Assembly: GCA_025617745.1 (NCBI GenBank)
Contig: CM046858.1
Location: 41,399,850 to 41,463,849 of the forward strand
Direction: 5' to 3'
Length of the DNA stretch: 64,000 nucleotides
From: Heliocidaris erythrogramma
Lineage: Eukaryota; Echinodermata; Echinoidea; Camarodonta; Echinometridae
Shown: piece after piece, positions 1 to 64,000 of the stretch
Position numbering within the stretch: the first letter of the stretch is position 1
How the letters are laid out: every line of letters begins with the position of its first letter
Program-made: the position numbers and the translations under genes
The notes under the pieces: generated by a model
What the model was told of the DNA's origin: nothing
The model's input: only the letters and a program-made list of their open reading frames with translations
The model's database searches: none

Positions 1-124
1 GAACGAATTTTCTTCGATATTTTCGCATTGAAATAATAGCATTTCTTATTTCCTTACTGCTAATCAAATATGATGGTATTTCAAGATGAAACATCATGAG
101 TTGGGATAATTATTAGTTTTAAGT

Positions 125-345
125 TAATTTATCATAATTCTTATCTTATCACCACCCATGGTAACAGGGGTGGGTGCAGGGAGAGGAGAGTTATTCCCCC
201 CCCCCCCCCCCCTTCGCGCGCGAAGCGCGAAAACTTTGACATTTTGAGACCCAGATAACGGCTTGTAGCGCTGTTTTTCGCTCTCCTTTTTAGAAATATT
301 TTTAGTGGCTGAATAGTGGGCGGGGGGGGGGGGGGGGGCATGGCC
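125..345. repeat. Repeat bounded by long C and G runs
   Basis: A segment with a C run at about 197-212, a GC-rich palindrome (TCGCGCGCGAAGCGCGA) just after it, and a G run at about 321-338. It resembles the other G/C-run repeats in this window, but I cannot place clear terminal repeats or a target duplication. Confidence 0.4.
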
Positions 346-835
346 CCCCGGTGCCCCCTGTCAACGCCAGTGAGCCCTATGACCTATGAGAGGGAACTTT
401 TTGAAGCTCCATGAAATGACTGACCAATCAGGAGCGACCTCCAGTGTCGGAGTCTCTGTATGGATAGCTCTGTGAAGGCATGGAAGGGCTAGAAGTAAAT
501 AAGGTGCGGGCAAGCCTAAATCCGATAACCAAGGTATAATGTTTGTAAAGCGTTCAGAGACATTGTAGATCTCCAGCTGACGAGTGATCCCTGTCATATA
601 TCTGACAATATAGGTAAAATGTGAAATATAATGAAGATTAATTTAAAAAATGTATTGAACTATGGTTTAAATCTATGCACATCATACATTGGAAACTAGT
701 ATCCAATTTGTACACGGATGTTGATATCGATTGCAATGACATATATTTTTCTTTGAACATTACTAATAATAGAACTGAACAAATCGTTTGTTTAGAGACA
801 GAAGTAACGCCCTTCTGGCTCCAAACAGACGATGA

Positions 836-872
836 TTTATTTATTTATTTATTTATTTATTTATTTGTCGTT
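836..872. repeat. (TTTA)n microsatellite, possible retroelement tail
   Basis: About nine TTTA units are followed by a non-repetitive segment. Similar tracts occur at about 32361-32390 and 62868-62898. Such (TAAA)n tracts often mark the 3' end of minus-strand non-LTR elements. I cannot identify the element body, so this link is inference. Confidence 0.45.
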
Positions 873-2058
873 TTATTTTAACAGGGTAGCCCTTTCAGTT
901 ATTAAAACTGCTCGACCAAGGGGCCCTGTATCAAAATACTAAAAACATATTTTGATCACAATGATAAGTGAGTAAAGACATGGCAAAGGAGGGAGGATGT
1001 GAATAACATATATAGATACAAGACGTTTGACATGTTTGATCGTTAATAGCTCAAAAGTTTTCATTTCAATTCATTTCATTTATTTCCACAATAACAGCAA
1101 ATAAATTGACAAAGACTTTCAGTTTACAAAATTTATTATAAGCATAGAAAAAACAATTAAGAATGAAATCTGCCACATAAATTCGGTTTTAAAAACAAAG
1201 TGAAATTTACGTTGTAATTGGTAAGTAAATGAATGTTAGCTGTATTGTGAAGAGCAAAGCTTGTAATTCAGGTTCCCTAACAGTAACATAACTATCAGAG
1301 ACTCAAAGTTTTATTTGATAAAACCAAAAGCCTATGAAAGGATTTAAAACGACAGACGGTAGTTATAAACTGTCTAAATTTACAACTCGAATCAGACTGA
1401 GGCTTTTGCATAATTATAGTAAAGTTGAAGGAAGTTTATTTATCTATTATGGCATTTCTTTGAATATTGTTTAAATTAAAATATGGCTTTGAATATTTAA
1501 TTAGATTTTCACTTTTTCAAAATTCAAGGCCGCAAATTCAGAACGCAGCCATTGCCATCACGCATTGCACCCATTATAACATAAGAGCGAGAAAAAAATC
1601 ACCCAGGTCGATTTTTATATAGTCTACAGACATCACAGGATAGAAGGCTTCTTTTCCATGCAGTAATGCATGAAAAAATGATCTACAAACTAAGCAAATG
1701 ATAGAAGGAAACCAGGCATACATTATAAAACTTTCAGCATTTTATCAAAGATTGCTTTATTCCAAATGGCTGAAAACATAGGAAAGAAATAACTTTTCTG
1801 GTAAATCTGAAATGAGAACATAAATATTTACTTAGAAAACATAAATTTCATAACTTATCACAAAATGAAGATACAAATTCTAACAAATTAAAACATCATT
1901 ACTTCAGAGGAAAATTGTGAAAGTAATTTAAAACGGCAGAGTATTAAACAAAATATATTTTCATCGTTATTGTTAGATATATAAGTAGGCACATAACTTT
2001 TAAAAAATTGTTTCATATCGAAAATGCATCCTGATTCACATTTTAATAAATTTAATGT

Positions 2059-2072
2059 ATATTTATAAATAT
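2059..2072. repeat. Left target-site duplication of the LINE (14 bp)
   Basis: The 14-mer ATATTTATAAATAT is repeated exactly at 7278-7291, directly after the poly-A tail. This fixes the insertion point and the 5' end of the element. Confidence 0.85.
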
Positions 2073-2236
2073 CATCCTGTTAATTCCTGGACCTTTTCGA
2101 GCGAATATATTTGTGGAATCTGCTGTTTTATGATGGAAGTCTTGCCTGATTCGTATGCAGGGCGTGCCACGCCCACACGAGAAGGTGAAAAGCCCGTGTT
2201 CATCCGGCATAGGGACATCCCGAATGTCAACAACAC

Positions 2237-3156
2237 ATGGCAACTGGGGAGGAAATATACGTTTCTCTGGCCAAAGTAGTGGATTTCCAACGAATTGTAG
2301 GTGTACAGAAGGTGAGAGGATTGTGGAGAATATATATTGACAGCAAGGAAGCTAGGATTTCTCTGATCAATGGGGGAATCAAGATGCGAGGTTCAACCGT
2401 CGCTGTACATGATCGCAATCCATTTTTGTCATACGAATCAGAGAACTTTCTAAGACTTGTCATTAAGGATGTGCCTTGTCAGTCTCTGATGAGCTCATAG
2501 TGGCAGAATTGGAGGGATGGAAGTGTGTGGTGAAGGGGGAGGTCACAAGACAACGATTACGAGTGAATGGTCAACTAACATCATGCCTCAACGGGGATCG
2601 GGTGATCTTCATAGACCCACCACGGCAGCCATTAGCCCGCAACGTTCACATCGCCATGTTTAGAGCCCGCATTTTTCACCAGGGCCAGATAACTGAGGCG
2701 TCATTAGCAACGTGTTCACGTTGCCTAGCGACCGGTCACCACGCTTCAAATTGCTCTCGGCCTGTTGTTTGTAAACAATGCAAAAAGCCAGGACACAAGG
2801 CAAATGAATGTAATGAAGAGCATCATCTAACCGATCAAGCGACAAATGTCAATTCAAAGGAAAAAGACGATGATGTTGTCGCTGTCACATCTACTGAATC
2901 TTCACAAAAGGTGGCCACAGTCGAGCGAGCACGCGTAGATGTCCGCCCCAAAGAGAAGAGAGCATCATCATCATCATCAAAGAACACAACAAAGAAACAA
3001 CAGAATATCAAAGACATGTGGTCGACTGACAACTCTGGTGATGAAGAACAACCAAGGTCAGAATGTGAATCCGATCACTCGCGTAATTCAAGTAGCAGTA
3101 AGAAAGAGACCGAAAGAGAACGAAAAAGACCGAGGAAAGGTTCAGATAGGAAATGA
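2237..3156 (+). pseudogene. LINE ORF1: nucleic-acid-binding protein with two zinc knuckles
   Basis: ORF1 starts at ATG 2237 (MATGEEIYVSL) and ends at the stop after 3156, about 305 residues. In ORF1 proteins of this group the product binds element RNA. Two CX2CX4HX4C knuckles are visible, CSRCLATGHHASNC and CKQCKKPGHKANEC, followed by a Ser/Lys-rich basic tail. The reading frame changes near 2476: the first part ends in VIKDVPCQS, while the second frame reads LSVSDELIVAELEGW directly across the same point, as expected if one T were missing from the CCTTG run. The upstream half therefore sits in one frame and the zinc knuckles in another. ORF1 is separated from ORF2 by roughly 190 bp. Confidence 0.8.
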
Positions 3157-3341
3157 AGAGTATGCTTAGTGCATGTTTCGAAAGATACTATCATGATATT
3201 CATTGAATATACAATATGGTTATGCATATCCGAAATTATAAAAATGAATGTTAATATAAGTATGAATATTACGAAACTGAACGTATTGCAAGTCATACAA
3301 ATACTGAAAAATCTAGTGTGAATTTGTTTAGAAAAACTCAA

Positions 3342-6300
3342 TTAATTCATTTTCTATCGCTTAATGTGAGAGGCCTGAGGGATAGATTAAAAAGAAAAAG
3401 ATATTTGCATGGGTTAATGCTCAGAAAGCTGACATTGTATGTCTGCAAGAAACATTTTGGACAGAAAACTTAGAAGCTGAAGTTACAAAAGAATGGAATG
3501 GTTCTGCATTTTTTTGCAATGGCTCAAATCATGCCAGAGGTGTTTCAATTTTACTACATAAAAAATTACAGGCTAAAGTTGCTGATGTTTATTGTAAAGG
3601 TGATGGCAGAGCTATCGCACTTCGCTTGGTTTTTGAAACAAGTTCTTATCTTATTTTGAATATATATGCTCCAACAAAACCGAAAGATAAAATTTCCTTT
3701 TTCAAAATATTATCTCCTTGGTTGAATCAATTAAAGAAAGAGGATGATTTACTTATATGTGGAGGTGACTGGAATACACCATTAGTCCCAGGTTTAGATA
3801 CTCGGGGTATTTCTCTAAAGCAAAAACCCATTCAATCTTTAAAAAAGATTATTCAGAAAAATAAGTTAATAGACATCTGGAGAAAAATATATCCACATAA
3901 AAAACAGTTCACATGGCGTCAGCTTTCTTTAGGATTTTATTCACGCCTAGATTACTGGCTTATAGACCCCTTGTTATGTGATTTTGTTTGTACTGCCGAC
4001 ATTCGTCCGGCTCTTAACTGCGACCATAATGCAGTATCCCTTAAGCTAAAAATGTCTAGTTCGCCACGGGGGAGAGGCTATTGGAAGTTAAATATCTCAA
4101 TGTTAAAAGATGAATCTTACAAAAATTGTATTAAGAATTTGATTAACAAAGTTAAGATTGAGTATGCAAATGAAAACCCTCAATTTAGATGGGAAATTTT
4201 TAAAATCAAAGTGAGAGAGCTATCAATCAAATATGCAAAACAAAAACAAAATTTACAAAACCAGAAGGTAAAACAGTTACAAAAAGAATTTTCCGATCTC
4301 TCTGAACTAGTTGATAAAAATCCAACTAGTAGAAATATTCTCAGAATGGAAACTGTCAAGAAAGAATTAGATGAAATGTACACTTATAAGTGTAAAGGTG
4401 CTTTTGTAAGAGCTAGGGAGAAATGGATGGAGTTTGGTGAGAAATCAAACAAGTATTTCCTAAAACGGGAACAGCAGAACGGTGCTAAAAAAGAAATAGA
4501 CTGTATTCTAGAAGGGGAAAAACATTTATTCTCTCAATCTGAAATATTAGAAAGTATAGCAAAATATTATAGTAATTTATATTCTGACAACAAACCTGTT
4601 GATGAGAATGATTTAGATATATATTTAAATGACACTAAAATCGATGAACTGAATGAAATTGATGCACAAACATGTGAAGGGTTGATTACAGAAAATGAAT
4701 GCTATAAAGCTGTAATATCTATGTCTAATAATAAAGCTCCTGGAAGCGATGGTTTAGGTATTGAATTTTATAAGTGTTTTTGGACAGACGTAAAAGATGT
4801 ATTACTTGAGAGTTTAAATGAATCATATTGCCAAGAGAAGTTATCTGAAAGCCAAAGACAAGGTATACTTACGCTAATATATAAAAAGGGGGACAAACGA
4901 AAATTAGACAATTGGAGGCCTATATCATTATTGAATACAGATTATAAAATAATTGCTCGAGTCCTGTCGATGCGATTACAAAAAATTCTTCATAAAATTA
5001 TTTCTTGTGATCAAACGGGATACATAAAAGGGCGTTCTGCTTCTGACAACTTGAGATTGATCCAGGATATTATTGATTATAGTAATATTTATAAAAAGAA
5101 GGGAATTCTAATTTTTCTTGACTTCAAGCCTTTGATTGTGTTAGTCACAAATTTATAATCAGGGTTTTAAAAAGGCTTAAATTTAAAGAATCGTTCATTA
5201 AATGGATAGAGGTTTTATATACAGAAGCAATAGGTAAAGTAATTAATAAAGGTTATGTGACTAATGCCTTTAATATCAAGAGGGGCATTCGACAAGGGTG
5301 TCCTCTGTCAGCGCTTTTGTTTGTTTTAGTAGCGGAAATAATGGCATCTCGAATAAGATCAAATGAAAATATCCATGGTTTTAGTATACCATCACATGAA
5401 GAACCTTTTTCATGTGATATTCGTATTTCACAGTTGGCGGACGACGCCACCTTAATTTTAGATTCTGTGGAATCTGGAAATAATGCAATGCAGGAGGTTT
5501 TACGATTTGGTGAATACACTGGTCTACAATTAAATTTTAGTAAAACTAAAGTGTTAGGACTGAACCTAGACATTAGAAATAATCGTTGTATTGACACTCT
5601 AGAATGGACACAAGAGCCAATAACTTATCTCGGGGTTAATCTAACTATGAATGAAAGTGAATTTAATCTTCTTAACTGGTCAGTTAAAATAGACAAAATT
5701 AGGCGTATAATAACTTTATGGAAGATGAGACACTTAACATATTACGGAAAAATCATGATTATCAAAATGCTTCTTATATCTCAATTGAACTATTTGGCAA
5801 CATGTTATCAAATTCCTGATAAATATTTAAAGGAATTAAATAAAATAATATATTCTTTTTTATGGAATTCAAAAAAAGAAAAAGTTAAAAGGGTTGTGGT
5901 AATTAATTCAGTCTTACAAGGTGGTTTAGGGATGGTTGATACGGAATCGAGAATGAAATCACTTGTACTTTCTTGGTTGCCTAAAATGATAAATGATTGT
6001 AAGAAACCATGGAAATACATATGTGAGTTTTGGCTTAATAAGTTAGGAGGCTTGCCTTTATGCATGCATTTTAACTGTTCTGCCGGAGATATGATATCTT
6101 TATGCAAAGAGCGTATGTTGCCCCCATTCTATATATATCTACTTTCCACTTGGGCAGAAATACATTATGTAAACCTACTGAAAATAAAAGATGCATCAAA
6201 TGAATTCATTTGGAATAATACAAATATTAAGCATATGAAGAAACCATTATACTTTAAAAATTGGATCGTTAATGGTATTTTGCAAATTAATCAATTGTTT

Positions 6301-7131
6301 GAAAATGGAATGTGGAAAAGTCATAAACAAATTTGTGAAACGATAGGATCAAATTCTTTATTAATATCGTTTCAATATGAATCAATTAAAAAATCACTGC
6401 CAAGAGTTTGGCATGACATATTGTGTAAAAAGCAGAAGAGCAGTAGACAAGAAGATGATGAAGATAACCCTGAAATGTATAAAATACATAGTGGAGATTT
6501 AGTTAATTTAGCATCTGTAAAAACAAAACAATTATATTCAATATTAGTTGAAACAAAGAAACGCGATATAAGCGTTATTTACTTTTGGCAAGAAAAGTTA
6601 GAAGTTTCTCAATTATTTGATTGGAATGATTTGTTTAGCTTTAAGTTTGGAAAAATTTTTAACAACAACGTAAAACAATATACCTTCAAACTTTTACATA
6701 GAATACTGCCTTTTAAAGAAAATCTAGTTAAATGGAAAATCACATCTGACATAATATGCAGAGATTGCAATGATGTAGAAACAATTAATCATGTGCTTTT
6801 ATTTTGTCCTGAGGTAAAGTCATATTGGAAAAAAGTAATAGATATTATATATTTTCTATTCAACATTGATATTAGTATGGACGAAAAAATTCTATTAATA
6901 GGATATGATGTAAATAACCAAAATTTAATTCTTCTAAACTTCATGCTAGTCATTGCTCAATACACAATATATCAATTGTATATAATGCGAAATTATTCTA
7001 AGATTTCTATAAGTGCTTATATACTATTGGCTAGATTTAAAAAAGAGGTTATAATGAATTTGAAATACTTAGTGAAAAAGAAAATAATTGACTTCACGCC
7101 ACAACAATTTTCTATTCTGGAAAGTGCGTGA
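3342..7131 (+). pseudogene. LINE ORF2: endonuclease-reverse transcriptase
   Basis: About 1260 residues when the frames are read in series. The endonuclease shows SLNVRGLRD, CLQETFW, GGDWNTPL, LDYWLI and DHNAVSL, which are the usual catalytic-site motifs of APE-type LINE endonucleases. The reverse transcriptase shows NWRPISLLN, an FLDF...AFD block (motif A), GIRQGCPLSALLF and QLADDATL (the xADD catalytic motif). A C-terminal CX2C...HX4C motif (CRDC ... HVLLFC) fits the L1 tail domain. The N-terminus is read in one frame to about 3400 and then in another. A second break near 5127 falls inside the FLDF/AFD block. No in-frame ATG is evident before SLNVRGLRD, so the true start is uncertain. Identification is firm from the motif order. 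Confidence 0.85.
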
Positions 7132-7277
7132 GCTAGGTGTTTAAAGTGGTACGTTATTTTGTTTATATATACTATGCAAATCAATTATGTTTGTTTATTT
7201 TTCTTTGAATGTACACTTTGGAATATAGAATGAAATAAAGTTCCTCGAATGAGGTTTTAAAAAAAAAAAAAAAAAAA

Positions 7278-7291
7278 ATATTTATAAATAT
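7278..7291. repeat. Right target-site duplication of the LINE (14 bp)
   Basis: Exact copy of the 14-mer at 2059-2072, directly after the A tract at about 7259-7277. Confidence 0.85.
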
Positions 7292-8736
7292 ATTCAGTCT
7301 TTTTTAATGACATTTATTTCCCACTTTTCAATATAAGTGTATAGAGTAATAAATGAACAAAACAATGTACATGTATTTTAAACAAAAATATGACAAAATA
7401 TACAGTACATTCATGTGGTACATACGTAGTTGGAGGACATGTACTCCTCTAAAAGCAAAAGCTTGAGGCGAGTGCATAATTCATCATGAAATACGTTGAT
7501 TTATCATTTAAATTTAGAATTTAAAGTTTCCACTGAAATGATTATAAGAAAAGGGTGAAATCCAGTTTATAACTTTATTATTATGTTCGCATTTCTTCTA
7601 AGTATTTTATTAAGTGCAATCAATGATAGAAAAAGGAATAATTATTATCCCCCTTCTTTTTGATGTTTATGTTATATTTTGTTATTTTCGCGCAGCAGCT
7701 TATCTGATAATGTAATGTTCTAAGTTTGTGCCATAGACAATGTGGAAGATTAGCCTTGTGCTAAACAAGTCGGGTCCGCTCGCTATTCAGAGCGCTATAC
7801 AAAACCACTATTCATTTAACACGCGTTATGAATAGTGGTCCTTATGAATGGAGGGCCTTATGAATAGCGAGATGATTTGTCTATGGTTTGCTCACTATTT
7901 AGAAGGACCGAGTATTCATACAAAACCGCTATTCTTTAGTCACGCGTTATGGATAGCGGTCCTTATGACTATAGCGAGGTTACCCCAAACATTATATATA
8001 AGCTCTACATCTACACTTTTACTAAATTTTGCATAAACTTATAAAGCACATGATATTGTAAATAAAGGCACGCTCTACCTTAGCCCACGGGGGATCCATG
8101 ATTTTAAAATAGAGTAGGCGCAAGTCCTTCAAATAGAGTTAGCTTTTAAAAAAAATATTAGGAAAGATTCCCACCTTCTCCTCCTTCCCTAAATTCTATG
8201 AACAATCCAACCAAATATGACTAGAATCTAGTCAGATTTAAAGAGAATAACTATTCCCACGGGTTGAAGTGAATTACAGAATCCTAGTCAAAATTAAAAG
8301 AACCCTAGTAAAAATGAGTAGATTCCTAGTCAGATTGACTAAGATCTGATTAAGAAAATGTAACCATGCAATCTGGTCATAAAATGACTAAGACGTTTTC
8401 TTAAAGTTTAGAACCGCCATGCAAATGAGGTATTAGTGTATCATTTGACAACTACATACAATGATCAACTAATACATTCATACCATTGTGAAAAAAACTT
8501 CTATAGCACCCCATGCCATCCCTGTCTTAAAATGCCACTCATGTTTTCAGATTTTAGACCACTTATTTTAGATACACTGCCTTTCCATTGCCATTTCCGC
8601 TTTTTGCAATATCTCCTCCAACTTTCTACCAATCTCTGGCTCTTTCATACCGACTGTTACTTCATCCCAATACTATGCACTATATCGCAAGAATGATCAG
8701 AAAGCTATTTATAAATCGATTTATCATACACATTGA
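7292..8736. other. Noncoding stretch between LINE and gene A
   Basis: No gene is supported. The stretch contains the foldback element at 7771-7986 and would include the 3' UTR of gene A on the minus strand just left of 8737. I found no convincing AATAAA for gene A within the first few hundred bases. Short open frames here lack motifs. Confidence 0.5.
7771..7986. mobile_element. Foldback MITE, CGCTATTCATAAGGACC family, copy 1
   Basis: About 215 bp built from repeated, mutually complementary blocks (GCTATTCAT, ATGAATAG, GGTCCTTATGA). It opens with GGGTCCGCTCGCTATTC and closes with AGCGAGGTTACCCC. A second copy is at 34726-35003 with the same ends. The flanks (AAACAAGT and AAACATTA) share five of eight bases, consistent with a decayed 8-bp duplication. 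Confidence 0.7.
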
Positions 8737-8982
8737 CTATTTAGAGGTGTCTCGTGTCATCTCGTCCTCATGTTTCACTTTCTTTCGGCCCAAGAGAGCA
8801 TCGATCTTTCTCTCCATTCGGTCGAAGCGGTCGCGGATACTTCGGATCTCTTCGTCTCTCTTCGGGTGCTCGCCACCCGATCGGCTGCTCGCCGCCCTCA
8901 CCTTGCCATCGCTAGATTCTAGTCGTTGCTTCGTGCTGGTGTAGAAGTCATCGGTAGGAAGTCGCTCTTTGAACGTACCTCT
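8737..8982 (-). CDS. Gene A exon 21: C-terminal tail and stop
   Basis: 81 residues then TAG. RGTFKERLPTDDFYTS is followed by a Ser-rich stretch, then EEIRSIRDRFDRMERKIDAL with hydrophobic residues in heptad spacing, a likely coiled coil. TRPA1 channels carry a C-terminal coiled coil at the tetramer axis. Acceptor TATGCAG before AGAGGT; phase 0. Confidence 0.82.
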   Translation of the reverse strand, partial: RGTFKERLPTDDFYTSTKQRLESSDGKVRAASSRSGGEHPKRDEEIRSIRDRFDRMERKIDALLGRKKVKHEDEMTRDTSK

Positions 8983-11900
8983 CTGCATAGGAAAGTGTGT
9001 TGAATCAGTTCAACATCATGAGTTATGGAAATGGGAGTAAAATAAGTATGTCTGTCCAATCCAAGTACATTATCAAGCTATACCTATCTATCTATCCCGT
9101 TGAGTTAACAAAAAAAAAAGAGAAAGAAAGGCATATATCTGACTGCTTAACTTTCCTTTATCTGTTCATCTTTTCATTTCTCCCACTATCTCTCCATCTA
9201 CCTACTCATCTATCTATCTAACTTGTTATCCATCCATCTTAACACTCCACCACTTCTCTTACTTCTGATGCTGTCTTCTCGCAGACCGAGATCGCATCTT
9301 TGATGATCCTCCTGTCTCCAGTGAGCACACTGCATCCTCGTCTCATCCTCGGGCAGCAACCGTCGTTAGGGTAATACCGCTTGTTGGAGCGCATCAGCTG
9401 ACGCCAAATGCAGACTGGAAGATACTGTTGTACCTCCATGATGGCTTCCACCTAAATTAATGCAAGTACAATAAGTCAGTAACAATTAAAATAAGATAAC
9501 AATACAAATAAGATAACAATACAAATAAGATAACAATACAAATAACAACAACATTATTGACAAGTTTTGAAATATAATTCGATAGGAACATAATAAGCAT
9601 TTATTCAGCCATGCATAGAAAAAAATCCTTTAATAGACCTTTGTGCAGGGACAAATGGGAGGGGAAGGGGTCAAAAGGGAGGCTTACTGGAGAAATGACC
9701 CCCTTCCCCCCTTTAGCAGGTCCCCTGGAGCCGCCATGGATTGTAAGATTGTCATTTTTATTAGCCTATATCTTTATTTCTATCTGCCTATAAGCATACA
9801 TGTAAATGACCCAAGACTGGCGTATCTAAAAAGGGGGGGGGGGAATTCTCCATCAAATGGCGAAAAGTGAAAAAAAAACGATAAAAAATAAGAAAAAGAA
9901 AGGGTGAGAAGAAAGAAGAAATGGGAAAGGGAATGTGAAAACAATGATACTATCTCATTTACACCCTCCTCCTAATCAATGCCTTGTTGATTCGCACCCC
10001 CACCCTCCCCCCCCCCCCTCCCATGACGATGATGGCCCTCAATATTTGGAAGCCCTCTACGACACTGATTTAAGATGTCTCCGAAAAATCGAAGAATGTC
10101 ATACCCGCATAGCAAGACGGTAAAACTTAGCCTTCCGTCTGATCTCATGTACGTCATACACCGCGAGACCAATCTGGAAGAGAACGGATATAATGTCATT
10201 CAAATGAAACAAATATGAGAATAATTAAAAGGGATTAAGTCTTAACACGATGAAAATTATTGCTCTTGAAGTAATAACCGAGTATTTGACAAAAGTGACG
10301 AGAAAAATCTGGCAACAGCCCTATATCATATAGGTATCGGACCAATACGTATGGACCACGGATGATATAATGGCTATATGACGAAAAACTATATACTCTC
10401 CGAACTGGACACAATTTGCCCTCAATGTTCACGACTAGCACTGCCAAACGACTTTGACTGAAAATGTATGAAAGCTGAGCAATGAGCAAAGAAAATTAAA
10501 GAAATCAGGGCGATCAATATTTCCACGTTTGTTGTGCTTTCAACAAACTGGGTTTACTTGAAAATTTTCAGAAAGTTGCTTATTCAGATAATCTACACAA
10601 CCCGTTCAAAATAATTGGAAAAATTATTTTTGTGTAGGTTTCTCTCTAAAGTTAGATCGTCACTGCACTATATCCGCAAGTTCTTCAAAGACCACATACC
10701 ATTAGGTTCACGACAATGATGGACATGATGGCAACGAAGACAGCGAACATGACAAAGGTGATAGCCTTGTAGAAGACTGCTGCAAGGAAGAAGTCATCTT
10801 CGTCAACAGCCAAGATGTTCTCAGTACCTAGATAGTTCTGACTGTGGAAGGTTCCGACAAAGTCAAAGTCACCTAGCATCATCGCCATGGTCTTTACCAG
10901 AGACTGCTCAACACGGTTGAACGGTGGCTGTAAGAAGGTAGATTAAAGGTACTAATTTATCTTGTGAAATTGTATTTGTAGGTTGGAAAAAATATTGTCC
11001 AAAGGTGATGAGAAGCAACATTATTTAGAGGGTGACATTGGTATGAAATTAAATCTAGTTACGATGATACCCTTGATTTCCAAGTTATTCGTACGAATGG
11101 AACTCTTAATAGATATTCTTGTGGCAGATGAGCTGCATTTCTTGGTACCTTTTTAAGCGTTGATCATTTTTCTTCAAACTTTCTAGTGTATTTTATGTTA
11201 CCCTTCTCTTACATTTTAAACAATAGGAGAGTTACGCACATTGTTGGTAAAAGTGGCAGGGCACCTTTAAGATAGATTTAATCAATTTTATGATTATCAA
11301 ATAAGCCCAATATAATCATTGGATACGCCCAAAGGTAAACACGACCAAATGATGATTGTTTTGAAATATTCATATTTGTTTAGTTGTTCGTTTGTTTGTT
11401 TGTTTTTTTTTGGAGGTGGGGTAGGTCCTCGGGAACCAGATGAATATCAGTCAACGATTGGTTGATTTGTTTCTGAGCTTTGAAAATCTCTGCTGAGGTA
11501 GATCAGATGGTTGAGGACATACCTGATTCAACAGTAGCATGTAAAGGGCAACGGCAAAAGCCATGAGGAAACAGAAGAGAACCAAGATGAACTTGAGGAA
11601 GCTACGAAGAATATCTGCGTTAGATGAAGGCAGAGGGAGAGGGAGTAGGAGTCAGGGAGGTAAAAGAAACAAGAGGTGCAGAAAAAAAAAGAGAAAAGAG
11701 GGAAGGGGAGAAGATGAAGGGAGAGAAGGGGAGAGGGAGATACAGGGAGAGAGAGAGAGAGAGAGAGAGAAGGGGGAGTGGGGTGGGGGGGGGGGGGGGT
11801 AACGTGAAGAGTGGAAAGAAGGAGAGAAATAAGATTATTTAAATACACTTGAATAAAACCCATGTCGATGATTTAAAAGTTTATACAGCTAAGTTTTTAT

Positions 11901-14900
11901 TTTTATGTACATCATCTGAACTTTAATACACAGATCATTCTACGCTACATTTACTCCTTATTCATATCTGTGACAAAAATGATTTTCTTCTATTAATGTG
12001 TATGAGAGTGATTTATAATAGCTACATGTCTATTGCTTTAACGTGATGGAAAAAAAATATATATTTGCCGTGGTAACATATAACTATCTTACCCATAAAC
12101 ATGAGTACGTAGAGGCCGAGAAAAGAGAATCGTCTGAGGAACATGATGAAGTTGATCCAGGCCAGACACACTGCTACTGCACCACATTGCCACTGCCATC
12201 CCTGTATGGAGAGATTCGTTGAGATGCATAGCAGGATACCAAGAGGCCTAAAACTTTCAAGGTAATTTGAGCTCTTGACCATGTCTTATAAAGAGCTGCA
12301 ATTGACAAGGATTGATCGCAAGTAATCCAATCAATCGCAAACTTACATACTCCTATATCTAGTATAAAGTGTTTATTTACATTAAATTGCAATCAATTTG
12401 AATCAGTCGCAACTGTTTATAAGACGAGGCCCTGGTAATGATAAAAATATATTTTCACAGAACGATTTATACGCTGAATATTTAACACCAATAAATGAAA
12501 ACTGTTATACGATTTTAATGGAACATAAATATAAGCAAACTTGAGAAGCGAATTTATAAGAAACTACATTTTGCTGCCAATACTTCGTGAGATCTCACAC
12601 TTCATTTCTTAGTACTCAAATACATCAAACGGCTACAAGCATGACAACGGCGAAAATGATTTAAACTACATGTATAAGCTCACTGAGAACTACGGCAAAC
12701 TGGAACGGGAGAACGGTGTATTTCAAACGATTTCAAAGTTTGAAGGCTTGTCATTACTATCCTAAATTAGGATTTGATACAATCATACTTTTTTGCGATA
12801 TACACAGGGGACCTCATTTTAACATCATATCCAGAGGACAGGCCTTACCAGACGAAGTGGGATACTTGGTTGATATTCGGTCTGTCCGGCCAGAGGTATC
12901 ACAAACAGAACGGCGAGGATGTACATCGTGCATTCCACAAGCTTTCGGGTACGGAAATACGACAGTCTCTGTACCACCAAGAGAATTACCTGGAAGAATG
13001 GAAATAGAAAGAGACAAAGCAATAAATGGTTACCGTCATAATCATTGGCGGATCCAGGGGGGGGGGGGGGGGAGGCACTTCCAGCCCGTACCCCCCCCCC
13101 CCCTTTGGAAGAAAAAGTATGCATTTTGACCATAGACGATCCGCCATTTTCTCTATTGTGCCCCCCCCCCCCCCTTTTAGAATGAAGACCTTATTTTCTT
13201 CTTTTTTTCGAGAAGCTGGCGAGACCAAAAAAATACGGGTCTACCTTTTCCAAAAGTTGACAAACCTTCATTTGTATGCCCCCTCTTATACTCAATCCTG
13301 GATCCGCCCCTGGTCATAATAATACCTTCTTCATCATAACATACATTATTGATTATCAGAGTTAAAAGTAGGAGTAAATGAATATTGTTATAATATTATG
13401 AGTTAGTATCGGCAATGAAATTCACCAGGGAATTCTTGTATAAAGAAGTACGATTTGAAATAAGTTCGATACTCATAGCTATAACGAAAAACTTATTATT
13501 ATTTTCTGAAGAGAGATAATGGTCTATAAGTATTCCGTTATTGTGAGTGCATATCACATTATGATTTTAACGTCTCTACACATGCTCTATGCGCTTCCAA
13601 AATTCTTTGTTCTATTATCCGGCTGTAGCTTTTTTTTTTGCCCGGAGAAGACGCAGCGGCATTCAAAGAATTTCTTCCTAGCGGTACTCATTACCTAACA
13701 TGCGTCAAGTGTGGCAAATGTAGATTTATTATGTCTTGTCAAAAGACGTTAGTGATGTGGCAGGGACTCGAACCGTGTACCTTGTGATCCACAGTCTGAT
13801 GACTAGACCATAACATCTCATAGATGTACGGAGTTGTATTCACTCGGAGTTTTCATGCAAGAGCTTCAAGGCGATGCATACATTTACAAGATACCAAGTT
13901 AAGGCATCGTTTACCTCACAGACAAGATGCACTATGGCCAGACCAAGTATAACCCAGTGTCCGTTGACCGCGAAGAGATCCAGAGTAACCTGCGGAATGC
14001 CATCGACCCACCGCTGCTGACCATCCCCGTACCACTCGACCTCCGATCCGTTGGCGACCTTGGCGTAGTAGCTAGGCGCGACTACGGTCACGTACCCCGT
14101 CAGCATGACCAGGAAGACGAAGTAGAGGATGAGTGAGGGCCAGAAGACGTAGCGACCGAGGGAAGACCATTTGTGGTTGAGGAGGCTGACGACCAGCGGG
14201 TGGGTCAGGAGGTCCGTGCGCTCCGATTTCACCTGCGATGAAAGTCGTGATTGTTTTCATGAATAATTATGAATTAAACTGTGTTATTGCTTAAAAAATA
14301 TTTAAAAATACGAAAAATATACCCAAAGTTGTCTCGCATATGCCTGGCAATTGCCTTAATATGAAAAAAAATATCAACTATCTCAAGCTCATGCAAAGTT
14401 TGCAACCACCTGCCAGAGAGATTTGGAGGAAATGAGCTTTTGACGCTCTCGTCACTGACTGGAAATGGTGACGCCATTGTCTCTTTTCTACAGCAACATG
14501 GGACACATTCTGTTTTGAGTTATTAGAATGCAAGTATATAAGACGTTACTGCTCCAGATGTTATCATATTACATTTAATTCAATACAACTGGAGAGGAAG
14601 AGTCAAACGTGTCTAAAGATTAATCTAAAAGAGCTTTTAGCTCTTCAGGGAAAATAGCAAAATTTCATATTCTTCTATATTGCGAAGGTGTTATATCTTT
14701 TATATCTTTATAAGACGAAAGATGAAAAGTGTTATGGTTAAAATGGAATGGAATTAATTTTGAAAATTAATAGCAATAAGTAATATATTAACAAAACATA
14801 CAAAAGTAAGAGAAAAAAAAATCATATTCTGAAAAAAAAAAATCATATTTACTAAACGCTGTAGAGCACAATTAGTCTGGTCGTTAAACTTGTCTCTGAA

Positions 14901-15813
14901 ATGCTTCGTTCCATCAATGACACTCACCATTGCGATCAGGGGATGGTTTTTCACCATCCTATCCGAATTACTCGAATACGGTCTCATCTTCTGTTTCAGA
15001 TATCCGTCATCGTCGTACGCCGTCACAATCGGTTCGGGTTCCTCTTGGACTTCTTTGTAACTCGCAAGGACCTCTGGTTTCTGAGCCTCGACGTCGCCTT
15101 CATCATGCTTGAAACCGCCGTTGAGCTTACCGCTGTCTTCTGTTTGGTTCGTAAAGGACGTCTCTTTTTGGATAGCATGATTCTCCTCGTCAATGTGGTT
15201 TTCGTCGGCGATGGGATTATCGTCCTGCTGCGATTCGCCGGATTGAGTTTCGACCTCTTGCTGAGATCCTTCTCCCTGCTGTATGTCGTCGTTGCTAGGT
15301 GTGGTCTGTGTTTCAGTCAACTGCGTTTCCTCCTCTGTGCTGTCGTTGTTGTTGTTTGTGTTATTCTTATTTTTAACTACAGACCAGAAACGATATGTTA
15401 CGTAATATATATATATTTTTTTCATCATGTCGGTTATATCAATTGAGCAAACCTTTTCGTTTAGATCAGGGAGAAGTGAAACTCCGATCTCTCTGGTATG
15501 ATGAAGTTCGGTATGTGAAATAATTCAGAACATGTTCAAGGACATATTTGCTGATTCGACATTGCCTTTGGACAAAGACAAATGCAGAAAAAAGAAGTAG
15601 AAGGAGAGGTTAGAATAGAATAGAATAAAAGCTTTGAGATTTGAGAAGACATGAAAGATGGGAAAATAATGGTGATGATAAAGGCGTGTTTTAAATGCTA
15701 CAAATATACCTGATAAAATCAATATATAATGTGATCAATAAGGGCCTGAACACTGCAGAAAATTAGAATGCAAATGTGGATGTAAGAAGTGAATAGATAC
15801 TAGATAGAAATAG

Positions 15814-15863
<50 letters not shown>

Positions 15864-18515
15864 GGAGAGAGAGGGAGAGACTGATAAATGGAGTGAGTGA
15901 GAGAAGGGAGGAGGGAGTTAGAGTAGACGTCTTTGATAATCTACATGCACTCACTGTGATTTTCCCAGAGCGAGAAGGAATCCTCTAAGAACTCGTAGTA
16001 GAATTCTATCCAGAATTCTTCGTCTTTGCGGTCTGCATACGGAGAGATTTCAATGCATTTATCCATGACGGCTTGAGCCACATCTAGAAATTCGAAGAGA
16101 GAAAGAAAGAAAGAATTCTAGATAGAGATAGAGAGTAAGAGAGAAACACGCAATAAGACGGTCTACTATTGACGCTACATCATCTGCTACACTCTTCTAA
16201 ACATACGAATCGAGTATTATTTTCATTATGGCGCATCTAAAATGATACGACCGACCAGGGTAGCCGGCACATCGAGAAGAACTCCCCCCCCCCCCCCCCC
16301 AGAATCGAGTCGACTCGGAACTCGATGAAAACATTAGCTACTACATGTGCAGTCATGGTTAGCATGGACATACGTGTAATCATGCAGAGGCAACATAACT
16401 TGTAATTATTGATGAATATCTGAACATTCTGTTTAATTGACATGCTTGTGCTTTGCTTACTTGGCATTTTCTCGATGAGTTTCTTCATGGGAGTTGTTCT
16501 ATCTTTGTGGTACTCATCCCATGAGCTTGAGGACATGATCTGCTTCCAATCACGATGACTTAGCAGAAAATATGCCACGTTTCTAAATGAAATAAATCAC
16601 ATATAATCACGACAATTATGTATATTGACGATGTTGGAAGGGGGAGAGACAACGGTTATCAATAGACCTGTTTACTAAGTGATTCAAATTTATGGATGTT
16701 TCTTTCCTGGGGACCTAGTAACGAGGTATTCCATTAACCTGTTATTAATGAATGAACTACAATACTTGGAATCCAGTTTGCATACATTACTTGTTGCTAT
16801 GTCTGACAAGCCTCTGGCAAGCTTTCAGGTTGTTAAGAACAACCTTTGTTTCAAAAGTATGCATAAAATTTGAATCACTTAGTAAACAGGTCTATTAGCA
16901 GGTAAAATTTGCTTGTGGTATTCATGTGAGGCGATTTCCTGTGACGGTCGGGGATGGGAGGGGGGGGGGGGGGGGGACGCGACTAGCCTCTAGCATTGGT
17001 TGCTGTACAAACTCCAAAATTTCCGGGGCGGACGCGTCCCCCCCCCCCCAAATCGCCGCCCATGGTGGTATCACTGACCCTGGAAACGCTTTCATGATAT
17101 GAGCCTATGCCATTTCGATATAAGGCCAGAAAGAAACTTTTCGGTACATATCATTTTTATAATTTTGATATCAACATCTTTTAATTTTCACGTTACGTTG
17201 TACGTAAGCTTGATCTGATTGTTGAAATCCTGGATTCCAAGATAAGGCATTGGAATCAAGTCATGATCACCATTTTCTGACGAATATATGGTTTTCAATG
17301 GTCAGTCAGACCCAACTTCGGAAAACCGAGCACAGGTTTATACTCCCAAAACGGCATATAAAGCAAGATGAATATAGAGCCCTCATTGTTCAGTGCGAGA
17401 CAGTGTGTACAAAAGGCATGGGGAAAATCCTGCAATGTCGACCTGCTGTTGATAATATAATTTTCAAAAATAATGCTGCGGATATATTTATTTCAAATGT
17501 TTGTCATTTGAAAGTCATTTCATATGGCGAATCATTCATGGATTTTGAAGGTAATTGACACGAAAATTTTTTTTTAGGAATATGTATACCGTTGGCAGGT
17601 TGACTTTGCAAGATTTCCCCATGCCTTTTGTACGCACTGAACGATGAGGGCTCTATATTCATACGCCGTTTTCGGAGTATATACCTGTGCTCGGTTTTCC
17701 GACGTTGGGTCTGAATGACGGTATTTGACAAAACACAGGGGTCGGAACAAACGGGTGCTGGAACATGGTCATGATAGTGGTAAAACCCAACAATTTTCTG
17801 CAGACAAACTTACTCGTTCCCTCCATCTGCGGCGTACTCCATGCAGTTCCGACCTCGATGATCACGACTGAGCAGATCGACACTTTGATCAGTGAGTTGT
17901 TGCACTGCATCCAGGTGACCACCAATACAAGCCAGATGGAGTGGGGTGGCCTGAATAGTGGAGGGAGGGGTGGTGGGGAAAATTTAAAACAGAAGATAGG
18001 AGGCATAGAGAAAGAGAGAGAATGAGAGAGCGTGAAAAAAGAGGAGTGGTAGATAAAATATAAAGAAATACCTCAGTTTGTTCGTTTCTAAAATTTGCTG
18101 GTAATGCTTCTTAATTCGCCTACAACAACAATTTAAATGACATCCATAAATATTGAATCAATCAAGCAATCAATCAATCACTCACTCAATCTATCTATCT
18201 ATCTACATTGTGGGTCAACATATATATCTATCTATATGTGTATTTATATATCTATGTATCTTTTGTGTAGCTATCTAATAAATTTCATCATTTCTTGATG
18301 AAGGCCTATGGCCGAAAACGGGAAATGTATCTGCTTATCTATCTACATTATCTATATAACTATCTATTTATCTATCTATATGTGTATCTATATATCTATG
18401 TATCTTTTGTGTACCTATCTAATAAATTTTAGCATTTCCTGATGAAGGCCTATGTCCGAAAATTCGAATCTTTTCATCGTATACGGACTTTTCATTCCTA
18501 TTTTATCTATGTATC

Positions 18516-18554
<39 letters not shown>

Positions 18555-21500
18555 ACCTATCTGTCCATCTGTTCATATATTCATCTAGAATAACGACTTG
18601 TTCAACTATAGTATTTATTCATTACTATCATAATTAAAATCAACTTTTGGTCATATTCGTTATGTTCATAAACCCATTCTTATCGGAAGAACTATACGTG
18701 TCGCCATATTTCAGCTTACCCCATTTTTGTCAGGGAAGTTGATATCTGCTCCAGCCTTGACAAGTGATCGAACTGGCTTTGCCCAGCCGTTGGCGGCAGC
18801 AAAGTGAAGAGCTGTTCTTTCGTCGGCCTTCTTGCTGGATCTAAAAAAATGAGAACATATCGTATGAAAGTTATTAAGAGATTTAAGGTATTTGCTTAAA
18901 CTCGTGTAATGGTGATTTTGAAACAATACAGAAGAAGAAAAGCATCAATATTAAACAAGCTCAATTCAAACCCCCTATAGGATTCATGGAGAAAGAACTA
19001 TAGGGAAACAGAGAGAGAGAGAGAGAGAGAGAGAAAAGAATTTCCTTATGTAAGCTGAAGGGTATAGTAAGGAAGGGTAGGGAAGGGGTACTAATTAAAA
19101 ATAAAATCACCACACATCTTGGTAACACAACGTCATAGGCCTATTCAATGTCTTAAAAGGATAGTCAATTGCAGATTGTGGACGTTGTTATGCCGCGAGA
19201 GGGCACCGTGTTCGTTACCTGATCATGCCGTTGCCCCGTGTGGCGCAAACTTCGGATATGCTAGTCGCTGCGCAACAATCAAGCTCCTCCTGAGCTCGAG
19301 CTCTCGTGCGAGATTCGGTCGGCTTCGTGCAGTCCGAAATAATACTCCCAGTAGTCCAACGGACGTGTTCGACGCACAAACTTTGTGTACGAGTGAATGG
19401 GGCTTACGCAATCCTGACTTTCCCACGGCCACTGGTGGCGTATCCCTTTAAACCTACCTGAACATTCCGTTAATCGCATTAACGTTCTTGAAAAAACAGT
19501 TTGTAAGATCCTTTAGATGACTAGAGTGTGACAGTGAAAAAGGTGGGAAGACAGTATCAAAGAACGGACAAGCTAATCCTTCGGCAATTCCCAAAGTATG
19601 GCAAAGGACAGAATAATGGCAGGAAGTGGTCAAACTATCATCATTGGTGTCCCTAAGACCAGGAGGTTATGGGGCGTGATGACGCTGCATGATGATGATG
19701 GTGAGACAGTTATGAGGTAGGGGTCGGGTCAAATTCTTAACCCATTGCCTACGGGAACCGGATAAAGAATTCAGTAGTCAACAGGTTAACTTCAATCCCG
19801 GACCCGCACTTTGCCCCACTCTCACCCTAACCCCGATCTTTCCCATATCTTTGGCATAACATAAAGCCCGGAGCAATTGTCGACTGAGCAAATGCCGGAG
19901 ATAGTCACCTTGTATTATCCATGACGTCACTGTTAGTCGTCTCTTGATGATACCCGGCTCCTACTGGGTCAATCGTAGTGGCATTGACCGACGCACTGGC
20001 CTTGGCAAGCTCTTGGATCACGCCATCGTGCCCGTGTGCAGCGGCGTGATGGAGAGGTGTCTTCCCGTCATCATCGAAGGCATCGACCATCTCTGGTTTC
20101 CATCGAATCAGAGCTCCTACCGTTCTAAAGGTAACCGTAAATATTAGATAATCGTAAGATGTGTATCACTTTATAAATGGGTAATCATTAAAAAGTATTC
20201 CGTCTCTCGAGCTAATGGTGATTTGTAGTGCTGAAGAAAAATGTCAAGGATTTTGGTGTTATCCACAATCCATATAGCTTGGTATGAACGACCAAAGTTA
20301 CAAAAAGTGAACATCCCCTGTTTAACAAACGACAATCATGAGAAAATAATGTAAATAATGAAAGCTATTTATATGTATTTAATGTGCACATGTATACAGC
20401 TATCCTATTACAGGAAAAGCTATGTATGTGTTCAAGGGTATCTTAGATAGCCTTGAACATGTAAAAGTTAATATTTCTTTCAGTTTCTCAGACTCATGAA
20501 GGTTTCCACAATGGGAGGTCAAGGGCTACAAAGTTCAGAACATTGCCTTTTTTTCTTACTCCGTATGACCGTTCTTTGCCGCATGGCTCATGTACTTCTT
20601 GATGTCGTTATCACTGGCGTCATTCAGCTTTGATCTGTACCTCAGGAGAAGCTGTCATGGGAGAAAGAGGCAGAGAGGAAAAGATGTGAAGACAAGAGAA
20701 AGGCAACAATGGAGGCAGAAAGTGGGATAAAGGATAACGGAGAGAGAGAGAGAGAGAGAGAGATGACGTAGAAAGACAAAAAGAGCAAAGCCAAGGGAAA
20801 AAGAAAGAAACAGGTACAACGAGTATTGTAAACGTAAAAGCGATGCACACAGCTAAATCGTGCTTGATACCGCAAAAGTTTTCATTTTAACTAATGATGA
20901 ATTCATAATAAGTTGATTTTTCAATAGTGAAGTTGCAACACATGGGGCTTAATGTCATATCATTGCTATATCTGGCATTTCATATTCGATATCTGGATGA
21001 ATGTGCTTTGGACGGAAATGCTTGTGTTGTTGAAATATGTCTGCAAATCATTCATTCTTGTGAGAATCAGAACAAATCGTGCATAATATTCAATTTCCAT
21101 TTTCTCTGCCGATAAAGGGTGTGTAGAAGTTTAAGCCAAGTTTGAAACTTTGTCACGCTGTTCGAATTAAATCTTTACTGACCTCCTTTTTAGATATGTA
21201 TTGTAAACACAAACAAAACGCCTTCCATTCATATATATACATGTATTTACCTTCAAGACATTTGCCTTGTTCTCAGTAACGACCCAGTCCAGAAATTCAG
21301 CAATGGACTCATTCTTCTCTTCACTTATCGGTTGAGCTACAGGTTCAGTGGGCGTGACGGTCTCGACGTTGAAGGCGGCTAGGCTGGTCTTTTCATCCAC
21401 TTTATCGGGCGTCGTCGGTTCTTCGAGTTCAGCCAAAGGGTCAACTTTGCCTCCCTCTTCGAGATAGTCAGCTTGGTTTTCTTCGACATCGTCTGCCACC

Positions 21501-23971
21501 GCGTTCTCTTCGGTTGATCTAGGTTCGTTGATCTCGTCCTGATCCCTATCGGCCTCATCATTGACTTCATCGTTATCATAGTCATTGACAACCCCCGCTG
21601 ACCCTTCGGTGTCGTATTCGTTTTCTTTTGTGTCGTCGACCGCGTTATCATTCTCCGCATCGACCGGTGCTTCGTCTTCCTCTTCCGCGATGGCATCGAG
21701 GTCGTTTCCATCAGCAACCCCGGTGGAAGATTTTCCGCCTTCGCTGATGACTGTAACAGTGTCGCTGTTGTCTTTGATGGCCGATGGACTTGGGGTTTTG
21801 TTGTTGTTGTAATGACGATCTAGGAGAGCGATGATGACGTCGAAACTCTCTGCATTGGCTGCCACCTGGAGAGGGGTCAGGTAGTCGACATCGGTCTTAT
21901 TGAGATTGGCCTTCCTGCAAACGAAGGAAATATGTACAGCGGATAGAATTTAATTTTTGATCAGCTACACTGTCTTGTAGAGTGTTTGTATCTTAGAAAT
22001 AAAACTACTTGTTTCTTCTCTATCAAAATCCATGGTCGTAGAATATCCTTTCATTGCATCATTCATGATGCAAGAAGTATACTACTATGTCGTATTATAG
22101 TGGTTCTCTCACTTGACTCTCAATCAAGGGGATGAGGGTTCGAATCCCAGCCCAGGACTAACGTCTTTTGGCAAGACATTAATCTACGTTTGCCACCCTC
22201 CACTCAGGTGTAAATGGATACTCGATATGCCAGAGCGTTACATATTTGGGCGCTCGGCTGTGACCGGGATAATAAAGTTGGAGCCCCAAATGAGCGTCAA
22301 GACGTTACGGACCTATATACTTACTTTTCAACGAGGCATTCAACCACGGCCCTGTGGTTGCCTATACACGCCAGGTGTAAAGGAGTCCGCAGATCCCAGT
22401 TCGTACTGTCGATCTTCGCACCTCGTCCAACCAGGAGTTCGACAATGTCTACGTGCCCGTTCGAACAGGCGATGTGGAGAAGTGAATCGTCGTTCTCACC
22501 GCGAAGATCCAGTACGTTGTCGCGGTCATCGTGGACGCCGTTGTCCAGGTCATGCATTTGCAAATCATCACGCTTTTCAGATTTAACAGCTTGAAGAAAT
22601 ATATTTATGTATATTCAAATTACTAGGTTATTTCTAGCAATGTATAATAATAATAATGACAACGAAGCAGCTGCTATAGTTATTTAGTACGACAGATATG
22701 TTTGGCGGTCCAATCTTAAACGTGAAGTTAACGTGAAGTTATTTAAAATGGATCGATACAAGTGATCTTGGGCATATCCTTCAAATTAGACATTATTCCC
22801 ACTAAAACGAAATTCTGAAATTCATCTACAGGTTTCACGCTGTGCGTTGTTTTTTTTTCTCAAATTTTTTCGATTATACAAAACATCTTCTTGCACTTTT
22901 TACTGTACAGTTAAATATTGCACAATACATGAAAAAAAAAGATCAGAAAAAGACAAACGAGAACAATAACGCTGCTATCAAGATTATCCAAAAAGATCTG
23001 CCGTAAATGATATACTCCTAATAATTCAAAGTGTAAATCGAGATTTATTCTCTTTTATCACTAACCTTCATCCAAGCACTTTTTGACCAGGTCTGTATGG
23101 CCTCCTCTTACTGCTTCATGCATAGGAGCTACCCAGTTCCAGTTGGGTTCTGTCATCAACTGGGGTGGGGTGGGGGAAGAAAGGGAGCAAGCAAGAAATA
23201 AAAAGAAAATTTATGAAACAAGACAAACAGCATAGTTTACAATAATCTGATAATGATTTTGTATATGGGCCCAGATGGAAAGGAGAAAGAAATGATTTAA
23301 AGTAAAGATGAATTTGGTATAACCTTGGAAACAAAAGATATAGCAAGTACATAGCGTTTCTGTGTTTCACGGTTGTTGTTATTCTGTTTTGGGGGCCGTT
23401 AGCATTTTAGATAAAAGATAAATGATGAAAAAGTGCCATAAAAAATAAAAAAATTGTATCATTAACGCATTTGTGGCCTCTATCATAATCGTGTTATTAG
23501 ATTAAGGTGCATGTATCCAATTAAAATTAAATTTTGTCCATATCTCACCTGGGAGGTAATTGAAACGCAAAACAGGGGAAAACAAAGAAGGAGTAACAGT
23601 ATTCTAATTTTTCTTTCAAAAGAAATAGATACTGTCTTGGATATATATATTAGACGAAACAAATACTACTTGCTGTCTTACCTCTTTCAGGTGTCCTTTA
23701 GCCCTCGCCCTATCGATGATCCTCTCAGCAATCGTTCTGTTTCCTTTCCTGAAGGCGATGTGGAGTGGTGTGTCGAAGTTCTCATCCCATACCGTCAGGT
23801 CGGCGTTGTTTTTGATGAGCTTGAGCGCGATGTCGGTCAAGTTGTTCTCGCAGGCCACGATCAGGGGCGTGCGGTGTCGACGATCTTCGGCCTGAAATGA
23901 TCAATTACAAATTGTTATTTACATTGATGCTTATTATTCATAAATGAGCGAGTCTTTGACCCCCCCCCCCC

Positions 23972-24004
<33 letters not shown>

Positions 24005-25064
24005 ACCCCCTCTCAAAAAAGCAAAAAAAAAAAAAGAATAACAACAACAACAACAAAAAAACCCCAAACAAACACGCACAACAAAACAAAACAACAACAA
24101 CCGGTGATTTAGTACATGCAATAAATGTATTTAGAGTTGGTCTCCTCAAGGTGTTTATTAAGTCATTAACTGAGCAGACTCAACAAGTTAATATAAACAG
24201 CTTAAATCGTGAAACTGGAAAAAGTCTATGCCCCAAATAAAGACAAAAATATTAAAACAGTTTCAGCATGTGGCACACCCTCGTATTCAGCTCAGTTATA
24301 ATGCTAAAATTTTTCTGCTTTTACAACTTCTCATACTTCCCCAAAATCCTGTCACAACAAATCTGATCTGCAATCAGCTATTTTAGCATGGTACAAACAC
24401 AAACTAAGAAAAAACATAAATTCCACCCTGAACTGATACAATAGCAGCACCCCTAAAGTTAAAAAAATGAACATTTTGGATGGTGTACATAATTATGCAC
24501 CTCCTGAATTCAGTTCAAGGGTACCGGTTTTGCAGGGTGCAAATTTCCAAAGTTGTTGTTGTGTTGTCTTGTTTGTTTATTTTTGTTTTTGTTTTGTTTG
24601 TTTGTTGTTGTGTTTTGTTGTTGTTGTGTTGTTTTTTGTTTGTTGCAGGGAGGGGGGGGGGGGGGGGAGGGTCGTACCGTTTTGGGTATAATGTTGAACA
24701 TTAATTTCTTTATTTGCAGGATTAAGCTAAAGCGAGATGCCACTATATCTTACATTGATGTCAATGTCTTTCCTGGACAGGAGCTCGCGAACGCCATCAA
24801 CGTTGCCGTCGAGTGTAGCTACGTGGAGTGGAGTGAGTCCCTGAGAGTTCTTAGCGTTGATGTCAGATCGCTTCTTTCTGAAGGGAGGATTCAGCTTGGG
24901 CTTCACATTCTATAAAAGAGAATCAAAAGATGGAAATGTCATAGTGGAACTTGGAGAACAAGAAAGACGGACAGTTTTTGAATGTTTAAATGTTATGTGT
25001 GTATATAACCAAGATAAGAAATAAATGAAATGTTTGGTTGCATGGAAATGATATGAATTGAATG

Positions 25065-25105
<41 letters not shown>

Positions 25106-28100
25106 AGAGGGAGGGAGAGAGGGAAAGACTGTGTGGATGTGTCTAGGTTTTTGTGTGTGAGGGAGAGAGAAAGAGAGACGGGTGAGGGAGAGATGAAAAC
25201 ATTGAGAGAGGGGGAAGAAATATAAAGAAAGATACAGAGACGAGAGAGAAAGAAAGGGAGAGATGTGCGGGGGGGGGGGGGGGTGAAGGTTGTCCATGGA
25301 GATAGAGAGACGAAAAAAGAAAAGGGCATTAATTTTAAAAGTGAAATCAAAGTAATAAGGGCTGAGAAAAATATCAATGAACATATAAACAGCATGAGAA
25401 AACAACAAATATTTGTTCATTGTACGATACAAAATAATAATAACCAAAGAAATTTATGAATGCGTACTTGATCGCACTCCGCATCCCACTTATGATGATT
25501 TAAATGCATAAACATGATAAGTTCGTTGACACATCACCGCTCGTATTGTATGAATTATTGTCAGTAAACTGAATTACATTTTCTGTAAATCACGGTAATG
25601 CCATTAAAAACTACTTGTGACAGCAATGATCAACTTTGGAATTATCTTTATTTCTGAAGTATATGAATATGCTATGGCAGTAACCATCAAACTTGTCTCA
25701 AACGTTTAAAACAAAATCTGCTATTATTGAGACGGATACAATCATATTGCCTATGTGTATTCTTTAATTGTTTACAGTAAGAATTTGTTGTTGTTTTAGC
25801 CTCTGTCCTACGCAGTCATGGTAGTTTACTGTGTATTGTTGGCGATGTTTCAAAAATTTTCATTTAGTTTTCTTTCTTTACACTCCAGTTGAATAAGAGT
25901 CGCCACACAATAAGGCCTGATTTGTGTCTTTCACAGGCTATTAGCTTTACGGTATTTCAGCCGTTACGGTTTTAATCCCATGAATACTGTGAAATAACTT
26001 ACTGCAAGCTTGTATTTTTGTCTGCCTTTTGATGTTTTACCAGCTTTTTATCCAACTCACTGGCTTCCTTTATTAAAAAATTAGTGTTTATATAATCAAA
26101 CAATTAATACTGATTTTGTCTACTAAGGCAGTTCGTGTTGATGCTTATGTTTCAGAATTTGTTTGATAAATGAAAACATCATGCTGAAAATATCTACGAA
26201 TGGTTGTATGTCAGTGTTTGTTGGAAAGAAAGAAAGATTAAGAAAGAAATTATCAGTCAATTTTGTCAGGATGATTTAACTCCAATAGGTATAAGTTCTA
26301 TGACTCATTCGATAACCAATAAACTATAGCCAGTAGAATCAAAATGTATTATATGCCATTGAAAATGTGCAAATTTTTCAATTGCATCACACGAAAATAT
26401 TTTCCATGGCAAGGTCTATTAATTTTTAATATTAATGTGTTTGCATATTTCTTGTTTCTGTGAGAGGTGCAGCTGTTTCGCACTTCTTTCTTCATGTCAT
26501 CTCTTGCATTTCCCTTGACCTTGGCTATTTTCTCTTCTACATCTTAATCTAACTTTGCCGTATTCCTCCTGCTAATTTTGACCTCGGGACCCCTTTTTTC
26601 CAAACCAGAGTAAATGAACCCAAAATCAGAATTTGTACACCATAACTCGTCTGTTGAGAGCCAGAAGGGTGCTAACTCTGTGTTAAAGTATTTAACGCCC
26701 TTCTGGCTTTATAGATTCCCTACTATGCCGTGGGCGGCAAATCCCGCACCAAAATTTGAGCGTTGAACATTTTGTTAAGGCTGAGAATGGCTGGAAATTT
26801 ATTCCTTATGCAGAAACATGTGCATTCAATAGAATGCTTATTCCTATATGCAATATATCTTTGCCCAGTTTGCTCAGGAAAAATCTCATTGAAAGTCAAT
26901 GTTTAATTCTTGAAAGTTCATTTTTGATAATTTCTCAAAAATCTGGTGGCATGGAAGGGGTAAACTCTACCTCACAAGTAATGAGATCCTCACGTATCAT
27001 TACTGTCTCTTATTCTGTCTTCCTGTTATTGACATGACGTAGTCAAATGTTTCCCATCGCTGAGAGTAATACAGTTAAAAGATTCGGAAAGCATGGCCTC
27101 AAAATAATACCCTGGCCATTTAGGACATCCTCTGTAATGAAATCACTCAATTATTGTTACAATTAAAGAAACACGGCGTCGGTTTTTATCAAGAAGCTAC
27201 AAACTCTGTGCTTTGATCACTTCTCTAGTCACGGTCAGTCTTGTTGCAGTTTGTAAGCTAACTTAGTTAGTCTCTCTCTCTCTCTCCCTTTCTATATCTT
27301 TCTCTCTGTCTCTGTCTGTCTCTCTCTCTCATTCTCTATCCCGTTTATCCCCTCTCTACCCCTTCCCCCCCCCTCTCTCTCTCTCTCTCTCTGTGTCTCT
27401 TTCTCTGTTTATCCCCCTTTCCTTTCTCTTTCCCCGCATCCCTGTCTGTCTATATCAATTTCCATCTGTCTCCCTCTTATCTGCCTCTCTCCTCTCTTTG
27501 TCTCTCCGTCTCCCTCTGTCTGTCTGTCTGTCTCTGTCTGTCTCTGTCCCCCTCTGTCCCCCTTCTTTCTCCCTCTCAGTCGTCATCTTTCATCTCATTC
27601 CCTTAAAATTTGGGAGGGTGGTTCCAGAAATCCATAATACCGACCCCCCCCCCCGGATTCGCCTTAGTCATTCACTGTATTTTTTGTTGTTGATAAAACG
27701 CCATTGAACAGCACTTCTAAAGACTTGACTGCAACATCGGTCATTGTCTTATCTTGTCATTAATCTTCTTCCTAGTATCTTGTCATTAGTCTTCTTCCTA
27801 GTATCTTGTCATTAATCATCGTTCCCTTCCTTCAAACGATCAATACAGGTGCACTTTCGTTTATCCTTTTAGTTTGTCCTTAGCATCAACAGGCTACTAT
27901 AATACCATATGTGTCATTTTTATCTTTGTCTGTTAAGTATGATCAGTTGTCGTTCGCGATTATGTCACCTGACGTGGGCCCTTATTTCCTAAAACATCTT
28001 TAAAATGTCCAAACTGGCAGTAAATATATTTTTTGCGTAATAATATCGTTTTCACTGTATATAAAAGAAAAACATCTGAAAAGGGATGGGTCTCTTAAAT

Positions 28101-31100
28101 ATTGATTTTAATCAGTGTTGATAAGCTGTTGGAGATAAACTACACTGATAAAAAAAAAATGATTGTAAAATGTCAATCACTTTGTTTATGTGTATGGATA
28201 GTGTACACAGTGAACCATTCGAAATTAATTTATCAATATGTAAATTTTGTTCGTATGATTTACTCTTCTATGTGCTTGCTTGTTGATTGTTTCAATTTGA
28301 TAATTTTGTTTTGGACTAGCGCCTTGTTTGTGATCGATGAACTGAGATTTTATTTTGTTACTCTGGGGCGTTTCATGAAAGGACTTGTCAGATATTTTAT
28401 CCGACAAATTTGCTCTCAGCCAATCAGATGCAAGGATTTCAGTAGCTTATAACAGTTGTCGCATAAAATATCCGACAACTTCCTTTCATGAAACGCTCCC
28501 CTGATAGTGTAGGTTTGCTTAAAACGTAAAGATTGGTCATATAGACGACTCACCATGGCAAATTTACATAGAATCACCTCACATCATTGGACAATTTTTC
28601 CCCTTCAAAATGCAATGCTATAACAGAAATAGAAATATATTTGCGATAAAAGTGAGAAACAACAAATTAATTTCTCTATACTTATTTCATGTTGTGGTAT
28701 GGGATTACTGAGGAAAAAAAACTACCGGGATTTGTTTCCGTCTGCTGATTCGAAATCTTCTTCCTGAAACAGACGCCATGTTAAATTGGTTCAAGTCAAT
28801 TAAAGGTATCTTTGCTTCTCCCTTCCATCAAATATATCTTGTTTTGACTTTATTTGATTTTTAAACAGAAAGAATGCAGAGAGATGGGTCCTTACAGGCA
28901 TTGGCGGATCCAGGGGGGGGGGGCACAGCCGCCCGTGCCCCCCCCCCCCCCCCCCCCCCCTGTGGAAGAGAAGTATGAATTTTGACCAAAAATATACGGG
29001 TCTACCTTTTGACAAACTTTCATTTTTGTGCCCCCTCTTTTACTCAATCCTGGATCCGCCCCTGCTTACAGGCACCTGATAAGTTTCCCAACGAAATCAT
29101 GTTACAACTAAATTTTAAGAACTTGCCATGTAAACCTGAAAAGGTGGACTGATACACGTTACAGCCAGAAATATACATCCGGAAACTAGTGAAATCACTC
29201 GGCTTGAATGGAATATTCTTTGTTGCTATTCATGGGCAAATCCTCGTCTGAAAAAATGTTCACCTTTCATTAGAAGATGTCAAGCTGTTATGGAGTATGG
29301 GATTAAGAAACCCCAGTTTTTTAATCCAGTCTTGGATGGCAGAGTACATGTATATTGGCTTACCTACCACAATCAGATGGACTCCATCAGGAGTTCATCG
29401 TCAGATATTGTCTCCTGAATTAAATCATTGTCGAAACAGTATTGTCCAATAAAGTTAGACTTTATGACCCTATGCTCGTGGGTAAAGTAGCTGTCTGTAA
29501 TAATCTAACATAGAGCGTTTCCATGGTAACATCATGCCTTTACGAGTATTTCTCTTGAGTATTCGATAGTCTGACATTCCAAGGACATTTAACTTGCAAA
29601 GACCACAATCTCGTCTACCACATGAATGTGGTACACGTGGTAAACAAAGAAGAAAACGATACTGTGCCAAGAGGGATTTGAACCCCTGACCCTCACATTC
29701 AGGGGGTACATACGTATTACGTGATGCTCCGTTAGCCTACGCTTCAAGAAAGGTAATGGATATTATAAGAGTAGTTGATTCAGGGGGTGCCCCTTTCGTA
29801 TTTCACAGATTAGGTGATTGTGATGGTTCCCCCCCCCCCCCCCCCCCCCCCATATTAAGATGGAAAGATGCCCTTGCTCACGATTTCACTCTTAAAGAAA
29901 TAGATGATATAGACAATTGGTATAGCCTACTAAGCATGACCTTTTTTTTTGGGGGGGGGGGGGGGGTGGTCTAATTAAATACCATGTAGTTACAGCAAAT
30001 AACATGTAAATAGTTGTTTACATAATCTATTATAGAATTACATAGCCGCTCGATGGCGTAGCGTCAGACCAAACAGGGGAGGGGGGGGGGGCACCACTCC
30101 AAGTCCAGGTACGGAGTCTTCTTATGTTTTCCTTGGAAAGATGTGCATGAAGAGAAGCCACTTTGCCCCTGACTCTACCCCTTTTGAAATCATACCGTTC
30201 TAAAGATTCTATTTCTTCTTTCATTTTTCGATCTTTAAAAATGTTCTTTAATGTTTATTCGGATTGTGGTCTACATTATCACATTGTTACTGTTAATGTA
30301 ACCAGGGAATGTAACTAAGACTATCACGTAATTATACAAACAGAACACGTGAGCTTTCTTTGTTTGACAAACTACATGTACATCCCTAAAACTCCTGCAA
30401 GACATCTTAAGAATTGGAACATCGACAGAATTGGAACATCAAAAATAACTTCTCAAATTACACTCAAAATTTAAGACAATGTATATAATCAAAATATGTT
30501 GTCAAGATGGTTCATAAAAATGCATATCCCCTTGGGCTAGCATTTGAAATGAAACATAAATGGCACAAACTGTAAATTTATGTTACTATTGTTTATTTAT
30601 ACAGTTGAACCCAGTCACATTCTTCCAATACCTCAGCAGAGCTAGATAAGTATTGAAATAAAAACAGACATACATTTATATAAGTGAGAGAAATAGGTAA
30701 ATGTCAGCGCAATTGTATAATTAGAACGTACGGGTTACGCAACACATTTCGTTTAGACTGGTCCCCCTAACTTACTCAATGTCCCAATTTCACCTCAGTC
30801 ATTAGATTATGTCAATACGTGCGCCAAAACAATGCAGTTCATAATCATTATTTTTGGATTTGTTTCTCCATAATGTGTTTGAGTCCGTAAGTCAATCAAT
30901 GTTTCTTATTTTCTCTCTATATATCTCAGTATCCCTCTCAACTTTTTTTCTCTCTCTCTTCCTCTCTCTAAAGCTCTCTTCATCATCTATAACAAGTCAT
31001 CATCATGATCTATAATAATTGTGATTTTTTTTGTTCTTTGCCCCTTTCTCCCTCCCCCCTCTCTCTCTCTCTCTCTCGCTCTCTCTCACTCACTATTCCT

Positions 31101-31568
31101 CACTCATTCGCTCTTTTATTTTCTACTTAGAACATCTACGCAGCCATACAGAAATTAATATATTTCGTGGATAACCACAATGGTGTAGCTCCGGTAGACG
31201 TACAACCGATCGAGAAAGAATGGGTGAAGGGCGAAGGCAACGTGACAAGAAGGTAATACAAAACTCTCTCTCTCTCTCTCTCACTCCCACACACACCTCC
31301 TTTACTCGATAGCCCTGTTCTTTCGCATTTCACCTGCCTCATGTTTCCAGTGAGACCGCCCCAACCATGACGTCAGTTCCCCCTCAATAGCTTCCTGACG
31401 CTACGCCACCTAATGTAAAATTCTCACCTGAACTTTTGCTCGGAGTGATATCTTCTTCTTTCGTGGTCGATCATCTTCACTCGAAGATGATGCCAGTGAT
31501 AATAATGATTTCGATCTCGATTTCCTCTTGGGGATGATCTTCGAGATCATTTTCCTCGCCGACGACAT
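8737..31568 (-). CDS. TRPA1-like: Gene A: TRPA1-like ankyrin-repeat cation channel (complete, 21 exons)
   Basis: Predicted plasma-membrane cation channel of the TRPA family, whose members sense temperature, irritants or mechanical cues. Coding exons (high to low): 31568-31428, 24909-24754, 23891-23682, 23159-23066, 22589-22325, 21914-21251, 20651-20560, 20124-19909, 18840-18720, 17950-17814, 16582-16461, 16083-15955, 15376-14928, 14232-13915, 12989-12849, 12201-12093, 11614-11523, 10927-10700, 10173-10105, 9451-9263, 8982-8737. Every junction is GT-AG and all phases agree, giving about 1395 residues. About 11-12 ankyrin repeats (residues about 70-740), six membrane segments (about 950-1240), pore MMLGDFDF, post-S6 IGLAVYDVHEI and a C-terminal coiled coil. 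WQWQCGAVAV (S4) and NLMIGLAV (S6 end) closely match TRPA1. The start ATG has an in-frame TAA 18 bases upstream. Which TRPA subfamily, and which stimulus, cannot be told. Intron 1 (6.5 kb) could hide an exon. Confidence 0.88.
9263..9451 (-). CDS. Gene A exon 20: cytoplasmic C-terminal segment
   Basis: 63 residues, VEAIMEVQQYLPVCIW through EKTASE. It is collinear with the TRPA1 region after the post-S6 helix (VELHTSLEKKLPLWF in vertebrates, from memory), including the YYPN block. It is Cys-rich (GCCPRMRRGC). Acceptor TTTAG, donor GTAAGAG; phase 0 at both ends. Confidence 0.85.
9489..9543. repeat. Tandem repeat, 18-bp unit, three copies
   Basis: The unit AATAAGATAACAATACAA repeats about three times just upstream (minus-strand sense) of exon 20 of gene A, in intron 19. 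Confidence 0.75.
10105..10173 (-). CDS. Gene A exon 19: end of S6 and post-S6 helix
   Basis: 23 residues, IGLAVYDVHEIRRKAKFYRL plus AMR. It joins exon 18 to give NLM-IGLAVYDVHEI, equivalent to NLLIGLAVGDI in TRPA1, the gate-proximal end of S6 and the TRP-like helix. Phase 0 at both ends. Confidence 0.88.
10700..10927 (-). CDS. Gene A exon 18: pore helix, selectivity filter and S6
   Basis: 76 residues. PPFNRVEQSLVKTMAMMLGD matches the TRPA1 pore helix and filter (SMMLGD), with the filter acidic residue kept. An acidic turret (VDEDDFF) and a hydrophobic S6 (FVMFAVFVAIMSIIVVNLM) follow. Phase 0 at both ends. This is the strongest single family signature in the gene. Confidence 0.9.
11523..11614 (-). 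CDS. Gene A exon 17: S5
   Basis: About 31 residues, DILRSFLKFILVLFCFLMAF then AVALYMLLLNQ. This matches TRPA1 S4-S5 linker and S5 (VVFIFLLLAFGLSFYILL in human, from memory). Starts in phase 1, ends in phase 0. Confidence 0.87.
11744..11805. repeat. (GA)n tract and G run in intron 16 of gene A
   Basis: A GA-rich low-complexity stretch with a pure (GA)n core near 11748-11770 and a G run near 11783-11799. Long open frames across it on both strands are repeat artefacts. Confidence 0.8.
12093..12201 (-). CDS. Gene A exon 16: S4
   Basis: About 36 residues, GWQWQCGAVAVCLAWINFIM then FLRRFSFLGLYVLMFM. The WQCGAxAV...WxNFxxxLxRF pattern is a clear TRPA1 S4 signature. Starts in phase 0, ends in phase 1. 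Confidence 0.9.
12849..12989 (-). CDS. Gene A exon 15: S2-S3
   Basis: 47 residues, VILLVVQRLSYFRTRKLVEC then a hydrophobic S3 (TMYILAVLFVIPL) and the S3-S4 loop ending IPLRL. Phase 0 at both ends. Confidence 0.87.
13035..13320. mobile_element. hAT-like MITE with CAG-GGCGGATCCAGG ends, copy 1
   Basis: The element spans 13043-13312, opening CATTGGCGGATCCAGG and closing CCTGGATCCGCCCCTG, in intron 14 of gene A. It is flanked by a perfect 8-bp duplication, GTCATAAT, at 13035-13042 and 13313-13320. Three long G or C runs fill its interior. CA...TG ends with 8-bp duplications are typical of hAT elements. The superfamily call is inference. Confidence 0.75.
13686..13825 (-). mobile_element. tRNA-derived SINE fragment
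   Basis: On the minus strand a tRNA-like head with a B-box (GGTTCGAGTCCC) is followed by CACTAACGTCTTTTGACAAG, the same order as in the complete SINE at 59888-60250. Truncated; lies close to exon 14 of gene A. Confidence 0.6.
13915..14232 (-). CDS. Gene A exon 14: S1, S1-S2 loop and start of S2
   Basis: 106 residues. KSERTDLLTHPLVVSLLNHK fits the pre-S1 helix of TRPA1 (ELLNHPVCKEYLLMKW in human, from memory). S1 is FWPSLILYFVFLVMLTGYV, and the exon ends in GHWVILGLAIVHLVCE (S2). Unlike human TRPA1, the HP motif is followed by LV rather than VC, so that cysteine is absent. Phase 0 at both ends. Confidence 0.88.
14928..15376 (-). CDS. Gene A exon 13: acidic linker between ankyrin domain and S1
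   Basis: About 150 residues. A low-complexity Asn/Gln/Glu/Asp stretch (NNTNNNNDSTEEETQ...) precedes SDRMVKNHPLIAM, which leads into the pre-S1 helix. The donor is ATG followed by GTGAGTGT. The exon is much longer than the matching linker of vertebrate TRPA1. Starts in phase 1, ends in phase 0. Confidence 0.82.
15817..15890. repeat. (GA)n microsatellite
   Basis: A near-pure GA tract in intron 12 of gene A. Other (GA/CT)n tracts lie near 19010-19033, 20741-20763, 25070-25103, 27265-27400 and 31059-31092. Confidence 0.85.
15955..16083 (-). CDS. Gene A exon 12: linker after the last ankyrin repeat
   Basis: About 43 residues, VAQAVMDKCIEISPYADRKD then EEFWIEFYYEFLEDSFSLW. This fits the TRPA1 region LLDFCMLHS...YYIEYNFKYL (human, from memory), with the DKC cysteine retained. 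Phase 1 at both ends. Confidence 0.85.
16461..16582 (-). CDS. Gene A exon 11: last ankyrin helix and TTPMKKLIEKMP motif
   Basis: About 41 residues, NVAYFLLSHRDWKQIMSSSS then WDEYHKDRTTPMKKLIEKMP. The TTPMxxLIxxMP block is typical of TRPA1 after the ankyrin stack. Starts in phase 2, ends in phase 1. Confidence 0.87.
16661..16896. mobile_element. MITE family 1, copy A (236 bp)
   Basis: Perfect 31-bp terminal inverted repeats, AATAGACCTGTTTACTAAGT then GATTCAAATTT. The second copy at 46123-46358 is inverted, also exactly 236 bp, and nearly identical inside, but its ends begin AATAGGGCGGTTTACGTAGT. Lies in intron 10 of gene A. No target duplication is evident. Confidence 0.88.
17301..17721. mobile_element. 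Foldback element with arms of about 150 bp
   Basis: The left arm (about 17301-17455) reads CAGACCCAAC, GGAAAACCGAGCACAGGT, AAAACGGC, ATATAGAGCCCTCAT and ACAAAAGGCATGGGG. The same blocks occur in reverse complement in reverse order to 17721. The middle is about 120 bp. It lies in intron 10 of gene A, 93 bp from exon 10. It is a long-TIR MITE or a fold-back element; superfamily unknown. Confidence 0.8.
17814..17950 (-). CDS. Gene A exon 10: ankyrin repeat
   Basis: About 46 residues, ATPLHLACIGGHLDAVQQLT then a second repeat start (RDHRGRNCMEYAADGGNE). Corresponds to exon 13 of gene B (MTPLHHACKQG...GGRNCLDHAIDNGHE), with the same phases (0 in, 2 out). Confidence 0.9.
18190..18560. repeat. CTAT-rich array with a 144-bp tandem duplication
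   Basis: TATC/CTAT microsatellite carrying two copies of a longer unit (starts about 18231 and 18375). Each copy ends in a TGATGAAGGCCTATG...CCGAAAA segment. A pure (AT)n run follows near 18519-18552. Lies in intron 9 of gene A. See the finding on the hammerhead-like core. Confidence 0.75.
18720..18840 (-). CDS. Gene A exon 9: ankyrin repeat
   Basis: About 41 residues, KADERTALHFAAANGWAKPV then RSLVKAGADINFPDKNG. 121 bp, the same length and phases as exon 12 of gene B (GLSPLHYVAARGW...). Confidence 0.9.
19153..19451. mobile_element. TTAA-flanked MITE, AAAGGGATAC ends, copy 1
   Basis: About 300 bp bounded by TTAA and short inverted ends (AAGGATAG / TATCCCTT), with an interior matching the element at 60958-61284 in the opposite orientation (for example AGAGGGCACCGTG, GAGCTCGAGCTC, GGCTTACGCAATCCTGACTT). 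TTAA flanks suggest a piggyBac-like non-autonomous element (inference). Lies in intron 8 of gene A. Confidence 0.75.
19909..20124 (-). CDS. Gene A exon 8: ankyrin repeat
   Basis: About 72 residues. TVGALIRWKPEMVDAFDDDG, then KTPLHHAAAHGHDGVIQELA, then a Thr/Asn-rich loop (GAGYHQETTNSDVMDNT) not seen in gene B's exon 11. Acceptor CTTTAG, donor AAGGTGACT; phase 2 at both ends. Confidence 0.88.
20560..20651 (-). CDS. Gene A exon 7: ankyrin linker
   Basis: About 31 residues, LLLRYRSKLNDASDNDIKKY then MSHAAKNGHTE. Matches exon 10 of gene B (ILDFEFRFHEMTDDGIMDYI...) in position and phase (0 in, 2 out). Confidence 0.87.
21251..21914 (-). CDS. Gene A exon 6: ankyrin repeat with a long acidic insert
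   Basis: About 221 residues. KANLNKTDVDYLTPLQVAAN begins an ankyrin repeat, interrupted after LLDRHYNNNK by roughly 165 residues rich in Asp, Glu, Asn and Thr (for example AIAEEEDEAPVDAEND). The repeat resumes at SIAEFLDWVVTENKANVLK. The matching exon 9 of gene B is only 190 bp. The insert is in frame and both splice sites are canonical. Phase 2 in, 0 out. Confidence 0.88.
22092..22320 (+). mobile_element. tRNA-derived SINE fragment beside exon 5 of gene A
   Basis: A tRNA-like head with B-box (GGTTCGAATCCC), then ACGTCTTTTGGCAAGACATT and CCACTCAGGTGTAAATGG, the body shared with the SINE at 59888-60250. The head is degenerate and the 3' part differs. It reaches almost to the donor of exon 5 (22325). 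Confidence 0.65.
22325..22589 (-). CDS. Gene A exon 5: two ankyrin repeats
   Basis: About 88 residues. NDDSLLHIACSNGHVDIVEL and RTPLHLACIGNHRAVVECLV are clear repeats, preceded by a charged stretch (EKRDDLQMHDLDNGVHDD). Corresponds to exon 8 of gene B. Phase 1 in, 2 out. Confidence 0.9.
23066..23159 (-). CDS. Gene A exon 4: ankyrin repeat
   Basis: 31 residues, LMTEPNWNWVAPMHEAVRGG then HTDLVKKCLDEG. 94 bp, identical in length and phase to exon 7 of gene B. Confidence 0.9.
23682..23891 (-). CDS. Gene A exon 3: two ankyrin repeats
   Basis: 70 residues. RTPLIVACENNLTDIALKLI and DTPLHIAFRKGNRTIAERII. 210 bp, identical in length and phase to exon 6 of gene B. Confidence 0.91.
23957..24102. repeat. 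C-run, A-run and CAA-rich tract (inverted partner at 24548-24670)
   Basis: A C run, then about 30 A, then CAACAACAA-rich sequence. About 450 bp away, at 24548-24670, lies its rough reverse complement (TTGTTG-rich then a G run). A similar C/A/CAA tract is in intron 7 of gene B (56149-56240). These give long false open frames. Confidence 0.7.
24754..24909 (-). CDS. Gene A exon 2: first ankyrin repeat
   Basis: 52 residues. A basic leader (KPKLNPPFRKKRSDINAK) runs into GLTPLHVATLDGNVDGVREL, ending KDIDIN. Corresponds to the 3' part of exon 5 of gene B (GMTPLHLAFMHAN...GVDIN). Phase 0 at both ends. Confidence 0.9.
27753..27818. repeat. Tandem repeat, about 27-bp unit
   Basis: Nearly three copies of a unit containing ATCTTGTCATTA and TCTTCTTCCTAGT. 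Confidence 0.75.
28365..28501. mobile_element. MITE family 2 (GGAGCGTTTCAT ends), copy 1
   Basis: Foldback element. The left arm reads GCGTTTCATGAAAGGA and the right arm is its complement (CCTTTCATGAAACGCTCCC). Each arm holds a smaller hairpin of the form TTGTC...ATTTT...GACAA. The central part, CTCAGCCAATCAGATGCAAG and onward, is the same as in the copy at 47580-47717. Confidence 0.8.
28891..29072. mobile_element. hAT-like MITE with CAG-GGCGGATCCAGG ends, copy 2
   Basis: The element spans 28899-29064 (166 bp), opening CATTGGCGGATCCAGG and closing CCTGGATCCGCCCCTG. It has a perfect 8-bp duplication, CTTACAGG, at 28891-28898 and 29065-29072. The interior has a G run and a C run of about 20. 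Shares TACGGGTCTACCTTTTG with copy 1. Confidence 0.8.
29640..29745 (-). mobile_element. tRNA-like SINE head
   Basis: On the minus strand a tRNA-like piece with a B-box-like GGTCAGGGGTTCAAATCC. No acceptor stem pairs well, so it is more likely a SINE remnant than a tRNA gene. Confidence 0.4.
31428..31568 (-). CDS. Gene A exon 1: start codon and basic N-terminus
   Basis: 47 residues, MSSARKMISKIIPKRKSRSK, a Ser/Asp/Glu block, then PRKKKISLRAKVQ. ATG at 31568 is preceded in frame by TAA. The donor is CAG followed by GTGAGAA, phase 0. The basic/Ser-rich character resembles exon 4 of gene B rather than its exon 1. Because it lies 6.5 kb from exon 2, its assignment to gene A rests on strand, phase and open frame only. 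Confidence 0.65.
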
Positions 31569-31590
31569 GGCTGCAGATCTCCTTTAGAAC

Positions 31591-31835
31591 CTCAGAATAG
31601 AAGGCCGTGTAGTGCTTGCAAGCTCGATAAACTAAAATGTTATGAAGAGTTCTTGCTTAGCGTCGTGTAACGGCTAACCCATAACAGAGCGACAACAACT
31701 CATATGGACCCTCAAAATAGAATATAGTGTGCTTCTTGCGAGCTAGTTGTTGAGAAACTAAAATGAGATGAAGAGTTTTTTGGTGGAGATCACATCGTTG
31801 TGCAACGCCTAAACCAAAACAGAGCGACAGCGACT
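31591..31835. repeat. Tandem duplication (120-bp period) beside gene A start
   Basis: Two diverged copies begin at 31591 (CTCAGAATAG) and 31711 (CTCAAAATAG). They share blocks such as AACTAAAATG, ATGAAGAGTT and ACAGAGCGACA. The second copy is about 15 bp longer. They lie directly upstream (minus sense) of the ATG of gene A, so in its promoter or 5' UTR. Confidence 0.7.
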
Positions 31836-31928
31836 CTAATCGAGATGGTGCTCTGGCATTAAATGTTCCGTCGACAGTTGCTCCGGGGTTTATTCCGTCA
31901 AAGATATCGGGTTTGGGTCAGGGTTATA

Positions 31929-31962
31929 ATTGGGTTTAGGCTAGGTTAGGTTTAGGGTTAGG
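31929..31962. repeat. Degenerate telomere-like (TTAGG/TTTAGG) stretch
   Basis: GGGTTTAGGCTAGGTTAGGT is followed by TTAGGGTTAGGGGG. These are a few irregular units of a TTAGGG-like motif, about 360 bp upstream of the gene A ATG. Confidence 0.6.
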
Positions 31963-32360
31963 GGGAGGATGGGGTATAATGTTTAGTCCAGGGTTGAAGT
32001 TAGTGCTCCGATTGGTGCGCAGGATAATGACCGCGGAGGATTTGTCACCGGAGTATGTATCGCCCAACCACACTGACAAAGACGTTGCGCGTTAGACTTC
32101 ACCGCAAGTAAAGTTTTAATGCCAATGATCCGCTCAAGCAAAAGCGCTCTGATATAAAACCGAGCTCCCTCTATTTGGCAGCTATCAAGTCTCAAAGTTC
32201 CACTTTCAGTTTTTGGTTCATGCTATCCAGGTAATGAGGTAAAGCTTGGCTAGTCAAACCTATCAAACACTATACCTTAATCAGCTTGTTTATTTCACCT
32301 CCGCTTCATTGACCTAAACAGTGGGCGAACGCCTTTTGACAGAAACTATGCAAAATTGAT

Positions 32361-32390
32361 TATTTATTTATTTATTTATTTATTTGCTCG
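32361..32390. repeat. (TTTA)n tract
   Basis: About seven units. Comparable to the tracts near 836 and 62868. Confidence 0.7.
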
Positions 32391-33499
32391 ATTTCATTGT
32401 GACGTTCTGTACAAAATAACAAACAGAAAATGAATTTACAGGAGCATTAAAACTATAGTTGGCGTTTTTTTTTCTTAAGCGACCTAAAAGAGAGTACTCT
32501 TGTAGAATGACCTTGAGAATTTGCGTTTCACTTGCCGATCTTCTTTCTTTCTTTTGTCAAGTAAATTGTAATTGTTGTTTTGGGATATCAACACAGCCTT
32601 TTTAAGCATGTCAAAGTAGTTTCAATATTTCGAGCAGAACTATGCTATTGAAATTGGCACTATTCCACAGTCTCAAACCCTAATACAACTCCCATTATAA
32701 AAAAATCACCCTTTTTAATGGTAGAATAATGCCAACACTGGAAAACGATTTCATTTTTTTTTAAACATTGATCTATCTTATCTTCTCTTATTCATGCATT
32801 AATTCATTGTCGAAATAAAGTGACAGAATTCAGTTGTATTAAAAAATGTCTGATAATCATGATAATGAGAGGTTTAATGTATCCCTATCACTTGAGATAA
32901 GATCATAATTATTATGTTCAAAGATTAATATTTTCATTTTATTGCTATGTACGGCTGGATTGTATTTTTGATATACGATAGCACCATGCATGAAGTCACT
33001 TTCTACCAATTTATCAATTGAGTAAAAACTACATGAATTGTTAATCTTTAATATGACACTAACATACATGTATTATCTGATTATTGTTTTAAAACAAATT
33101 GGATTTCTTTTTACAACTCTAAATATGACAAAGCAAATACATTATTAACAAATGAGATTATAATGATTAAGTTTAAAATCACATTTTAGTTCACATGTTC
33201 TGTCACTAAATTAATGTTCAAAATCAGTTAATCTGTTAATCGTGTTAATGGGCAGTTCTATGATTAGCGTGGTCCAGCGTTGACTATGTTCCAGTATGTG
33301 TCATTGCAATTGAGATATCAGCGCCGTACCCACTTTATACAAAAATAAGGTTAAACTACAATATTAATGATAAAGATAATAATAGTAAACCGTTCTTGTA
33401 CTAGTATTGCGCGTTTCACGTTATGATAAAACGTCCCTATATGCTCTTCCAAAGGTTTGGATATTATTACCCTGGCTTTAGCTCCGGCGGCTATCATCA

Positions 33500-33665
33500 G
33501 CGCACAGTGCATTTCAAGGAATATACTGCCAGGTACCCATTAACCACCTTAAGGGAGAGTGGAAAACGTGGATTTAATGTCTTGCCAAAAGACGCTAGTG
33601 CCGGGCTGAGATTCGAACCCTCAACCCTTGGATTGAGAGTCAAGTGAATGGACCACTTTTTGCTT
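33500..33665 (-). mobile_element. tRNA-derived SINE fragment
   Basis: On the minus strand: TTGACTCTCAATCCAAGGG, a B-box (GGTTCGAATCTC), then GACGTT-type AAGACATTAAATCC and GGGTACCTGGCAG. The same order as the SINE at 59888-60250, lacking the 3' part. Confidence 0.65.
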
Positions 33666-34717
33666 TGCTTTGCTTTCATGGGACATTATCATGGACTTCC
33701 GGAAGTACGCCATAAAATGCTGCGAAATGACTCATGGCCATGTATAAAATAAAGTGAGTAGAACTGACTGTAACTATAATGAAATAATTTGCAGAGCCCT
33801 CGACAGAATGTGAAAAAAGATAGGGCTGAAAAAGAGAAGATGAATGATAGTGAAATATGATGTTGGAACACTAAAATTTGTTTTTGTTGTTAGTGGTGGT
33901 GGTGTCGTAGTTGTTGTTGACGGTGATTATATGCTTTGACGGCTTTGAATTTAAATGCCCTGCGCTGTATAATACCTCAGTCACACTGCTGTAAATAGAC
34001 TCCACATCGACTTCAAACCGATCGTATTCTTGGCCTTTAAGGGTAAAGTAATGTTTGTTCGGTTTCTGACGGTTATCGGTTTCGACTGTCTCGTATCGTT
34101 GGAGACACTGGGGTATCACAGGGAAGCAGAAACAAGTGAGGAGTAACGCAACAACAGCAACAAAACACAAACACAAAGAGTGATGATGGAGGGGGCGGCA
34201 GAGATTGTCTACAGGCTCATTAGGGTTGTATGAATTGGAGAGCAATGGTGGAGATGGCGGGGGGGGGGGGGGTTGCCCAGAGTTTCGTCACACTTAGCCA
34301 ATCGCATTCAATGCTGTTTCTCTAATAGCCAGAGGGAAATCACATTCGCATTCTCAAAATTCTTGCTGTCACTGTATCGAAGTTTTTAGATTAATCATCC
34401 TAATATTCAGCAAAGGCAGATTAATATTAGCGTGGGCTTTATGCACTTAGAGATTATTACGTCATATTTCACCCCTGTGTAAATCCATTCATTTGAAAAG
34501 CACGCCTGATAGCCCAGAATCATGTCATCTCCCCCATATATGATTTTAAAGCCAAAACATGTTACTGACTGGGATTGTGAAAATAAACTCATTCATACGC
34601 AGGAATAAAGACTTTCAAAATATAGAAAGCCTTGTTCGTCACCTATTGAAATGTGTGAACATTACAATGGAGTATAACGTAATCTGAACATGATTTCATC
34701 GGGATATCCAATAGGGT

Positions 34718-35011
34718 GTTGTAATGGGGTCCGCTCGCTATGCATAAGGACCGCTATTCATACAAATCCGCTATTCACTTCGTCACCCGTTATGAATAGC
34801 GGTCCTTACGAATAGTTATGAATAGTCCTTATGAATGGAGGTCCTTATGTATAGCGAGGTACTTTGTCTATGGTTTCTTCGCTAATTAGAAGGACCACTA
34901 TTCATACAAAACCGCTATTCACTTCGTCACGCTTTATGGATAGCGGTCCTTATGAATAAGTGGCATTATGAATAGCGGTCCTTATGACTAGCGAGGTTAC
35001 CCCGTTGTAAT
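34718..35011. mobile_element. Foldback MITE, CGCTATTCATAAGGACC family, copy 2
   Basis: The element spans 34726-35003, opening GGGGTCCGCTCGCTATGC and closing CTAGCGAGGTTACCCC. It has a perfect 8-bp duplication, GTTGTAAT, at 34718-34725 and 35004-35011. The interior is a chain of inverted GCTATTCAT / ATGAATAGC blocks. Confidence 0.82.
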
Positions 35012-35064
35012 TGCCATTGAGTTGATTTTTCGAAAGTCTTTGCTGGAACAAACAAGATTATGTT

Positions 35065-35360
35065 TTAAAGTGACAGTAAATTGAAGCTCCTTATGGCGCC
35101 ATCTTTCAACAGGGTTTAGATAGTGTCTGTGCCTCTAATTTTTCCGTCATGCCCCATTCTAGTTTGTAGAAGCTTAGAATGTATCTGTAGGCAATTTTTC
35201 ACATGTGTAACGTCGAAAATAATAGTTTGAAATATAAAATGTGCCTATTTTCCAAACAGCTGTTAGTCAAAATTCAAAATAAAATGCAATTAATTCTCAA
35301 ATTATAATCTCAATTTAGCAGTTACTGTAATATGGCGCTGTTCAAAATTTGCCAGTTTAA
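35065..35360. mobile_element. TTAA-flanked MITE family 3, copy 1
   Basis: About 296 bp bounded by TTAA, opening TTAAAGTGACAGTAAATTGA and closing AATTTGCCAGTTTAA, with imperfect inverted GCGCCAT / ATGGCGC blocks inside each end. It aligns along its length with 53831-54223. Confidence 0.7.
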
Positions 35361-36366
35361 TGATTGCCACCCTTTCTGCTTCTAATTCAGGCATGTCATT
35401 AGAGTCGGAACTGGACTTATGGATTGACATTATTTTACTGATGGATAATTTATTACATCATCTCTATCTTTCAGATCAACTTGTTTCGGGTAAAGCTACT
35501 AAACCTGCCAAGATTTTAATCAGGAATCGCAATATAATTAGCGATTGATTGTTTTCGGATATCGTGACGATCCTCTTTTAATTAAAACCGTACTACCGTT
35601 CTGTATTAACCAGGTCGTTATTATGGGCATTAGCGCCCAACTCTAGATTAATTGCAATTTATAAAAATATTGTGAAACAAACGTCAGCTTGTTTTAATAC
35701 TTATTATAATAATAACCTTGACACAGATTTGAGTGACATACTTGTATTATGAAACAACGTGGGTTTAATGCACCTATATACCTAATGAATCGGTTAAATT
35801 GCTTGTAAACAATGAATACGTGCAGATGGAATGCAAGGTAGAAAATATCAAATAAAATTCTATTTATTTTCTGTTTTATCGGAAATCAGTTGCCTTACAC
35901 GAATCAGAAGTAGCAGGCGTACGCCCCCATGAGTCGAATTTGCAGCGGATCTATGGCAAAAGGCGGCGACACCCCTACCGGTTATCAATGGCAGAATACA
36001 TTATTTCATGACTTTTATATCATTAGATAATTGTCTTTGTAAATGTAGAACTCTATGAGGAGCATTGCTATCATTTGTATTTTGGACTGCCTTTGTTTCA
36101 ACTCTCTTCAGTTAAAAATGTTTTTTATATATTTTAATGCTTTGTCATGCTATATGCCGTAAAATGTATCCTTCTTTATTGTTCTGTAGGTCATTTGGTT
36201 ATAATTGTGTCTTGGCGTAAATGAGGTTTCTTAAATTTAATTACACTACTGCGATCTACACAAATCATATTATTGCTTTTCAAGAAAAATGGTCAGAAAT
36301 TGAAAAATAGCAAAAATACAATGAAGATCAAGATAATATCCACGATAACAGGGGATATTGTAATTT

Positions 36367-36692
36367 ATACAGACACATAGATAGCTCTGGGTTCACATAT
36401 AGACAAAATAAGAATACAAGAAAGAAAAAGAAAAATACAAGAAAAATACAAGAAAAATACAAAAGAAAAGTGAAGAAATATACATGACAACAAACATGAC
36501 AAAGGAGATAGTAATTCACACAGAGCCATAGATAGCTCTGGGTTCACACAGAGCCATCCATATACACAGAGTTTGGCTGACTCTGGGCACAACATGGCAT
36601 ATATTCCTTTGTTGCATGTTTGTCTAACAAAGTTGTAACTACTCGAGCCGAGTTGGCCAAACTCTGTGTATAGATAGATGGCTCTGGATTCA
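36367..36692. repeat. Inverted and direct repeats (GATAGCTCTGGGTTCACA)
   Basis: The block AGCTCTGGGTTCACA occurs twice directly, and GAGCCATCCATATACACAGA with GTTTGGC pairs with GCCAAACTCTGTGTATAGAT further right. This makes a hairpin with a loop of roughly 70 bp. Confidence 0.65.
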
Positions 36693-36866
36693 CATTATAG
36701 TCAACCGCCCTCTATAATCTGCAAACAAATTTATTTTATCAGTCCATAAGAAAGTACCGGTTGATATATATATCATGACTGTTATCATGGTTAATATCAT
36801 TGTTAATGATATTCATTCATAGTTCTATGCTATTTTTACCTTGTAAAGTGAAACCTGTATAATACC

Positions 36867-37124
36867 ATCATTTGCAAAAGTTTAAGACCACTATTCCAAA
36901 ATGCAATAAGTCAAAGAAAGAAAAAAAAATGTTTTTCAGACATACAATTATTTTCATGGCATAACCTATGTATCATACTTGAACTATAGGCTTATACCAT
37001 TACTCTTGCGCTACTGATCACTCTAGTAAACATTTTATGTAATCATTCAATGAGACAAAAGAAAGTATTCCAAATTATTGAAATACCCAAAATCCCGAGG
37101 TGATCTTAAACTTTTGCAAATGAT
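36867..37124. mobile_element. Tc1/mariner-like MITE (258 bp)
   Basis: Perfect 21-bp inverted ends, outermost ATCATTTGCAAAAGTTTAAG. Only one copy is present in this window. The terminal sequence and AT-rich flanks resemble Tc1/mariner derivatives. That assignment is inference. Confidence 0.75.
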
Positions 37125-38018
37125 AGTAAAGACATGACTCAAAGGAGACGAGAAAATCGGTCTCTATAAAAAGGTGATCTTTATTATGTACAGGTTCATT
37201 TCGTACATATTCCAATAAGAAATACTGCCTTGGGGAAACAAATATTGTGGTTTTTATTTGACAGATGGCCTTTTATACAGGTTTGACTGTAGTTGTTACC
37301 ACAAGCATTTAATGGGGGTAGTATGCTTTCCTCATAGGGGTATCTAAATTAATGAAATTTATTATGAACCCCAAACATTTTCATCAACTTGACCTTTAGT
37401 TTTTCTTATATAGCCCCCTCTTCGGTTAAAAGTTACTACTGAAACTGCTTTTTCCATAAACAGTCAGTATCGCGCGCATTGCATTTATCTCACAATTCTT
37501 AAACTGGATAATTGAATTTTTGCTATTTCGCTTCGGCTTTCGTGTACTAATAAGCCAGTTTGGGGTTGCAATCTGAGCATGAGCAGATAAAGGTCATCTG
37601 TACCAAATTCTAAAACCCACTGACACTAACATTCGATATGTGCTCATGAATGTCATGTAATCATTATTCAATTATGCCCTAATGGTGCATTCCATGATAT
37701 CCAGGTGGAAGTATTCTTTTTAAAGGGGGAAACAAAAGCTATTCATGAGGCACCTCTATCACTCCCAGAGTTATTTTTCTGAAGTGCACATAAAGGGACC
37801 CTCCATGTCTAAAACATCTGTTGATATTTGGGGTCATTTGTACAATCTCAGTACCATGCGCTAACCCCGAACTGGCTTATTAAGGTGATGGAATATATAT
37901 ATATATATATATATATATAATGCGAAAGGAAATGAGAGAATAATGGTTGCGTAACTTAAATCAAAGTTCCCCAGAGCTGTCCTCCCTTTTTGAAATTTTT
38001 TGCAAAGGCTGAAAAAAT

Positions 38019-38088
38019 GTCTCCGCCGGAATCGAACCCGGGTCGTTGGCTTAGAACGCCAGTGCCTTAACCACTAGACCACGGAGAC
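38019..38088 (-). tRNA. tRNA-like sequence, anticodon TCT (Arg) if functional
   Basis: 70 nt with a perfect 7-bp acceptor stem (GTCTCCG / CGGAGAC), a D-arm with TGGTCTAGTGGTTAAGGC and an anticodon arm CTGGC-GTTCTAA-GCCAA. The T-arm, CCGG-GTTCGATT-CCGG, is one pair short. Six T follow two bases after its end, as in Pol III terminators. The short T-stem suggests a decaying tRNA or a SINE head. Confidence 0.45.
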
Positions 38089-38208
38089 GGGTCAGTGGTT
38101 TCGGCGACACCAGATTCAATTGACCGACAGATTGACAAATTTGTTTTTCACTAATGATTTCATGCAACTAATAATCACCAAATGGATCGACGTTATACGT
38201 GGGCCTTC

Positions 38209-38293
38209 CTTAGCCGAAGTCCCACTGATGAAAGTGGCTGGCGCGTATAATCTGGAGAGATTGAAGTGCGCCATCATATTCAACTACAACAAC
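38209..38293. repeat. 85-bp hairpin-forming repeat, copy 1
   Basis: TTAGCCGAAGTCCCACTGAT and onward, ending in CAACTACAACAAC. It contains GGCGC ... GCGCC enclosing AATCT-GGAG-AGATT, and a smaller CCAC...GTGG stem. 83 of 85 bases match the copy at 53903-53987. No known family recognised. Confidence 0.8.
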
Positions 38294-40200
38294 ATCGTTC
38301 GATCTACCTCGTTGAAGTATAGAAAGAGAGCGGATAGACATGTTGGGCAACACAAGGATACAACCTTACAAACGATTTTGCATGAGTGCTTTCGAACAAC
38401 TACTGGATTTAGGCTCGTAATTAATAGCACAAAAAAGGTATTTAGTAAGTTTCAAAAGGGGCGTTTCCACTAGATTGCAATCCTAAAGAAAGGAAGCACA
38501 GACTTTACGTAATAAAGAAGTTGTTTAACCGACTGAAACGTGGAAGGTCAAATCACATGAATACAAAAAACATTTGTGTGGGGGATGCCATCGTTTATAT
38601 TATATCAGATAATTTCCTAACTGGTAAATTATCATTATCAAATTTTGAATTTATAAACCTGCAAGTACTGTTATTTACTCAGCGGGCAGTTGAATATACT
38701 GGTCTTACAATACTAGATCACCTAGAGCAAAAACCTATACAAAACTAAGTCACCCTTTTTTAATATGGCTCGGTCAATGAGTCTTCCAAGGTTGGGTATT
38801 AATGATAATGAACTTATCATGTTTGCGGGTGTCATATTAATTTTCACCTGTGCTATTTTATTATAATTATAAGACGAACTGATACTTCAGATTACATGCA
38901 GATTAAAGTGTATTTCAGAATTTAGTACGTCTAAACGCATTGCCACTGACTAGATACTATACCGGGTGTCCCCCAAATAGCGGAACGGCGGATTTTCATT
39001 ACTTTGCCTTCGAAAAGTATATACATTTTTTTACATCAGGTATAGGTACACTCTAAAAGGTGCTGGGTAAAATTTAATAAATGTTGGGTAAAAAAATGAA
39101 TATGCACGTTTGTTAGGAAATATGTACTCCAAAAAGTTTAAGTACACTTTCAGAATGGTTTTTACTTGCACTTGGTATAGCATATTTTACTGTATATTAA
39201 GAAGTGCTATGTCAATACCCACCACCACCTATGCACTTCACGACACTCCCTGCGACTGCTCACTTCACCTACCATCCCAGTAAAGCTTCCTGTGTGAGCT
39301 ACCAAAATGGATTACATATCAAGTATCAACTGAAGTAAAATTTATGTAGATTCAATTTTGCCCAGTGTTAGGTAAATGTTACTTAACTCATTTTGAGTGT
39401 GTATGCACCTCTATTAAAGTGATTTGGTAACTTTGTAAAGGCTTGATAAAATCTCAGCTGCCTGGGCTTACATGCTATCAATGTATGTAATTATGATATA
39501 AAAATGAAGCCCATGGGGAAAATATGCACGTCAAAATCATTCTATCCTTCACAAAAGTAAACACATGCAAGTGACGGGAAATGCCAGACTCATTTCCCCC
39601 CATAGACTCAGTGTTAGACTAAAGCGTATATGGCCATACGCTTTCGTAAATGGGAGTATTCAGTCATAGATATCTTAATAATAGCATTATATATTTGATA
39701 ACCGTTTATGCCTGGCTATTTATTCATCCTTCTGAACATCATTATATAAGACAGATATCAAAATTCAACAATTTATCAAATCAAGCCTCCACAAAGTTAC
39801 CGAATCCCTTTACTGCTGCACGTATATTTTTTTATTCTTATGATAAAGACTGAGTTCTAACAGTGCTTGGGTTTAGAAAGGCTTTTCACGGTTTATCGCT
39901 TCTGTGAGTAATCGCCTGAAAAAGGAACCCTTTTCATAGATCCAGTTCTTTTGTCTTGATATTATAAAAAGAAGCGAATTCTCAGTTTTGGATTTTTCAG
40001 CTTGAACGGCTAAAATTCTCAAAAGGTTGAAAAAAAAACCAACATAGGCAGCGTAAACACAGTTAATACATGTTTGAAATACATTTGCGGCTTATCTTTG
40101 GTCTATAAGTGAATAACGGCCAAATGTAAAATAAAAAAAAACAAACAAAACAAAACAAAAAACTGGTGTTATGTTCGGTTTATGATGTAAACACTTTTAG

Positions 40201-40218
40201 GGGGGGGGGGGGGGGGGG
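40201..40218. repeat. Long G run
   Basis: About 18 consecutive G. One of roughly 40 G or C runs of ten or more bases in this window, none of them in an exon. Confidence 0.85.
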
Positions 40219-40614
40219 TGAAAGTTCATGTATTCTATGATGTGATGATATACCCAAATACTCCTGTATAATATATGGAATGAATACAAAGAGAGATTAG
40301 TTCGATGAAACGTTTCCAATATGACAGTATTAAAAGGATGCATGTCTTACAAGATAACGGGCACAACTGACACGTTACTGTTGGTGCGGATCGGCGAGCC
40401 ACTTTATCCGATTCCAATGTATCTAGAAGTCATAACAGTAATTCCGAAGGACTATAGCCTCATTGGCCAGTATATATTTATACTTATTTATGTCACTTTT
40501 ATCATGACTGCAAGTATAGTTGATACTTGATTCATCTAAAGCATGGTCTGGTGAGCATCTCTCCTGTAGAATAGATTTAGACCCGGTCACACCAGTGAGG
40601 CCGACACCTGGGCC

Positions 40615-40700
40615 CTGTTTCATAAAAATTTGTTATCTATAACAATTTTTTATGAAACAGAAATCCTTGAATCTGATTGGTTGAGAGCAAATTGTGTGCT
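40615..40700. mobile_element. MITE family 2, partial copy
   Basis: One arm, TGTTTCATAAAAATTTGTTA folding back to AACAATTTTTTATGAAACA, is followed by the complement of the family core (CCAATCAGA, AAGGATTTC, TTTGCTCTCA). The other arm is missing. Confidence 0.6.
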
Positions 40701-41039
40701 TGTTGTTTGTGAGGGGAGGCTTTAATGTATAATATTTATTCATATTCTCCATTCATTCTTATTCTCCTGACGACGGCCAGAGCATTCTGACCGGAACGTG
40801 GAGTTATTCCAACTCACATGGTTGTACCGCAAACCTTTTTTCTGAATTACAACTTCACCATGCAAACCTTCAAATCCTATAATATTCATTCAGTATAATT
40901 AATTTGAGTGCACTGTGTACTATACAGGTATTTCATTATATTATGTATTACTGAAGACTGTATGTCCTTTACTTATGATATGTTATGTACATGAACTAAA
41001 AATGAAGATGTATGATTTTTCATATGTACTGAATGAATA

Positions 41040-41102
41040 GAGGTGTCGTAGTCGAGTGGTTTAAACACCGGACTGGAGATGGGAAGGTCGTGGGTTCGAC
41101 CG
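41040..41102 (+). mobile_element. SINE head (tRNA-Leu/Ser-like)
   Basis: GTCGTAGTCGAGTGGTTTAA (A-box region) and GGTCGTGGGTTCGACC (B-box). It resembles the head at 51606 and lacks a recognisable body. Confidence 0.5.
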
Positions 41103-41443
41103 AAATAAGCATTAAGTTCCCACAAATGGCCAAGGATTGGCCGTTTGGAATCTGTGTGGAGTCGGTCTGTATAGGTGTGACTGAGGTATTCCTCTAGATT
41201 TGTTGAAAACATGACATAAAAAAGAAAGAAATGCATATAATCGGCCTGTGATCCATTCTTAAGATATCTTTTGCCATGACAGTGATGACGTATACAGGTC
41301 AACGGTACGGTTGATTGGTTCTTGCTTTGTGAGAGCTGGCCTTCTAGTCAGCTTTTCAAGATTACCCGACCAAAGCTGGCACGATCTGTCGGCATCCATG
41401 GGCCGAACAACCTGGATCTACTAGAACAGCGTCAGAAGGTGAA

Positions 41444-41629
41444 ATGGCGTCGAAGAGGATGAACGGGTCTCTCCCGAATCTAGGGATCGACGTCGGCCAA
41501 CGAAATGGGGGAGGACATAAAATGGAGATGAAAGCGATGGCAAAATCTATTGCGTGTTTGAGCACGAAGGGTTCAGGATCGGATACACGCAGAAAGGTTT
41601 CCATACTTCCTCGTGATAAAAGCCAATCG
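41444..41629 (+). CDS. Gene B exon 1: start and basic N-terminus
   Basis: 62 residues, MASKRMNGSLPNLGIDVGQR through ILPRDKSQS. The donor is TCG followed by GTAAGTTT, phase 0. It lies 7.4 kb from exon 2, so its linkage is less certain than the rest. Basic and Ser-rich, with no recognised domain. Confidence 0.6.
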
Positions 41630-44600
41630 GTAAGTTTGTCTACGTTCCGTGTCTTTGATATTTTGCGCTTTGAACCCTCAGGAGAAAGCGCTTTATAAAT
41701 CTAACCATCGTCATCATCATCATCATCATCATCATCACCATGTTATAAACTGTGTAATGGCGTATGCCAATGCATTGAGGGGCACCTGTCTTACACGTTG
41801 AGTGAAATGCCAATCAACAAGACCAACTGAGAAGTTGTGGGAAGGAAGGGGGAGTCAGAGTTTCTTACTTTAACGCCCCTACCTCTTCCCCGTTGGACCC
41901 TCCACCACAATACGACCAATAAGTCGCAATGGGAGTTTTAGAGTAAACAGCTGAAATAGGTGGTTTGGGGTGGAAATTTTGATTTTAAGTTTCGTATTTT
42001 CTGAATGTTCATTTATTAATCTACCATCTGACAAAATTTCAGGGTAAAATACGACGTCAAAATATGTTTTTACTCTCATTGAAAATGACCATGTTTTCCT
42101 GGACATTCAAACTTTGTGTGTCAACTTGCCGGGATGGTACCTCACATCGCATTTCTGGTATAGCTTAAAAACTATGCACTGTCTGATATTCAAAAGAAAC
42201 AAGGAGAAAGTTTTAACCCAATCCAACAAGTACTTCACAGTGTACGCTCGGGAGTTTGGACTCGACCTGTTGTGCAACAAACAATAGGACACAGATTAGG
42301 CACTCTTAAATGGTCACTCTTCTTTAGAGCCCATTTTCTCTATTGTTTTGGTCATTAGCCTGTCCGACAAGGGTTTGCTTAGTCCATACGAGACAAGTTA
42401 TACATCAATTTAAAGCTTAGAATCTAAGCTTTCAAACTTTGTTGAAATTTAAGAAAACAAAATTTCCGACTTATTGGAAGTTTTGTGGTGGAGGGTCACA
42501 TTTTGTTTAAGTTGAACACCGCTGCCACCAGTGTAAGCTGTCCAATTTCTATCTCTTTCTCTGCACTGCTCTATACATCTACTCAAACAGATCAAACTTT
42601 TGCTCTCCTAAAGTAAAAACACGCTACAGACTAACTGAAGAAAGGGAGATAAAATAAAATAGCCTTCACTAGACGAGATCCGGAGTTGCACTGACTTCAA
42701 ATTCAATTTGAACATTCAAACTGTCTTAAACGTATAAAAGCAACTCAGGCATCAAACAAAACAGCAACTCAGGCATCAAACATAACAGGAACTCAGGAGA
42801 CAACGAAAAATAAAGAGATGTAAACTTGGTGAAGTCTGGTAGGATGATCCTATATGCTTGGATTTTGAAGCAATAAATGAATTTTAATATGAATTTGAAT
42901 CCACCAAGTAAAACCGATACAGCCCCCCCCCCCCCCCCATCAACGTCTGCCATTGTCAGTTCATCTGTGATGTACTATAGGTATATAATAAGTATCGACT
43001 AGCCTCCCACTAATCCTGTCTAAGCTGCGGTTTAATCTCACTGTTCCAGACTCCGGCATTTCCACTAACAGCCAGGGGCGTCACTAGAACATTTTGAATA
43101 GGGGCGGGGGTGTGACAGCCTAATTTGCGACAGTGTTTTAGGGTATGACTCCGAAATTTGCCGACAGAAATGCTGCACCCTAATCCCTCTCCACAAATGA
43201 TAATTAAAGAAAATCGCAGATGTAGAAATCTTTATCATACGTGCTCATTTTCACAAGGAAGGGGGCTCTGACGCCTATTGCCCGGATTTCAATATTTCAA
43301 TTTTATTATTTTTTTTTTTTTTTTGCGAGCGAGCATAATTTGTTGACTTCTCGAAGTGAAAATGTACAAAAGTTACATACAGAAGTTGCATAATTATTTG
43401 GGATCCTCGCTACCCAGATATTCTGGCACCTCGCTGCCCGAACATAAGAACTTTGAAAATCCTGGGGGGGGGGGGGGGCTGCAGCCCATTACAAAAGGGG
43501 ACGCCTTTTGCCCGAATATCAACTTTCCAGTCTTTTGCGAGCGAGCGAAACGTGGGCAGTTTTTCCTTCTTTTTCTCTTCCTTCCCTTTTTTATTTGTTT
43601 TCTCTCTTTTTTCGTTTTTCCTTTCTTTTCCCTTTTCTTTTTTTTCTCCCTTCTCCTTCCTATTTTCTCCTTTTCCTTTTCTCCTTCCCCTTCCCTCGTT
43701 TTTTTACCCTCCTGTTTTTGCCAACAGAGATGGCGCATTTGCCGAGCGCAGTTTTAAGTGGGGTGTGTGACACCCCTCACCCCTCCCCCTTCTAGCGACG
43801 CCACTGCTGACAACAGTGAAAACAATGGATTTTAGAAATAGGCAAGAAAGTGTCGCCGAGTTTCAAAAAGTAGACATCAAAAAAGGGTTCAACAACATTG
43901 CATGGCACAGGCACAAAGAAAGAATAAATCTGCTGACTGTAACCTAGATTAGGGGGGGGGGGGGGAGGGGACGTGCGCTCGATCGAACACCCTCCCAACT
44001 CTCGACGACCTTGTTCTCTTATATTTCGTCATCTTAGGACAACAGATCTCCCCCCCCCCTCCCCATGACAACAGTGCCTCCTTATTGCTCACCACTTGCT
44101 CTAATTTTCTGCGTTCCATTTGGTGTTATTTATTATATACAAATACGATACAACCTTGAATACTCACGTCATGCGAAAGACTAAATAAAAATAAAAGCGA
44201 TTCCGTAGAATTATACTTCTACTTCTTTTCACTTCAAGGTATAATGGTTTATTCACTGAAAGTAACTGGTGACCGATTAAATACGGTCGACATGCACCAA
44301 AGCGTTTATTTTCTTTGATTTGTGATTCCTTTGGGGCCCCAATTGGACATTTTCTACTGAGTGAACCTGTAGAATGGGGGCTGTGGTCGAGCAAGTCCCC
44401 ACCCGCGCCCCAGTGGGTTCCCGGGATAAACTCTGGCCTGAACTGGAGAGAAGTTATTGTATTATTCTTTTCATTCACGCACAGAATGTTACTATTTTAT
44501 GTAGTATAAGTTTTCCGTAGATTCTTAAGGACTTTCTATTATGGCATCAAATGATTGTAAACAAGACGTACCATTCGTACATTTTGCGCGATCTTGGCGG

Positions 44601-47600
44601 GTATTGAATGGGCTCTGAAGACTGAAGCTTTAGGCTGCTTCACAAGTCGATCTCCCTGCTCTTAACTTGCTTAATTAAAATGCGTTGTTCTGATTATGGA
44701 GGAGGCAATCCCCCTCTATTCTAATTTTCTTAAAAGGGACTAATCTACCTACCTCCAGAATTGGCACACTTTACAGCAATGAAGTCTTTTCCGCGTAGAG
44801 CTTATAGTGCCTTTTTTTTGCTCGGGTGCCCAATGATAATGTACTTTAGAGTAGCCTGGAATTAATTACAAGTTCCTTCAATATCACAATAACTGTCTTT
44901 TTAACTTGGCACCCGATACACTATGTTGAAAGGTCACTGCCTAGAAGTAGATGGCTTCCGATGGCAAGGGCATTTTATGGCGATTTTATACGAACCATTG
45001 GAATTTTGAAGAACCACTTATCGCTGTCTGAAGATGTACACCCTACCAGTTAAATAAAACAGTTGAAAATTAAAAGGAGCACTATTTTATAACTAAAAGG
45101 TGGCATGACAGTATTGAAATAGCTCTGTAGGTTTCAATGAGACACTTTTTCATCAGTCAAATTACCCCCTGGCCTTGGCAGTAGGGAAAAGGGGCAGTTT
45201 GAAAGCTGGGATAAGATTTGATTTGACTTGATTTTAATCGTCAAGTATAACAGTATATAAATACATTAGAACATAAACTGTGTAACAGTAAAAAGAAAAA
45301 AATACTATATAACTGAATTAACCCACGAAAGCAGATAGTAAGCTTTTTCCAATGGGTCCTAAAAAGAAAGGGGAACTGGGCCTGTTCCATGGGGTAAACA
45401 AATCACTGCCAAGCTCCATGGTCGGTGAAGCGTCAGTAATCCGTAATTCTTCTCAGAATCTCTTTTCATCACATTTTCCCGTTTTGTAATATACAGCTTA
45501 ATCTCACTCTTTATTTCTAATAGGGTTTTTTTTCCGCTTTGCTTCAGTGGTCTCTTATCCTCCTAAGATCAAAAAGGAAAACCAGCACGTCTCATTATAA
45601 TGTCCAATGTATTTTGTTCTTTTATGTTTATCGCATTCAGTATGTGTTTTCACGCTCGGTAAGAGCTAATTCCTATATGAAGATAATGCTTAGGCCTTCA
45701 AATCAGCTTATTCGTTACGTCATTTAGATGTTATGGTAATCTTAGATGTATGGAAACATAAAAAAGTATCCTACATTTTTATTTAATGAAGTTAATTATT
45801 CAATTGTCTCCAACGGCCACCAGAAGGTGGCAACTGCTGTGTGATAGGTTGCTCGACTGCTGTGAAAAAAATCACAGGCAGACCGAGCGGGATTCGAACC
45901 CGCGACCTCTGGATTACCAGACCAGTGTCATAACCACTAGACCACCGGAGTGCCCTTAGTGGTGTAGGTTCGAACTACCCTATTAATAGATGTCAAATCA
46001 ATGGTATATAATTAATCCGTTGGGTAACATGAAATAATGAAGTTAATTACTAGTATTCAATTGTCTCCAACGGCCACCAGAAGGTGGTAACACAGGCAAC
46101 TGCTGTGTGATAGGTTGGAGACAATAGGGCGGTTTACGTAGTGATTCAAATTTTATGCATACTTTTGAAACAAAGGTTGTTCTTGACAACCTGAAAGCTT
46201 GCCCGAGGCTTGCCCGACATAGCAACAAGTAATGTATGCAAAATGGATTCCAAGTATTGTAGTTCATTCATTAATAACAGGTTAATGGAATACCTCGTTA
46301 CTAGGTCCCCAGGAAAGAAACATCCATAAATTTGAATCACTACGTAAACCGCCCTATTGAATCAGTTCATTTCTGATGTCCAAACATCTGTCCTTAACAA
46401 CCAAATTGTTTTCAATAGAAATTCTTTCATCTTTGGTTTCATAGAAGGCAGGCAATCTAGATTTAATTTTGTTAGTCTTCATGCAAAACATTATATATTT
46501 TCTGCCAGATGCAAGAAGGAAAGACTGTCATTAAATTATTTTAAGCATGAACTTAGACGTTTTCGCGATGTTGATCGAATCCTTTACACGAAAATAAATA
46601 ATTTTGTTTTATATCTAGATAAATGGAGAAATGTGCAACTGATGTAATCCTGTATTCTTTGAAGCATTATATTTTACAGATTATTTGTTCATATGTGTTG
46701 ATTATATGTCGTTCTGGAATGATTTAATAAAATCTTTCAATTGAAAGAAAAAAAAAGTCAGCTTCATCTGTGATTAGAAAAAATCCATGACTTAAGCATA
46801 GCTCACACGAGGAATTTGCTGACGGTAAAACTGCGTCAGTGACTATAGTTATGTCATTGCGCGTCATGAAAGGGTGATAACTAACAAGTGATTGCAAAAT
46901 GAACAACTGGCGTACGAGTTAATTGCCTTTACAGGCTCGATTAGCGCAGAAATAAGCGGGGTTTATGCACATGGAGCGTCGCGTCGTAGTGATTAGGCCT
47001 ACGTCATTATTTGCGCTAATCTAGCCTGTGAGTGGGAAGGAAATTGGTCAATAGTCAGTACTTCAACGCAATATCTGCAATGTTATTTTACATTCACTTT
47101 TGTATGATGTCACTCTCATTAGGCGAGCCAAACGCCCAAGGCCGCGCCATTTGCTAAAGTAATTCTACGCCATCGAATCACGCCCCGCATGTGCAACAGG
47201 CACACTCCCAGATTTCATGTATCAAAAAGTATAATAAACATCATAGGCTCTGAATCAGCTTCAAAAGTCAGGTAGTGGGCAAAAAGAAAGAAAGAATGAG
47301 AGAAGGAAGGAAAAAAGAGAAGAAAATGGAAGAAAGAAAGAAGAAAAAAACCCCACTCAAACAAACATAACCTCGTATTTTGATCGCACTGACCCGAATC
47401 GGTAATAGTCCCCGTTAGATTCGCTACAATGACAAACAGTAAGTTATTGCTTATTGCTGTCTGCCCTTCGTATATTTGAGAAAAAATGGATTCAAATGTC
47501 AGAAAGCAATGTATAGAGTGCCGAAATAGTCGTAGGATGCTAAATCATTTCCTTGCTTTATTAATTTGAGGAAAGTCCTGGGGAGCGTTTCATCAAGCGT

Positions 47601-50600
47601 TTTGTCAGTGATTTTTACTGACAAATTTGCCCTCAGCCAATCAGATGCAAGGATTTCAGTAGCTTATAACAGTTGTCGGTGAAAATCACTGACAAAACGC
47701 TTGATGAAACGCTCCCCTGTACCCATCCTGTTCCGTGAGCGGCAAATCGAACCCAAGAATTTACACTTTCTATTGATGTAAAATGGCGTTTATATTATTC
47801 TCTAAACACTTTAATTGACACAAAAGATAATAATCTGCCACATGTTAACCCTTACTGTAGTAGGGTGGGGCGGTCGGGGGGGGGGGGGGGCGTATTACGA
47901 ACCACTCCATTATGTTTACGCCAAGCCACTTTCTGACATTGTTTTGATTCTTTCTTTCAAGTCTTGCGCATCTTTTTGAAACTCAGTTGTTCCGTTGCCG
48001 AGTCACCTCAAGCTCTCAAATCAGCCCGAACATGGAGAGTTTTTGTTCAAGTAACACATTTAAACAGCAAACCTTAAAAAAAGAAAAAGCTAGAGTTGAA
48101 AAAAGTAAAGAAAAATACACGAACAACAATTCTTCAAACAATAGATTACAAAAATATTGTAAGTTTTATAAAGAACTTCTTGCATAATAGATTATCTCAA
48201 AGACCTTTTTTTACTTGCCATCAGTGAAAATGTATGTTTATGAGGCTAATTTGCACAAATTTGCACATTAAATCGAAAATTTGAAGAAGAAGAAGAAGAA
48301 AAAAAAACACACAGTGGATTTGTGTTCCTTAGGGTATACTCGAGGTCCGTTCAATATTTCGCTGCATTCGGTCTTGTCGCAGCCGAGGGGTCCAGTCTGG
48401 CCTCTTTGAGTGAGAAGCTATTTTTCCGAAATCCAACATAAAGGGAGACATGGTACAAGGCCTCTCAGCACCACCCAACATGCTGAACCAAATAACTACA
48501 TGCAATGACATGTCAGGGAGGTGTTGCAAAATTTCCTTCAGTAGAGTCAGTAACACGATATACATACAATTTTGTTTTAGTTATATAATTGACCTTTGTT
48601 TCAATGAGGTTTTGCTTCTATTCATCATACCTTTGTTTATTTGTGTTTTGTTTTGTTTCTAAGGATAGCGACATTACTTTCTGTAGAGTATAATCCCACA
48701 TGCCAATCGGTTCTGATATAGTTTTCCCACGTGTTGTCAAAATTGTGTTCATTTTGAACAATAAATGTTTGGCATAGGAAGGGTTAATGACGTTGGCACA
48801 AATGATCCACAGTGAGTCGGGTATCAAACCATCTACAAATAATTAGACAAAGTTATATTTTCAATCTGTCTTTCTTCAAAAACGTATCAGCTATACTCGC
48901 ATCTCCCATCAGCGTATTATGTGAATTATTATGTAAATTATTTGCTGTTTAATAAAAGAATTTCAAACTTTATTAGACTTTGGTTATCATGCTTGTTTGC
49001 AGTGGTGCTCCGGCTATCAATTGCAATATGTGGACACGGTTATCGCGGGAGTGAAGGCGGGCGACCACGTCAAGATGACCGAGATGGTTAGTAAGCTGGG
49101 TACAGAAGGTTTCGCCGCAATTATCAGAGAGCATGACGGGAAGAATAATGGCCCACTTCACTACGCCGCCTTCAACAACGACGTTCTCATGACCAAGTTG
49201 TTGCTTCAGTATGGGGCAGGTATGTACATGTATGTCCTGTGGTGATCATAGCATAGATCTAGACATTGAGGGGCAAACAAATCGGGGGGGAGGGGGGTGG
49301 GGGACATTATCACTCAGTCCCTGCAAAGCCCGTTTAGGGGGTTGGAGGGGGTCGTAGAGTCTTTTTTTTAAATTTCATTCCTATTCCCCCTCTCCCATTT
49401 TCTCTTTCTACTCTTTATTTTCAGATTTCTTTTCCTCCTTTTTTTTACAATTTGATACCTGGCATACAGAGAATACGACTGTAGCAACAATACTGTTAGG
49501 TCTGGCAGTACAAATACATTTTTGTGCAAAATATTAATTTCCTTGTTCGTGAATCCATATAAAGAGGGAATGTGAATATAACGACCCTGCAACCATTCGA
49601 TACAGGATTTGGGAGGGATTGCTACATGGTCAAATAATCACACTTTGGGGTTTGATTAACAATTATAATGTTATTTTGCGTTGCAATTTTCTCTTGAGAA
49701 ATAACACAACATTTGTTGTCATCTGTGCAGACGTCAACGATATCGGAGAAGGTGGAAAGCGCCCTCTTCACTTCGCCGCTATGAGAAGAGCTAGTGATAA
49801 GGTCACTACCATGCAGGTAAATTGCGATGAGGCATATTAGTAGTAATCTCGCTACAGGAAATGAAATATTGTGGATATAAAGAAAGCTTAATAATTACTT
49901 CTTGATTTCCACAAAATTTCCGGAATACATTTTTAAAAGCAGATAGCAGGCAGACTTTTAAAGAAGTTTTATAACGGTTATTATATCCAAATAAACTTAA
50001 ACTCGAACTAAAATATGCGCAACGGATGGTTGTGCCGTAACTTTTAAGATTTTTCTCTTCTTAGACTAATAAAAGTGAAAGTGATTGAATAATAAATACA
50101 ATTTGAAATGGTCAAATGGGCAAACGAAGAACGTGAATATCCCTAATATCATTGGATGATGATAATTATGATTCACCTATTAAATTCAAAGGCAAAGAAA
50201 ACTCCAGATTCACTGGAAATCCTTTTTAAACGCTTCAATAAATACAATATACGTATATATAATAGTGGTGAATGATATGAACAAGTGCTGAAATCATTTC
50301 ATATACCTCTCCCTTTGAATATTGAATCTTGAATATTATATCGTTTTGTCTTCTCTGTTTTTATTTAATGTAACTTTTAGGAGAATGAGGCCGGCGACGT
50401 CAGTTTATACGCGAATCAGACCGAAGGATCTTTATCTCAATTATCAGAAGATAACGAGAAATCCGATCACTCGGACGAGATTCCGTCGAGCCTTTCCAAA
50501 TCGTTCATGGGCTTTCTGAGGGGGAAGGAGAAGAAAAAAGGACCCAAGTCCGCGAAGTCAGAGCTTTCGTTGAAGATCGTTGATGAACAGAAAACCCCAC

Positions 50601-53600
50601 CAGTAGTAAGTCATTTCTTCTGAGCCAGTTAGACAGCCGTTTTGAAAGAAAAGTATACATTTTGACCATAGACGATCCGCCATTTTCTCGATTGTGCCCC
50701 CCCTTTAGAATGAGGATTTTTTTTTTTTTTACTTGTCAGGGAATTATGGAGAGAAACTGGACCCCCATACCCCCCCCCCCCCCCACTGAGCGAAATTTGA
50801 AGGTCTGGCGATTTTTCTTGTCGACAACCCCCCCCCCCCCTATAGATACCAAAATAATTTGAAGTACTAAAGAGACTCATTATGGCAATTAAAGTCCATC
50901 ACTTATTTTGAATTCATGTTCACCGTACCATTGAAAATGGAGTTTGAAGAAGACAATAAAAGGTATTGGAAGAAAAGTTAGAGGAATGAAATGGTGATGA
51001 AATTCACACGAAGAAGGACAACAACAACGAGAAGATGGTGGAGACGATGATGACTAAATGATGACGATGATTATGACGATAATTCAAAGGATGGGAGCCG
51101 TAGAACACTCGGCGATGTAAATAGTTTTGTTCAGTCATGCATGACATAGTAGGAAAGGGTGCGGATTTTATACCGTCTATATATAATATTTTCACCGTAA
51201 AATAAACTACAAACAAAGTCATTTTCTCATTTTAGATTTAATGTTGATCACCATTAAAACATTTCAAAGGTAATAAGCATCATTTCACAAGACACACACA
51301 GAGTATAACCATGGTAGTTATAATCTTCATTCTCTGCATCCAGACCGCCAGTACTATATCCTTGGCCCTACCACCAACCGAGGAGGAGAAGGCGAACGAC
51401 GAGGGGCGCGAAGAGGAAATCGACGAGGAGGACGAGGACGAGGAGCGTCGCATGGACGAGAACATCGTCCATGTCTTACTGTCAGCAGGTGCCGAAGCGA
51501 GCGCCAAGGATACGAAAGGGATGACGCCGCTCCATCTCGCCTTTATGCACGCCAACACGGATGCCTTTAAACTTCTCCTCACGACACCTGGAGTCGACAT
51601 CAACGTAAGTAGAGGTGCCGTGGCTGAGTGGTTTAAACACTTGATTGGAAATGCGAAGGTCAGTGAAGGATGTGGGTTCAAGCCCTGGCGCGGCACTAAT
51701 GTCCTTTGACAACACATTAACGTACACCCAGGTGTCAAATGGGTACATGTTGGAAGGAATTCCTTGAGAGCGAGGAGCACCGAAATCGGTATGGTAGCGA
51801 GAGCCGTGGTAATATTGGAGTGAGCACCTTGCATGGTATATACATGTTTGTACGAGCGGTATAGCAGTATCCAATTTGCAGACTGTTATCATAATTATTA
51901 TTGCCAAGTTTTTGCAGACTATGCTATAAAGAGGCCAATGTGTCGAATGAGACATATAGGGCACATGTAAAGTAAGACATTTTCTCTTTTGGGGAAAATT
52001 ACCATTTATTACACTTATTTGACAAGAAACCAGACAGAGAATTGTTCACAAGGTAAATAATAAAGTTGTAAATTTGCAACTTTAAAGATCACATTACAAG
52101 AAAATTCCATCAAAATAAGTATTGACTTAATACTTATTATTGCATAGATGGCATAAATTAAACAAGGTTATCCAAATTCAACGCTTGGAAACATTTGAAA
52201 TAATGATTATTATCAATTATAAAACGGTAAAATACAGCCCCCGATATAGCAGCTAAAGAGCTCCTCGAACGCTGCTGAGATGTGTGACGACACACCAGAG
52301 ACCAGTCCTGTCTAAGCAGACGATGTCCTATAGCATCTTACACATTTTTCAATGCCTGTTTTGTCATCTCTTCACTTATTTATCTTACTTGACTAGCGTC
52401 AGTCTTAATGTTAGTCTGTTGCCTCACTCTTAACTTCGTGTATGGTATTATTTTGATGAAAAATGCAGCGTTAAAAAAAAATAACTTGTAAACAAAATAA
52501 GACGCCATTGTATTTTCACTGGGGCATGTTCGGCGTTTCAAGAGGGAACGAATACCAATTTCAATTTGAAAGTGGGTTTATTTCATTGATCATTGACCCT
52601 TCTCCTGTGTATTTACAATCAAACGGTTTTAGTTATCAGAATCAGTTCCACTTTCCCTTTTAGAATGGTGTGAAATAAGGTCATGTTTAAATATACAAAA
52701 CTCTTTATAATTTGATAAATAATTACATTGCAATTACGTTCATTCATTATAGGACGTCGTCTGCTTAAGCAGGATTGGTCCCTAGTGCGACGACATCAAA
52801 ACATCGCTATATTTCTGGCGAATCCTCGGATATTCCAGATGCTGAGAAGAGCTTTTATTTATGTTGTTTTTATAATCATCAGATACGCAGTTGACATAAA
52901 ACTTATACGATTGCCATCTGTTAGCTTCCAAGTTTCTAGTGATACATTAATTGCCATATTTGTGATTTTCTTTCGATAGCTATTTTAAAACTTTAAAATG
53001 ACTTAAATTCACTCATCCGTTTATCTCATTGACTTGAGGCTAAGTGGACTGGCACATTTAAGAATTGGAGTCCTTGTTAGCTTCCAAGTCGAGTAGGTGT
53101 TCTAATGAAAACAAATAAGAATGAATTCGATTATAATTATTCAAAGATTAAATGTGCAATATTCAATTTCTTATACACTGTATGGTCTAATATCTCATAT
53201 TATATGACACCTAATTAGATCCTTGCCATTTGATTGGTTGTTTGATGTTGATCATTTGTCCCATTGAACAATGACGTCATCAATCGTGCAAATTTGATCC
53301 ATTCACCGTGCAATTTTGGATCCATACGAAATTGTCCATTGCACTCGCGACCACCAACGCGTCTACTACATACGCAAAAACGACTTGCCTTTGCAGCGCG
53401 CATGCGACTATCAAGTAGGCTATATTGTAAGTCCCTTAAGTTCACTCTTGTTTCTTAATTCATAAAATGTCAAATGAGAAGGATAGCTATTTTAAGGTGT
53501 CATATAAAACAAATAATGAATGTTTTTTCATTCGTGCAATGGACAGAATATTTCATTCGGTGAAAGATGAAATGATCCATTCAACTCGGCTCCGCCTCGT

Positions 53601-56600
53601 TGAATGGATCTTTTCATCTTTCACCTCATGAAATATTCTGTCCATTGCACTCATAAACATTCATTATTTGTATACTAGATACATACCAATACTCATAGTA
53701 TATTGACGTTTCTATAAAATTGGTTGTGGGGGAAGAGGATTACATAAAATCGATTCTCATTCACGTAATTGGTGATTTTCCGAAGGTTGATTGATCTGTC
53801 ATCTTCGCCTGAGGTGTGTCATTCTAATGCTTAAAGTTGGCAAAAACTGAACATCCTAAATAGCGCCATCTATTGACAAGATTTGGAAAATATCCGGACT
53901 ACTTAGCCGAAGTCCCACTGATGAAAGTGGCTGGCGCGTATAATCTCGAGAGATTGAAGTGCGCCATCATATTCAACTAAAACAACAACGTGTGTCTCCC
54001 ATTTTCCCATCATGCACCATTCTTCCATGTATAAGCTTAGAATGTACTTGCAGGCAATTTTCTACTTTTGCAAGTCAAAAGTAATGGATGTAGTTTGAAA
54101 TAAACAAAAAATGTCCTTATTTTCCAAGCTCATTGTTAGTTAAAATTCAAAATGAAATGATAATTATGATACTAATTTAGAAATGACGGTAAGGTGACGC
54201 TGTTCGAATTTCTTCCAGTTTAAGGCAGCTCTATGACTGTACAGTGCTATTGAAAGGACAATTAACCGTTTTCTTACGATTTCGCAATTTCACTCTCCAT
54301 CAATACACATCACCCTAGGCCCAAAGCCGACGAGGGGCGACTCCGCTCTTTCACGCCTGTAAGTCCGGCAACACAGATGGTGCGTTGATCCTCATCAACA
54401 AGGGAGCCGATATTCTCATTTCTGATATCAATGGAGATACGCCCCTGCATGTAGCAATAAGGCATTCACACACCATCATTGTCTTGGCCTTGATAGAAGT
54501 CGCTGAGAGCAAAGGGCAAATCAATGAGGTAAATATAAAATCATTTTAATAGCGTCTGGTGAGAGCCGGAAGTGCGTTATCTTGTATAGTTTAGCCTATG
54601 AATGTAACATGGAGTTTAACGTCTAGTCCTTCATACTGTCAAAAGACAACAATTGAATGGTATGATAAGAAGAGGAATGGGGAAAATGGTTTGAGCATAG
54701 CATATTTTCATCAGGCTGTTGAATCCGATGGAGGGGGCGGGGGGGGGGGGGGGGGGGGGGCGCTTCCTTTCTTGAAAAGGCTAGTTCATAATGCATAGCT
54801 ATGTGGTACAAAATAATGATATACTCCTGTGCATGCTCAGTCTCCCCCTTTCCTTTCTAAAACTGTCAGTGGCCCCTCTTTCTTGCATGTCCAACACCAC
54901 GAATTTAACCCCTTTCAGCAGGTTAATGGTATTAAAAGTTAATGAACTTTTTTTTTTAATTTGTTTGAAACATTTTTAAGACCTCTACCGGCACATTGGG
55001 ATATTTTGAACCTGTTTTTAACCATATCGGCAAATTTCACACCCTGAGGACATTTCATTTTTCTTCAAATTGATGTTTAATTTTCCGGCAATCTTGTTGG
55101 CAAGTTAGTTCTGACACTATACTACCGCAACTCCTCTTTCAAAATGGTCAAGTCATGAATATTCATGATAACTCCAGGTCACACCTAAAAGCTCATTGTG
55201 ACGTCACACCTGACTCTTTTTTTTTTTCTTCAACAGGTTATGCTGCATGAGAACTCACGTGGTGTGATCCCACTCTACGATGCAGTGAGGTGTGGTCATA
55301 ATGACCTATTCCAAGTCTGCCTCAACCATGGTAAGATGATTCACATGTAGTTAGTGTCTAGTGAATATGCAAATAAATTTCATTTGAATATTCATGTTTT
55401 GACTGTGAAGCTGTAGATCTAATGGGAGCAAGCTAATACAACTACGAAATATAAAATTCAAAAATCGGCTGACAATTTTACTACTTTCAAATTAAAGTTT
55501 GTTGTTAGGTAAATAGGGAAGGGGTAAAATCATAATGTAATTATTATTGTGTATTCATCCCATCTATATGCTACGGGGGGGGGGGGGGGGCAGTGTGATC
55601 ATTTTGAGTAAACTGGAATTCTCCAAATGGATATACCTAAAGCACTGTCTAATATACCAACTCACAGTCTAGCGGCCAATGAACATGATGAAAGCCAAAA
55701 TACAGACCTTCCTGCAACATCAGACATGTCAGAGGTAATTTAATAGAATGTTAAATTTTGGTCAACAATGAAACATGATGAACCGCTGAATGGCCGACTG
55801 TGAAATATCACGTTGAGGACTACATGACTGTCTCAAAATAATTGGGAAAGGTTGATCATTATAGTGCATAAGAATTGGTGTATGTTGTAACGTTTTGGCA
55901 TCACGAAAATGAGAAGAATCTGACTCAATCCTGCTGAGAGTCACATGCACTGCACACAAAAATGTGTATATGGGACTTACATACATGTTCGGCCCGAACA
56001 TTTCAGCTGTTTCTTGTCATATTTTTAATGTGAGGGCATTGGAAGAGCAATCCATTTCAGCGGACATTTATACTATGATAATCTTCCAAACTGACGTAAA
56101 GAGAATGCGAAAGCTCACAAATTACTGTTGACCTTTCCCAGAACTCAAACACCCCCCCCCCCCCCAAAAAAAAAAAAAAAAAAAAAAAAAACAAAAATAA
56201 AAACAAAACAACAACAACAAACAAAAAACAAACAAAAAAACACCATCTTCAATTCATATTTTTCATCAATCTTGAATCTATACTGCGATCACGTCAGTTT
56301 CCAAAAGTATGTCTCTTGTGGACGAGGTAGACATGGAGAAGTTGATCAACTTTGCCAGTCGAGAGAACGATGACACTCTCCTTCACGCGGCCGCAGCCGC
56401 TGAGTATCCGGACATTGCCGAAGCCCTCATCCTCAACGGCGCCAGCATCAATCCGGTCAACTGCGACCGGCAGACCCCACTGCATCTTGCATGCGCTAGG
56501 AACAATGAGAACATCGCACTGAGCCTCGTTGAAAAGTGAGTTTGTCTAAATTCCACCGCACACTGCGATCCGATTTTTTGAAGAAATCGCTGTTGTATTG

Positions 56601-59600
56601 AATGTGGAAATTTAAATAACTATAACATTCCTGCATGAGATTGTGGAAAATGATACAAGAGATCCACTATATAAAGCACTACAGGTCTTCTGGTCAGAAT
56701 TAAGGCCAAATCGGCCTCAATCGTAGACAATCATATGAATGGGCTGACGTCACTAAGATTCGGAGCTGATTTGGCTTTTCTTCATACAAGGAGACTTGCA
56801 AGAATTTTCAATCTTATATTTCATAAAGTGATTCGGAACCTCAATTATTAAGCTTTGCCGTGTTTGAATGTTCATATCAAATTCTATAGCAAATTCTTCC
56901 TAAATCGGATCAACATTTAAATCGTATAGAGTTTGATTAACTTTGTCTTTAGTTGTTTTTTGGTAGATTTCTTTGGTGTGAAAATTAAGCAAGAATTGAC
57001 TTCTACTTTCGAATAATTGACTCCACCAATATTTTGTGTTCTTATGTTGTTTACACTGAGTTTCATAAATAATACACTATGCTCCTGCTCGTGCATAGGG
57101 CTTCCGGACGAAGTGACTTTTTTATATCTCAAATTAGGGGGGGGGGGGGGTGCTATAGGTACAACGCATTTCCATTCGGATATATTTGAAAGATCTTTCA
57201 AAGTTCTTGCTACATAGAAGACTTGAAATCTGATAATTGACTTTTTTTTTTACTCTTTCAATCAACCCCACCTCCTAATTGCAATAATTTTATTATTTAC
57301 CTAATTATGTAACACCCGTGCAAAGGTACTTAATTATTTAAGAAATTAATCAATGGGCTGTCATGCACATTTATGCTAATCCAAGCAGCATAATCACACA
57401 ACTTTAACAATAAGTGGGGCTTTTGGGAAAGCAAAGAGTATACCTCAATCTAAGAATGAGCTGACCGGGCGATGGGGGAGAAAGAGTTTAGAGGTAATGT
57501 TTCACTATTGCCCCCCCCCCCCCCCCCCGACGCTGTCACTGTCAAATGACATTCGAAGAACATGGCAGGATTTAACTAGAATCGGGGAAAATAAACTGTC
57601 AATCAATCTGTATTCCTCTTCTAGTGGGGGTGACGTCAACATATTGGACAGCGCTGATCTGAACCCTTTACAGGTTGCCGTGAACAATGGAAGCTTCGAG
57701 ACCTTGATGACGTTGCTACAATACATCTCGGCTTCCTCTGGAGGCCAGTGTGACGAGGCTACATATATCCTTCAGTGGTCGGCTCAACACAACAAAGCAG
57801 AAATCCTCAGAAAGGTGACCGACAAAACAGTTCTATAGTTCCAATCCCATGTCTCGGACAACTGTCCCCGAAAAAAAATCACAAAATCAACAAGGCAAAT
57901 TGATTTCCAGTAATATTTCACCTACTATTCGAGAGAGAGAAAAAAATACAGTTCGCATGGTAATAATTTCAATGGTGTATTTTCTGTATCTGTACTTGCG
58001 ATAGGTTGCCCGAATATCATTTTTTTTTTTCGATTGGCAGTGTGAAAAAATGTTGATATTGATTTTCATGGTGACGAGCCGCCCTTGATGTAATGTGTAT
58101 CAATTTATGCATTTTAAGTTAGTTTAGGCTTTGACATATATTCGGCAGGATGTGAAAAATACAAAGAGACCACCCCGCTGCTCATTGCTACATGTAGCAC
58201 GAGCATGGGTATTCTTCAAAAATGTCAGGGGGAGGGGCTGTAAATTTCCGCTTCATACGCCTATATGTATTTGATATAATATTTTTGTAAAATGGAAATT
58301 TTTTATTCATTGATTTTTTCCCTTCAGATTCTGGATTTTGAATTTCGTTTCCATGAGATGACAGATGATGGGATTATGGACTATATCATGGAAGCCGTAA
58401 AGAGCAACCACAAAGAGTAAGATTAATAAAAAAAAAAACTAACTAAATATACCTAATGCAAGTGAAGTAAAAACCGTACTATAACATTTTTGTCCTTCTC
58501 TCACAGGTTTACAATTCGCAGAATTGAGATTATGTAAACCAGTGGTGTACTTAAGCAGGGCATGGAGGGGGGGGGGGGGGGGGGTTGTTCCCTCTTCCAA
58601 CAAAATGAAGAGAGAGGGGGAGAGGAGGGAAGGTGGGGATAATTTGAAAACAAGGAAATACAACTCCCACACCCTCCCGCTCCGCCGCTTGGCGGAACAT
58701 CGACTGTAAAGTATTCACGTTCTGCTTAAGACAATAAGTCATCCCTTGATTGGTTGAAGGCCAAGATGTGGGATTTCTTTGAGACATATACTCTAGAATT
58801 CATAGAAAATCATCGACAGAATCAATGTAAAAATCAGTTGATATATATACTTCTGTTGATTCACATTAAACTCCAATTTGTAGAACTTTACTTTACCTTT
58901 TATTCATTCACATGTTGCTTGTTACAGGACGGTCCATGTTCTGGTTCGCTGGAACAGAGCTGTTGTGGATCACCTAGACAAGTTAGGAAACACACCCCTT
59001 CATCACGCCGCAGAGGGCGGGCATCAAGACATCGCACATGAACTGATTCAAGCTAAGGCACAAGTCAATGCCAAGTGAGAATTTCAATGAGATATATTTT
59101 TCAAGTTATTTCCTCTGACAAATCATTCCTTCAGAAAGTTAATATATTCAGTTGATACACATTATGCAAATAACAATGTTTAATCGTGATCGACCCAAAA
59201 TCAAAAGCAATCGGAGATGTGATTTTAACTAGCGGTTGTGTCAGCGATACCGTCAGAACTCTGAGCTAACTCCGACGGACCCCAGTTAGAAACTGAGTCA
59301 CGTCATTTGGATGGTCATGTTTTAAGGTCGGTCCCCACTGGGGACTGCCCGGACGTATTATTTGATTATAAAAACCCAGTAGCCCTCTCATCTTAGGGCA
59401 TTTTCTTATTAAAGTGAACTTAAAATTTCACTTTAATGAGGATAGAAAATACACTAAACAAAGGTGTATTATGTTATTACTAAAATAATTCATCATGTTC
59501 ACTATGAATTATCAGGCAGTGCAAATCGACATGAAAATGAACACCTTCTTCTCGCGTTCTTTTTTGAGGGAGGGGGGGGGGGGTTGAATTTAAATAGATA

Positions 59601-61466
59601 TTTTCCAGTATCTTAACTGTCGATAAAAGCACGGTTGATTGCGATGGTGATTGCCTAATTTAAAACTTTATATCTTCGATCGCAGGAACGGAATAGATCT
59701 AGGTGGGCTATCCCCCCTCCATTACGTAGCTGCCAGAGGGTGGACAAGAACAGCTCGTGTTTTGCTTGATTCACACGCCGACATCGATCAGGTGGACAGC
59801 CAAATGGTAGGAAACCCTCCAATACTTGGTGTTTAGATTGTATGACACATGCGCCAACGACAATTGCTCCAGAGCAAACTTCCAACCCTGTTGTGGATCA
59901 GTGGATAAGTCCCCGGACTGTGAACCACGAGGTTCGAGGTTCGAATCCCACCGCAGCACTAGCGTCCTTTGGCAAGACGTTAATCTACATTTGCCACTCT
60001 CCACCCAGGTGTTAAATGGGTACCCGGTAGAATGCGAAAGTTAATGTCGTTTGCTTAGCAACGTGAGCGTCACTGTACTGCCCATTGCTGGAATACTCCC
60101 CAGGGAGTGGAGAATATGCGTACATTGTGTGCGGGCATGCCAGAATCCAATGACCGGGGTAATAATATAATATCTGTAATTGTGAGCGCTTTGGGCCACT
60201 ATGGGAAAAGCGCGTTATAAAAGCCAGGTATTAGTATTATTATTATTATTGAATTTACACCTTCACTCTCAGACAAAACGCAAGTTCTAACTTTACTAAA
60301 GTACTAAACCTTAACTGTATTATTCACTATGATATTCACAATATTTGACGAAATACACCCCAGAACAACGCTGCGATTTCCACGTGTAACGATATATTTT
60401 TAACCGTGAGAGCGTTTGATAATAAGACTGTATAATTAGCCGACAATTGATAACATGTTGTCTATATACCATCTATATATTATCTGTAAGCATATGAAAC
60501 TTGTACCAAGTCTTTTTATTTATGATCTTTAGTGGATATAATTTACTTGATGCAGCGCCTCTTAATAATTCTTCTAATTCTGATTATTTCACTTATTAAA
60601 ATCAACAAGAAAACATTGCTAAAGAGCAGTGACGGATCCAGGAATTTGAAATAAGGGGGGGGGGGGTGCAGCGGCGAGGGAGCGGAGGATGTGGGAGGGG
60701 GGTATCTCCCTCCCACAGTAAAAATCACCAAACAGAAAAATCAAAGGGGGAGCGCACCATTGGCGCCCCTGCCTGGATCCACCACTGAAGAATATGAAGA
60801 GCAGAGCAGAGCAGATGAAACAGAATGAGTGTGAATGAAAACTGATCCAATGAATAGATCAATAAAAAATATTCAATCAGTAAAGAAAAGTTTGTTTTAG
60901 ATGTAATAATCGAGAAAAGAGACTGCGGGAGTCAAAAAATTGATACTACTTTCACTCTTAAAGGGATACGCCACCAGGCGGCCGTGGGGAAAGTCAGGAT
61001 TGCGTAAGCCCCATTCACTCGTACACAAAGTTTGAGCGTCGAACGCGTCCGTTAATTGGACTACTGCGATAACATTTCGAACTGCACGAAGCCGACTGAA
61101 TCTCGCACGAGAGCTCGAGCTCAGGCGGAGCGTGCATGTTGCGCGGTGAACAGCCTGTTCAAAGTTCCCGCAGGGCAACGGCATGATCAGGTACAGTGTC
61201 CTCCATGGCTCTCATTAGGTAACGTTCACGGTGCCCTCTAGCGGCATAAAAACGTCCACAATCTGCGGTTGAGTATCCCTTTATTACCCTTCCAATATCT
61301 TTCAGATGACGCCTCTTCATCATGCGTGCAAACAAGGTCGGGCAGGGATGGTAGACCTACTCCTGTACGGCAAGGGTGCTGGCAGTGTTACCAAGCCAGC
61401 TGATGTCATCATGCGTGACGCCGGTGGGCGGAATTGCCTCGATCACGCCATCGACAATGGACACGA
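41444..61466 (+). CDS. TRPA1-like: Gene B: TRPA1-like channel, N-terminal ankyrin part (13 exons; continues past window)
   Basis: Paralogue of gene A in divergent orientation. Exons: 41444-41629, 49003-49219, 49731-49816, 50381-50605, 51344-51604, 54319-54528, 55237-55330, 56298-56535, 57625-57814, 58328-58416, 58928-59074, 59686-59806, 61306-61466. All junctions are GT-AG with consistent phases, giving about 741 residues plus two bases, ending inside the ankyrin domain. About 10-12 ankyrin repeats are visible. Exons 5-13 match A2-A10 in order and phase. Exons 2-4 have no counterpart found in gene A. They add two ankyrin repeats, and a charged linker follows. The membrane domain expected after exon 13 is not in the window, so channel function is inferred from gene A. 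The ATG at 41444 sits in a frame open back to 41348, so an upstream start in another exon is possible. Confidence 0.85.
43073..43806. mobile_element. hAT-like element with CAGKGGCGTC ends
   Basis: 734 bp, opening CAGGGGCGTCACTAGAA and closing TTCTAGCGACGCCACTG, which are inverted ends. The flanks CTAACAGC and CTGACAAC match at six of eight bases, a possible decayed 8-bp duplication. The interior has a G run and a pyrimidine-rich tract. No transposase is visible, so it is non-autonomous. Confidence 0.65.
45785..46117. repeat. Duplicated palindrome-bearing segment around a tRNA-like sequence
   Basis: The segment AATGAAGTTAATTA...CAATTGTCTCCAACGGCCACCAG...GTGTGATAGGTTG is at 45785-45851 and again at 46036-46117. 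The second copy has complete ends, TTGTCTCCAAC and GTTGGAGACAA. Between them lies the tRNA-like sequence at 45881-45953. Confidence 0.65.
45881..45953 (-). tRNA. tRNA-like sequence (probable pseudogene or SINE head)
   Basis: TGGTCTAGTGGTTATGAC D-arm and a perfect T-arm (GCGGG-TTCGAAT-CCCGC), but the acceptor stem pairs poorly and the anticodon stem has a mismatch (loop CTGGTAA, GGT). A run of seven T lies just downstream on the minus strand. A decayed tRNA or tRNA-derived repeat is more likely than a working gene. Confidence 0.4.
46123..46358. mobile_element. MITE family 1, copy B (236 bp)
   Basis: Perfect 31-bp inverted ends, AATAGGGCGGTTTACGTAGT then GATTCAAATTT. The interior is the reverse complement of copy A (16661-16896) with only about eight differences. 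It abuts the palindrome at 46058-46122 on the left and a LINE fragment on the right. Confidence 0.88.
46360..46750 (+). mobile_element. 5'-truncated LINE 3' end (L1/Tx1-like)
   Basis: An open stretch to 46647 (SFIFGFIEGRQSRFNFVSLH then AKHYIFSARCKKERLSLNYF) resembles the extreme C-terminus of L1/Tx1 ORF2. It is followed by a 3' UTR with AATAAA (AATAAAATC near 46727) and a short A tract near 46747-46756. Not the same family as the element at 2073-7277. Confidence 0.6.
47580..47717. mobile_element. MITE family 2 (GGAGCGTTTCAT ends), copy 2
   Basis: 138-bp foldback. The arms, GGGGAGCGTTTCATCAAGCG onward, match each other at 43 of 45 bases, and each contains the TTGTC...GACAA hairpin. The core differs from the copy at 28365-28501 by about one base, whereas the arms differ at many positions. 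Confidence 0.85.
49003..49219 (+). CDS. Gene B exon 2: first ankyrin repeat
   Basis: About 72 residues, WCSGYQLQYVDTVIAGVKAG to GKNNGPLHYAAFNNDVLMTK, ending LLLQYGA. Acceptor GTTTGCAG, donor GTATGT. Phase 0 in, 1 out. No matching exon was found in gene A. Confidence 0.87.
49731..49816 (+). CDS. Gene B exon 3: second ankyrin repeat
   Basis: About 29 residues, DVNDIGEGGKRPLHFAAMRR then ASDKVTTMQ. Joins exon 2 across LLLQYGA-DVNDIG. Phase 1 in, 0 out. Confidence 0.87.
50381..50605 (+). CDS. Gene B exon 4: charged linker
   Basis: 75 residues, ENEAGDVSLYANQTEGSLSQ onward, with a basic block (RGKEKKKGPKSAKSELSLK). Not an ankyrin repeat; possibly disordered. Phase 0 at both ends, so it could be skipped without a frame change. 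Confidence 0.83.
50629..50872. repeat. hAT-like MITE remnant with C runs
   Basis: AAGTATACATTTTGACCATA and GACGATCCGCCATTTTCTC match the interior of the element at 13043-13312. Two C runs follow. Clear ends are lacking. It begins just downstream of exon 4 of gene B. Confidence 0.6.
51344..51604 (+). CDS. Gene B exon 5: acidic stretch then ankyrin repeat
   Basis: 87 residues. A Glu/Asp run (EEIDEEDEDEERRMDEN) precedes HVLLSAGAEASAKDTKGMTP and the repeat ending PGVDIN. Its 3' part matches exon 2 of gene A. Donor AACGTAAGT. Phase 0 at both ends. Confidence 0.88.
51606..51835 (+). mobile_element. tRNA-Leu/Ser-derived SINE beside exon 5 donor
   Basis: GTGCCGTGGCTGAGTGGTTT begins a tRNA-like head with a pairing acceptor (GTGCCG / CGGCAC) and B-box (GGGTTCAAGCC). 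The body (TAATGTCCTTTGAC, CACCCAGGTGTCAAATGGG) matches the other SINEs. It starts only a few bases past the splice donor of exon 5. Confidence 0.7.
53831..54223. mobile_element. TTAA-flanked MITE family 3, copy 2, with nested insertion
   Basis: Opens TTAAAGTTGGCAAAAACTGA and closes TTTCTTCCAGTTTAA. It aligns with 35065-35360 except for the 85-bp repeat at 53903-53987, which interrupts it. Lies in intron 5 of gene B, about 95 bp before exon 6. Confidence 0.7.
53903..53987. repeat. 85-bp hairpin-forming repeat, copy 2
   Basis: Matches 38209-38293 at 83 of 85 positions. One difference changes the hairpin loop from GGAG to CGAG and leaves the stems intact. Its borders are shown by comparison with the uninterrupted MITE at 35065-35360. 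Confidence 0.8.
54319..54528 (+). CDS. Gene B exon 6: two ankyrin repeats
   Basis: 70 residues, RGATPLFHACKSGNTDGALI and GDTPLHVAIRHSHTIIVLAL. 210 bp, the same length and phase as exon 3 of gene A. Confidence 0.91.
55237..55330 (+). CDS. Gene B exon 7: ankyrin repeat
   Basis: 31 residues, VMLHENSRGVIPLYDAVRCG then HNDLFQVCLNHG. 94 bp, the same length and phases (0 in, 1 out) as exon 4 of gene A. Confidence 0.9.
56298..56535 (+). CDS. Gene B exon 8: two ankyrin repeats
   Basis: About 79 residues. NDDTLLHAAAAAEYPDIAEA and RQTPLHLACARNNENIALSL, ending VEK as in exon 5 of gene A. Phase 1 in, 2 out. Confidence 0.9.
57625..57814 (+). CDS. Gene B exon 9: ankyrin repeat
   Basis: About 63 residues, GGDVNILDSADLNPLQVAVN to HNKAEILRK, with only a short loop (ISASSGGQCDEA) where gene A exon 6 has its long acidic insert. 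Phase 2 in, 0 out. Confidence 0.9.
58328..58416 (+). CDS. Gene B exon 10: ankyrin linker
   Basis: About 30 residues, ILDFEFRFHEMTDDGIMDYI then MEAVKSNHKE. Phase 0 in, 2 out, as in exon 7 of gene A. Confidence 0.86.
58928..59074 (+). CDS. Gene B exon 11: ankyrin repeat
   Basis: About 49 residues, TVHVLVRWNRAVVDHLDKLG then NTPLHHAAEGGHQDIAHELI. Matches exon 8 of gene A. Phase 2 at both ends. Confidence 0.9.
59686..59806 (+). CDS. Gene B exon 12: ankyrin repeat
   Basis: About 40 residues, GLSPLHYVAARGWTRTARVL then LDSHADIDQVDSQM. 121 bp, the same length and phases as exon 9 of gene A. Confidence 0.9.
59888..60250 (+). mobile_element. Complete tRNA-derived SINE
   Basis: A tRNA-like head with B-box (GGTTCGAATCCCAC), a body with GCGTCCTTTGGCAAGACGTT and CACCCAGGTGTTAAATGGG, a GCGCGTTATAAAAGCCAGGT end and an (ATT)n tail. 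It is the longest and best preserved of the SINE copies here and defines the family. Lies in intron 12 of gene B. Confidence 0.8.
60627..60787. mobile_element. hAT-like MITE with CAGTG-CGGATCCAGG ends, copy 3
   Basis: Opens CAGTGACGGATCCAGG and closes CCTGGATCCACCACTG, with a G run inside. The ends are inverted and belong to the family at 13043 and 28899. No 8-bp duplication survives. Confidence 0.65.
60958..61284. mobile_element. TTAA-flanked MITE, AAAGGGATAC ends, copy 2
   Basis: Opens TTAAAGGGATACGCCACC and closes GGTTGAGTATCCCTTTAT. It matches 19153-19451 in reverse orientation. It ends 21 bp before exon 13 of gene B, so it probably supplies that intron's branch-point region. Confidence 0.78.
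61306..61466 (+). CDS. Gene B exon 13: ankyrin repeat (last exon in window)
   Basis: About 53 residues, MTPLHHACKQGRAGMVDLLL through GGRNCLDHAIDNGHE. Corresponds to exon 10 of gene A. Phase 0 in, 2 out. The gene continues to the right of 64000, because the counterparts of A11-A21 are not seen. Confidence 0.88.
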
Positions 61467-61730
61467 GTAAGATGAAACGTAGTCAAATCTTAGCAGTATC
61501 TATATCTTCTATATATATATATATTACGCTAAGGTTTTTGGGCCTTTTTTCTTTGGTTCGGATAGGCGCCTCCCCTGGCATCTTTCGGTCCCCACATTTT
61601 GGTACACACGGCGGGGAATGGTTCTTAGAGGGTTGGGAGGCACTTTTTAAGGGCTGACGTGCCGTCCATATTTCATAGATTTCACTTCTAAACATTGAAT
61701 TTCAGGAGGGAGTAATAATTCTGCCAACCC

Positions 61731-61971
61731 ATGAAGCTGATTTGTTCATTTCAAAAGAAATTGGAATATCAGTACGAGATAGAAGAAACACTGAATATGC
61801 AACAAGATATATCCAACAAGGCATATCCAACTCATTTGAATTCTACATTTTCTTTGTATAAAATTATTATAAAATTTTATGTATCATTTACATTTTGCAT
61901 TTGTGTATATTGTTTATGGAGAAATATTGAATAAAGACTTGATTTAAAAAAAAAAAAATGAAGCTGATTTG
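61731..61971 (+). mobile_element. Short retrocopy with poly-A and 14-bp target duplication
   Basis: ATGAAGCTGATTTG occurs at 61731-61744 and again at 61958-61971. Between them is a 213-bp insert ending GAATAAAGACTTGATTT and a run of A. An AATAAA signal, A tail and long direct duplication show LINE-type insertion of a truncated transcript or LINE 3' end. The source RNA is not recognised. Confidence 0.82.
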
Positions 61972-62864
61972 AAGCTTTATGCCCAACCCATACCCTTTAC
62001 CTGTGAAGGGGAGAAACCTCAATTGGTATATTGCCAAAGGAACAGCGTGACGTGTATACTCCAAGGCCATATCCGCATGTATGGCTTCAATGTATACGAC
62101 GCAACAGACGTGTTATTCGTTCGCACATGTACAAGTACTATGTTTCACGCATAGATTTGCATCAATTGAAGCTTCATGGTTGCATACACACATTTTAGTG
62201 TGTATGTAACTCTATGGGGGGGGGGGGGGAGATGTCTCATTGAGGTCGGTACGGTACATCATCCACGGGAAAACGGATAAAAAGTGTACCTTTTCAGCAA
62301 TAGGGGCATTAAACCCGGGTTACGAGTTTAGGGTATAAAAAAAAAGCAAGAATCAAGAAAAAGGGTATCAAATTCAGAGAATGTTAAGAAGAAGATCCGC
62401 GGAAGGGGGGGGGGGGGGGGGAATAGTTCGGTAATGTGTTCCAAATTAGGTTAAATTTCTTTTACGGTTCCTTTTTGGTTAAAAAGAAGTCTATGATGAT
62501 GATGTGAAATCATGATGAGGATGTAAAATACCAAGCAAGGTATAAAAGCGCCGTTAATGGTATAAAAATAGGCGATAGACGGGTTTCCCTGTTTAGGGTA
62601 TCAAAATCTGCCCCTACTTCAAGCTGCTTTTTAATTCAGCAAGTGATTTACGCAGATAATGTTCGGGTCTCAATGAGATCCCGATCGATTTGAATCGATT
62701 CAGGTGCCCGTAAACTTTTCTGCCTCTAATGTGTGAAATTTCGGCTCCAGGGAGTACGATTTATGTAAGAATGCCATTACTTTGTAAATTGAACTTTAAA
62801 CAGTTTTGTTTATTTTTGATTTTTGATTTTATTTATTCATTTTTCATTTTATTTTTTATTTTTT

Positions 62865-62867
<3 letters not shown>

Positions 62868-62897
<30 letters not shown>

Positions 62898-62898
62898 C
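62868..62898. repeat. (TTTA)n tract
   Basis: About eight units at the edge of a T-rich stretch. Comparable to the tracts near 836 and 32361. Confidence 0.7.
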
Positions 62899-62939
62899 AA
62901 AAGTCGGCGGGGCCTAAGCCACCCTATTAGCATATAAGG

Positions 62940-64000
62940 GAATTTATTTATAAATAAACCAAGACGCACGTTCCATTATTGAATATCTAATAGACTCATA
63001 CGCGAACACTTATGAAAGGTGATGCATATCTTTATAGTTTCATTTGTCTTTCGATGATGAAAAGAGTGATGAACATTTAGGTAAATAATGGAAATCATAT
63101 AATGGATTTGTGAAATCATCTTTGGAGATTGTAAATTTTCATTATTTATAAATAATGAATATTGTGAAAACATTGTTTATAAATAATGGAAATTGCAATA
63201 TCAATTATTTATATATAATGAATACTGTTAAACCATTATTTATAAATAATGATTTTACAAATTCATTATATATAAATAATGAATTTGCAATTTTCATTAT
63301 TTATAAATAAGGGTTTAACGGTATGCATTATATATAAATAATGATAGTTTACATTTTAATTACATATAAATAATGAATTCACAAATTTATCATATATGTA
63401 ATGAAAATGTAAAATCATTATTTATAAATAATGGTTTCACAGTATTCATTATATATAAATAATTGATATTGCAATTTCCATTATTTATAAACAACGGTTT
63501 CACAATACTCATTATATATAAATAATGAATTTTGCAATTCCTTTATTTATAAATAATGTTTTCACAATATTCATTATATATAAATAATGAAAATTTACAA
63601 TCTCCAAAGATGATTATACGATTTCCATTATTTACCCAAAATGTTCATCATTTTTTTTTAAATATATAATGAATATTGTGAAACCATTATTTATAAATAA
63701 TGGAAATTACAAAATTCATTTTTGATATATCATGAATTTGTGAAATCATTGTAAATAATGGAAATTACAAAATTCATTATTTATATATAAAGAATTTGTG
63801 AAATCATTATAAATAATGGAAATTGCAAAATTGATTATTTATATAAATAATGAATACTGTAAAAGCATTATTTATAAATAAGGATTTTTGCAATTTCCAT
63901 TTTTTATATATATTGAATTTGTGAAATCATTTGTATATAATGGGAATTGCACAATTCATTATTTATTACGAATTTGTGAAATCATTATTTATAAATGGAA
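62940..64000. repeat. AT-rich array of short palindromes with a larger inverted repeat
   Basis: The self-complementary motif CATTATTTATAAATAATG recurs about every 30-40 bp, separated by short spacers such as GAAATTGCAA, TTTCACAATATTC and their complements. The part at about 63068-63650 is itself a near palindrome: TGATGAACATTTAGGTAAAT on the left pairs with ATTTACCCAAAATGTTCATCA on the right. It continues past the window. Confidence 0.8.

Follow-up and report, generated by a model that had tools for sequence, protein, structure and literature searches.

Concerted arm differences in NuwaI-like MITEs of Heliocidaris erythrogramma and their possible origin in hairpin template switching

How do the two arms of a short palindromic element come to differ between copies and yet remain complementary to each other inside each copy, on either side of a core that is nearly the same in both? 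The question is raised by two elements in the 64,000-nucleotide stretch of Heliocidaris erythrogramma DNA analyzed here, which we refer to in its entirety as the window. Both elements lie on the plus strand, and in both of them arms of 42 to 45 nucleotides flank a 48-bp core. Copy A (135 bp, positions 28366 to 28500) has a left arm of 42 nucleotides (28366 to 28407, with an inner hairpin at 28385 to 28407), a core at 28408 to 28455, and a right arm of 45 nucleotides (28456 to 28500, with an inner hairpin at 28456 to 28478). Copy B (136 bp, positions 47581 to 47716) has a left arm of 44 nucleotides (47581 to 47624, inner hairpin at 47602 to 47624), a core at 47625 to 47672, and a right arm of 44 nucleotides (47673 to 47716, inner hairpin at 47673 to 47695). 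The first-pass annotation of this DNA had drawn the elements at 28365 to 28501 and 47580 to 47717; the elements are indeed there, but the outermost G and C of those limits are better read as belonging to a putative CTG target-site duplication, which stands to the left and right of copy A (28363 to 28365 and 28501 to 28503) and of copy B (47578 to 47580 and 47717 to 47719). The arm starts given in that annotation, TCATGAAAGGA and TCATCAAGCGT, are correct on reading A and B, and its figure of 43 complementary positions out of 45 in copy B is recovered with 45-nucleotide arms, which leave two mismatched columns; a repeat search drew the same arms at 50 nucleotides and 92%. Within the window the family comprises these two intact copies and one partial copy, designated copy C. 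A fourth candidate, a 17-bp match at 10409, was rejected on reading, as no arms were seen there.

To what class of transposon do these elements belong? Copies A and B are short, carry inverted repeats, and are flanked by repeats, as expected of MITEs; a MITE would also be present in many copies, and the window shows the two and the one partial. The CTG is found on both sides of both intact copies, and also at the one preserved end of copy C; the ends of A and B are GGGAGCGTTTCAT-like, with GGG at four of four (GGG...CCC). NuwaI is a PHIS transposon group reported from 16 animal genomes, and the accessible text of the paper describing it gives a CWG target duplication and TIRs of 12 to 61 bp that usually start with GGG (PMC4482050). 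The CTG repeats, the GGG ends, and the arm length of 42 to 45 nucleotides all agree with this profile, and we class A and B as NuwaI-like MITEs, with the qualification that only the middle base of CTG argues for a duplication because the outer C and G also fit the inverted repeat. Unlike NuwaI, whose autonomous partner carries a DDE transposase and a Myb/SANT protein, copies A and B are noncoding and 135 to 136 bp long, and no transposase or Myb/SANT gene was seen in the window open reading frames scanned; a Pfam scan of 7 of the 36 listed open reading frames revealed no transposase domain, only reverse transcriptase and zinc finger domains. Hairpins within the arms and concerted arm differences, both of which are seen in A and B, go unmentioned in the accessible text of PMC4482050. 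Among the literature matches listed, mainly from outside subscription papers, none described concerted arm change in NuwaI MITEs. A Spy-like insertion without duplication, an idea prompted by the accessible text of PMC4482050, was dropped for this family in favor of CTG.

That the arms of A and B differ and still pair inside each copy had been claimed from a first reading, and the window DNA confirms it. The differences are grouped into two clusters per arm, and two alignment registers are possible for the first arm block. Register 1 provides 42 comparable columns, with 10 differences on the left and 11 on the right, 8 of them in the same column and 6 paired in both copies; register 2 provides 41 columns, with 9 differences on the left and 10 on the right, again 8 in the same column and 6 paired in both copies, and adds a one-base length difference that is present both left and right. 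Concerted columns thus number 6 of 42 or 6 of 41, depending on the register, and when the arms were made to change independently, at least 6 concerted columns appeared in 4 (register 1) or 3 (register 2) of 200,000 simulations; neighboring columns within a block do not vary independently, which makes P values from such data, here and in the comparison of arms with core below, optimistic. Set against these 6 concerted substitutions are 6 nonconcerted columns, or 7 counting a two-base gap at columns 4 and 5. In register 2 they are columns 22, 28, 37, 39, and 40, together with gap columns 4 to 5 and 21. Post-insertion decay may explain the nonconcerted columns, and the one-sided differences at columns 28 and 40, judged by eye, could be CpG decay (CG to TG or CA). 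Left-right mismatches, taken as an estimate of such decay, amount to 5 events in A and 2 in B. A look by eye for inverted arm blocks found none.

A second MITE family in the window, family 1, provides a comparison, and the earlier statement that it is unrelated to the A/B family is borne out, as the two have no common sequence. Its two copies, 1a on the plus strand (16661 to 16896, arms at 16661 to 16691 and 16866 to 16896) and 1b on the minus strand (46123 to 46358, arms at 46123 to 46153 and 46328 to 46358), each pair their arms at 31 of 31 positions. Between 1a and 1b, 5 of 31 arm columns have changed, all five of them on both sides, and the core has changed at 5 of 174 positions; not one of 200,000 simulations with independent arms reached 5 of 31. 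The site reads AAT...ATT at both copies, but this string forms an inverted repeat by itself and is perhaps part of the TIR. Family 1 may be read in the manner of ISL2EU, in which an AT duplication lies in an A-AT-T target, but the TIR of ISL2EU usually begins with GG, whereas that of family 1, if bounded in this way, begins with AG in both copies.

When the two families are pooled, transversions make up 10 of 11 (register 1) or 9 of 11 (register 2) concerted changes, an excess over one half (P = 0.006 or 0.033) that is not significant against two thirds (P = 0.075 or 0.23). This share is a hint, and no more, of block replacement over stepwise point mutation. The pooled copying count is 11 concerted and 6 not, a tally that mixes changes from before and after insertion, omits two gap columns, and gives no rate; events cannot be counted because each family has two intact copies. 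The proposal in the first-pass annotation of a general process that rewrites arms in concert gains from the presence of concerted change in two families, from a process that fits, and from a possible footprint in copy C, but it is held back by there being two copies of each.

That footprint concerns the third copy, which had been noted near 40615 as having yet another arm. Copy C is real (40608 to 40693, minus strand), but it is a rearranged partial copy in which a hairpin abuts the core, and not simply another arm. A CTG at 40608 to 40610 marks its preserved end and the element begins GGC; a near-perfect hairpin at 40615 to 40660 adjoins a 37-bp core remnant (40657 to 40693; identity 92% with A, 89% with B), which it overlaps by 4 bases. 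No second arm was recognized in copy C. Where A and B have a linker between the end of the core and the right hairpin, copy C carries the outer arm in inverted form, which apparently gave rise to its near-perfect hairpin. In ungapped comparisons over 16 positions, the flank inside this hairpin agrees with the reverse complement of the outer flank at 14, whereas the right hairpins of both A and B score 4 and their left hairpins 3 and 1, respectively. A search of bases 1 to 63000 for other stems of 21 with at least 20 pairs and a loop of 0 to 4 found none, nor did ten shuffles contain any. The inverted arm is possibly the footprint expected of a template switch, a reading that comes from the sequence of this one copy, or it may reflect an unrelated rearrangement; a single rearranged copy is no proof that A and B came to differ in the same way.

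What process could have changed both arms together? Our proposal, to which we give about even credence, is that A and B are NuwaI-like MITEs whose arms were homogenized in the source lineage through template switching at hairpins. Both would be nonautonomous PHIS elements (PIF/Harbinger-like and cut-and-paste), presumably mobilized by a transposase encoded elsewhere, and would derive from sources with a nearly identical core. In that source lineage the element would fold back on itself, such that its arms stay complementary, and in the course of replication or repair either arm, or either side of an arm hairpin, would template its partner, passing changes to it in short blocks. The copies would then have inserted with their arms already matched and decayed separately. 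Template switching that homogenizes arms is well established as a mutation process. According to the accessible parts of two papers, it homogenizes inverted-repeat arms and yields multi-base compensatory changes (PMC8604942, PMC8794818), features that template-switch mutation and quasi-palindrome correction would share with A and B (PMC8794818, PMC8604942, and, in its accessible part, PMC3820800); the products also include an inverted copy beside a hairpin, and copy C is alike (PMC8794818, PMC8604942). The work as accessible deals with RNA genes and yeast genes, and the accessible text of PMC8794818 contains no word beginning with "transpos". Pairing inside a copy, taken by itself, may be simple inheritance from the source element.

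Two sources that were each selected for matched ends would have an indistinguishable appearance. Under such transposase-driven coevolution the arms would be binding sites, and the two subfamilies would track transposase variants: each end would mutate separately, selection for two good ends would match them, and the likeness of the cores would come from recent descent or from gene conversion between subfamilies. We consider this somewhat unlikely. The ends of A and B do resemble transposon ends, and their outer 13 bases and TTGTC/GACAA boxes are common to both copies (the left arm of A is without two of the 13), with different bases in between, as binding sites of shifting specificity would have. 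Coevolution would require, however, 11 matched double changes over two families despite little change in the cores, and in family 1 none of the 5 variable columns is one-sided. The hairpin inside each arm also argues against it. A 23-nucleotide TTGTC...GACAA hairpin is present in all four A/B arms with 9 of 10 Watson-Crick pairs in each, although a single 23-mer of this kind is not rare, given that bases 1 to 63000 hold 17 of them and ten shuffles 1 to 7 each. One stem pair (columns 30 and 38) has changed at all four places, leaving the hairpin as well as the left-right pairing intact in every arm, and a second (columns 31 and 37) at nearly all, preserving both pairings except for a G-T in the left arm of copy B. 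Covariation at two nested levels, as first annotated, is therefore real, but it involves two stem pairs, and the nested level is not independent because both pairs are also among the left-right changes.

Did the arms simply differ by chance between two sources, with small numbers inflating the contrast between arms and core? The contrast is weak in either family taken singly, with a Fisher P of 0.037 (register 1) or 0.035 (register 2) for the excess of arm over core change in A/B and of 0.008 in family 1. The core, too, behaves as such plain subfamily divergence would have it. It had been described as differing by about one base, which holds (1 of 48 positions), and as fixed, which as an anomaly does not: post-insertion decay predicts 3.8 core differences between A and B, and the 1 observed fits that prediction (P = 0.11), so that the core requires no special constraint. 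The excess change sits in the arms and not in any constraint on the core. Plain divergence nevertheless leaves the concerted left-right changes without a cause, and it must accommodate the fact that both families of this window show such changes, the contrast reaching P = 0.003 when they are combined (with register 1). We judge it improbable.

Selection for the folded form, whether as a hairpin transcript or small-RNA source or as single-stranded DNA, would work through compensatory substitutions, and we hold it to be quite improbable. The folds are very stable: as single-stranded DNA, copy A reaches -35.9 kcal/mol (z = -9.6) and copy B -52.1 kcal/mol (z = -13.7), with none of 200 shuffles equal in either case. 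A MITE fold, however, owes its stability simply to the inverted repeats. At gathering scores, an Rfam scan of the window gave two tRNA matches and none at the elements, and many paired changes would have to be fixed beside a near-static core. A parallel exists in the zebrafish Angel elements, on which Izsvak and colleagues reportedly published in 1999. Like A and B, Angel elements have long folding inverted repeats, and two copies within lncRNAs have compensatory substitutions in their arms, which the accessible text of PMC3636048 places after insertion and reads as lncRNA function, whereas for A and B we infer changes before insertion; the likeness is one of description. That several unrelated MITE families amplify via a single-stranded intermediate that folds, primes itself, and restores one arm with the other as template is very improbable in our estimation; if true, arms would vary freely while pairing, the core would be inherited, and the arm type would be a core-independent lineage tag.

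Homogenization of the arms by template switching, if it is the cause, would unite the compensatory changes of folding elements with template-switch homogenization. Should MITE arms routinely rewrite each other, paired changes in the arms or in hairpin RNAs derived from them would be no proof of structural selection, MITE families delimited by their ends would be split too finely, and high-copy MITEs would constitute a natural assay of template-switch rates.

Searches beyond the window used exact patterns of the core, of an idealized A-type hairpin, and of a family 1 arm, each of which found 0 stretches in viral contigs; phage records queried with copy A gave no match. The core pattern found 10 stretches in prokaryote genomes, 7 of which fall into two groups with similar flanks (five and two). 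We take all ten as chance, and no paired arms were seen by eye in the 60 to 70 bases to each side of them.

Features of the window as a whole that suggest eukaryotic DNA are its GC content of 38%, many mononucleotide and GA/CT tracts, the two tRNA matches, and retrotransposon domains. The retrotransposon domains occupy three open reading frames at 2476 to 7131 (a zinc knuckle, an RVT_1 divided over two frames, and a zf-RVT), pieces that we take to be LINE-like. Other repeats include a MITE-like element at 36549 to 36686, with arms of 35 to 37 nucleotides and, on inspection by eye, what may be a target duplication around TTCACA, and two long foldback palindromes at 53509 to 53671 and 17301 to 17719, with arms of about 73 to 77 and 107 to 128 nucleotides; none of the three has a second copy in the window (blastn, 1e-3). 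In an AT-rich array at 63100 to 64000, direct and inverted repeats of ATTATTTATAAATAATG-like units are interleaved. Two further arrays, at 7772 to 7987 and 34723 to 35006, consist of GGTCCTTATGAATAGC-like units and are related to each other; the best stretch common to them is 148 bp at 87%.
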